Source of the DNA: a virus | Strand: one strand, 5' to 3' | Length of the DNA stretch: 35,912 bases | IMG/VR virus record: IMGVR_UViG_3300049491_000143 | Coordinates: 1 to 35,912 of that record | Shown: piece after piece, positions 1 to 35,912 of the stretch | How the letters are laid out: each line of letters starts with the position of its first letter | Numbering within the stretch: the stretch's first letter is position 1 | Position numbers and translations under genes: made by a program | Notes under the pieces: generated by a model | What the model saw: only the letters and a program-made list of their open reading frames with translations | What the model was told of the DNA's origin: nothing | Databases searched by the model: none

Positions 1-219
1 GACATCATCCGGGGCGACGAACGGCGGCAAGAACTTCTCGACGCCAACAGGGCCCACGAACGGGTCCTCGGGGACTACGAGACCAACTTCTTCCGCCTTC
101 AGGACGAGCTGACCGACCTCCACGCCATTGAGGCCGACCTCCGGGCGCAGGTCCGGGACTACCGGGAAGCCCTCGCAGAAGCGTCCGACCATCTCCGTCG
201 GATCGCCTATCCTTTCTGA
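1..219 (+). CDS. C-terminal part of a coiled-coil protein (5' end outside window)
   Basis: An open frame runs from base 1 to a TGA at 217-219 and gives 72 residues with no start codon inside, so the gene begins upstream of the window. The peptide is highly charged and rich in Glu, Asp, Arg, Leu and Ala, with the spacing of hydrophobic residues expected of a long helix or coiled coil (segments such as LLDANRAHERVLGDYE and DELTDLHAIEADLRAQV). It has no recognisable catalytic motif. The next gene starts with GTG directly after this stop (TGA-GTG), so the two are probably translated together. Being immediately upstream of the small terminase gene, it could be a DNA-packaging accessory or a late-operon regulator, but the function is unknown. 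Confidence 0.6.
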   Translation, partial: DIIRGDERRQELLDANRAHERVLGDYETNFFRLQDELTDLHAIEADLRAQVRDYREALAEASDHLRRIAYPF

Positions 220-753
220 GTGGCGAACTTCACCCGTGAGCTTCAGACCCAGTATGTGCAGCTAGTCGCCTCGGGCAAGCTGAGGTACAAGGCCGCAGAA
301 GCTGTTGGCGTGACCCTCCCCACCATCAAGCGCCACTACGAGACGGACGCAGTGTTCCGGGATGCCGTTGACGACGCCCAAGAGCAGGCCAACGAGCCTG
401 TAGAGAACGCTCTCTACGAGGCAGCCGTTCGAGGGGAGCCATGGGCGGTCAAGGAATGGCTGTCGAAACGGGATCGAGCCCGTTGGGGGGATGACAAGTC
501 TCTGACGATCACCCACCAGGGCGCCTTGACCCTCAATGAGGGGGGTGTTCTGCCGACGGTTCAGGCCCTTGTCGAGCGATTGCAGGCCCGCCAGCTCCGG
601 GAGGAGATCCTCCCCGGACCAGCCGCCCTCCCCATTGAGGCGTTTTCACGGGAAGAGCCGCTTCCGATGCCCGTCAAGCCGCCCGGACGGGCTGTTGTCA
701 ACCCGAAACGCCCGAAGTCCTCCACCCCTCGACCGAAACGGCCCGGAACATGA
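220..753 (+). CDS. Terminase small subunit (putative)
   Basis: This 177-residue protein probably recognises phage DNA and loads the large terminase during packaging. Residues 1-60 look like a helix-turn-helix DNA-binding domain: a predicted helix (ELQTQYVQLVASG), then KAAEAVGVTLPTIKRHY, typical of the recognition unit in small terminases. This is followed by a helical segment (DAVDDAQEQANEPVENALYEAA) and the family-like stretch AVKEWLSKRDRARWGDD near residues 77-93. The C-terminal third is Pro- and Arg-rich and probably disordered. The GTG start is chosen because it abuts the preceding stop. The next gene overlaps the end by ATGA. The large terminase lies almost 4 kb further on, with endolysin and fibre-like genes in between, which is an unusual separation. 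Assignment is by motif and context only. Confidence 0.7.
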   Translation: MANFTRELQTQYVQLVASGKLRYKAAEAVGVTLPTIKRHYETDAVFRDAVDDAQEQANEPVENALYEAAVRGEPWAVKEWLSKRDRARWGDDKSLTITHQGALTLNEGGVLPTVQALVERLQARQLREEILPGPAALPIEAFSREEPLPMPVKPPGRAVVNPKRPKSSTPRPKRPGT

Positions 754-1031
754 ACGACCGTACCGAAAGACTGCCCCCAGCCGCCCGGATGTACACACAA
801 CACGACGGATATGTACGAGAGCGCATCCCGGTTCCGACGTTGCCGTGCCCTCTCAGCCTCCTCCAAGAGATTGAGGCCATCCTCCAGAGCGACTTTCGCC
901 TTGCAGTTCCGCCGTGGGACGCCGTAGGCATCGCCCTGGATCAAGTCCAGGCTCTGCTTGCCAAAGAGAAGGAGCCAGGGGGTAGACTAGCCCCGTGCAT
1001 CCCGTCGCCTCTGCCGTTCAATCTGTTCTAG
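750..1031 (+). CDS. Hypothetical protein, 93 aa
   Basis: The ATG overlaps the stop of the small terminase gene (ATGA at 750-753), which supports translational coupling. The 93-residue product has a central amphipathic helix (LLQEIEAILQSDFRLAVP, then DAVGIALDQVQALLAKEKE) and a Pro-rich C-terminus. No signal peptide, membrane segment or catalytic motif is visible. Its last 37 nt overlap the start of the endolysin gene in another frame, and the leaderless promoter of that gene (TAGACT at 983-988) lies inside it. The C-terminal tail may therefore be constrained mainly by that promoter. I do not recognise the family. Confidence 0.55.
   Translation: MNDRTERLPPAARMYTQHDGYVRERIPVPTLPCPLSLLQEIEAILQSDFRLAVPPWDAVGIALDQVQALLAKEKEPGGRLAPCIPSPLPFNLF
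983..988 (+). promoter_or_regulatory. Leaderless -10 element for the endolysin
   Basis: TAGACT is followed by exactly 6 nt and then the GTG at 995. A possible -35, TTGCCA, lies at 958-963 with a 19 nt spacer. There is no Shine-Dalgarno at a usable distance, and an in-frame TAG inside the hexamer rules out an upstream start. Confidence 0.6.
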
Positions 1032-1789
1032 AGCCCGAAGCGGGCTATGTTGAGACTCCGGTCAACGTCACGAAGTACTCCACGGACCTAGACGCCTACG
1101 AGAACCTCTCAGGGACCAGGATTCCCCGCCAAGGCTCCCCTTGGTGCGGGACATTCATTGACTGGGGGTTCTGGAAGGCACAGGCACAGGCCGCTTTGCT
1201 GTATCGGAACTTCGGAACGTCCGCCGCAGCCCGGAAGTACATTGCCGCAGGGCGGTTCCACACCACGAGCCAGCCGGGAGACCTCGCTTTCAAGGCCATT
1301 ACTGGTGCTGGACACATCGGTTTCGTCATTTCGGCCGAGGATTACCGCCGATTGACCGGGAAACCCCAAGCGCTCGGGTATGTGGCGACGATTGAGGGCA
1401 ACACAGCCTCAGGAAACACGGGAAGCCAGACAAACGGGGGGCAGGTTGCTATCCGACAGAGGCCCATCAGCTTCTGGACCGCCGAGGGGGGTTTCGGCTC
1501 TCCCGACTACGCTAAAGTCTCAGACACGCCGGTCCCAGGACCGCCCAAGCCACAGGAGATCAACGTGAAACTCGTCATCGGAAACGGCCCAGGCCGGGAC
1601 AAGGACCAGGCCAAGTCTCTGGAACAGAATGTGCGGGGAAACGGCTGGGCAACCTGCATTCTCACGGAGGCGGGGCTTGTCTGGGTGGCTGACCCCCAGG
1701 TTTCCGCCGTGTACGTCCAGGCGTACGGGTCTCCGATCACCGTTCCACAGGCAGCCATGGACAGAATCCCCCTTGTCGGCCAGGTCTGA
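995..1789 (+). CDS. Endolysin with CHAP-type (NlpC/P60-like) peptidase domain
   Basis: This 264-residue protein is predicted to cleave host peptidoglycan cross-bridges or stem peptides at the end of infection. The N-terminal domain shows the CHAP arrangement: catalytic Cys51 in GSPWCGTFIDW, a QPGDLAF strand near 93-99, His107 in GAGHIGFV, and an acidic/polar third position in TIEGNTASGN (Glu134/Asn136). Residues about 178-264 follow a Pro-rich linker (TPVPGPPKPQ) and probably form a separate wall-binding or targeting domain that I cannot name. The GTG start is fixed by an in-frame TAG just upstream and by the -10 hexamer 6 nt before it. The gene is followed by a GC-rich hairpin. The holin candidate is not adjacent but lies about 20 kb away on the other strand. 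Confidence 0.8.
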   Translation: MHPVASAVQSVLEPEAGYVETPVNVTKYSTDLDAYENLSGTRIPRQGSPWCGTFIDWGFWKAQAQAALLYRNFGTSAAARKYIAAGRFHTTSQPGDLAFKAITGAGHIGFVISAEDYRRLTGKPQALGYVATIEGNTASGNTGSQTNGGQVAIRQRPISFWTAEGGFGSPDYAKVSDTPVPGPPKPQEINVKLVIGNGPGRDKDQAKSLEQNVRGNGWATCILTEAGLVWVADPQVSAVYVQAYGSPITVPQAAMDRIPLVGQV

Positions 1790-1794
1790 CCCAG

Positions 1795-1813
1795 AGGGCG
1801 GACCGACCGCCCT
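1795..1813 (+). terminator. GC-rich hairpin after the endolysin
   Basis: A perfect 7-bp stem, AGGGCGG (1795-1801) and CCGCCCT (1807-1813), encloses the loop ACCGA. It begins 6 nt after the endolysin stop. There is no T tract, but actinobacterial terminators often lack one. A second small hairpin (CCGCCC-ACC-GGGCGG, 1834-1848) follows. Confidence 0.45.
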
Positions 1814-1865
1814 TGATGATCGAATGTGCTGTTCCGCCCACCGGGCGGGCTATGATGCGCATCCG

Positions 1866-1955
1866 ATGTTCCTCGCCTACCGATATGACACACCCCTGGG
1901 TCGTGCCTGCTTCCTTCCTGCGGAGGAGTACGAGCATTCGAGGTGGGGTCCGTAG
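1866..1955 (+). CDS. Possible small ORF, 29 aa
   Basis: The 183 nt between the endolysin and the next gene contain an ATG-initiated frame of 29 codons ending in TAG. The peptide begins MFLAYRYDTPLGRACF and ends with an acidic, aromatic tail (EEYEHSRWGP). A -10-like TATGAT lies at 1851-1856, but with 9 nt to the ATG rather than the 6 nt seen at other leaderless genes in this window, and there is no clear Shine-Dalgarno. It could be a real micro-gene or a chance frame between two promoters. No function can be assigned. Confidence 0.3.
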   Translation: MFLAYRYDTPLGRACFLPAEEYEHSRWGP

Positions 1956-1960
1956 TGCGC

Positions 1961-1966
1961 TAACAT
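1961..1966 (+). promoter_or_regulatory. Leaderless -10 element
   Basis: TAACAT is followed by 6 nt (TCAGCC) and the ATG at 1973. A -35-like TTCGAG at 1937-1942 gives an 18 nt spacer. No Shine-Dalgarno precedes the ATG. Confidence 0.6.
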
Positions 1967-1972
1967 TCAGCC

Positions 1973-2245
1973 ATGGCTAAGTCCGTCACTGTCGCTGTTT
2001 CCGCCGCCACCGTCACCCTCGCTCACACGGCGAAGGGCGGTGGTCTCTACCCAAACTCGGTCGTGGTGCATTCTCTGGCTGCGAATGCCCAGAACGTCTT
2101 TGTTGGCGACATCAATGTTTCCGCTGCCGTCGGGTTTCCTTTGACCCCCGGCACTTCGATTGCCCTGGATGTCGCTCCAGGCGAGAAGACCTACGTCTTC
2201 AGCGCAGCGACCGCTGATGTCCGAATCCTGACCATTTCGGACTGA
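1973..2245 (+). CDS. Small beta-rich virion protein (putative)
   Basis: This 90-residue protein is rich in Val, Ala, Thr and Ser and has almost no Cys or Trp. Alternating hydrophobic and small residues (SVTVAVSAATVTLAHTAK, then KTYVFSAATADVRILTISD) suggest a small beta-sandwich. This composition is common in phage head-decoration, tail-associated or fibre-accessory proteins. The gene starts from its own leaderless promoter, and its TGA shares one base with the ATG of the repeat-containing fibre-like gene (TGATG at 2243-2247), which supports joint expression with a structural partner. No specific family is recognised. Confidence 0.6.
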   Translation: MAKSVTVAVSAATVTLAHTAKGGGLYPNSVVVHSLAANAQNVFVGDINVSAAVGFPLTPGTSIALDVAPGEKTYVFSAATADVRILTISD

Positions 2246-3477
2246 TGGCCCACATCCACCCTCCGGAGCCTGCGGGTTCAGGCGGGGCAGGCGCAGCTCA
2301 CCAAGTCACCCACCAGGCCGGGAATGGGGACGCACTTCTGGGTTTGCTCGACGCTAATGCACGCATCGTCGTCCGAAAGAACACGGGCGCCGATGTAGGG
2401 ACTCGAAGGCGTGTCAATCTTGTAGAGGGGGCCAATATTTCCCTCACGGTGACCGACGACGCAGGGTCGGAGGAGATTGACGTGACGATTGCCGCCACAT
2501 CGGGTGGGGCAATCACGGCCAAGGATGAGGGCACTGACTTGACAGTTGCTCTTGCCTCGTTGAACTTTGTCGGGACTGCCATTGCAGCAACGGCCGTTGG
2601 CAATGCCGTGACCGTCACCTCTAACCTCGTTGCCCCCCTGGCCCATCAGGCCAGCCATCAGTCCGGGGGCTCGGACGCTCTAACGGGTCTCGTGGATGCG
2701 ACGGCCCGAACAACTATTCGCAAGAACACTGGTGCAGATGTTGGGAGCCGGAGACGCCTGAACTTGATTGAAGGCGCCAACATCGCCATCACGGCCACGG
2801 ACGATGCCGGGTCTGAGGAGGTAGACATCACAGTCGCTGTGACGGGTTCCGTCACCCCCGCAGCCCACCAAACTAGCCATCAAAGTGGCGGGTCTGACGC
2901 CCTAACAGGCAACTTAGACGCCACTTCTCGTGTCAACGTTTCAAGAAACTCGGGTGCCACCCTAGCGACTCGGCGCCGATTGAACTTCATTGAGGGCACC
3001 AACATCACTATCTCCGTTGCCGATGATGCGGGGAACGAGGAGGCCGATATCACTATCACAGGGGCAACCCCCCCGACGATCACGGTTAAAGACGAGGGGG
3101 CCAACCTGACCACTGCCGTGACCAGCATTGACTTCGTAGGTGCCGGGGTAACAGCCACCGGAGGCGCCGCTGTCACTGTCACGATTCCGGGGGGTGGTGC
3201 CGGAAGTCTGACGGGGGTAACGGCCCTGGTAGATACAGGTGCAGGTGCAGCCCAGTCCAAGACTGTCACGGTGACGGACGCCACTGTTTCTGGCACATCG
3301 AAGCTCATCCTGGGCTGGGGGAACGTTCTCGACACGGACGAGAATAGCCCGGAGTTCGATAATGTTTCCTTCTTTGCTGCGCCAGCAGCCGGGTCTTTCC
3401 TCTTGAGGATCTCGGCAACTGACCGCTGGGATGCCGTGCAGGGGAAGTACCGAATCAACTATCTCGTGGCAGCCTAG
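2245..3477 (+). CDS. Tail-fibre-like protein with three internal repeats
   Basis: This 410-residue, Thr/Ala/Gly-rich beta protein is probably a virion appendage. It carries three imperfect repeats beginning near residues 18, 133 and 207. Each opens with AHQ-x2-HQ-x-GxxDAL, continues with a VRKNTGADVG-RRR-N-like strand, and ends with EGxNI...DDAG.EE.DITI. A second element, KDEG..LT.A..S..FVG...TA...VTVT, follows repeats 1 and 3 (near 97 and 287) but not repeat 2; it recurs in many phage fibre proteins. The C-terminal ~75 residues (SGTSKLILGWGNVLDTDENSPE and after) resemble a terminal beta-domain found in other phage structural proteins. It overlaps the previous gene by one base, and the next gene has its own promoter right after the stop. 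The receptor role is an inference. Confidence 0.7.
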   Translation: MAHIHPPEPAGSGGAGAAHQVTHQAGNGDALLGLLDANARIVVRKNTGADVGTRRRVNLVEGANISLTVTDDAGSEEIDVTIAATSGGAITAKDEGTDLTVALASLNFVGTAIAATAVGNAVTVTSNLVAPLAHQASHQSGGSDALTGLVDATARTTIRKNTGADVGSRRRLNLIEGANIAITATDDAGSEEVDITVAVTGSVTPAAHQTSHQSGGSDALTGNLDATSRVNVSRNSGATLATRRRLNFIEGTNITISVADDAGNEEADITITGATPPTITVKDEGANLTTAVTSIDFVGAGVTATGGAAVTVTIPGGGAGSLTGVTALVDTGAGAAQSKTVTVTDATVSGTSKLILGWGNVLDTDENSPEFDNVSFFAAPAAGSFLLRISATDRWDAVQGKYRINYLVAA

Positions 3478-3483
3478 TAGGAT
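3478..3483 (+). promoter_or_regulatory. Leaderless -10 element
   Basis: TAGGAT begins directly after the TAG stop of the fibre-like gene and is followed by 6 nt (AGGCGT) and the ATG at 3490. The -35 region is weak. Confidence 0.55.
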
Positions 3484-3489
3484 AGGCGT

Positions 3490-4278
3490 ATGGGAGTTCT
3501 TTACGATGCACGAGGAAACGAACTGCTCGGGCAGCTTGATGCAATCACCGGCTCAACGATCACGGATGCCCGGACCGCCACTGCCTCGCTGGCGGCGCTG
3601 AACGCTGAAGGCGTGGCAGACCTTAATGGCCACGAGTCGATGCTGGTCCACCTCCAGGCCGGGGCCGTGGTAACCGCTACGTTCGTGTTTGAGGGCACCG
3701 TGGACGGAACAAACTACTTCACCCTTCCAACCGTTGATACGGTCACCAACGCCAACATTGCCTCCTTTGCCTTGGCGGCAGCCACGGTCAGCCGGGTATT
3801 CTACGTCAAGTGCGCTGGATTCCGGCGTATTCGAGTCCGGTGCTCGGTCTACACGTCTGGGACCGTAACTGCCGCATTCCGTGCGTCAATCGCTGGTGTC
3901 CCCGCCCGTTACGAGCCCCCGTTCCCCGCCACTCTGTGGGTCACCGCCACGGCGGCTGCCAACACCATTGCTACGGCGACACTCCCAGCTGTTGCGGGCA
4001 TGTTCCACCATATCGTCCACATTGACCTCACCCGGAATGCTACGGCTGCCTTGGCCGGTACGGCGACTCTGATCCATACGACCACCAACCTGCCCGGATC
4101 GCCCGCATGGTCAGTCGGCAATGCCATTGCCGCTGGAGGCACGGAGAAGGATCTGAACGTTGACTTTGCCTTCCCGCTCCGGTCCTCGGTGGTGAACACG
4201 GCCACCACGGTCGTGATGCCCGCTGCCGGGGCCGCAGTCCTGAACCGTATCAACGTCGGCTACTTCCTAAGCCTCTGA
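3490..4278 (+). CDS. Beta-rich virion protein, 262 aa (putative)
   Basis: The protein is dominated by Ala, Thr and Val in alternating strands (for example AVVTATFVFEGTVDGTNYFT and NTIATATLPAVAGMFHHIVH). It has an N-terminal YDARGNELLGQ-type segment and no enzymatic motif. The middle (GFRRIRVRCSVYTSGTVTAAFRAS, near 113-136) resembles the beta-sandwich segments seen in many phage fibre, baseplate or decoration proteins. It sits between the fibre-like gene and the large terminase, starts from a leaderless promoter, and shares one base with the following gene (TGATG). A structural role is likely; the exact place in the virion cannot be told. Confidence 0.6.
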   Translation: MGVLYDARGNELLGQLDAITGSTITDARTATASLAALNAEGVADLNGHESMLVHLQAGAVVTATFVFEGTVDGTNYFTLPTVDTVTNANIASFALAAATVSRVFYVKCAGFRRIRVRCSVYTSGTVTAAFRASIAGVPARYEPPFPATLWVTATAAANTIATATLPAVAGMFHHIVHIDLTRNATAALAGTATLIHTTTNLPGSPAWSVGNAIAAGGTEKDLNVDFAFPLRSSVVNTATTVVMPAAGAAVLNRINVGYFLSL

Positions 4279-4526
4279 TGGACCTGATCGAGAAGCTCGT
4301 CTCGGACGACGGGGTGCAGCGGGTTTACCGGGTCTATGACGCTAAGGGCCGAAAGGTTGGAGTGCGCCAAGAGTTCATAGGAGAGCCTGGCTCAGCGGTC
4401 AAAGTCCGCCGAGCCCCTCTCCGACTTCTCCGCCGCCTACTCCGCCTCACCCCCATGAAGGCGGGTCTTGTCGGGGGTGCGTTGACGGAAGTTGTGTTTC
4501 AACTCTTCGTCAAAGGGCATCTATGA
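4278..4526 (+). CDS. Small basic protein, 82 aa
   Basis: The ATG shares one base with the previous stop, and the end overlaps the large terminase start by ATGA (4523-4526). Residues 1-40 are charged (MDLIEKLVSDDGVQRVYRVYD...). Residues 42-57 are strongly basic (KVRRAPLRLLRRLLRL), and the C-terminal ~23 residues (MKAGLVGGALTEVVFQLFVKG) are moderately hydrophobic and might form a membrane-associated helix. It could be a small membrane protein or a nucleic-acid-binding packaging accessory; I cannot decide. Its tight coupling to the terminase is the only functional clue. Confidence 0.55.
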   Translation: MDLIEKLVSDDGVQRVYRVYDAKGRKVGVRQEFIGEPGSAVKVRRAPLRLLRRLLRLTPMKAGLVGGALTEVVFQLFVKGHL

Positions 4527-6232
4527 CAGCGTCGCTGCTTAATACACTCACGCCCGAGCTTCTCTCCAATGCAACGCCCGCTGAACAGAAACTCATTGAG
4601 CGGGCGTTGGAGCTTGAGCTAGCGCTAAGTAGCCCGCTTGAGTTTGCTCAGTACGTGTCACCTGGGACTAAGGCATACCCCCACCTCAAGCTGCTTGACG
4701 ACATCATTGTCGCACTGATCGAGCACCGTCTCTACAAGGACGGCCCAGGGCTTCAGGGCGTCAAGGACTCTGAGAACATGTGGAAGCACCCCACCACCGG
4801 GGAGCCTTGTCTGCTCAAGCTGGCAATCTCGATGCCTCCGAGGCACGGGAAGTCATACCTCGTATCCGAGCACCTCCCGGCCTGGTTCTTGTGCCGGTAC
4901 CCAGAGAAGCGCTTTATGCTCACCGCTTACGAGGCGGACTTCGCTGCTACATGGGGGCGCAAGGCTCGAACACTCATTGAGGAACACCCAGAGTTCGGGG
5001 TGACCACGGACCAGGAGAGTCGGGCCGCTGCTCGGTGGGACATCTCCGGCCACCGTGGCGGCATGGTGACCGCTGGTATGGGTGGCGCCATCACCGGCAA
5101 GGGCGCCGATGTCGGGCTCATTGACGATCCGCTGAAGAATGCTGAGGAAGCTACCCAGGCCACAACCCGAGATGCCCAGGAGGCTTGGTGGCACTCAACG
5201 TTCTATAACCGTCGTCAACCAGGAGGGGATGCGGTATTCATTCTGATGGCCACCCGCTGGCACGAGGACGACCTAACGGGACGCATGACCACTGCCGAGG
5301 AAGGCTGGTACGTTCTGAATCTTCCGGCATTAGCGTTCGATGATGTCAATGAAGAAGGCTTATCCATCGACATCGAGCAGGGAGACAAGGTCGACCCCCT
5401 CGGGCGGCGTCCCGGTGAGGCTCTCTGCCCTCAGTTCTTCTCGGCCACTCAGCTCCTGGAGCTGAAGGAGTCTCCCACAGAAGGAGGCCGGACATGGTTC
5501 AACGCCCAGTACCAGGGACGCCCGACTATTGACGGCGGGACCACCTTCCGCAAGGAAGACTTCCGGTACCACACAAAGGTTGACGGAACGTATGCGCTGG
5601 AAACCGATCAGGGCGTCGTGTACGTCAATGAGAAGCAGTGCTTCCGTTTCTTGACTGTTGACCTGGCAGCTAGCACCAAGACATCGGCGGACTGGACCGT
5701 GTTCTCTGCCTGGGACGCAGCACCTGAGGGACGCATCATCTTGGTTGACCGCTACCGGGAGCGCATGGAGAGCCCGGACCACCTCGCCCAACTCATCAAG
5801 TTCGTCCAGGGGCTAGGCGGGCCGAAGGTTCGCTTCATTGGTGTGGAGAACAGTACGTACGGGCTGACCCTAATCACCCAGCTCCAGCGCACCCCCGGCA
5901 ATATCGTTCGTAAGCTTGACCCGGATAAGGACAAGATCAGCCGGTCGATCCCTGCGGGTGCGGCCATCATGAACCACCAGGTCTTCTTCCCAAAGAACGC
6001 ACTCTGGCGCCCAGTCTGGGAGTACGAGCTGTGCAAGTTCCCCAACTCCACTAAAGACGATCAAGTGGACACCCTCTCCTACGCTATTGATGTTTGGACG
6101 GACCTCCCCAAGACCCTCAGGGAGCCCAAGAAGGAGGCCGTGACTCTCCAGGAAAGGGTGGAGGAGCACGCAGTAAAGCTATCCAAGCGTAAGACTGGGC
6201 GGGTCCGGGCGGGCATGCTGGGTCGCTGGTGA
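4523..6232 (+). CDS. terL: Terminase large subunit
   Basis: This 569-residue packaging motor translocates DNA into the procapsid and cuts the concatemer. The ATPase domain shows Walker A at PPRHGKS (105-111), preceded by LKLAISM, Walker B VGLIDDP (Asp201/Asp202), and a coupling motif LMATRWHEDD (241-250). The C-terminal RNase H-like nuclease has acidic residues at FLTVDLAAS...ADW (Asp380, Asp390), GVENS (Glu442) and KDDQVDTLSYA (Asp513/Asp516). Length and domain order are typical of the family. The ATG lies in an ATGA overlap with the upstream small gene. The small subunit lies far upstream, separated by lysis and fibre-like genes. The next unit begins from a leaderless promoter 7 nt after the stop. 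Confidence 0.93.
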   Translation: MTASLLNTLTPELLSNATPAEQKLIERALELELALSSPLEFAQYVSPGTKAYPHLKLLDDIIVALIEHRLYKDGPGLQGVKDSENMWKHPTTGEPCLLKLAISMPPRHGKSYLVSEHLPAWFLCRYPEKRFMLTAYEADFAATWGRKARTLIEEHPEFGVTTDQESRAAARWDISGHRGGMVTAGMGGAITGKGADVGLIDDPLKNAEEATQATTRDAQEAWWHSTFYNRRQPGGDAVFILMATRWHEDDLTGRMTTAEEGWYVLNLPALAFDDVNEEGLSIDIEQGDKVDPLGRRPGEALCPQFFSATQLLELKESPTEGGRTWFNAQYQGRPTIDGGTTFRKEDFRYHTKVDGTYALETDQGVVYVNEKQCFRFLTVDLAASTKTSADWTVFSAWDAAPEGRIILVDRYRERMESPDHLAQLIKFVQGLGGPKVRFIGVENSTYGLTLITQLQRTPGNIVRKLDPDKDKISRSIPAGAAIMNHQVFFPKNALWRPVWEYELCKFPNSTKDDQVDTLSYAIDVWTDLPKTLREPKKEAVTLQERVEEHAVKLSKRKTGRVRAGMLGRW

Positions 6233-6238
6233 ATCTGA

Positions 6239-6244
6239 TACGCT
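6239..6244 (+). promoter_or_regulatory. Leaderless -10 element
   Basis: TACGCT is followed by 7 nt and the ATG at 6252, one base more than at the other starts. It begins 7 nt after the terminase stop. No Shine-Dalgarno is present. Confidence 0.45.
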
Positions 6245-6251
6245 ACTCGTT

Positions 6252-6557
6252 ATGGCAATCGCTCATGTAATCAACTTCAGGTCTGCGTTCGGGGACAAGC
6301 GTGCTGTCTCGGTCGTGACCACGTTCGACAACTCGTACCCCACGGGCGGGGAAGTCATCACGGCTGCGGACTTCGGTTTGTCCTACATCGAGAACATTCA
6401 GTGCTCGAATGCCAGCAACACGGCTGTTGACCGGGTAGTCACCTGGGACCGCACCAACTCCAAGCTCTTCGTCACGGTTATGTCGACTGGCGCTGAAGCC
6501 GCCAACGCATCTGACCAATCTGCCACCTCTGCCAACCTTCTAGTGATCGGACACTGA
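6252..6557 (+). CDS. Small virion protein, paralog A (putative)
   Basis: This 101-residue, Thr/Ser/Val-rich protein shares a motif with its immediate downstream neighbour: TTFDNSYPTGGEVITAADFGL here (in two halves around residues 24-44) against TITMDNSYLTGGELVAASDFGL there. Flanking strands (KRAVSVV, KLFVTVMSTGAE, LLVIG) suggest a compact beta-barrel. Small proteins with this DNSYPTGGE..-DFGL pattern occur beside head genes in other phages, which fits a decoration or minor structural role, though that is inference. It sits between the terminase and the portal and begins from a leaderless promoter. Confidence 0.65.
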   Translation: MAIAHVINFRSAFGDKRAVSVVTTFDNSYPTGGEVITAADFGLSYIENIQCSNASNTAVDRVVTWDRTNSKLFVTVMSTGAEAANASDQSATSANLLVIGH

Positions 6558-6561
6558 CACC

Positions 6562-6879
6562 ATGGCCGCTACCTTTGCAATCGGAAAGTCCAGCTCTGTC
6601 GAGAACCTCAAGGTTGTCGTTGCCACCATTACGATGGACAACTCATACCTGACTGGTGGTGAGCTTGTTGCCGCCTCGGACTTTGGTCTCCGTGGCATCT
6701 TCACGGTCATCTGTGGGGCTCCTCCTCAGGGCGGTTGGCTCCCGGCCTACAACCCGGTGGCGGGCACGATCAAGCTCTTCCAGAGCACGACTGGTGCACC
6801 CGCTGCTCTGGTTGAGGTTGCCAGCACCACCGATGTCTCGACCGCTGTTATCCCGGTTATTGTCCTCGGCTTCGCCTGA
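6562..6879 (+). CDS. Small virion protein, paralog B (putative)
   Basis: This 105-residue protein is a tandem paralog of the preceding gene, sharing the DNSY-TGGE-...-A-DFGL core near residues 28-47 and the same C-terminal strand pattern (VIPVIVLGFA). The ATG is 4 nt after the previous stop with no -10 hexamer at leaderless distance, so it is probably translated from the same mRNA. The rest of the sequence has diverged strongly, pointing to an old duplication. It is possibly a decoration or minor head protein that occupies a different site from paralog A. Its TGA shares a base with the next ATG. Confidence 0.65.
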   Translation: MAATFAIGKSSSVENLKVVVATITMDNSYLTGGELVAASDFGLRGIFTVICGAPPQGGWLPAYNPVAGTIKLFQSTTGAPAALVEVASTTDVSTAVIPVIVLGFA

Positions 6880-7292
6880 TGCCTATCCAGTATCGTCCTG
6901 GATTCACCTACGCCACCCGCAACAACGGTGTGTGCTCCATCTGTCACTGTAACCAGCGACCCCTCGATTCGTGTGACCCGAACGGGCCTCGTGAGGGCGT
7001 CGTGTCCCTTGGCATCTCGATCGAGATGGAGGGCGACTTTGACATCTGCGAGCACTGCGCCGTCGAGATTGGGCAGGCTGTGGGTCTCGTGAAGGAGGCT
7101 CTTCTTGAAGATGCGTTGTCTGATGTCGCCCGACTAGAGCAGGTCCAGATCGACTTGGAAGATCGCTTGACTGCCCGAGAGCAGGCTGTCATGATCCTGA
7201 CTAAAGAGCTGGCCAATGCTGTGTGGGACCGCCAGCCTGCCGAGGTACTGCCTTGGGTGGCCGAAGAGCCGTCATTCGCTGATGTTGCCTGA
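6879..7292 (+). CDS. Zinc-binding and coiled-coil protein, 137 aa
   Basis: The N-terminal half has a probable zinc site: CSICHC (Cys19, Cys22, Cys24) with Cys32, then CEHC (Cys57, Cys60). The C-terminal half (about 70-120) is a charged, Leu-rich helix that could form a coiled coil (EDALSDVARLEQVQIDLEDR). There is no enzymatic motif. The gene starts in a TGATG overlap with the previous virion-like gene, and its end overlaps the start of a small membrane-protein gene by 11 nt. It could be a minor structural or assembly protein, or a regulator expressed in the late unit. The family is not recognised. Confidence 0.6.
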   Translation: MPIQYRPGFTYATRNNGVCSICHCNQRPLDSCDPNGPREGVVSLGISIEMEGDFDICEHCAVEIGQAVGLVKEALLEDALSDVARLEQVQIDLEDRLTAREQAVMILTKELANAVWDRQPAEVLPWVAEEPSFADVA

Positions 7293-7509
7293 CATCGTTC
7301 TGGGTGCTGTCTGCCTATCCCTGCTCGCTTTCCACTTCTTCAGCGCCCATCAGTGGGCTGAAGAGCGACGCTTTCTGCTGAATCGGGGGATGGCAAAGAC
7401 CCCCGGCGAGGTAGTGATGCTGCAACGTGGGACAGCACCCGACAGCCCCCTGACGGCTGAGGTCAAGGAGAAGAAGGTTCCGGTTCGGCCAATGCCTCTC
7501 GGCCTGTAG
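7282..7509 (+). CDS. Small membrane protein, 75 aa
   Basis: I place the start at ATG 7282 (MLPDIVLGAVCLSLLAFHFF), not at an in-frame ATG 66 nt upstream, because it keeps the overlap with the preceding zinc-protein gene to 11 nt and gives a clean N-terminal transmembrane helix at residues 3-20. The helix is followed by a charged segment (AEERRFLLNRG) and a Pro/Lys-rich tail, so an N-out, C-in single-pass topology is plausible. Its TAG stop is the first triplet of the portal gene's -10 hexamer. It might be an accessory lysis or envelope-interacting protein; no family is recognised. Confidence 0.6.
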   Translation: MLPDIVLGAVCLSLLAFHFFSAHQWAEERRFLLNRGMAKTPGEVVMLQRGTAPDSPLTAEVKEKKVPVRPMPLGL

Positions 7510-7512
7510 TCT
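7507..7512 (+). promoter_or_regulatory. Leaderless -10 element for the portal gene
   Basis: TAGTCT, whose first three bases are the TAG stop of the preceding gene, is followed by 6 nt (AGGACT) and ATG 7519. TTCGGC at 7484-7489 is a weak -35 candidate with a 17 nt spacer. Confidence 0.6.
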
Positions 7513-7518
7513 AGGACT

Positions 7519-9450
7519 ATGGCCCAGAAGAAAGCGGAACTCAATGCCGTTCTAGTCAAGGAACGGTATGATGCGGGGCTGCGTGCGATCCGCAATGACT
7601 TGCACGAGTACTGGCTGAACCACGCCTTCTGCCTTGGGCATCAGTGGTTATTTTATAATCCGGAAACGAGACGACTTGATGAACTGCCCCGTGACCCAGA
7701 CCGAGTGCAGGCAACAATCAATCGTATTAGGTCTAACAGCCGAACTATCATTGCAAAGCTTGTGCAGCGGGAGTTGTCATTCGAGGTCTTGCCTGACGGC
7801 GCTGATGATGCAACCATCCGAGGAGCCAAGACAGCTGAGGCTGCCATTCGAGGAATCCACCGCCTACACAACTGGGAAGTAAAGAGGGAAGAGGCTGCCT
7901 GGCTCGTTTGGAAGGGCGGCACAGTCGCCATCTCCGTTGACTGGAACCCTAAGCTGGGAAACTTTGTTGATCTGGGGGCCGACGGCTCGTCTGTGTTCGA
8001 GGGCGACACTGAAGAGTGTGTGCTGTCGATTGCGGAAATGGTAGTAGAGCCCGGAGCCCCCTCTGCTGAGACAGCCAACTGGTGGATCAAGGCAAAGGCA
8101 CTCCCGCCGAGCCAAGTCCAAGCGGCGTTCAACCTCCCGACCTTACCCAAGTCGGACATCACGGCGGGCATGTCTTCTTTCCAACAGAAGATGGTTGCCA
8201 CCACATCAAAGTCTTCGGGCGGAGAGATGGTAGACCTCACCCTGGTATTGACCTATTACGAGCGTCCAAACTCTCTCCGCCCGGAGGGCGCTGTTGCCGT
8301 TCTCATTGGGGACACCATCGTGGATGGTCCGAAGCCCTGGCCCTTCCCGTGGAAGGACCACCTGAACCTCGCCGTCGCCAAGGAGACCCCCCAGGAAGGA
8401 CGCTGGACGGGGGACACTGTTCTCTCACAGGCCCGCCCAGTGCAGACAGCAATGAATGCCTCGTGGTCCTCGATCATTGAGCACATGAAGTTGGCTGGCA
8501 ACGCACGACTCTACGTGCCCCAATCGTCAATGGACCTCATTGAGTCATTCTCAGACATGCCCGCCGAAATCGTCCCCTACCCGGACGGTATGCAGACCCC
8601 CACCTGGGGCAGCCCCCCGCAGATGCCTGCATGGTGGATTGAGCAGCCAAAGATGCTGGCCAACGAGATGGATGACATCATGGGCCTGCACGACATCTCC
8701 CGTGGTGACGCACCGACGAACATCCAATCGGGTTACGGGCTTTCCGTGCTCGCCGAGCAGGACAACACCCCGGTTGGGCGTCTCTCGAAGGAGATGGCCA
8801 TCATGTTCTCGAAGGTCGGGACTATGTGCCTGAAGCTCTACGAGAAGGAGGTCACGGAGACTCGGAAGTCCGCCATCAAGACGCCGGGGGAGCCCACCGA
8901 GACAGCCCGCTGGACTGGCAAGGACCTCCAAGGCCAAACCAATGCCGAGGTGCCGCTTGAGGCCATCCTGCCCCGCTCTCGTGCGGCCATGATGGCACTC
9001 GCAGACAAAGCCATGCAGATGGGGCTCATCACGACAATGGCGGAGTATGCCAAGGTTGCCGAACTTCCGGGGCAGCACGACCTCATTGAAGCCCTCAACC
9101 CCGACGTGGCTCGTGCCCGGCGAGAGAATGCCAATATGGCCATGGGCTCCCCCGAGCTTCCTATGGAGATTGACGACCACACGGTCCACATTCGTGAACA
9201 TCACAACGATATGAAGTCCCTGCGCTTCTCCATGCTTTCAGAGCAGGACAAGCAGGTCTACTACGATCACGTTCAAGCCCACGAGACAATGGCCGCACAA
9301 GAGGCCGCTCGACAGCTGGCCAAGACAATGGTTAACCCAGTTCTGGGGACTATTCCGGATAGAAACGGGGCACCTTCAATCCCGCCCGAACTAGCGGCAC
9401 AGATGGCACCCCCGCCCGGTCTCCCGGCAGCCCCCCCAGCACCAGCTTGA
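7519..9450 (+). CDS. Portal protein (P22-like)
   Basis: This 643-residue protein should form the dodecameric ring at one capsid vertex through which DNA enters and leaves. It has the features of P22-type portals: an N-terminal helical segment with YWLNHAFCLGHQWL (about 34-47), an R-x-N-RI-NSRTIIAKL stretch (about 68-81), long helices in the middle, and a stem/crown-like region with QSGYGLSVLAEQDNTPVGRLSK near 405-426. The C-terminus is Ala/Pro-rich. The position, three genes after the large terminase and directly before scaffold and capsid, supports the call. Its length is within the range for portals of short-tailed phages. Expression appears to start from a leaderless promoter. Confidence 0.88.
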   Translation: MAQKKAELNAVLVKERYDAGLRAIRNDLHEYWLNHAFCLGHQWLFYNPETRRLDELPRDPDRVQATINRIRSNSRTIIAKLVQRELSFEVLPDGADDATIRGAKTAEAAIRGIHRLHNWEVKREEAAWLVWKGGTVAISVDWNPKLGNFVDLGADGSSVFEGDTEECVLSIAEMVVEPGAPSAETANWWIKAKALPPSQVQAAFNLPTLPKSDITAGMSSFQQKMVATTSKSSGGEMVDLTLVLTYYERPNSLRPEGAVAVLIGDTIVDGPKPWPFPWKDHLNLAVAKETPQEGRWTGDTVLSQARPVQTAMNASWSSIIEHMKLAGNARLYVPQSSMDLIESFSDMPAEIVPYPDGMQTPTWGSPPQMPAWWIEQPKMLANEMDDIMGLHDISRGDAPTNIQSGYGLSVLAEQDNTPVGRLSKEMAIMFSKVGTMCLKLYEKEVTETRKSAIKTPGEPTETARWTGKDLQGQTNAEVPLEAILPRSRAAMMALADKAMQMGLITTMAEYAKVAELPGQHDLIEALNPDVARARRENANMAMGSPELPMEIDDHTVHIREHHNDMKSLRFSMLSEQDKQVYYDHVQAHETMAAQEAARQLAKTMVNPVLGTIPDRNGAPSIPPELAAQMAPPPGLPAAPPAPA

Positions 9451-9475
9451 AACTTACATTTCCAGTAAGTATCAT
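9447..9475 (+). promoter_or_regulatory. Promoter for scaffold (and capsid) genes
   Basis: TTGAAA (9447-9452) and TATCAT (9470-9475) are separated by exactly 17 nt, the best sigma70-type match in the window; the -35 overlaps the portal stop codon TGA (9448-9450). A 6-bp inverted repeat, ACTTAC/GTAAGT, lies within the spacer and -10 (9452-9470) and could bind a regulator. The transcript would carry a ~30 nt leader with purine-rich GAGAAGAGAG before ATG 9513. Confidence 0.65.
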
Positions 9476-9512
9476 TTCCCAAACAACCGATACCAACAGA
9501 GAAGAGAGCTAG

Positions 9513-10337
9513 ATGCCCACCTCATTCCTTTCCCAGGTGCAAGCCGATTTCGTTTCTCGGGGCTGGGACCCACAAGACCTCACCACATTCCGCATGGAAC
9601 TGGAGAGTGAGGGTGCGGGTACCGCAGATGCAGGTGCCCCACCAGCCGCTCCTGAGGCCCCGACCGCTTCGGCAGCCCCTGATGCCGGTGCTGACCCGTT
9701 CGAGTCAGGCGCCGAGTCATTCCCCCGGGCCTACGTCGAGAAACTGCGCCAAGAGGCCGCTGATCGTCGCACTGCCGCCAAGCCCTACGAGGAGGCATTC
9801 TCCGCCTACGGGCAGGAGGAGCGGGCCGTGTGGCTCCAGATTGCCAAGCTGACCGTGGAGGACCCGGCAGCCGCCAAGGAAGTCATGGACTCTCTCTTCA
9901 GCTCAATGCTGGCTGATGAAGCACCTGAGGAACCAACTTCGGAGGATGATCGGCCGCTGACTCGCAAGGAGCTGGAGCAGTGGTCAAAGGACCAAGAAGC
10001 CGCCAAGCAGGAGGCCGCTGCGGTGTCCGCCGTCGAGAAGGAGGCTGAGGCGCTCGGGTACAAGCAGGGGGACTGGAACTACTTTGCTCTTCTGAAGCGG
10101 GCCATGTCTGACCACGGAGGCGACCTCGCAGCCGCCCACGCAGCATTCGAGGCGGACAAGCAGAAGGTCATTGACGAGTACGTCGCAGGGAAGCAGGAAA
10201 GTGGTGCGAAGTGGCCAGCCGGAATGCCGGGCGGCGCAGCCCCGGCTGACGCAACTGGCGGGGCACCAAGGACATTCGACCAGGCCAAGGCATCAGCTGT
10301 TGCCCGGATGCGAGCGGCTGGGATTGGGAAGCCGTGA
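9513..10337 (+). CDS. Scaffolding protein (putative)
   Basis: This 274-residue protein is acidic, Ala/Glu-rich and almost entirely predicted helical or disordered, as expected of a scaffold that guides capsid assembly and is then removed. It has an Ala/Pro-rich region (about 35-65), long charged helices (AYVEKLRQEAADRRTAAKPY, then LTRKELEQWSKDQEAAKQEA) and a C-terminal basic helix (FDQAKASAVARMRAAGIGKP) that could contact the capsid protein. It is placed directly between portal and major capsid genes, the standard scaffold position. Unlike most gene clusters here, it has a conventional promoter and a leader with a purine-rich ribosome site. The next gene overlaps by GTGA. Confidence 0.82.
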   Translation: MPTSFLSQVQADFVSRGWDPQDLTTFRMELESEGAGTADAGAPPAAPEAPTASAAPDAGADPFESGAESFPRAYVEKLRQEAADRRTAAKPYEEAFSAYGQEERAVWLQIAKLTVEDPAAAKEVMDSLFSSMLADEAPEEPTSEDDRPLTRKELEQWSKDQEAAKQEAAAVSAVEKEAEALGYKQGDWNYFALLKRAMSDHGGDLAAAHAAFEADKQKVIDEYVAGKQESGAKWPAGMPGGAAPADATGGAPRTFDQAKASAVARMRAAGIGKP

Positions 10338-10576
10338 GACTCCTGCTGGTCAAGTGGGAGGACGCACATACCGCTGAAGTCAGCGCAGGGGCCTGGACGA
10401 CTCTGGACGCAATCCGAGAGGACACGGTTCCCTGTGTGGTGGATTCGGTGGGGTGGGAAGTCCTGGGAGCAAAGAAGGGGTATGTGACAATTGTGCAGTC
10501 TCTCTCGGGCGAGGAAGCGATCAATCCATTCCACATCCCCGAAGGCATGATTCAGTCAATCTCGGTGCTTCAATGA
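10334..10576 (+). CDS. Hypothetical protein, 80 aa
   Basis: The gene starts at GTG in a GTGA overlap with the scaffold stop, so it is probably translated by coupling. The 80-residue product (LLLVKWEDAHTAEVSAGAWT, then a PCVVDSVGWEV strand) has the alternating strands of a small beta-domain, ending in a HIPEGMIQSISVLQ segment. This arrangement resembles small SH3-like phage proteins that report on cytosolic state or bind partners, but no family can be named with confidence. The major capsid promoter overlaps its 3' end region. Its location between scaffold and capsid suggests a small head-assembly factor. Confidence 0.6.
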   Translation: MRLLLVKWEDAHTAEVSAGAWTTLDAIREDTVPCVVDSVGWEVLGAKKGYVTIVQSLSGEEAINPFHIPEGMIQSISVLQ

Positions 10577-10579
10577 TTG

Positions 10580-10588
10580 TGTTATGCT
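10580..10588 (+). promoter_or_regulatory. Extended -10 promoter for the major capsid gene
   Basis: TGTTATGCT contains an extended -10 (TG-N-TATGCT; hexamer at 10583-10588) with no good -35. Transcription would start near 10595 and give a leader of about 110 nt, much longer than elsewhere in the window. Confidence 0.5.
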
Positions 10589-10689
10589 TTGATTGCCAAC
10601 TCAGGCGGGTCCTGATTTAGCCGAACACCCTGGTGGTTGAAGGCAGTTGCTGGCAGAAGATCGTCGCTTCTATTTCTCTCCTACACACC

Positions 10690-10698
10690 AGAAAGGTG
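10690..10698 (+). promoter_or_regulatory. Shine-Dalgarno of the major capsid gene
   Basis: AGAAAGGTG lies about 7 nt before ATG 10706 and decides that start over an in-frame ATG at 10637. It overlaps a small hairpin, ACACC (10685-10689), loop AGAAA, GGTGT (10695-10699), which could modulate access or protect the mRNA. The rest of the 10589-10684 leader shows no other feature I can support. Confidence 0.65.
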
Positions 10699-10705
10699 TT
10701 CCCAG

Positions 10706-11905
10706 ATGTCTCTTACCCTCACCACCGCTGATGCGGCCCTCAAAGAAGATTACCAGCCTGCCATTCGTGAGCAGTTGAGCGAAGCCTTCATGCTGCTCTC
10801 GCAAGTCGAGAAGAACACCACGGACATCGAAGGCCGTCGGGCCGTCCTGTCCCTCCACGTCAGCCGCAACTCGGGTGTCGGCTCCCGCCCGGATGGTGGC
10901 ACCTTGCCTGCCGCTGGTGAGCAGGGCTACGCTGAAGAGCGGGTTCCGGTCAAGTATCTCTACGGCCGCATCAAGGTCTCCGGCCCGACCATCGCCGCCA
11001 TGAAGTCCGACCAGGGCTCGTTCACTCGTGCAGTCGATTCGGAGTCCAAGGGCGTCGTGAAGGACCTCAAGCGTGACGTGAACCGTCAGTTGTTCGGCAC
11101 TACGGACGGCGTGATCGCCACTGCGGGCACGACCACGGCCACTACGGTTGTGCAGTTGCTTGCGGCCACCACGCTTGTCCAGATGCGCCAGTTCGAGATC
11201 AACATGCGTATTGATATCGGAACCGTCGCTGCCCCGACCACGATTGCTTCGGACCGCAAGATCACGGCCATCAACCGTACCAACAAGACGATCACGATTG
11301 ACGGCGCCGCCGTGACTACGGTCTCCGGCACCCATTTCATCTTCCGTCAAGGTGCGGGCGGGACGGGCATCGAACTGACTGGCCTTCGGTCAATCGTCTC
11401 GGCCACGGGCACGCTGTTCAACGTGAACCCGGCCACGCAACCCACCTGGGTTTCCTACATCAACACGGTTGGTGGCACGCCAAACGATCTGATGTTTGAA
11501 ACGGCCATGGACGAGATCTACTCGGAGTGCGGGGATACCCCCAATCTCTTGGTCTCGACCGCTGGTGTCAGCCGTGGCTACTCGGCGTCTCTGACATCAC
11601 AAAAGCGCTTCACCAACACGCTGGAAATGAAGGGTGGCTTCAAGGCGCTGTCGATTGCGACTCCGCTGGGCGAGCTGGCCTTCACTTGGGACCGTGACTG
11701 CCCACTCACCAACGTGTTTGTCCTGAACACCAAGAACCTCATCAACTTCGAGATGGCGGACTGGGAGTTCATGGATCGGGACGGTTCGGTTCTTAGCCGG
11801 GTCTCCGGCGAGGATGCCTACGAAGCGGTGCTGTACTCGTACCGTGAGTTGGCTACCGATCAGCGCTCGGCGCATGGCCTCATCAGCTCGGTTACCGAGA
11901 GCTGA
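10706..11905 (+). CDS. Major capsid protein (HK97 fold, putative)
   Basis: This 399-residue protein should build the icosahedral shell. The start is set at ATG 10706 by the strong AGAAAGGTG site. The N-terminus (LTTADAALKEDYQPAIREQL) and the following ...QVEKNTTDIEGRRAVLSLHV resemble the N-arm and E-loop region of HK97-type proteins of short-tailed phages. Residues about 60-130 (PVKYLYGRIKVSGPTIAAMK, then VKDLKRDVNRQLFG) carry the typical spine-helix motif. A beta-rich segment near 180-215 (ITAINRTNKTITIDGAAV) may be an inserted domain. The C-terminal part holds P-domain and A-domain strands. It follows scaffold and is closed by a strong hairpin. There is no sign of an N-terminal protease-cleaved delta domain. 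Confidence 0.85.
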   Translation: MSLTLTTADAALKEDYQPAIREQLSEAFMLLSQVEKNTTDIEGRRAVLSLHVSRNSGVGSRPDGGTLPAAGEQGYAEERVPVKYLYGRIKVSGPTIAAMKSDQGSFTRAVDSESKGVVKDLKRDVNRQLFGTTDGVIATAGTTTATTVVQLLAATTLVQMRQFEINMRIDIGTVAAPTTIASDRKITAINRTNKTITIDGAAVTTVSGTHFIFRQGAGGTGIELTGLRSIVSATGTLFNVNPATQPTWVSYINTVGGTPNDLMFETAMDEIYSECGDTPNLLVSTAGVSRGYSASLTSQKRFTNTLEMKGGFKALSIATPLGELAFTWDRDCPLTNVFVLNTKNLINFEMADWEFMDRDGSVLSRVSGEDAYEAVLYSYRELATDQRSAHGLISSVTES

Positions 11906-11927
11906 CTTGACCTCCTGCAAGTCAATG

Positions 11928-11955
11928 AAGAGCCCCGGCTTCGGTCGGGGCTCTT
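11928..11955 (+). terminator. Strong terminator after the capsid gene
   Basis: A perfect 10-bp stem, AAGAGCCCCG (11928-11937) and CGGGGCTCTT (11946-11955), encloses an 8-nt loop. It lies 22 nt past the capsid stop. Its A/T-ended stem reads on both strands. The next promoter -10 begins only 4 nt later. Confidence 0.85.
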
Positions 11956-11958
11956 CGC

Positions 11959-11964
11959 TATACT
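11959..11964 (+). promoter_or_regulatory. Leaderless -10 element after the capsid terminator
   Basis: TATACT is followed by 6 nt (GACCTC) and ATG 11971. This is the closest match to a consensus -10 in the set. Any -35 would fall inside the terminator stem. Confidence 0.7.
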
Positions 11965-11970
11965 GACCTC

Positions 11971-12384
11971 ATGTCATTGCTAGCTCCTGAGTACGTTGAC
12001 GGTCGGAAGCTTTGGGTAGACCCAGAAGTGCAAGAGATCATCGACCTCATGCACAACGGGGACCCAACCCTCGGGTGGGAAGGAGATCCTCGCCTTGCCC
12101 TGTACCGGACAAAGACCGGGTGGGAGCTTGACCGCATGGGGGAGGACGGCTATCTCTATACAATCGCTCGGTCCCGTAAAGACTTGAAGCTGGACCGGTC
12201 ATTGATCGTCCACCTTGTCGCCCATGACACCCGCAGGAAATCAGCGCTCAAGCAGCACGACGAGCTGGCCAAGCTCAAGGAGACCGCCGAGGCAGCATCC
12301 GATGCCGCCCACGCTGAGAAGGTGGCGGAGCGACTTGAGAAAGTGTATTGGGGTGCGAAGCGGGACATAGGCCACCACTACTAA
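11971..12384 (+). CDS. Conserved-looking head-proximal protein, 137 aa
   Basis: This 137-residue protein has an N-terminal segment LLAPEYVDGRKLWVDPEVQEI, a central LYRTKTGWELDRMGEDGYLY and a C-terminal charged coiled coil (about 90-130: RRKSALKQHDELAKLKETAE). The pattern is typical of small proteins encoded directly after the capsid gene in actinobacteriophages, which suggests a connector or virion accessory role. I have no motif that decides between them. It is transcribed from a leaderless promoter right after the capsid terminator. Confidence 0.6.
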   Translation: MSLLAPEYVDGRKLWVDPEVQEIIDLMHNGDPTLGWEGDPRLALYRTKTGWELDRMGEDGYLYTIARSRKDLKLDRSLIVHLVAHDTRRKSALKQHDELAKLKETAEAASDAAHAEKVAERLEKVYWGAKRDIGHHY

Positions 12385-12388
12385 CTAG

Positions 12389-12394
12389 TAGACT
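12389..12394 (+). promoter_or_regulatory. Leaderless -10 element
   Basis: TAGACT is followed by 6 nt (GACTCA) and ATG 12401. It begins 5 nt after the previous TAA. It is identical to the hexamers at 983 and 18123. Confidence 0.6.
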
Positions 12395-12400
12395 GACTCA

Positions 12401-13027
12401 ATGGCCACCACTCTCACGACCCTCCGGTCTCAAGTCCTGCACCGGCTGGCCCTCCCATCTGATGACCAGATGGTCCCCACAGCGGATCTTGACTCGTCTA
12501 TCAACTCCGGTCTGCGGGCAATGGCCGCTGACTATGACTGGCCTTGGCTTCAAGTTGAGGGGTCCCTCGTCACGGTGGCCAATCAGAGCACGTATGCTAC
12601 GTCGGGCCTCACCGGGTGGGTGCGCACCCTTTGGATACAGGATGACGCTCGGGACCTAGAGTACCGTCAGCGGAGAGAGGTCACCCGGTACAAACTCAAC
12701 ACTGGACCTCGGGCGTTCATCTACACAATCTCGGCGGACCAGATTGTCCTGGCGCCCACCCCCACCGAGGTCCGCACCCTCACGCACGCATACATTCGGA
12801 CTGAGCCCCCCCTCGTCAACGGGTCTGACGCCATCGTCTGCCCCGACCACTTCTCGGACCTGGCAGTGCTCTACGCAACTATTGAGGAGGCCACTCGCTT
12901 GAAGGACACCGCTCTGCGAAACCTACTCATCTCAGACAAGAATGAGTGGATTGGTAGGTTGCGTGACAATGTTCGGCGCTCCTCAGCGACCGTCCGCCTG
13001 CGCTCCCGCAATGACTGGGCAATGTAG
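12401..13027 (+). CDS. Head-tail adaptor/connector protein (putative)
   Basis: This 208-residue protein resembles adaptor proteins that bind below the portal in short-tailed phages (the P22 gp4 or gp6-like class). The clues are an N-terminal helical segment (TLRSQVLHRLALPSDDQMVP) with SSINSGLRAMAADYDWPWLQ (about 43-62), a beta-rich centre (RTLWIQDDARDLEYRQRREV, then FIYTISADQIVLAPTP) and two C-terminal helices (SDLAVLYATIEEATRLKD). This is the order expected for that fold. It is located between the capsid-linked gene and the hub-like gene. Its TAG shares a base with the GTG of the next gene (TAGTG). Confidence 0.7.
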   Translation: MATTLTTLRSQVLHRLALPSDDQMVPTADLDSSINSGLRAMAADYDWPWLQVEGSLVTVANQSTYATSGLTGWVRTLWIQDDARDLEYRQRREVTRYKLNTGPRAFIYTISADQIVLAPTPTEVRTLTHAYIRTEPPLVNGSDAIVCPDHFSDLAVLYATIEEATRLKDTALRNLLISDKNEWIGRLRDNVRRSSATVRLRSRNDWAM

Positions 13028-14562
13028 TGGCTCGGGCAAAGATTGTCTATGAGGACTTCAAGGGGGAGTACGGTGCCACCTCCGGTGCCAAAGCCCCTCC
13101 CGGCACGTTCAAGGCCACGAACATGCAGGTCTACAAGACCGGGCTGCTCGGACCACGGGCTGGTCTGAAGGCAATGGCGTACACCTCAGTCCCGGCAGCA
13201 GCCGTGAAGGGGATGGGGTGGCGAGGAACAACGGCCAAGGACCTCTGGGTGGCTTTCGGAACGGACGTTCAACGCAACGATACCCTGACACCGGGGTCAG
13301 CATTCGTTGACTTTGCCACGAACTTGGCCAGCACTCCTACCCACCCCGTCCAGGGTGTTGAGTATGGAACACTTAACTCCTTCATCACGAACTTTGATGA
13401 CAAGTCCTACATCCTGAACCACACAACTCCGACGCTGACAGCCATTGCAACTGCTCCGGGAGGAACATGCGTCTCCCTCTACGGGGAACGAATGATGGTT
13501 GCCTCCACCACAGCGCAGCCGACCAGGGTGTACTTCTCGGCTGCCGGAGACTTCACATCTTGGCCAGCGGGAAACTTCTTTGACCTGCCAGCCTCGTCAG
13601 GGGCTGTGGCTGCCATGTTCCAGCAGCGCAATGGTCTCACAATCCTTACCCTCAATGGGGAGTGGTGGGTACTCACCGGGGTGCCTGGGACATCCAACGC
13701 ATTCTTGCGGAGGGTCGGCGCTGGTGGTGTTCACCCGTGGATCATGAACCCAAATGCGGCTGCAAACCTTGGATCGGACGAGGTTGCGTTCGTCGGGATT
13801 CGGTCTGACTACCCGAGCAAGTTCAATGGGTCATACGTTGCTGACGACATGCGTCATCTTGAGATCCACGGCGGCGTGGCTTACACGGGGGACACAGACA
13901 TCAAGGTCCTGCGGGGAGGGCGGGCCGAGGAAGTCGTCATCATCTTCCCAGGTACTGCCCCGGTCTCGGGGGCGCTCTACACCAACGGGGTGTGGACGTT
14001 GATGCAGTTCGGACAGAACCTCACCGTCTACGCAACCAGCGACGGGCAGGGGCGCATCATGTTCACCGACGGCACATCGACGGCCAAGTTCTACACCTGG
14101 ACGCTGGACCTGGACCGTCCCGCCTTTCTGACGGACACTCTTCAGACTAGGGGTGATGGGGTGAATAGCCCCTACACGGACTATCCAGTGGCTGCATCCG
14201 TTCTGTTCCCCGAGTTCTGGGCACAGGATGGGTCAGAGGTTCGGGTGCGCTCTGTTGAGATTGAGACGACGAAGTGGGATACATCAGGTGCCGGAACCTC
14301 GCAGATTAATGTCGGGTACTCACTCGACGTGACATCCATTGACCGCTATAACCAGGCTGCAACATCTGTCGTATCTCAGGCCCTGTCCGAGAACGGCAAC
14401 CTCTACAATACGACAGGTGTCCGCTCCCGAAACGTCTTCAGGTTCGGCACGAACGTTCGCTATGCGGGAGGTTTCAGTGTCGGCCTTTCAACCATTCAGG
14501 GCCTCGCTATCGAGCGCATCATTGTCGAGTACGAAACTCGTGAGGAAGTTCCGAGGACCTGA
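13027..14562 (+). CDS. Tail hub/nozzle-like beta-propeller protein (putative)
   Basis: This 511-residue, mostly beta protein has repeated blades such as GERMMVASTTAQPTRVYFSA, NGLTILTLNGEWWVLTG and DGQGRIMFTDGTSTAKFYTW. This is the pattern of propeller-containing hub or plug proteins in short-tailed phages (comparable in position to P22 gp10). It starts with GTG in a TAGTG overlap with the adaptor gene, which fits a gene pair building consecutive rings of the tail. Residues 1-60 (FKGEYGATSGAKAPPGTFKA...) are typical of the N-terminal ring-contact region. It ends in a TGATG overlap with the first of three fibre-like paralogs. No enzyme motif is visible. Confidence 0.65.
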   Translation: MARAKIVYEDFKGEYGATSGAKAPPGTFKATNMQVYKTGLLGPRAGLKAMAYTSVPAAAVKGMGWRGTTAKDLWVAFGTDVQRNDTLTPGSAFVDFATNLASTPTHPVQGVEYGTLNSFITNFDDKSYILNHTTPTLTAIATAPGGTCVSLYGERMMVASTTAQPTRVYFSAAGDFTSWPAGNFFDLPASSGAVAAMFQQRNGLTILTLNGEWWVLTGVPGTSNAFLRRVGAGGVHPWIMNPNAAANLGSDEVAFVGIRSDYPSKFNGSYVADDMRHLEIHGGVAYTGDTDIKVLRGGRAEEVVIIFPGTAPVSGALYTNGVWTLMQFGQNLTVYATSDGQGRIMFTDGTSTAKFYTWTLDLDRPAFLTDTLQTRGDGVNSPYTDYPVAASVLFPEFWAQDGSEVRVRSVEIETTKWDTSGAGTSQINVGYSLDVTSIDRYNQAATSVVSQALSENGNLYNTTGVRSRNVFRFGTNVRYAGGFSVGLSTIQGLAIERIIVEYETREEVPRT

Positions 14563-15146
14563 TGGCTTCTCTCCTATTCCAGTACCCACACCCGTGGTGC
14601 GCCCTGCTGGACGCATGGGATCGCAACCCTGAGCTTGCAGAGCACCTCATTCAAGAGAATGATCGTGCACTGGAGGACTACCTCGGCGGGCTCGTTGCTG
14701 GTTCTGGGTCTTCTCTTCTCGCTGAAACCATCTACAACCCGGGGGCTAGGGTCAACTACTTCCCCACAGGGGAGGTGGCGGGGGTGTGTCTTGACACCAC
14801 CAACCTCAAAGTCACATTCACCCCGCCTGCCTCGGGGACTGTGTACATCTACCTTGAGGCCGGGGCCAACGGGCTCTTGGGGGACTCTCGTGAGTCGTGG
14901 GTGATCTTAGACAACCCGGGGTCCGTAGGGGCTGGTGCGGCGATTCTCGGGGAGAGGTATCAAGTTGCGGCGGCCACCGGCATTAATCGTTACACCTCAA
15001 GGCACAAGATCACAGGCCTGACTCCTGGAACACCGATCACCGTGTACTGGGGCCACGCCATGAACTATGTTGACTTCTCGCCTTTCCCCTTCACGGCTGC
15101 GGGGGGGAATGTCGGTCCTGCCATCATGACTGTCAGGTCCGAGTAA
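14562..15146 (+). CDS. Fibre/appendage-like protein, mosaic paralog 1
   Basis: This 194-residue protein is the first of three tandem paralogs that alternate near-identical and divergent segments. All three share an N-terminal helix (AEHLIQENDRALEDYLGGL, about 26-44), a central KVTFTPPASGTVYI strand pair (about 83-96) and a C-terminal RYTSRHKITGLTPGTPITVY block (about 144-163). The start LLFQYPHPW is also shared. The variable parts between them (about 45-80, 97-140, 168-190) differ most, as expected where partners or receptors are met. The helix may be an attachment handle to the hub. It is linked to both neighbours by 1-nt stop/start overlaps. A virion appendage role is inferred from position and architecture. 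Confidence 0.65.
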   Translation: MASLLFQYPHPWCALLDAWDRNPELAEHLIQENDRALEDYLGGLVAGSGSSLLAETIYNPGARVNYFPTGEVAGVCLDTTNLKVTFTPPASGTVYIYLEAGANGLLGDSRESWVILDNPGSVGAGAAILGERYQVAAATGINRYTSRHKITGLTPGTPITVYWGHAMNYVDFSPFPFTAAGGNVGPAIMTVRSE

Positions 15147-16239
15147 TGGCCGAGCTACTGTTCCAGTACCCCCATAAGTGGGTGGATCTTCTGCCGTTGA
15201 TAAGGACAAACCCTGAGCTTGCAGAGCACCTCATTCAAGAGAATGATCGTGCACTGGAGGACTACCTCGGCGGGCTCGTGCTGGTTGGGTCAACTTCTAC
15301 CTTACTGTCCGAGTCTGTGTACAACCCGGCCAGCCAGGCGACAATCTTCTGTGCTAGCGAGGCAACGGGTAAACCTGTCGACGGAACCAACCTCAAAGTC
15401 ACATTCACCCCGCCTGCCTCGGGGACTGTGTACATTTCCCTCTCAGCGGGGGGTTTCGGTCTGACTGGGGACTCCCTCATTCAGTGGATGATCCTGGACT
15501 CCAATCAATCCGTGGGGGCTGGTGCGACGATTCTCGGATCGGCCATCTGGATTGCGGAGGCCACCGGCATTAATCGTTACACCTCAAGGCACAAGATCAC
15601 AGGCCTGACTCCTGGAACACCGATCACCGTGTACTGGGGCCACGCCATGAACTACAGCGATGCAACCCCGGCAGCCGGTACCGCATACGGAGGAACAGTT
15701 GGGCCTGCGGTGATGACGGTTAAGACAGAATAATGGCCGAGCTACTGTTCCAGTACCCCCATAAGTGGTCTACCATTGTTCCTCTTCTGCTGGAGGACAG
15801 GAGGAAAGCAGAGCACCTCATTCAAGAGAATGATCGTGCACTGGAGGACTACCTCGGCGGGCTGGGTGCGGGAGGAGTCTCGACTTCTGTCATTGCTGAG
15901 ACCATCTATCACCCCGTTAGTATCTCCGGTGGTGGCCCTGTCTCTGAGACAGCAGGAGTCCCTGTCGACGGAACCAACCTCAAAGTCACATTCACCCCGC
16001 CTGCCTCGGGGACTGTGTACATCACACTGGAGGGCTGTGCACGGGGGCTCACAGGATTCGAACAGATTTCCTGGATGATCCTGGACTCCAATCAATCCGT
16101 GGGGGCTGGTGCGACGATTCTCGGATCGGCCATCTGGATTGCGGAGGCGGATGGATATGACCGTTACACCTCAAGGCACAAGATCACAGGCCTGACTCCT
16201 GGAACACCGATCACCGTGTACTGGGGCCACGCCATGAAC
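14637..16239 (+). repeat. Triplicated perfect blocks of 56, 50 and 78 bp in three tandem genes
   Basis: Three blocks are identical at the DNA level in all three paralogs. The 56-bp block is at 14637-14692, 15221-15276 and 15808-15863. The 50-bp block is at 14799-14848, 15386-15435 and 15973-16022. The 78-bp block is at 14988-15065, 15575-15652 and 16162-16239. Identity includes silent third positions, while the segments between them are diverged, so recent recombination or gene conversion is more likely than protein-level selection alone. Confidence 0.92.
15146..15733 (+). CDS. Fibre/appendage-like protein, mosaic paralog 2
   Basis: This 195-residue protein is the second of the three paralogs, starting in TAATG with one base shared. 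It matches paralog 1 through the shared blocks including NRYTSRHKITGLTPGTP, and paralog 3 through its first ~13 codons (MAELLFQYPHKW) and a long segment WMILDSNQSVGAGATILGSA (about 112-131). So it is a hybrid of its two neighbours. The divergent parts (for example STLLSESVYNPASQATIFCA) are unique. The protein probably forms trimers or mixed oligomers with its paralogs, but this is not visible in the sequence. Confidence 0.65.
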   Translation: MAELLFQYPHKWVDLLPLIRTNPELAEHLIQENDRALEDYLGGLVLVGSTSTLLSESVYNPASQATIFCASEATGKPVDGTNLKVTFTPPASGTVYISLSAGGFGLTGDSLIQWMILDSNQSVGAGATILGSAIWIAEATGINRYTSRHKITGLTPGTPITVYWGHAMNYSDATPAAGTAYGGTVGPAVMTVKTE

Positions 16240-16320
16240 CTGAGTGACGCAACTCCCTACCCCGAGACCCTCTTCGGTGAGGAGTATGGCGCAGCTATTA
16301 TGGTTGTGCGGACCGAGTAA
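15733..16320 (+). CDS. Fibre/appendage-like protein, mosaic paralog 3
   Basis: This 195-residue protein is the third tandem paralog. It shares the N-terminal 38 bases with paralog 2 and the helix, central strand and C-terminal blocks with both others. It has unique segments around residues 45-78 (VIAETIYHPVSISGGGPVSE) and 175-195, and replaces the TGINRY of the others with DGYDRY. The previous stop TAA shares its last base with this ATG. Its own TAA forms the first triplet of the next -10 hexamer (TAACAT). Function is inferred as for the other two; three copies in a row suggest either a hetero-oligomeric appendage or receptor-range diversification. Confidence 0.65.
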   Translation: MAELLFQYPHKWSTIVPLLLEDRRKAEHLIQENDRALEDYLGGLGAGGVSTSVIAETIYHPVSISGGGPVSETAGVPVDGTNLKVTFTPPASGTVYITLEGCARGLTGFEQISWMILDSNQSVGAGATILGSAIWIAEADGYDRYTSRHKITGLTPGTPITVYWGHAMNLSDATPYPETLFGEEYGAAIMVVRTE

Positions 16321-16323
16321 CAT
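16318..16323 (+). promoter_or_regulatory. Leaderless -10 element
   Basis: TAACAT starts with the TAA stop of paralog 3 and is followed by 6 nt (GGCCGT) and ATG 16330. Confidence 0.6.
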
Positions 16324-16329
16324 GGCCGT

Positions 16330-16869
16330 ATGCCCATCACTGAGCCGTCCCCGCAGTCCAAGTCCCGGACAGCCCTAGCAGCGGCTCCCATTCATGACCC
16401 TTTCGCACAGATTCGGCCATCGGCCCCGGCCCCCGCACCTAATGCGGGCGGAGGGGCTGACGCTGCTTACCAAGACCCCGCCTATCTCCAGTTCCTCCGC
16501 ACCCTGGGTGTTGATGAGGCACAGGCCAAGGCCCAGGTCGCAAACAAGCTCGCCGGGCTGACCCAAGACCGCACGGACATGCAGCCTGTCTACGCCGACA
16601 AACTCCGTCTCGGTCTCCAAGACATCAGCAACAATGCCGAGAGTAGGGGCATGTTCCGTTCTGGCCAGAGGCTCTCGGATCAGGCTCAGTACCAGACAGA
16701 TGTTGCCCGCTCGCAGCTCGGCGCACAGAACGACACTGCACTCCAGGGGGATGCCCTCTCTCTGAGTCTCGCCAAGCAGATCGCCGAGGGTCGGCGGACC
16801 AATGCCGAGAACGCCATCGGCGCCCGCAACCGAGTGGGGCAAGATAACGCCCAGTACGGGATCGTCTGA
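16330..16869 (+). CDS. Internal virion/ejection protein 1 (putative)
   Basis: This 179-residue protein has a Pro/Ala-rich N-terminus (about 10-45: SRTALAAAPIHDPFAQIRPS, then PAPAPNAGGG). Helical repeats with Gln/Ala/Arg (YLQFLRTLGVDEAQAKAQVA; LRLGLQDISNNAESRGMFRS) follow. The latter motif, with NNAESRGMFRSGQRL, is common in small phage structural proteins placed before ejection-protein genes. As the first of three consecutive Ala/Gln-rich virion genes before the strand switch, it probably belongs to the internal core released into the cell with DNA (comparable in position to the P22 gp7/gp20/gp16 or T7 gp14-16 sets). Sequence homology to those cannot be judged by eye. Confidence 0.6.
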   Translation: MPITEPSPQSKSRTALAAAPIHDPFAQIRPSAPAPAPNAGGGADAAYQDPAYLQFLRTLGVDEAQAKAQVANKLAGLTQDRTDMQPVYADKLRLGLQDISNNAESRGMFRSGQRLSDQAQYQTDVARSQLGAQNDTALQGDALSLSLAKQIAEGRRTNAENAIGARNRVGQDNAQYGIV

Positions 16870-18125
16870 TGGCTGCCACCCCGCTGACCCCCGCTGGTCT
16901 CGACGTTGAGCCCGTCCCGAACGATCCTAACGGCCCCAATCGGCCCGTACAGGGGTTTGACCCAGGAGCACAGCTTCGGCCGTCCAACAACAATGCGTCC
17001 CAGGGCCAGGATGCTCAACGTGCACTACTCGCCGCCATGGCAACGCAGGGGGCTGGTGCCAAGGACCAGTTCTCCCAGGCTCAAAGCCTTGCTGCACAAC
17101 AGCAGCAGGCTGCTGTCCAGGCAGCTGCCGCACGGGCTGAGGCGATCGGTGCTCCGTCGGCATTCAATGACCAACTTCAGGGGCAGGTGACGGCCGCCTA
17201 CGGGGATGCGGGGCTGTCCCTAGCCGCCCGGCACCAGGCCAACCAGAAGGAGGGCGCTGCTGTCCAAGGGGCCACCGGTGATTATATGAGCCAACTTAGG
17301 GCCGCAATGCCTGTCATTCAATCGAAGCAGAACATTGCCGTGCAACAGATCCTGGCGGACGCTGCTGACAAGAAGGCGCAGCGGGACTATCAACAGAAGG
17401 ACCTGGCGTACAACAACAAACGGCTCGACGCAGAGATCGCTAAACTCAACGGCACGGCTGGCTCGGCAGGCCTGACTGATGCTGAAGTTTCTCGGTACAC
17501 GAGCCCACTCAAGTCAGATGCTGCTGCCTCGTTCCTTGGGGTCAGCCCGGCAATCGTCCGTGCTCGCCAAGAAAGCCCCGATTACTCCACCGGAAGGGCA
17601 GCCCTGGCGGAGGCGCAGAAGAGCGGTATGAGCCTGGACGAGGTGGCAGGGCTCCTGAAGTCCACAACCTCTGAGGCTGTCGGCGCCGACGGGGTCTTGA
17701 CGACCCAGCCCCTGGACCCGGAGGTCGTGAAGTTGTTGCTGGCGACTTATGCACCCACCTTCCGCACTGCACAGGACGTGACCGATTCCAAGAACCGGGA
17801 CCTGGCTCGGAAGAAGGCGGAGCACGAGGCCGTCTCTGGTACAGGGACCCCCACCCCTGCGCCAGCCCCCGAGGAGAACGCAGCAACTCGTCTTGTGGCG
17901 GAGGGCGTTGCAGCGGAGAAGGTCAAGAAGGAGGCTGCGGCTGCTGCGGCTGCGGCATTGACCAAGGCCGAGGGCCAGTCCCAGAGACAGGCGGAGATCA
18001 AACGCCTTATTCGGGCCGCAAAGCTGGAGAATGCTCGGAAGAAGGCGGAGGCCAAAGGCACTGCGTCGTCCGACATTTCAATAGCCCAGGAAGCGGGCCG
18101 AAAGCGGGCGGGAAAGTCCAAGTAG
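16869..18125 (+). CDS. Internal virion/ejection protein 2 (putative)
   Basis: This 418-residue protein is Ala/Gln/Lys-rich and almost entirely helical. A Gln/Ala tract lies near residues 73-90 (LAAQQQQAAVQAAAARAEAI). Long charged helices follow (QKDLAYNNKRLDAEIAKLNG), and the C-terminus (about 340-418) is a Lys/Ala/Glu coiled coil (AAEKVKKEAAAAAAAALTKA). Such composition is typical of ejection proteins that unfold to pass the portal. There are no Cys, no catalytic motif and no signal peptide. It shares one base with the previous stop (TGATG). Its own TAG stop is the first triplet of the next -10 hexamer. Confidence 0.62.
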   Translation: MAATPLTPAGLDVEPVPNDPNGPNRPVQGFDPGAQLRPSNNNASQGQDAQRALLAAMATQGAGAKDQFSQAQSLAAQQQQAAVQAAAARAEAIGAPSAFNDQLQGQVTAAYGDAGLSLAARHQANQKEGAAVQGATGDYMSQLRAAMPVIQSKQNIAVQQILADAADKKAQRDYQQKDLAYNNKRLDAEIAKLNGTAGSAGLTDAEVSRYTSPLKSDAAASFLGVSPAIVRARQESPDYSTGRAALAEAQKSGMSLDEVAGLLKSTTSEAVGADGVLTTQPLDPEVVKLLLATYAPTFRTAQDVTDSKNRDLARKKAEHEAVSGTGTPTPAPAPEENAATRLVAEGVAAEKVKKEAAAAAAAALTKAEGQSQRQAEIKRLIRAAKLENARKKAEAKGTASSDISIAQEAGRKRAGKSK

Positions 18126-18128
18126 ACT
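18123..18128 (+). promoter_or_regulatory. Leaderless -10 element for the largest gene
   Basis: TAGACT begins with the TAG stop of the preceding gene and is followed by 6 nt (GAGGGG) and ATG 18135. The spacer is purine-rich but too close to the ATG to act as a Shine-Dalgarno. Confidence 0.6.
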
Positions 18129-18134
18129 GAGGGG

Positions 18135-21100
18135 ATGACGGCATACGATGAAGCTCTGGCTGCTGAGCGGACTCGTCTAGCAGGATTCCGGTCGGCAGGA
18201 CCCACAGCAACGCCAGCGGCCGCTGCCCCAACGGACACCACGAAACAGTTTGCCGAAAGCCTTGCCCGGCTTCAATCAATCAACCCCGGAGCAGCCAAAG
18301 AACTTCTCCGCAAGTATGGGGCTGATTACGCTCCTGGGGAGCTTAGAGCTGCTGGGCTCGAAGCCCCCGAGGGGAAGGGGGGCTTCCTGGCAAAGTTTGG
18401 CCGTGTCGCTAAGGGCGGGCTGGCTGGGGGGTTGGAGATCCTCGGGCGTCCGGGGCAGGCCAGCCTTGAGGCAATCCAGGCGGTAGCCCACACGACCGGT
18501 TTCGATACGTTCAACAACGGCACCGCCGTCGACCAGGGTGAGCAAGGCTACGGGGACATCTTCAAGGCGCTGAAGGGTAGCAAAGAGAGCATCAACTTAC
18601 GAGAAGCCATCGGCGCACAGAAAGCCGAGGGCAAGCTCGCTGGATTCCTCGACACCGTTGGCTCAATCGCAGTTGACCCCACGACCTACGTGACGTTCGG
18701 GACCGGTGCGGCAGCGAAACAGGGATTGAAAGTCGCTGGGGAGGAGCTGGGGGCCAAGATTGCCACACAGGGGACGAAAGCTCTCACAACGGCTGAACGC
18801 TCTGCCCTCCGGGAAGCTCTCGTTCTGACTGGTGAGTCGGCCAAGAAGGGCGGGGAGCACTTCGCTGCCAAGACACTGGAAGCTCTCGACAAGGGAGGCC
18901 AAGGAGGCTTCAAGTTTCTCGGGCAGACCGTCGTCAAGGGTGGGACCGTAGGGAAGGGGCTCAGCAAGGTCCCCGGTCTCTCAGCGGCCACGGCTGAGGC
19001 TCTTGCTGCGTCCGAACACCCATTCGCAAAGGCTCTCGGAAAGGCCATCGCTCCGGTCACGAGCCCCCTCACGAGCCCCGTTCGGTCGTGGTTCAATGAT
19101 GCATTCAAGACTCGCATGGATATCGTCAAGAGTTCTTTCGGCAAGGAGGGAGCTGAGAAAGCTGCCGATGCCCTGTCGACTAGAAATGCCACCCGAGACC
19201 TGATTACCAAGGACTTTGATGTTCGAGTCCGGGCCGCTGCCGGGAAGGCAGGTGTCTCGGACGAGCACGCTAGACGTATCCTTGACGGGCTCGACATCGG
19301 GGGGTCTGTCGAGGATGTGGCCGCCTCATTCAAGAAGGAGGGCCTGGACATCCCCGAGAAGCTGATCCGGGAGCTGGACGCCCAACGCATTGAGTTCAAC
19401 AATATGATGACCGACGAGAAGATCCTCGGGATTCATTCTGCCGAGGACCTGAAGGCCTTTCGGGAGGCTGCCCACACCAAGGCAGCCGATGACCTAACCG
19501 CCAGTGCCCAGAAGGAGGTGTCCACGGCCCAGGGGGTAGCTAGTGCCGCCCGGAAGCGTGCGGATGAGGCTGCCTCCCACTTCAAGGCGTCCAAGGAAAC
19601 ACTCCAGGCAGAGGCGGAACGGTCGGGCCGAAGCGTCACCTTTGCTGAGGGACAGCGTCTTGGCCGAATGGAAGAGAGGGCGGCTCGTGCCGAGGCCCTC
19701 GCCGCCAAGTCCGAACGTCTGCTTCGTGAGGGTGAGAAGGCAGCTCCGGGGGTGCGTGAGGCTGCGTACACGAAAGCCGTGGACGACGCCATGAGGAACA
19801 TCCCCAAGGCGCATAGGACAGCGGAGGAGGCAGCACATCAAGCGGAGAAGGCCAACACCAAGCTGGCCAACTACCAGGATATGCTGTCCGATCGCCTGGC
19901 ATCTGGTCAAGCCATCACAGAGCACCAGATGCGGACCCTTGGGGCGCTTGAGGGACACCTGAAGGGCTTGGACAACTTTGCCCGAGCAGCCGCCAAGGGC
20001 AGTGATACCGTCATTGCTCGGGCGAACCGAGCACTCCGGGGTGCGGCAGGTGCGGCTGAGAAGGCTGCTGATACATCCCCACTGGTCAAGGCATCTGAGC
20101 GTGCCCGGCTCCTCGCTGGCAAGGCACACGCTGCCGCATACGAAGCACGGAGAGCCATTGAAGATGCTGCGGACCTCGGGGCCGGGGACATCTCACGGGG
20201 AGCGGGCAAGCACCTGGGCGTCCTGGAGGAGAGGGCTCGTGTCGCACTGCGGGAGGCCAAAGCCAAGGAGGCAGCGCTCACCCGTGTGAGTGCCCGCACA
20301 GAGAAGGCCATCGCCGAGACGATCCCGGGGAAGGCAGCTAAGCTTGCCGAGCGGGCCGTCAAGTCGGAGGTCAAGAAGAATAAGTACCTCATGGACGTGA
20401 ACAACTACGTGTGGGGGTCCCTCACTCCAGAAGGGAAGAAAGCGCTGGACTCTCTGGAGGGACGGACTAAGGTCTCGGGAGCCTTCAAGGTCAGCCCCTC
20501 GGAAGTCAGCTCTGCCTTTGGCCAAGGCGGAGCCCTGAAGTCCCGAAACCCGCTCTTGGCTGGTCTCTCACACTCCGCCTCCAACGAGAAAATGGCTGAG
20601 ATTCTCGGCGACTCACTTGCGAGGGGGGATAAGTTCTTCAAGGACAATCCGATCGAACTGACCCTCGGCCGAGGCGCAAACGCTGTACGTGCGGTCACGG
20701 AGGCCCGCTACATCAGTGCGCTGTCCGAGATTGTGGACGATGCGGGGCATGCAGCCGTCCTGGTTGGTAAGGATGCCGAGGCCCAGGCCAAGAAACTCGG
20801 CTACCAGAAGATAGGGGGGAAGGCAGTAGATAATGTCTACGCACACCCTGCCTTTGTCAGGGAAATCGAGAGGGCAAACGCCGTTCTCTATAGTGATAAA
20901 GCCCTCGGAGAGTGGAGGAAGTTTATTGATAAGTGGGGGTCACTCTGGGCGGGATATGCGACCACGCCCATTATCTTCGGCACGGGGTTCTTCGCACGCA
21001 ACGCTATGGGCAACGTGTTCAACAACTTCTTGGCTGGGGTAAATGACCCTCGGCTCTACCTCCGTGCTCAGAAGGCGCAACACGGGATCTCGAAGGCAAT

Positions 21101-22334
21101 CAATGAAACTGGGCGGGCGATAGGCCCTGACTTCGACGCCGCCCTGGTGCGCCATCTCGGCGAGAAGGAGGCCAAGATCGTCCAGGCTGCTCGGGACAAG
21201 GGCGTTCTGTCCGAAGGCTTCTTCTCACAGGACATGGCCCGCAACACGGCGGACGCTCTCGGCGGTGCGAAGCGCAAAGGGCGTCTCAACCCGCTGAACA
21301 AGGACAATATCCTCCTCAAGCCCGGCCAGCACCTGAACAATGCCATCGAGCAGAACGCACGAATGGCCCACTTCTTTGGAATAGTGGACAAGACCGGGGA
21401 CTTCACTACAGCGGCCCGCTCCGTGAAGAAATACTTGTTTGACTACTCGGACCTGACTGCGTTTGAGAAGAACCAGATGCGGAGTTACGTTCGCTTCTAC
21501 ACCTATGCACGGAAGAACACACCTCTTCAGTTCGCTGAGCTGGCACACAACCCTGGCAAGTACACCACGCTGGCCCACATCCACGAGGGGGCTGCTGGCC
21601 AGGCCGACGGGGAGGGGTTCCTTCCCCAGTACGCCATCAATGCGGGGGGCATCCCAATCGGGAAGAACCTCATCAGCGTTGATACGCCATTCAGTGCCGC
21701 ACTGAAGCAGGTGCAGCCGGTGCTTCAGACACTCGCAGCCGTTCCAGGCCTCAAGCAACTACTCCCGAAAGAGCTTCAGGCAGAGGGGGGGATCAAGGAG
21801 ATCTCCAGAGGATTCGTTGGTGTCCCGTCGGGTGGTCCGATTGAGTTACTCAAGGCGGCCGTTGAGGAGGCCACCGGAAAGAGCCTCCTGACTGGTGCAC
21901 CGGTCAAGGACACGACAGGAGGCCGTCAGGGACACGCAGCCCGCTTCGCCACCGCTGTGATGCCCCTGTTCAGTAAAGGAATGTCCCTGAAGAACATCAT
22001 TGAGAATGGGGACAACAAGGACAAGGCTCGTCTGCGGTTGCTCACTACGGTGGTCGGTGCACAAGTGGTCCCGCTGGATGAGAAGACTCAGAAGGGGGAG
22101 GCTCTCCGGCAACTGAGCCTGGTGAAAGACGCCCTGGCGAAGCTTGGTGCTGAAGGGGTAAAGGTCCCAACCGTCGAGGAGCTTCGCCTCGCTGGGATCA
22201 TGCCGAAAGAACGCAAGTACCGGAAGCCTAAGGCGAAGCAGAAGAGCGAGGCTCAGCGCCGCAGCGAAGCGATCCTTGCCGTCAAGAAAGCGGGGATCAG
22301 TCTCCCGACAAAGGCTCCTGCACCTCAACGTTAG
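18135..22334 (+). CDS. Very large internal virion/ejection (polyvalent-type) protein
   Basis: This is the largest protein of the window, 1399 residues. The N-terminal ~330 residues contain short Gly/Ala-rich amphipathic stretches (LGRPGQASLEAIQAVAHTTG; DPTTYVTFGTGAAAKQGLKV). Residues about 440-770 are an unbroken Ala/Glu/Lys/Arg coiled-coil region. Residues about 800-1200 form a more conserved-looking core with WRKFIDKWGSLWAGYATTPI, FFARNAMGNVFNNFLAG and KYLFDYSDLTAFEKNQMRSY, features shared with large phage internal or polyvalent proteins that enter the host with DNA. A lysozyme or protease motif is not evident. The C-terminus (about 1365-1399) is Lys-rich. Its 3' end overlaps the convergent holin gene by 38 nt. 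Ejection is inferred from size, position and composition. Confidence 0.68.
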   Translation: MTAYDEALAAERTRLAGFRSAGPTATPAAAAPTDTTKQFAESLARLQSINPGAAKELLRKYGADYAPGELRAAGLEAPEGKGGFLAKFGRVAKGGLAGGLEILGRPGQASLEAIQAVAHTTGFDTFNNGTAVDQGEQGYGDIFKALKGSKESINLREAIGAQKAEGKLAGFLDTVGSIAVDPTTYVTFGTGAAAKQGLKVAGEELGAKIATQGTKALTTAERSALREALVLTGESAKKGGEHFAAKTLEALDKGGQGGFKFLGQTVVKGGTVGKGLSKVPGLSAATAEALAASEHPFAKALGKAIAPVTSPLTSPVRSWFNDAFKTRMDIVKSSFGKEGAEKAADALSTRNATRDLITKDFDVRVRAAAGKAGVSDEHARRILDGLDIGGSVEDVAASFKKEGLDIPEKLIRELDAQRIEFNNMMTDEKILGIHSAEDLKAFREAAHTKAADDLTASAQKEVSTAQGVASAARKRADEAASHFKASKETLQAEAERSGRSVTFAEGQRLGRMEERAARAEALAAKSERLLREGEKAAPGVREAAYTKAVDDAMRNIPKAHRTAEEAAHQAEKANTKLANYQDMLSDRLASGQAITEHQMRTLGALEGHLKGLDNFARAAAKGSDTVIARANRALRGAAGAAEKAADTSPLVKASERARLLAGKAHAAAYEARRAIEDAADLGAGDISRGAGKHLGVLEERARVALREAKAKEAALTRVSARTEKAIAETIPGKAAKLAERAVKSEVKKNKYLMDVNNYVWGSLTPEGKKALDSLEGRTKVSGAFKVSPSEVSSAFGQGGALKSRNPLLAGLSHSASNEKMAEILGDSLARGDKFFKDNPIELTLGRGANAVRAVTEARYISALSEIVDDAGHAAVLVGKDAEAQAKKLGYQKIGGKAVDNVYAHPAFVREIERANAVLYSDKALGEWRKFIDKWGSLWAGYATTPIIFGTGFFARNAMGNVFNNFLAGVNDPRLYLRAQKAQHGISKAINETGRAIGPDFDAALVRHLGEKEAKIVQAARDKGVLSEGFFSQDMARNTADALGGAKRKGRLNPLNKDNILLKPGQHLNNAIEQNARMAHFFGIVDKTGDFTTAARSVKKYLFDYSDLTAFEKNQMRSYVRFYTYARKNTPLQFAELAHNPGKYTTLAHIHEGAAGQADGEGFLPQYAINAGGIPIGKNLISVDTPFSAALKQVQPVLQTLAAVPGLKQLLPKELQAEGGIKEISRGFVGVPSGGPIELLKAAVEEATGKSLLTGAPVKDTTGGRQGHAARFATAVMPLFSKGMSLKNIIENGDNKDKARLRLLTTVVGAQVVPLDEKTQKGEALRQLSLVKDALAKLGAEGVKVPTVEELRLAGIMPKERKYRKPKAKQKSEAQRRSEAILAVKKAGISLPTKAPAPQR

Positions 22335-22557
22335 GATTGTGCGTCAGCCCAGAAACGAAGGCCTGGTACTTGGCGTCGGTCACTGCGGCGTTAGGTGTCA
22401 CGAGTTGGCGGATGATGAGAGACACGATTAGGGGGAGCGCCGTCTTCCAGTCCGGGCTCGTCGCCACGGCATTCTGGACGGCCAAGAGGACCGAGATGGC
22501 CAGGCCGACAAGGGCGGCGGGCTCACGAGCAATCAGAGACTTGAGGTATGCCTTCAT
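22297..22557 (-). CDS. Holin-like membrane protein (putative)
   Basis: This 86-residue protein has two hydrophobic segments: about 14-32 (AALVGLAISVLLAVQNAVA) and about 40-53 (ALPLIVSLIIRQLV), joined by a short polar loop, with the second running into the RQLVTPNA-type motif common in small phage holins or holin-like proteins. It has a basic N-terminus and an acidic tail (EVQEPLSGD). It is the last leftward gene and starts in an ATGA overlap with the metallophosphoesterase gene. Its end overlaps the convergent giant virion gene by 38 nt. The endolysin is 20 kb away, so the assignment rests on topology rather than on a classical adjacent cassette. Confidence 0.6.
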   Translation of the reverse strand: MKAYLKSLIAREPAALVGLAISVLLAVQNAVATSPDWKTALPLIVSLIIRQLVTPNAAVTDAKYQAFVSGLTHNPNVEVQEPLSGD

Positions 22558-23402
22558 GCTTCCAGCCTACCACCCGTGAACTCACGGAGGCTGACCCCCT
22601 CGTACCTGCGGCAGAGGTAGTCAAGCGAAACAAACATTGGGCTGTAGCTGCCGTCAATGACTTCGTGGCAGACGATGACCCCCCTCCAGTGGGCGTTCCC
22701 CTGCGGTCCGAGGTAGTCCTCGCTGTGAAGGTACGCCGAGCCACAGATGAGGGCATGCTGGCTCCTTCCGGCCACGAACCTCACGGCGTAGTCAAGGGTT
22801 TGCTGGTGACCCATTGTGAACGAGTGTCCCAAGGTCTTCAGCCGGGTCAGCGCCTGCCCTGCGAACGGTCGGCCGGTCATTGGATTAGCCCAGTAGTGGC
22901 TGTAGGCAACCCCGTCAATGAAGACAGGCTCCAAGAACCCGTGCACCTTCCACCCGTGCTTGGCATAGTTCAGGTCATCCAGCGAGAGCAGACCGTCGAG
23001 CTGCGCATCATTCTCGGTCGCACGGGTGATCCGGGCCTCATGATTGCCCAGCAAGATGTGCCTCTCCGGCCACCAGTTCTTCTTCTGGTTGCGGGAGATG
23101 CGAGCATTCTCAGCAATCAGGGGGGCATTCAGCATGTCAAAGCCCTTGTTGGCAGCCGCAATATCCACGAGGTAGCGGCGACCCTCCATGGCCTTCTTCC
23201 CTTTGTCATACGAAGACAAGGAAGGCATATCCGCATGGTCCCCAAGGTGAATGATCTTCACATTCGGGCGACCCCGGAAGTGCTCAACGATGTACCGGCC
23301 AATCCAGTTGAGGTGGTCCGTTGGCACCCCCTCCTTGCATTGGGTGTCCGGGATCACAATGTGTGTGGCCAGCTCATCTGTCAACAGCGTGCACCCTCTC
23401 AT
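22554..23402 (-). CDS. Calcineurin-like metallophosphoesterase
   Basis: This 282-residue protein has the metal-binding motifs of the superfamily: IPDTQ (Asp19), IHLGDHAD (Asp55, Asp58) and LLGNHEAR (Asn120, His121). Downstream His residues are in SHYWANP and MGHQQTLD. The first motif has Gln where most members have His, and the last has GHQQ instead of GHxH, so the metal site may differ. Phage members of this family may act on nucleic acids or nucleotides; the substrate here is unknown. The ATG at 23402 overlaps the upstream small membrane gene by 29 nt, and the end is coupled to the holin gene by ATGA. A TTG six codons in is a possible alternative start. The place between two membrane-protein genes is odd for a replication enzyme. 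Confidence 0.78.
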   Translation of the reverse strand: MRGCTLLTDELATHIVIPDTQCKEGVPTDHLNWIGRYIVEHFRGRPNVKIIHLGDHADMPSLSSYDKGKKAMEGRRYLVDIAAANKGFDMLNAPLIAENARISRNQKKNWWPERHILLGNHEARITRATENDAQLDGLLSLDDLNYAKHGWKVHGFLEPVFIDGVAYSHYWANPMTGRPFAGQALTRLKTLGHSFTMGHQQTLDYAVRFVAGRSQHALICGSAYLHSEDYLGPQGNAHWRGVIVCHEVIDGSYSPMFVSLDYLCRRYEGVSLREFTGGRLEA

Positions 23403-23607
23403 GTTCGACCTGCCAGTTCAGCAGACTGTCTGTCTTTCGTTCGTGGCGATCTTGGCGATCCAGCATGTCTTCCAGCATCTTGCACACATCCCCCCTGCCG
23501 TTCCCTTTCACAATCTTGCGAGTAGTGCGGGATGAGAGAAGGGTGTATGCGGTCCCGATGGCCACAGGAACCGTGGTGATTAGGGCGACGGCTACTGATG
23601 AATCCAT
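23374..23607 (-). CDS. Small single-pass membrane protein with coiled coil
   Basis: This 77-residue protein has an N-terminal hydrophobic helix (about 4-24: SVAVALITTVPVAIGTAYTL), a basic stretch (SSRTTRKIVKGNGRG), then a charged coiled coil (CKMLEDMLDRQDRHERKTDS). This looks like small phage proteins that sit beside lysis or tail genes. Its ATG is preceded at 6 nt by TAGTAT, whose TAG is the stop of the primase gene, so the gene probably starts a separate leaderless transcript. With the next two genes it forms a three-gene cassette ending in the holin candidate, which makes a lysis accessory role plausible but unproven. Confidence 0.6.
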   Translation of the reverse strand: MDSSVAVALITTVPVAIGTAYTLLSSRTTRKIVKGNGRGDVCKMLEDMLDRQDRHERKTDSLLNWQVEHERVHAVDR

Positions 23608-23613
23608 ACATAG

Positions 23614-23619
23614 ATACTA
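23614..23619 (-). promoter_or_regulatory. Leaderless -10 element on the minus strand
   Basis: Read on the minus strand, TAGTAT (first triplet equals the TAG stop of the primase gene) is followed by 6 nt (CTATGT) and ATG 23607. A -35 candidate TGGACT lies at 23642-23637 with a 17 nt spacer. It is the only such promoter I find on this strand. Confidence 0.65.
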
Positions 23620-26097
23620 TCGTGCGAAATGACGTGAGTCCATGCCGTGTGCCCTGACCTGCTTTCCCATGTAGTAGGGCCTCGCTGAGACTGCCCCGTA
23701 GTGCTGTTCCAGGTACTTGGTCACGGCTTTCGCACCTCCAGGAAGGTGAAACCCTCCGTGGTCATTGAGAAACTTGACCAGGTTCGGGACTCGGATGTAG
23801 GTTGTGGTGTCCTCCTCCCACATGAATGAACCTGCCTTGGGCTCGTCTAAAGCCCACTGGATAGCGTCCTTGATTGGATTGTGCGACGAGGCATCCCTGG
23901 CTTCTTGAGTGACTGCCGCAAAGTCTGGGTCTGCCAGCTCAGCGCAGTTGTGGTCCCGCAGGAACTGATTAATGAGATTCCATCCGAGGTCCAGGACCCC
24001 TAGGTTGATCTGATGCCTGTCCGGGAGGGATGAGTCCCCCCGCTTGTAGTTGATGATCTCAATCAGCGTCCCATCCTCAAGCTTCCGCTGGAGCCAGGTC
24101 AGGTAGGCGGACGCCAAGCCCGCTGGCCAGTCACGTACCTGCCTCAGCACGTCGGGACTACGCCCTATGAGGGGAAGAGACACGGACACCATTCTCTCCA
24201 GGTGGGATGTCTCGTCAAAGGCATCCTCCCCTGAGACAATGATCGGAGCAACTGCCGCTGTAGTGGTGATCTCGCTGTAGTTCTCCGTCATTCCTCCTCG
24301 TGCATTCTCCTGTGCGGTGTACGCATCACGGATGATCTGACGGAAGGATGTCATGGTGTCGATGCGAGCACCCGGCCGAAACTCATCGACATGGACGGGC
24401 CAGGCATTGGTGCCGCTAACGAAAGCGTCCAAAGCGTGCCTTGTTGTGCTTGTCAGGTTGATTGAAATAGTTGAGCCGAGGAATGCCGGAACAACTGTAT
24501 CTATCAGCGTCGTCTTGCCCGTCCCAGATGATCCTGTCACAGCAAGAATCGGGAACTCATTGAGTAAAGAGCGAAGGGGTGCAGCGCCCAGCCACGCTAG
24601 AATCGGGTCCATGACCTCATGGGAATGCAACTCACGGAGGACACTGAGCTGGATGGGTGTCCAGTTCTCTGGTGCGTGGGGGACAATGTTGATGTGCGGG
24701 CCGAAGTGGGGGTCATTGCGAGGTGGTACGTACACCCAATGATCGGGGCCGATGCACAGGTTAGGGCCAACAAAGTGCTCAGCATTGAGCCCAACCACCG
24801 ATGTCATGTTGCCGGGGGCAAGGAATGGCCCCTCGGCCTGGAACATGGACAGGAGGCGTGCAACATCCTGCTCCGTGCCCGCCCAGGCTCCTCCGTGGCG
24901 ACGAGCCCAAGCCTTGAGCTGCACCTGCCCCGCTAGTTCATAGCTGGCGACGGTTGTCACCTCTCCGTGGGGCATGAACACCCCCTCGTAGGCGTAGCCA
25001 TCTTCACCCGATAACTCACGCTGGGGGAGGAACATCCAGTTTGACAACTCCGTTCTGTTCTCGCCCCCAACCTTGTAGTAACCATTGTCGGACACGAACA
25101 GCCCAGGCAATGACGGGGGCATGACTCGTGCACGGGGCACAGCCTGTCGGGTCTGCTCTGGTGTGTATTGGGCGAGATCGTAGCCATCTGGCATCGGGAG
25201 GATGCGAACGACACACCCAACCTCGACCAGTGCCTTGGCCCACTTGCGGCTTGCCTTGCGACCTGCTGCGTCTCCGTCAAAGGCAAGGATCACCGTGCGC
25301 CCAGACAGCATTGGCGCCTGCTTTGCGTGCGCACCTGCGCCCGTTGGCAGGCCAAGAACACAGTAGGTGTTCCCTAGTGCATAGGTAGCGGACCAAACGT
25401 CTGACTCCCCCTCGCACAGCAGAACGGTCTTGGTCTGGTCATCAAACCACATGCCGTATAGAAGATCCGTGAAGTCGGAACCGGGTGCGCTGAGTGCCTT
25501 GGCACCGATGGTCCGGTGCTTCATCGTGACGAGCCGCCCTTGTGCATCCTTGTACGGGATGATGAGGCGATCAGGGTCTTCCCCGATGTCAAACATCTCA
25601 CGCAACCATGCCTCGTCCATTGCTAGGCCAGGATTGCGCCCTGAATGCTCCGCCAGGAAGGCACGGATCACACCTGTTGAGCCCTGCTGGCTGTTGTGGA
25701 CACGCAACCGGACAGCATTGATGTCTAGAACCTTACGGACCCCGAGAGTCGGACCCTGCCAGTCTTCCTCGGCCAGTTGGGTCACCAACTCCGTGGCCTT
25801 GCCTTTGGTTTCGTGGAATGAGGTTGTCTTGTAGATCCTGTTGACGAGATCAAGAACGTCCCCGCTGATCCCGCACGGGAAGCAGCCCCAACGCTCTAGG
25901 CTCTCCCCGTATACGTTGAAGGACGGCTCACCGTCGTCGTGGAATGGACACGGCGCCTTGTATGTTCCGCTCCCGTCCCCAACCACAGACACCCCATTGC
26001 GCTCCAGAACATACGCAATGGGGAGCTTCTTCAGGTCGTCAACAGATTCTTTCCATGCCTCCCCGGCACGTTCAAGAGCCTCATCCCACGCACCCAA
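23617..26097 (-). CDS. Primase-helicase (CHC2 zinc finger, TOPRIM, AAA+ domain)
   Basis: This 826-residue replication protein should synthesise primers and unwind DNA at the fork. Domains in order: CHC2-type zinc finger (Cys50, His53, Cys72, Cys75: CPFHDDGEPSF...WGCFPCGISG), TOPRIM catalytic core (LLCEGESD with Glu229; LAFDGDAAGR with 274-276), a DUF927-like middle region (about 335-420), and an ATPase with Walker A GSSGTGKT (522-529) and Walker B VHVDEF (Asp571/Glu572). This is not the DnaB-type helicase of T7 gp4. The start is taken as TTG 26097, 3 nt after the SSB-like stop; the CHC2 domain begins soon after, so no large upstream part is missing. The TAG stop serves as part of the next promoter. 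Confidence 0.87.
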   Translation of the reverse strand: MGAWDEALERAGEAWKESVDDLKKLPIAYVLERNGVSVVGDGSGTYKAPCPFHDDGEPSFNVYGESLERWGCFPCGISGDVLDLVNRIYKTTSFHETKGKATELVTQLAEEDWQGPTLGVRKVLDINAVRLRVHNSQQGSTGVIRAFLAEHSGRNPGLAMDEAWLREMFDIGEDPDRLIIPYKDAQGRLVTMKHRTIGAKALSAPGSDFTDLLYGMWFDDQTKTVLLCEGESDVWSATYALGNTYCVLGLPTGAGAHAKQAPMLSGRTVILAFDGDAAGRKASRKWAKALVEVGCVVRILPMPDGYDLAQYTPEQTRQAVPRARVMPPSLPGLFVSDNGYYKVGGENRTELSNWMFLPQRELSGEDGYAYEGVFMPHGEVTTVASYELAGQVQLKAWARRHGGAWAGTEQDVARLLSMFQAEGPFLAPGNMTSVVGLNAEHFVGPNLCIGPDHWVYVPPRNDPHFGPHINIVPHAPENWTPIQLSVLRELHSHEVMDPILAWLGAAPLRSLLNEFPILAVTGSSGTGKTTLIDTVVPAFLGSTISINLTSTTRHALDAFVSGTNAWPVHVDEFRPGARIDTMTSFRQIIRDAYTAQENARGGMTENYSEITTTAAVAPIIVSGEDAFDETSHLERMVSVSLPLIGRSPDVLRQVRDWPAGLASAYLTWLQRKLEDGTLIEIINYKRGDSSLPDRHQINLGVLDLGWNLINQFLRDHNCAELADPDFAAVTQEARDASSHNPIKDAIQWALDEPKAGSFMWEEDTTTYIRVPNLVKFLNDHGGFHLPGGAKAVTKYLEQHYGAVSARPYYMGKQVRAHGMDSRHFAR

Positions 26098-26100
26098 GGC

Positions 26101-26649
26101 TCAGACCCCCGGACGAGTCGGCAGCCCGGTCAACGGATCGAACAAGGCGGCAACCGGCGCAGCAGCAACCGGCGCAGCAGCGACAGGGACAGGAACAGGT
26201 GCAGCGGTGGTCGGGTACTGGGCCGCAGCAGCAGCTCCGCTCTTGACGAAGACGCTCTGGTTCTGGCCATCGGTCCCCCACACGTCCACGCTGCACGAGT
26301 AGACCACTCCCTGGCTCAGCGCCTGGATGCGAGCAGCAACTGGCGCCATGTCAAGGGACTGGAGCTGGGAGAAGAACTCCTTGGGGATTCCGAGAGCTGC
26401 CATGGCACTGAAGAATGCAGCCAACGCCTTGGGGCTCTCCGCCGAGAAGGTCTGGTTGGTCCACGTCGTCTGCCCAGCATATGGGCCGCTGTGTACCCGC
26501 CATTGGATAGAGACCTGGGGCTTGCCCGCCTTGGTTGACCCCGCTCGGGTCTCCTTGATCTCCAGCTCGTAGATGCCCTTGCCGAGTACCCCTCCGATGC
26601 CTGCCTCTTGGGCCTGCTTGATGTACTCGTCAAACGGTGATTGACTCAT
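26101..26649 (-). CDS. Single-stranded DNA-binding-like protein
   Basis: This 182-residue protein probably coats single-stranded DNA during replication and recombination. Residues 1-135 fit an OB-like phage SSB/DUF669-type domain: GKGIYELEIKETRAGSTKAG, then PQVSIQWRVHSGPYAGQTTW and a late strand VVYSCSVDVWGTDGQNQSVF. The C-terminal tail (about 138-182) is an Ala/Pro/Val linker with three near-identical VAAAP units, ending PLTGLPTRPGV rather than the acidic tip usual for bacterial SSB. It is located between a Sak4-like ATPase and the primase, as SSB-type partners often are. It starts in an ATGA overlap and has AAGGAG upstream, so both coupling and direct initiation are possible. Confidence 0.7.
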   Translation of the reverse strand: MSQSPFDEYIKQAQEAGIGGVLGKGIYELEIKETRAGSTKAGKPQVSIQWRVHSGPYAGQTTWTNQTFSAESPKALAAFFSAMAALGIPKEFFSQLQSLDMAPVAARIQALSQGVVYSCSVDVWGTDGQNQSVFVKSGAAAAAQYPTTAAPVPVPVAAAPVAAAPVAALFDPLTGLPTRPGV

Positions 26650-26909
26650 TCGGTTTCTCCTTGTGTGGGGGTGAGTTGTTCTTGCGGTGTCGGAATGGTG
26701 CGAGCTAGGGCGATGAGTGCCTCGGCAAACTCAATGGCGGAATCAGACGGCATCGCAACGGTGATTACTGCGTCTCCCTGCTCATGAGACGTGAGGATAC
26801 CGGACATACGAAACGTCGGTACCCGGAGAGCACCGGGAATCTTGGTGTTCTCGATCATACCCTCCGACACCTGAGCATCAATGGTTAGGAAGTAGAACGG
26901 CTTACCCAC
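26646..26909 (-). CDS. Hypothetical protein, 87 aa
   Basis: The GTG start at 26909 is chosen because GGGAAGG lies 9 nt before it and because the frame closes with an ATGA overlap into the SSB-like gene. The product begins KPFYFLTIDAQVSEGMIE and has a central strand pattern (FRMSGILTSHEQGDAVITVA) and a helix (SAIEFAEALIALARTIP). This suggests a small alpha/beta domain, with a Thr/Gln/Glu-rich tail. The gene overlaps by 8 nt the end of a tiny upstream membrane-peptide gene. It is not recognised; location suggests a replication or recombination accessory. Confidence 0.55.
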   Translation of the reverse strand: MGKPFYFLTIDAQVSEGMIENTKIPGALRVPTFRMSGILTSHEQGDAVITVAMPSDSAIEFAEALIALARTIPTPQEQLTPTQGETE

Positions 26910-26985
26910 GGCGCAGGGCCTTCCCTGCGATGATGCCGAGAACGACGCACAGGCACCCGTAGGCGAGAATCATTGTGAGCAGCAT
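26902..26985 (-). CDS. Very small membrane peptide, 27 aa
   Basis: In the gap after the Sak4-like gene the minus strand holds ATG 26985 with AAGGAG 6 nt upstream (in the 3' end of the preceding gene) and an 27-codon frame ending TAA at 26904-26902. The peptide is one hydrophobic helix (LLTMILAYGCLCVVLGIIAG) followed by a basic end (KALRRG), so an N-out, C-in single-pass membrane peptide is predicted. The start is 2 nt after the preceding stop, and the end overlaps the following GTG gene by 8 nt, filling the gap without leaving untranslated bases. Function unknown. The good ribosome site and operon fit support it as real. Confidence 0.6.
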   Translation of the reverse strand: MLLTMILAYGCLCVVLGIIAGKALRRG

Positions 26986-26986
26986 G

Positions 26987-27715
26987 TCAGGCTCCTTGGT
27001 TAAGAACCTGGAGGATCTCATCCAGGTTGGGGGTTTGGATCTGAACTCCGTACCTCTGGCTCAGGATGTCCGTGTTGTCCTTGGCCACGAAGGGTCCAAT
27101 GGGCTGAATGGCCATCACACGGGTCAGCGTGTTCAGTTGAGGATCGTACTGGGTCTGGAGGAATCCCACAAGGTCAAAGTGGTACGCCAGGCGGTTCGAG
27201 ATGGAACCCTGAAGCATGGGACGGAACATCCCGTCTCGCATCTGAGTCCCTGAGACAAAGAGAAGTACATCAATGGGATTCGTGGGGTGGGTACGCAGGT
27301 CCTTGTACTCCCTCACCGTGTGATCCATCTTGCGGAGTAGCTCCCCCCAGTCGTTCTGGCGAGCCTGCTCGGTGCCAGTGATCGAGTCCATGCAACGCTG
27401 TTGCAACTCAGAGAGGGAGTCAATGATGACCGAGCGGAAGTAGTGCTGCCCGGACGCCAGCCACGAGTACACCTGCACGAATGCCGGGTAGTCCCGGACC
27501 GTGACAACCACCGTGGTGTCTGTGTCGATGGGACTGCCATCGGGGAATGCTGCCGGGACAGGCTCGGAGCGAGGGTCCCAGTAGATCTTCCGGGACTTGG
27601 TGTACTCGGCCCTCCCCTCCACGTCGATGAGGAGCCGAGGTCCAGGACACGTATCCCCGAGCCAGCTCTTACCAACGCCGGACTCACCGTGCACTAATGC
27701 TGTCAATCGTCTCAT
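26987..27715 (-). CDS. RecA-fold ATPase, Sak4-like recombinase (putative)
   Basis: This 242-residue P-loop ATPase resembles phage Sak4/AAA_24 proteins, minimal RecA-like recombinases that anneal single strands with help from SSB. Walker A is GESGVGKS (10-17), followed by PRLLIDVEGRAEYT, and Walker B lies in FRSVIIDSLSEL (about 93-104). The C-terminal segment holds LLFVSGTQMRDGMFRPMLQ and VMAIQPIGPFVAKDN, matching the sensor and loop region of that group. The length fits. The ATG directly follows the TAA of the small zinc-protein gene, and AAGGAAG lies 6 nt upstream. Two small genes separate it from the SSB-like gene, the expected partner. Confidence 0.78.
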   Translation of the reverse strand: MRRLTALVHGESGVGKSWLGDTCPGPRLLIDVEGRAEYTKSRKIYWDPRSEPVPAAFPDGSPIDTDTTVVVTVRDYPAFVQVYSWLASGQHYFRSVIIDSLSELQQRCMDSITGTEQARQNDWGELLRKMDHTVREYKDLRTHPTNPIDVLLFVSGTQMRDGMFRPMLQGSISNRLAYHFDLVGFLQTQYDPQLNTLTRVMAIQPIGPFVAKDNTDILSQRYGVQIQTPNLDEILQVLNQGA

Positions 27716-27898
27716 TTATGACTTCCTTCCACTCACATATTCATCGGCAATGTCAAAGCGCTTCCCCGTGTGGACGCCTTCCCGGTGCCACCCCTTCTTG
27801 CAGGAGGTACACACCCAGTAGAGCACTCCGTCATAGACCTCTGGAATCTCGACACCGCACACATGCTGGTCATCCCCACAGCCGGGACACTGCATCAT
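27716..27898 (-). CDS. Small zinc-ribbon protein, 60 aa
   Basis: The ATG at 27898 is part of an ATGA overlap with the preceding Ala/Tyr-repeat gene. A longer in-frame extension upstream would only translate the repeat DNA as an Arg-rich stretch and is rejected. The 60-residue protein has CPGC (Cys4, Cys7) with Cys14 and a second knuckle CTSC (Cys30, Cys33), then HREGVHTGKRFD, consistent with a zinc ribbon. The stop TAA abuts the ATG of the Sak4-like gene. It may be a nucleic-acid-binding or protein-adaptor factor in the replication operon; no named family is recognised. Confidence 0.65.
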   Translation of the reverse strand: MMQCPGCGDDQHVCGVEIPEVYDGVLYWVCTSCKKGWHREGVHTGKRFDIADEYVSGRKS

Positions 27899-28536
27899 GA
27901 CGCAACCAACCGACGCAGCAAACCAATCGGGTCGAACGTGCGCCAATCGGCGGCGTTGGCGGCGGCGACGGCGGCGGCGTAGGCGGAGTAGGCGGTGTCG
28001 GCGGCGGAGGCGGCGTAGGCGGCGTAGGCGGTGTCGGTGGCGGCGTAGGCGTAGGAGTAGGCGGCGGCGTAGGCGGCGGCGGCGTAGGCGTAGGAGTAGG
28101 CGTAGGCGGCGGAGGCGGCGGAGCGGGCGGCTTCGGAGGTGCGCTCGGTGCACATCGCTGACCATTGAGGGCCAAAGCCCTTCTCATCGGCGAGGGGCTG
28201 GAGAGATGGCAGCACAGTGCCCCACATCCAATCGAGAATGATGTCGAGACGTTCTTTCTCGTTCTCCCTCCCGGTCCCAGCCGCAAGCGGCAGAAGCTCC
28301 CGCCACTCGGCGCTGTTCCGCATCTCGTCGGGCATGGCGTCCTGGGCCCCGATGATCCAGCGCCCAATGACCTCCGACATGCAGTCCGGCACGGTGTCAT
28401 TGAGCGTCCCCGTCAGCGCCAGGTTGATGGCCGCAATCGAGCAGGCTTCTTCCTCGGTGCCGAGTCCGGCCGGAATGTGCCGATCATTCAGGAAGGCCGC
28501 AATCGCCTCCTGTTGTTCGGTCGTGATGGTGCTCAT
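27895..28536 (-). CDS. Ala/Tyr-repeat protein, copy 1
   Basis: This 213-residue protein has an ordinary N-terminal domain (1-133), with conserved-looking AIAAFLNDRHIPAGLGTEEE, CMSEVIGRWIIGAQDAMPDE and DIILDWMWGTVLPSLQPLAD. An extreme low-complexity segment follows at about 138-197, made mostly of Ala with 12 Tyr between residues 145 and 186 in patterns such as AYAYSYAYAAAAYAAAYSYA. The C-terminus returns to ADWRTFDPIGLLRRL. The tail and repeat type recur in the gene that runs off the right end of the window. The ATG overlaps the Cas4-like gene by ATGA. The segment could be an Ala-rich helical or self-associating region; no function is known to me. Not an artefact of frame: the flanking domains are in the same frame and the operon couplings fit. 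Confidence 0.7.
   Translation of the reverse strand: MSTITTEQQEAIAAFLNDRHIPAGLGTEEEACSIAAINLALTGTLNDTVPDCMSEVIGRWIIGAQDAMPDEMRNSAEWRELLPLAAGTGRENEKERLDIILDWMWGTVLPSLQPLADEKGFGPQWSAMCTERTSEAARSAASAAYAYSYAYAAAAYAAAYSYAYAATDTAYAAYAASAADTAYSAYAAAVAAANAADWRTFDPIGLLRRLVAS
27919..27967. repeat. 49-bp perfect direct repeat shared with 35779-35827
   Basis: Bases 27919-27967 and 35779-35827 are identical and lie 7860 bp apart in the same orientation. They encode the same protein end (DWRTFDPIGLL) in both Ala/Tyr genes. After a 12-bp insertion in the right copy, identity resumes for about 40 bp (27968 onward against 35840 onward). Confidence 0.9.
27946..28125 (-). repeat. GCC/TAC tandem codon repeat array
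   Basis: About 180 bp consist of irregular tandem units built from GGC and GTA triplets on the plus strand (Ala GCC and Tyr TAC codons on the coding strand). The plus strand has closely spaced GG runs and could form two-tier G-quadruplexes. Unit lengths vary by multiples of 3, as expected of slippage that keeps frame. Confidence 0.85.
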
Positions 28537-29813
28537 GCTGATGCCCTGTCTTGTAGTGGCCGTGATGGCCGGGGGAGATAGAGACCGGATGAGTCAACCA
28601 TGTCCTGCCAGTATGACCCATCATCCATCATCGGGCAGATGGGGAGGAAGTCGCAGCGCCAGGTGCAGTCTCTGGTGGGGTTAGGGTAGAGAAACGCATG
28701 GTGCTGTTCTTCGTCCAGTTCTACAGACTGGAGGGCCAGAACCATGCGGGACAAGATGGCCACCATGTGTGTCCACGCATTGTCAAGCTGTTCTTCGGAG
28801 TAGTACACCTCGTGCCGCATGTAGAACGGAGGAACCGCTGCTGCGGTGCGCTTCACCTTGCGGAGCATGTTGTGCCGGAAACGATGAACCGGGAGCCCGA
28901 GCCCCCCCTTGGCCATGATGGCGTACATCAAGCCCTGGTCGTCCACCTGGAGCTGCTGGACATAGTCCGTGAATGTGGCGACAGTCTTCGTGTCCTCAAT
29001 GATGACATCACCCGAGAGATTGTTCTGAATGATTCGGTCGATAGTGCAGGTCAACACGACATCATCGCCATGCAGTTGTCCAATGGGGACAACTATCTCT
29101 TTCTCGGTATAGAGGGTCGTCTCACCGACGTCACCGTACTCATTGGCGATCCATTGAATGTACCCGCTCATCATGATCCCGACGAGATTGAACACATCCA
29201 GCCATTCTTTGGGGAGGTTCTCACCGAGCTGCTGGCGGAGGGTTTCCTGTGCGTCGGCCAGGACGACACGGTAGTCCAGACCCTGGTAGTACGCATCCAT
29301 ACATGCATGGAGAATGGTCCCGATGTCACGCTGGCCTGATGATGGCTTGTCCGTCAGGGGCTTCTGGTAGCCAGCCCCGCCTCGCTGGTAGCTCAACCAC
29401 CACGAACGGGGGCACGCCTTGAATGCCTTGAGTTCGGACTGGCGGAAATAGCGAGTGGTCACAGGACGGGAAACGTCTGCTGGCCTGAACGGTTCAGGGT
29501 GTGTAGGGCGTTCCTTCGCTCGGATTGCTTGGGTGGTGGGAACGGCCTTGGGTCCAGGGCCAGGTACCCATGTGGCTGACCGAGGAACCTCTGCACCCAC
29601 GGGTAGACTCGATCCGTCTGCTTCGGTGGGGGGAGGGTTTCGATTGAGTTTGGAGCTTCCATTGTGTGAGTCCTTGTTTCTCTGGAGTCTGTCACGGACG
29701 TACTTGTTGTATGCCGCCCGACTTTCTGGGCTGACGAAGTGTTGCTGCTTCTTCTTCGCTGCGTTCCGGTACTCACGAATCAGAGCTAGTTCTTCGGGGC
29801 TATATGCGCTCAC
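28533..29813 (-). CDS. Cas4/RecB-like PD-(D/E)XK nuclease with Fe-S cluster motif
   Basis: This 426-residue protein should be an exonuclease that makes single strands for recombination. The start is GTG 29813 (GTGA overlap with the helicase stop) rather than an in-frame GTG 24 nt upstream. After a divergent N-terminal extension (1-120; an Arg/Lys-rich helix about 10-50) come QSELKAFKACPRSWWLSYQR with Cys134, DIGTILHACMDAYYQG with His169, the nuclease core TCTIDRIIQ (Asp259) and VIIEDTKTV (Glu273, Asp274, Lys276), and the QLQVDDQGLMYA motif. The C-terminal CTWRCDFLPIC supplies Cys383, Cys387 and Cys393, which with Cys134 match the four-cysteine 4Fe-4S pattern of Cas4 and AddB. There is no CRISPR array nearby. 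Confidence 0.83.
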   Translation of the reverse strand: MSAYSPEELALIREYRNAAKKKQQHFVSPESRAAYNKYVRDRLQRNKDSHNGSSKLNRNPPPTEADGSSLPVGAEVPRSATWVPGPGPKAVPTTQAIRAKERPTHPEPFRPADVSRPVTTRYFRQSELKAFKACPRSWWLSYQRGGAGYQKPLTDKPSSGQRDIGTILHACMDAYYQGLDYRVVLADAQETLRQQLGENLPKEWLDVFNLVGIMMSGYIQWIANEYGDVGETTLYTEKEIVVPIGQLHGDDVVLTCTIDRIIQNNLSGDVIIEDTKTVATFTDYVQQLQVDDQGLMYAIMAKGGLGLPVHRFRHNMLRKVKRTAAAVPPFYMRHEVYYSEEQLDNAWTHMVAILSRMVLALQSVELDEEQHHAFLYPNPTRDCTWRCDFLPICPMMDDGSYWQDMVDSSGLYLPRPSRPLQDRASA

Positions 29814-31243
29814 CGTGTCAACACCTTCCGCACCCACGCCGGATCGTTCAGCACCTGCTGCCCGACCTCCTCCTTACTGTGGCTGGCTTCCATCCTGTCG
29901 GAGTCTATGCTGTTCTCGGTGAGGATGTCAATGATGAGAACAGAATCTGCCTCCTGCCCGATGCGGTGAATGCGGTCCTCGAACTGGTTGTTGATGAGGG
30001 AACGGTACGATCCGTGGAGACGTACAAGACGGGATGCACGTGTCAGGGTGATTCCTTCGGCACCCGCACCGAGAGACACGAGGATCACCTGGACCTGCCC
30101 CGTCTGGAACATGTCAACGGAGGTTTGCCTCTCAATCTGGGTCATTCCACCCACAATGCGGGTATGCGTGATCTTGTGTTTGTCGAGCTGCTTAGCGCAC
30201 AGCTCCAGCAACTTGCGACTCTCAGAGCCGACAACGACTGCTTCCCCGTTGCATTCGTCAATGACCTCAAGCAATGCGTCCACCTTGCAAGACGGCATGT
30301 CGAGAGCCACGACCTTGCCGTCTTCGATCACGGGCATGGCACAAGCAATCTGGCTCAGTCTCCCCCATGCCGTTAGGTCATCCCCGGCGATGAGCAGTCC
30401 GGAGTCAAGCTCGGCCATCAGCTCTTTCTGCATCGACTTGTACGCCTTGGCCTGTTTGCTGTCCATGGCAACCCACCTAGTTGAGTAAACCTTTGGCGGG
30501 AGATCGGGCAACACCTCGGCTTTGGTGCGGCGCAGCATACGAGGGCGGAGGAATGCCTGAAGCTCGGGCTGCGTTATGGGATTGAACCCATATGTCTCCA
30601 GCGCACCCCATTGATTCATCCCGGCCAGGGTGTACCGATCAATCCAGCGACTCTTCGATGGCCACTCTTCGGGGCTGACGAAGTGCATCACTGCCCACAA
30701 GTCCTCGGCCTTGCCGTCCATCGGCGTTCCAGTCAGTGCCCACCGGTATTCAGCCTCGGAAGAAGCAGCCCACAGTGCACGAGTCTGCTTGGCCTTGGGG
30801 TCCTTGGCCCTGTGTGCTTCATCGGCGATGACAACGTGCCACTGCACCTCGTTAAGTGCGCCTGGTGCCTTCTCATCGTCCTTCAGGGCAATGGACCCGA
30901 ACGGGGCAAGGCGTGAGTGGGTGCGCAGACTCTCCCAGTTGATGATGACAGCCTCGGCTCCGGACAGGATGACCTTCTCTCGCTGTGCCTTCGTTCCCTT
31001 AGCCACCACGGCGTCGATCCCAGCCCACATCTTCAACTCACGCTGCCATGTGATCGTCATTGAGTTGGGGCACACGACAAGGACAGGTGAGCATTCCCTC
31101 TTAAAGGATTGTAGGAGGCGGAGGGCACTCGCTGCGACGGCGGATTTCCCGGTCCCCATATCAGATGCCAGGAGTATTCTCTTATTAAACGCAAGGGAGA
31201 CAGAGTCCACCTCTTGGAATCTATAGAGATTCACCCCCGCCAT
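29810..31243 (-). CDS. SNF2-type helicase/ATPase, motor part
   Basis: This 477-residue SF2 protein contains the two RecA-like lobes of a SNF2 helicase: Q-motif-like NLYRFQEVD (5-13), Walker A DMGTGKS (28-34), motif Ia VVCPNSMTITWQREL, DEAH (141-144), motif III LTGTP (170-174), and in lobe 2 SLGAGAEGITLTRAS and FEDRIHRIGQ (422-430). The protein starts right at the motor; the N-terminal domain usual in phage homologues is in a separate upstream gene. The ATG has a strong AGGAGGT 6 nt upstream and overlaps the preceding gene by 13 nt. The next gene starts at a GTGA overlap. It probably remodels or unwinds DNA at replication forks or recombination intermediates. Confidence 0.85.
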   Translation of the reverse strand: MAGVNLYRFQEVDSVSLAFNKRILLASDMGTGKSAVAASALRLLQSFKRECSPVLVVCPNSMTITWQRELKMWAGIDAVVAKGTKAQREKVILSGAEAVIINWESLRTHSRLAPFGSIALKDDEKAPGALNEVQWHVVIADEAHRAKDPKAKQTRALWAASSEAEYRWALTGTPMDGKAEDLWAVMHFVSPEEWPSKSRWIDRYTLAGMNQWGALETYGFNPITQPELQAFLRPRMLRRTKAEVLPDLPPKVYSTRWVAMDSKQAKAYKSMQKELMAELDSGLLIAGDDLTAWGRLSQIACAMPVIEDGKVVALDMPSCKVDALLEVIDECNGEAVVVGSESRKLLELCAKQLDKHKITHTRIVGGMTQIERQTSVDMFQTGQVQVILVSLGAGAEGITLTRASRLVRLHGSYRSLINNQFEDRIHRIGQEADSVLIIDILTENSIDSDRMEASHSKEEVGQQVLNDPAWVRKVLTR

Positions 31244-31551
31244 GAAACCACCTCCTGGATAACTTCGGGTGCTATAACGTCTTGCAAGTCATCAACGGAG
31301 GCAGCCATCCTGATGGAAGAGGAAGTCCGACACCGCTGCTTCTCTAGCTCGGCCCACTCAACAGCTTCGGGGGTCAGCTCCAGGTAGTCGCCGAGCACCC
31401 CCCGGCACGCAAGGGCAATGCCCCACGCCCTCGGTGCACGCCAAGCGCTGGATGGTGCGTGCCAGTTCATCCCAGGAATCTTAAGCACCAGGTCTTTGAA
31501 TCGCACACTGCCTGAGAGGATCAGGTGCGTCTCGGACACGTCGAGCTGCAT
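31231..31551 (-). CDS. Detached N-terminal domain of the SNF2 helicase
   Basis: This 106-residue protein begins QLDVSETHLILSGSVRFKDL and contains IPGMNWHAPSSAWRAPRAWG (about 26-45) and GVLGDYLELTPEAVEWAELE. This pattern (an IPG-W-W-P segment, then a GD-L-E-W segment) is the HARP-like N-terminal domain that in other phage SNF2 helicases precedes the motor within one chain. Here it ends 13 nt inside the motor gene in a different frame. The ATG shares one base with the RuvC-like stop (TGATG). The C-terminal 25 residues (ASVDDLQDVIAPEVIQEVVS) have no counterpart I recognise. It probably binds branched DNA or docks on the motor as a separate subunit. Confidence 0.7.
   Translation of the reverse strand: MQLDVSETHLILSGSVRFKDLVLKIPGMNWHAPSSAWRAPRAWGIALACRGVLGDYLELTPEAVEWAELEKQRCRTSSSIRMAASVDDLQDVIAPEVIQEVVSWRG
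31250..31256 (-). promoter_or_regulatory. Shine-Dalgarno of the SNF2 motor gene
   Basis: On the minus strand AGGAGGT lies 6 nt before ATG 31243, inside the end of the upstream domain gene. It is the best ribosome site in the leftward operon and argues that the motor part is initiated on its own. Confidence 0.75.
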
Positions 31552-31985
31552 CAAAGCATTTCTCGCAACCGGGCGACGAGGATCGGGTCCTGGCGTTCAA
31601 TGACCATGTGTCGCAACAGGTGCCGAGCTGCATCACTGGCGTGCCCCCCCGGTGTTGCGTACCACCAGCCGAGGTGCTTGAGTTTGGCATCCGTGCCGAA
31701 TGACTTGGCTTGCGATGGGGACTGTAAAGCAAAGCCCGTTCCGTAGACATAGGAGTGCGCTTCGATAGCTCCAATGATGTAGAGCGCATCAAGCTGCTGG
31801 CTGTACTTCGCTGTCTGACCTGTGATGGTGTAGCTCTCGGCTACTACGAAGTCACTGGAGTCCATCTGGTCGATCAGTGCGTACATATGTGTACGACCAT
31901 CCATTTCCCACTGGTGAAACTCACGAGTGAGCGGATCGAACGTCGCAATGCCTGTCACTTTGCCGGGGTCGATTGCGTAGATCAT
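31551..31985 (-). CDS. RuvC-like Holliday junction resolvase (putative)
   Basis: This 144-residue RNase H-fold protein should cut branched DNA before packaging. Catalytic acids are visible: AIDPGKVTGIA (Asp6), VVAESYTI (Glu50) and GGHASDAARH with Asp118 (and His115). This order, small size and the N-terminal DPG motif match phage RuvC-type resolvases. The gene starts in an ATGA overlap with the upstream small Cys-rich gene and shares a base with the downstream domain gene. It fits with the adjacent helicase parts and the Cas4-like nuclease as a recombination and DNA-processing set. Confidence 0.8.
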   Translation of the reverse strand: MIYAIDPGKVTGIATFDPLTREFHQWEMDGRTHMYALIDQMDSSDFVVAESYTITGQTAKYSQQLDALYIIGAIEAHSYVYGTGFALQSPSQAKSFGTDAKLKHLGWWYATPGGHASDAARHLLRHMVIERQDPILVARLREML

Positions 31986-32176
31986 GGTCGGTTCTGCCCC
32001 ACGACATGCGATAAAGGCCCCAGCCCCGCAACGTACTGCGGATCACATGAGCACCCATTGGCATCACACCAGGCCCGCAGTTTCTTCTTGGCTTGGTCCG
32101 GGGGGGACCCTCTACCTCTCTGCACGACAGGCACAGTCCGCCAACAGAGTTTGCAGTACATCGTTGGTCCCGTCAT
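31982..32176 (-). CDS. Small Cys-rich protein, 64 aa
   Basis: The gene is coupled at both ends by ATGA overlaps (polymerase before, resolvase after). The product has CKLC near the N-terminus (Cys8, Cys11) and a second set WCDANGCSCD (about 36-45), with basic residues between (GRGSPPDQAKKKLRAW). This would suit a zinc-binding nucleic-acid or protein adaptor. A second Met at position 6 could also start it. No family is recognised. It is one of four short Cys-rich proteins in this window. Confidence 0.62.
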   Translation of the reverse strand: MTGPTMYCKLCWRTVPVVQRGRGSPPDQAKKKLRAWCDANGCSCDPQYVAGLGPLSHVVGQNRP

Positions 32177-33945
32177 TGGTACGCATCCCCCCAGCTAGAG
32201 AGGGGGCCAGTCACCGAACAGGTGAGTGGCACTGTGAAGGATGTGTGGTCCTCCATGATGGCTTTGATCTTGGGCATCTCGTCCTCGCTCCCGTCGGGAA
32301 TGCTGAACAGCAACTCGTCGTGAACCGGACACATGATCCAATCTCCGTACCCGGCCATGTCCAGCTCGATGATCTTGGTCTTGAGTATGTCAGAGGCTGA
32401 TCCCTGGATCAAGTAGTTGACCAAGGAATACAACTTGTCTGGGTCAGCGGGCAGGTAGCGGCCCCCATGTGATGTCACGTACCCAACACCCCCCTGTGCA
32501 AGCCGCACACGGGCGGTGGTGTCCATCTCCTGCATGAATCGGGGGATTCCGGGGAACACCCGATCGGACATCTCAATGAACTCTTCCACAAGATGCACAG
32601 CGACACCAGCGGTCTGGGCGATCTTGTCCGGCCCGGCGCCATATAGCTGGGCAAATCTGGTGTTCTTGGCAATCTGGCGTAGCGGGTGGTCCTTGCCGAT
32701 GTCCTCATAGGGGGTGCCGTACACGAGAGAGGCTGTGTGGCTGTGCAGGTCCTTCCCCTCGGCGAAGGCATCAATGAGCCCCTGCTCCTGGGCGAAGGAA
32801 GCGAACAGTCGCAGCTCCTGTGCGTCATAGTCAACGGCAAACATGGAACAGCCTGGCTCCGGTAGGATGCAATGCCTGATCTGCGGCCCCTTCGGGAGAG
32901 TCTGTAGGGGAGGCCCCGTGATACTCATGCGCCCAGTCCTGGCCCCAAGGGTCCTGATCGACGGGTGAACATGCCATGAATCGTCCGCACGCTTTCCCAG
33001 AAACGCATCAAGGTAGGCTGAGGACCACTTCACCAAACGTCTATATCTCTGCACTTTAGCGGCGATATCGGCGTTAATACCCAGTTCTCTGCATATCTCA
33101 GCAAGTGCAATCTTGTCCAGCTTGGCCATTCCGGTGGGTGTGTATTCCTCCGGGTCCCAGCCACCGTCCTCCAGGGCCTTCACCACTTGGCGTTGGCTGC
33201 CTGGATTCTCAATGCCCAACTCTTTCAACTCAACACGCAGTCCGGAGATCTCGACCTGCCACTCATCCCGCAGTACAAGGGTGTAGGTGGGATCGACCAA
33301 CATTCCTCGGGTCTCGCATCGGTGCATCACGGCAAGCGCTGCCATCTCTCTCTCATAGGCAGTCTGCATGCCTCTGGCGCAGACATCAGGGTAGGTCAGG
33401 CCAAACAGTCGGGCTGTCAGGATCGTGTCCATAGCGGCATACAGCCCGTAGGGAGCGAACTCTTCCGGCACGGTGGCCCACGTCCAGTTGTGCTTACTCA
33501 TCCCGGCTGACAGCAGCTTTGCACCGGCACCAGCCTCCCACCCCCACTGCTTGACTGATGCAGACTTCAACGCATGTGAGCGTGCGGGGTCCTGGATGTG
33601 GTGAAGAATCATCGTGTCGTGCAGGTTGTGCCAGGAGGGTGCGGGCAAGCCCTCATTCTCTAATGTGTGCATGTCAAACGCTGCATTGTGCATGACCACT
33701 GGCCCTGAGTAGGACTTCAAGGCCGTTTCAGCAACCCCTCGCCAGTTACGGATCGAGACTGTCCACCCAGTCATCCCGTCCCCGAACTGGACCAGACGGG
33801 CAAAGCCGGGAGTCCACCACTCAAGGCCCGTTGTCTCTGTGTCAATGGCGAGGATTGGGCGGCGCTCCCCCAGCCAGCGCAAGAACTCGGCTGCGTCCTC
33901 CACGGAGTCCACCCGATTGAGCATGACCCCCTCGAATGCGCTCAT
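32173..33945 (-). CDS. polA: Family A DNA polymerase with 3'-5' exonuclease
   Basis: This 590-residue replicative polymerase has an N-terminal proofreading domain with AIDTETTGLE (Asp35, Glu37), MHNAAFDMHTL (Asn87, Asp91) and YAAMDTILTA (Tyr169, Asp173). The polymerase domain has motif A VDYDAQELRL (Asp372), motif B RQIAKNTRFAQLYG (Arg423, Lys427, Phe431) and motif C VHDELLF (His542, Asp543, Glu544). There is no 5'-3' exonuclease domain, as in T7 polymerase. Phe431 is at the position of E. coli Pol I Phe762, which is linked in phage surveys to virulent lifestyles. The ATG at 33945 is chosen for its ATGA overlap; an ATG 12 nt upstream is in frame. Confidence 0.93.
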   Translation of the reverse strand: MSAFEGVMLNRVDSVEDAAEFLRWLGERRPILAIDTETTGLEWWTPGFARLVQFGDGMTGWTVSIRNWRGVAETALKSYSGPVVMHNAAFDMHTLENEGLPAPSWHNLHDTMILHHIQDPARSHALKSASVKQWGWEAGAGAKLLSAGMSKHNWTWATVPEEFAPYGLYAAMDTILTARLFGLTYPDVCARGMQTAYEREMAALAVMHRCETRGMLVDPTYTLVLRDEWQVEISGLRVELKELGIENPGSQRQVVKALEDGGWDPEEYTPTGMAKLDKIALAEICRELGINADIAAKVQRYRRLVKWSSAYLDAFLGKRADDSWHVHPSIRTLGARTGRMSITGPPLQTLPKGPQIRHCILPEPGCSMFAVDYDAQELRLFASFAQEQGLIDAFAEGKDLHSHTASLVYGTPYEDIGKDHPLRQIAKNTRFAQLYGAGPDKIAQTAGVAVHLVEEFIEMSDRVFPGIPRFMQEMDTTARVRLAQGGVGYVTSHGGRYLPADPDKLYSLVNYLIQGSASDILKTKIIELDMAGYGDWIMCPVHDELLFSIPDGSEDEMPKIKAIMEDHTSFTVPLTCSVTGPLSSWGDAYQ

Positions 33946-34166
33946 GACGGGCGACACCTACACACCCGTTCATGCAGGACGATGCCGGAGGCCGTGTACG
34001 TCCTCCGACAGAAGAAGCACTCATCAGTCCGAGGACCGATGACAGTCTTCTCGGGGGGAGGTGTGCGGAGACGGTACTCCTGCATCCACGCAGCGTTGGC
34101 CATTGTGGTGGCGGGGGTGTGGTTCCCTTTCAGGTACTGGGAACGCAGGGAGGTGGCCCGCCTCAT
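33942..34166 (-). CDS. Small C2HC zinc-finger-like protein, 74 aa
   Basis: This 74-residue protein is coupled by ATGA overlaps to the dNMP kinase gene before it and the polymerase gene after it. The N-terminal half is basic (RRATSLRSQYLKGNHTPA) and the C-terminal half carries ECFFCRRTYTASGIVLHERV followed by CRC. A C-x2-C-x12-H-x3-C spacing is consistent with one zinc finger. It may bind DNA near the polymerase or be a regulator; its family is not recognised. Confidence 0.62.
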   Translation of the reverse strand: MRRATSLRSQYLKGNHTPATTMANAAWMQEYRLRTPPPEKTVIGPRTDECFFCRRTYTASGIVLHERVCRCRPS

Positions 34167-34696
34167 CGGGTCTCCAAGAAGGAATGCATCTTGCGGTGCA
34201 ACTGCTCGATGGTCCCGTCATTGACGACGGTCAATGCAACGGGCTCCCTGTCCATTGCCGTCTCGCTCTCGTGACTGTTCACCGGGCCGACTCCTGGGCG
34301 CAAGATCCGCACCACACACCCCCCGAAGGATCGAATGGCGTCAGCCTCGTTTGGGAACCGAACATCGGTGAAGACGTAATCTACTGGCTCGATTGTCTTG
34401 CGGAGGGCAGCCCGCACCCATGCGTCATCCCCGATGTGCGTCCGCACTGCAACACCGAGATTCTGCAAGAGGACACGGACTTGTGGGATAGTCGCCTTGC
34501 ACCAATCCCAGCCGTGAACGTCCACATAGTCTTGGAATGGGGCCGACAGGTGGGCTGTCCCGACAGATGGATTCATGTCGTATAGGACATCCCGCAAGGC
34601 ATCGGCGAACGCAACACGAGTGAATCCCTCGGCAATGAGGGCCTTCGCTGCCTCGTCCTTGCCGCTTCCGGCGTAGCCGGTCAGTCCGATAATCAT
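34163..34696 (-). CDS. Deoxynucleoside monophosphate kinase (putative)
   Basis: This 177-residue P-loop kinase should raise dNMPs to dNDPs for phage DNA synthesis. The Walker A motif GYAGSGKD (7-14) directly follows the initial strand IIGLT, as in phage T4 gp1-like dNMP kinases. FADALRDVLYD and WCKATIPQVRVLLQNLGVAV follow, and then YVFTDVRFPNEADAIR, which is the typical second acidic motif of this group. The start is ATG 34696, given by the ATGA overlap; an upstream extension of 31 residues is rejected. It sits in a nucleotide-metabolism cluster with a MazG-like protein and a HAD nucleotidase. Confidence 0.83.
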   Translation of the reverse strand: MIIGLTGYAGSGKDEAAKALIAEGFTRVAFADALRDVLYDMNPSVGTAHLSAPFQDYVDVHGWDWCKATIPQVRVLLQNLGVAVRTHIGDDAWVRAALRKTIEPVDYVFTDVRFPNEADAIRSFGGCVVRILRPGVGPVNSHESETAMDREPVALTVVNDGTIEQLHRKMHSFLETR

Positions 34697-35016
34697 TGGG
34701 CATTCCGATCCATGCACTCGACCCACGCAACCGCTACGGCAGCAACCTGAATCAACTCGGCACGTAGTCCCGTGCTGTCCTTGCCGCACGCCGATGAGAT
34801 CGCTTCGGCCACCTCCTCGATGAGGATGTCAGCCCAAGCAATGGAACCTGTCGCTTTACGTCTCTCACATCTTTCCTTAAGGTACGACTCGGGCGGGGCC
34901 ATGTAGTCAAACGGAAATGCCCACGGCGAGACAGAAAGGTGATTCTGCTCACCCCACTTCCGATCTTGCAGTGTACGCTCTTGGTACACCTCATCGAGAA
35001 CCTTGCCCTTTGTCAT
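34693..35016 (-). CDS. MazG-like nucleotide pyrophosphohydrolase (putative)
   Basis: This 107-residue protein starts at ATG 35016 in an ATGA overlap with the HAD gene. It begins KGKVLDEVYQERTLQDRKWG, contains WADILIEEVAEAISSACG (acidic EExxEA-type metal motif, about 63-80) and ends LRAELIQVAAVAVAWVECMD. This is the helical arrangement of small MazG-related phage pyrophosphohydrolases, which remove non-canonical or excess NTPs. The typical second EXXD motif is less clear (AELIQVA), so some members of this phage group may have lost activity. A role in nucleotide pool control fits its neighbours. Confidence 0.72.
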   Translation of the reverse strand: MTKGKVLDEVYQERTLQDRKWGEQNHLSVSPWAFPFDYMAPPESYLKERCERRKATGSIAWADILIEEVAEAISSACGKDSTGLRAELIQVAAVAVAWVECMDRNAQ

Positions 35017-35549
35017 TCTGCATCCTTCACGAGCTTGTAGAACTCCATCCACGTCGAGACACGCTCACCGTTCCAGTCCTGGTTCCACGGATGATCGAAG
35101 CAGATGGCCCGAGTCCCGGCCTTTCGCAGTGCGATGAGGTTGTCCGTGCAATCATCAATGGCGATGTCTGTCTTGATGATGGTCTTGTCCGCTGCGAGGG
35201 TGAAGGTGTCGTATGGCACCCCCCACTCTCTGATCCACCCCGCTGTGTTGGTGAGAGATCGACTCCCAATACTCCGATTGGAGACGATGTGAATGGTGTG
35301 CCCGTCCTGTCGGAGAGACTGGAGAACAACCACCCCTCCTTGAGCGGGCTCACCTCTGGCAAAGATGCGTCCAGCATTCACCCCAAGGGTGAATACTGCC
35401 TTGAACTCCTCGTAGGTCAGTCCCCACTCATCCCAGAACTCCCACTTGGTGGGCTCCGGCATGTCTCTGATGGCGTTCAGGAAGACTTCCTGCCGCAACG
35501 ACTCGACCCAGTTGTAGAGACACCCGTCAAGGTCAATCATGATTCTCAT
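35013..35549 (-). CDS. HAD-family nucleotidase-like phosphatase
   Basis: This 178-residue protein has HAD motifs: MIDLDGCLYNW (Asp6, Asp8) for motif I, HIVSNRSIGS (Ser near 90) for motif II, and a Lys before DIAIDDCTDNLIA for motifs III and IV. The short cap (WEFWDEWGLTYEEFKAVFTL) is like that of 5'(3')-deoxyribonucleotidases. A role in dNMP dephosphorylation or pool balance with the kinase and MazG-like neighbours is likely; the substrate is not shown by the sequence. ATG 35549 overlaps the upstream gene (ATGA), and a GAAGGATGAG site is just before it. Confidence 0.78.
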   Translation of the reverse strand: MRIMIDLDGCLYNWVESLRQEVFLNAIRDMPEPTKWEFWDEWGLTYEEFKAVFTLGVNAGRIFARGEPAQGGVVVLQSLRQDGHTIHIVSNRSIGSRSLTNTAGWIREWGVPYDTFTLAADKTIIKTDIAIDDCTDNLIALRKAGTRAICFDHPWNQDWNGERVSTWMEFYKLVKDAE

Positions 35550-35737
35550 CCTTCACCCCTTGCCGCTTTGTAGGCCAGCTCCAGCGCATCTTGCCACTGG
35601 CGCCACTCCGCCTGCACCCTGGTGTAGTCGGCCCACTCATCCTCGGTCATGGTGGAGACCACTTCGGGGTACATGCCCCCGAAACGGACGGGCTCGTACA
35701 CAGGCCAGTACTCGTCTTGTTCAATGACAACCTTCAT
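35546..35737 (-). CDS. Hypothetical protein, 63 aa
   Basis: The start is ATG 35737, in an ATGA overlap with the Ala/Tyr-repeat copy 2 stop, with GAAGGAGAG 6 nt upstream. The longer in-frame ORF that runs into the repeat gene is rejected. The protein begins KVVIEQDEYWPVYEPVRFGG and ends in a charged, Trp-rich helix (DEWADYTRVQAEWRQWQDAL). No family or motif is recognised. The position next to nucleotide-metabolism genes in the early operon is the only clue. Confidence 0.6.
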   Translation of the reverse strand: MKVVIEQDEYWPVYEPVRFGGMYPEVVSTMTEDEWADYTRVQAEWRQWQDALELAYKAARGEG

Positions 35738-35912
35738 TTCGTCTCTCCTTCGGTGGGCAGGTCGACCAACCGACCCAACAAACCAATCGGGTCGAACGTG
35801 CGCCAATCGGCGGCGTTGGCGGCGGCGTTGGCGGCGGCGACGGCGGCGGCGTAGGCGGAGTAGGCGGTGTCGGCGGCGGCGTAGTAGGCGGCGGCGGAGG
35901 CGGTGTCGGCGG
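35734..35912 (-). CDS. Ala/Tyr-repeat protein, copy 2 (5' part outside window)
   Basis: The gene runs off the window; only its last 58 full codons are seen, ending in TGA at 35736-35734. The visible part is low-complexity Ala with Tyr and Asp (ADTASAAAYYAAADTAYSAY, then AAAVAAANAAANAA) followed by DWRTFDPIGLLGRLVDLPTE. It is a near copy of the end of the gene at 27895-28536: same frame, same C-terminal tail, same codons in the 49-bp identical stretch. It probably has an N-terminal domain like copy 1, which is not visible here. The 3' end diverges (LGRLVDLPTEGETK against LRRLVAS). Confidence 0.68.
   Translation of the reverse strand, partial: ADTASAAAYYAAADTAYSAYAAAVAAANAAANAADWRTFDPIGLLGRLVDLPTEGETK

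Follow-up and report, generated by a model that had tools for sequence, protein, structure and literature searches.

Candidate -10 promoter elements at the start codons of virion genes in a probable actinophage

The window analyzed here is the whole of virus record IMGVR_UViG_3300049491_000143, a stretch of 35,912 bases with 60% GC and without terminal repeats. Since open reading frames are cut at both of its ends, the record is probably incomplete. Virion genes (terminase, portal, capsid and tail) are read rightward, and replication genes (primase, SNF2-type helicase, PD-(D/E)XK nuclease and DNA polymerase A) are read leftward. A search of the phage collection with the first 20 kb gave no close match at the DNA level, and a query with the tail gene at 13027-14562 returned no viral relatives. 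A tRNA scan of the window found none, and an Rfam search gave 0 hits.

Genes were called with a home-made caller that uses codon usage only, is blind to upstream signals and penalizes TTG starts. It missed the starts at 4278 and 6879 (putting one start at 7002), and both were taken from the list of open reading frames. The plus-strand starts fall into three classes. Ten of them bear a TANNNT hexamer immediately upstream (220, 995, 1973, 3490, 6252, 7519, 11971, 12401, 16330 and 18135). Another ten lie within the end of the preceding gene, with an overlap of 1 or 4 nt (2245, 4278, 4523, 6879, 10334, 13027, 14562, 15146, 15733 and 16869), and the start at 6562 adjoins its neighbor, lying 4 nt after it. 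The remaining two, at 9513 and at the major capsid gene (10706), follow an intergenic leader. About half of the genes look translationally coupled, as judged from these junctions.

Table 1. Candidate promoter elements and associated features of the window
Feature	Position	Strand	Context
Putative -10 hexamer TATCCT	208..213	+	6 nt before GTG 220, terminase-small-subunit-like gene
Putative -10 hexamer TAGACT	983..988	+	6 nt before GTG 995, CHAP-like (sub-threshold Pfam match)
Putative -10 hexamer TAACAT	1961..1966	+	6 nt before ATG 1973; ortholog in G002 has TACCCT with a 6-nt gap
Putative -10 hexamer TAGGAT	3478..3483	+	6 nt before ATG 3490; adjoins upstream stop TAG
Putative -10 hexamer TACGCT, extended TGA	6239..6244	+	7 nt before ATG 6252
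Putative -10 hexamer TAGTCT	7507..7512	+	6 nt before portal ATG 7519; TAG is the upstream gene's stop
Scaffold-position gene between portal and capsid	9513..10337	+	Function by position only; no TANNNT; Shine-Dalgarno weak here
Predicted extended -10 TGTTATGCT of major capsid gene	10580..10588	+	Leader of about 110 nt
Shine-Dalgarno AGGTG of major capsid gene	10694..10698	+	Start 10706
Major capsid protein gene	10706..11905	+	Shine-Dalgarno-led
Terminator-like hairpin after capsid gene	11927..11956	+	-27.4 kcal/mol, z -5.7, no T-run
Putative -10 hexamer TATACT	11959..11964	+	6 nt before ATG 11971; 3' of the terminator-like hairpin
Putative -10 hexamer TAGACT	12389..12394	+	6 nt before ATG 12401 (PHROG tail protein)
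Example of apparently coupled starts	13027..16320	+	13027, 14562, 15146 and 15733 overlap the previous gene by 1 nt (TAGTG, TGATG, TAATG)
Putative -10 hexamer TAACAT	16318..16323	+	6 nt before ATG 16330; TAA is the upstream stop codon
Putative -10 hexamer TAGACT	18123..18128	+	6 nt before ATG 18135 (1399-aa virion-region gene); TAG is the upstream stop
Putative -10 hexamer TAGTAT	23614..23619	-	6 nt before ATG 23607 (77 aa); TAG is the stop of gene 23617-26097

The original prediction had placed TANNNT exactly 6 nt before ATG or GTG at eight of these plus-strand starts (all but 220 and 6252) and at 23607 on the minus strand, with a 7-nt gap at 6252, and each site is present as described. The hexamer before GTG 220 is an addition to that list, likewise with a 6-nt gap. 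Since the preceding gene ends on the hexamer's own TAG or TAA at 7519, 16330, 18135 and 23607, twelve bases would serve there as stop, -10 element and spacer together. The caller, working from codon usage, independently picks the hexamer-bearing starts.

TANNNT lies 5-8 nt before 10 of the 23 complete plus-strand genes, against 0.28 expected (p = 8e-14), and the offset is 6 nt at nine of the 23, 7 nt at one and 4, 5, 8 or 9 nt at none. As a bare string, TANNNTN6RTG shows no enrichment across the window (14 copies against 10.8 expected, a number reached in 16 of 100 shuffles), but nine of its ten plus-strand copies in positions 1-23530 fall on called starts, among 658 RTG triplets (p = 8e-13). 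With an unenriched bare count and occurrences that coincide with starts, the signal is positional. The enrichment anticipated earlier, relative to shuffles and in relatives, is borne out for placement at starts, though not for the raw motif count alone. Shine-Dalgarno sequences of at least 5 nt precede one of the 23 plus-strand genes (major capsid) versus five of the 16 minus-strand genes.

Portal and terminase searches gathered about 30 distinct viral loci with 43-69% GC; these are kin to each other, so that counts across them are non-independent samples. The same placement of TANNNT is enriched in many of them, mostly with a gap of 6 nt, with 7 in G002 and partly with 5 in G006. Of 75 non-redundant sites, whose gaps are 5, 6, 7 or 8 nt, 47 have a gap of 6 and 66 one of either 6 or 7, and the distance to the codon is therefore apparently under selection. 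The loci at the high end by motif share are the window (10/23), L113 (8/20) and L120 (8/23); starts for L120, and for phage PA6 below, came from homology-seeded training or annotation.

Moreover, the gene-by-gene pattern of starts is kept among relatives at roughly 30-60% protein identity. Of 25 distinct portal sequences, 18 bear the motif at the start when starts are chosen mechanically and 22 do so when the first in-frame ATG is taken, with three lacking it even then. Orthologs of 11971, 12401, 16330 and 18135 often have the motif at their start, the G003 ortholog of the 23607 gene has TACCTT with a gap of 7 nt, and orthologs of 6252 are mostly Shine-Dalgarno-led or without TANNNT. Across starts with a non-negative gap, 70 have TANNNT only, 50 have a Shine-Dalgarno sequence of at least 5 nt only and 0 have both, an exclusion that is partly mechanical because both need the same bases. 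Start codons at motif starts are ATG in 65 cases, GTG in 15 and, with a caller that penalizes it, TTG in 0.

Since the 75 sites were selected for TA...T alone, their other columns were unselected and could be compared with control TANNNT sites. Judged by these columns, the sites carry a sigma-A promoter signature. An extended -10 TGN precedes the hexamer at 37 of 75 sites versus 8% of controls (p = 4e-20), with a further T two bases 5' of the extended TG at 51% of sites; in the window itself, TGN occurs at one of 11 sites (6252), the feature being otherwise seen in relatives. Position 5 of the hexamer is A or C at 71 of 75 sites versus 47% of controls (p = 2e-18) and at all 11 sites of the window (p = 3e-4). 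The hexamer also tracks GC content, from TACAAT or TATAAT at 43-45% through TAGACT or TAGGAT near 55-60% to TACCCT at 65-68%, with T1, A2 and T6 constant as the other bases drift. No conserved -35 was found across the sites, and a classical -35/-10 promoter scan gave hits no commoner than in shuffles.

The capsid and scaffold-position genes alone appear to depart from this arrangement, with ordinary leaders across relatives. TANNNT occurs at 0 of 19 distinct capsid starts and at 0 of 19 scaffold-position starts, and in relatives both are mostly preceded by a Shine-Dalgarno sequence. An extended -10 (TGNTANNNT) is nonetheless present 106-170 nt ahead of capsid starts in 14 of the 21 upstream regions that were scanned, and five of these 14 also have a good -35 match. 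Its recurrence at that distance indicates that the element is independent of the start codon, and its position far upstream of a leadered gene argues for a promoter element rather than a translation signal.

Very probably, then, the TANNNT hexamers act as -10 elements in promoters of the host's sigma-A type, giving leaderless mRNAs, with overlapping genes coupled and the capsid gene leadered. Such promoters would be of the extended -10 class, for which a -35 is unneeded, and transcription by the host RNA polymerase would begin on the A or G of the start codon itself. Because the -10 elements are placed at start codons, the plus-strand virion region would be read from about ten internal promoters, and nearly every virion gene unfused to its neighbor appears to have its own. 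Genes directly behind another would be reached by translational coupling across the 1- or 4-nt overlap, and the major capsid gene (in relatives also the gene just 5' of it) would use an ordinary leader and Shine-Dalgarno sequence. Placement, relatives and extended -10 features all speak for the leaderless reading first put forward; from them we infer the leaderless transcripts, their exact 5' ends and their translation.

The original prediction also held that the virion genes form many short units. About ten promoters fit this claim, but there is one clear terminator and about half of the genes look coupled, so that the units are probably nested rather than separate. The hairpin that separates the capsid gene from the 11959 promoter is by far the strongest in the window; no comparable hairpin was found at its other virion junctions, and a scan for T-run terminators gave hits no commoner than in shuffles. 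Relatives L117, L126, L132, L135 and L004 likewise have such hairpins ahead of hexamers.

The same shortage of terminators, together with the seemingly coupled half of the starts, would also suit a different arrangement, in which the promoters are real but leave leaders of 1-5 nt, or contribute little as internal promoters while most virion mRNA is polycistronic read-through from upstream. This is an unlikely reading, though the strongest of the alternatives. Gaps in relatives vary from 5 through 6 and 7 to 8 nt, and Corynebacterium glutamicum transcripts begin at distances of 3-11 nt from the hexamer (PMC3890552), but the narrow concentration of gaps at 6 or 7 nt and the lack of Shine-Dalgarno sequences at motif starts count against it. 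Far less probable is that TANNNT is a regulator-bound DNA or RNA motif associated with starts, comparable to the Start-Associated Sequences of cluster K, and not a promoter. A fixed position beside the start codon would be expected of such a motif, and at five starts in relative G002 the motif sits within a perfect inverted repeat of 16 bp, ATACCCNNNNGGGTAT. However, this palindrome is absent from the window, where a palindromic operator was accordingly set aside; the three invariant bases match a -10 element and the remaining ones drift with GC; and the extended -10 also occurs more than 100 nt 5' of capsid genes. A regulator could, of course, act on the promoters themselves.

Hardly credible at all is an artefact of chance or start calling, in which TAG and TAA stops and AT bias near gene ends yield TANNNT. 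The unenriched bare count would agree with it, as would the four hexamers that contain an upstream stop codon, but seven sites have no stop in the hexamer, the caller ignores upstream sequence and the offset is exactly 6 nt at nine plus-strand starts. Independent columns and relatives agree with one another, and the two positional statistics given above speak against chance despite the bare count.

The host is likely actinobacterial, as had been suggested from the leaderless starts. Related capsid proteins in the phage collection (about 26-32% identity) come solely from Arthrobacter, Microbacterium, Cellulosimicrobium or uncultured phages, and the actinobacterial regulator WhiB is encoded in three of 13 related virus records tested, the window not being one of the carriers; a search for Lsr2 found none. 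Of 397 genomes sampled within the phylum to which an Aeromicrobium genome belongs, one gave a strong match to the capsid, and the contig concerned also carries a distant portal. Naming the host by a contig scan with large-terminase alignment was rejected, its matches being too broad.

The usual picture of phage late genes is one of long operons that have one or a few promoters and Shine-Dalgarno-led genes. About ten start-codon promoters combined with coupled genes would be a compact alternative, and would amount to a testable claim on how subunit amounts are set in viruses that infect Actinobacteria. Translation mode may also be a conserved, gene-specific trait, with portal and tail genes leaderless behind an extended -10 and capsid and scaffold genes given a long leader and Shine-Dalgarno sequence; conceivably, and we offer this tentatively, such a partition would set subunit ratios or exploit late-infection ribosomes suited to leaderless mRNA. 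In practice, the pattern could supply a start-calling rule for uncultured actinophages and a pointer to the host group of the record.

The mechanism itself appears to be a known one, used here unusually systematically. In C. glutamicum, 33% of mRNAs are leaderless, TAnnnT stands 3-11 nt away from transcript 5' ends and extended -10 promoters are numerous (PMC3890552), and Zheng et al. 2011 took TANNNT near -12 as a leaderless signal (PMC3160421). The leaderless sigma-A promoters of Actinobacteria, including Mycobacterium tuberculosis, share with the window TANNNT about 10 bp before an ATG or GTG start codon, a weak or missing -35, an extended -10 and the lack of a Shine-Dalgarno sequence (PMC3890552, PMC3898074, PMC3160421). 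They differ in that about 19-33% is reported for Actinobacteria, whereas 10 of 23 genes are involved in this viral case, concentrated in the virion half, and in that the gene-by-gene choice is here conserved between relatives. The SAS and ESAS elements of cluster K mycobacteriophages are likewise short and conserved and lie just 5' of many start codons, but they consist of a fixed 13-mer, GGGATAGGAGCCC, found mostly outside structural genes (PMC3203893, PMC12699233), in contrast to a degenerate -10 element within them. The 13-mer is absent from all 11 motif start regions of the window.

Leaderless mRNAs are also made for many genes by the Thermus phages P23-45 and phiYS40. P23-45 differs in its Thermus host and in its phage-encoded RNA polymerases (PMC10770324). 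Its virion-side genes have no TANNNT enrichment (0/27), and with 3 of 25 minus-strand starts it is weak as a positive control. No report on late genes of actinophages being leaderless appeared in the literature searched, which covered subscription journals thinly. The cultured Microbacterium phage Shocker and Arthrobacter phage Jasmine resemble the window in gene order, with a capsid protein about 32% identical. TANNNT lies 5-8 nt before six of 38 plus-strand starts in Shocker (p = 8e-7) and is not enriched in Jasmine (2/30 versus 1.5 expected); Shine-Dalgarno sequences of at least 5 nt precede 19 of 38 and 11 of 30 starts, respectively. At annotated starts of other cultured phages, the counts are 3/44 in Smarties, 3/25 on the plus strand of PA6, 1/51 in phiC31, 1/23 in DS1 and 1/31 in Montesquieu. 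Since cultured phages show some such sites, start-codon promoters probably occur elsewhere in actinophages, with the window at the high end.

Five virion gene starts in the related viral locus G002 carry an exact 16-bp inverted repeat, ATACCCNNNNGGGTAT, which spans the -10 hexamer and also takes in the opening bases of the start codon; this repeat could be an operator overlapping the predicted leaderless promoters. In the cultured relative Microbacterium phage Shocker, TACCCT start elements occur at 550 and 3582, and the latter is preceded by an inverted TAGGGTA that resembles the G002 palindrome.

In most relatives a long leader precedes the major capsid gene, whose predicted promoter lies 106-170 nt upstream. 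Rfam gave no match in the window, this leader included. Directly 3' of the capsid gene, several relatives have a homolog of two small paralogous genes (31% identical) that in the window instead lie side by side at 6252-6879.

Features of the window and of G002
Feature	Position	Strand	Remark
ATACCCNNNNGGGTAT copies, G002	4565-4580, 7004-7019, 11648-11663, 12093-12108, 15298-15313		
Major capsid gene leader region	10577-10705		equivalents in relatives
Plus frame	22548-23525	+	overlaps minus frame
Minus frame	22554-23402	-	57% identity in G003

Elsewhere, at 14562-16320, three genes that are paralogs of one another stand in tandem (14562, 15146 and 15733), linked by 1-nt overlaps and with 69% identity between neighbours; gene 14562, the one tested, had no PHROG match. 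At the convergent end (22548-23607), frames overlap on both strands; since the minus frame is conserved in another related locus, G003, the plus frame is unlikely to be a gene.
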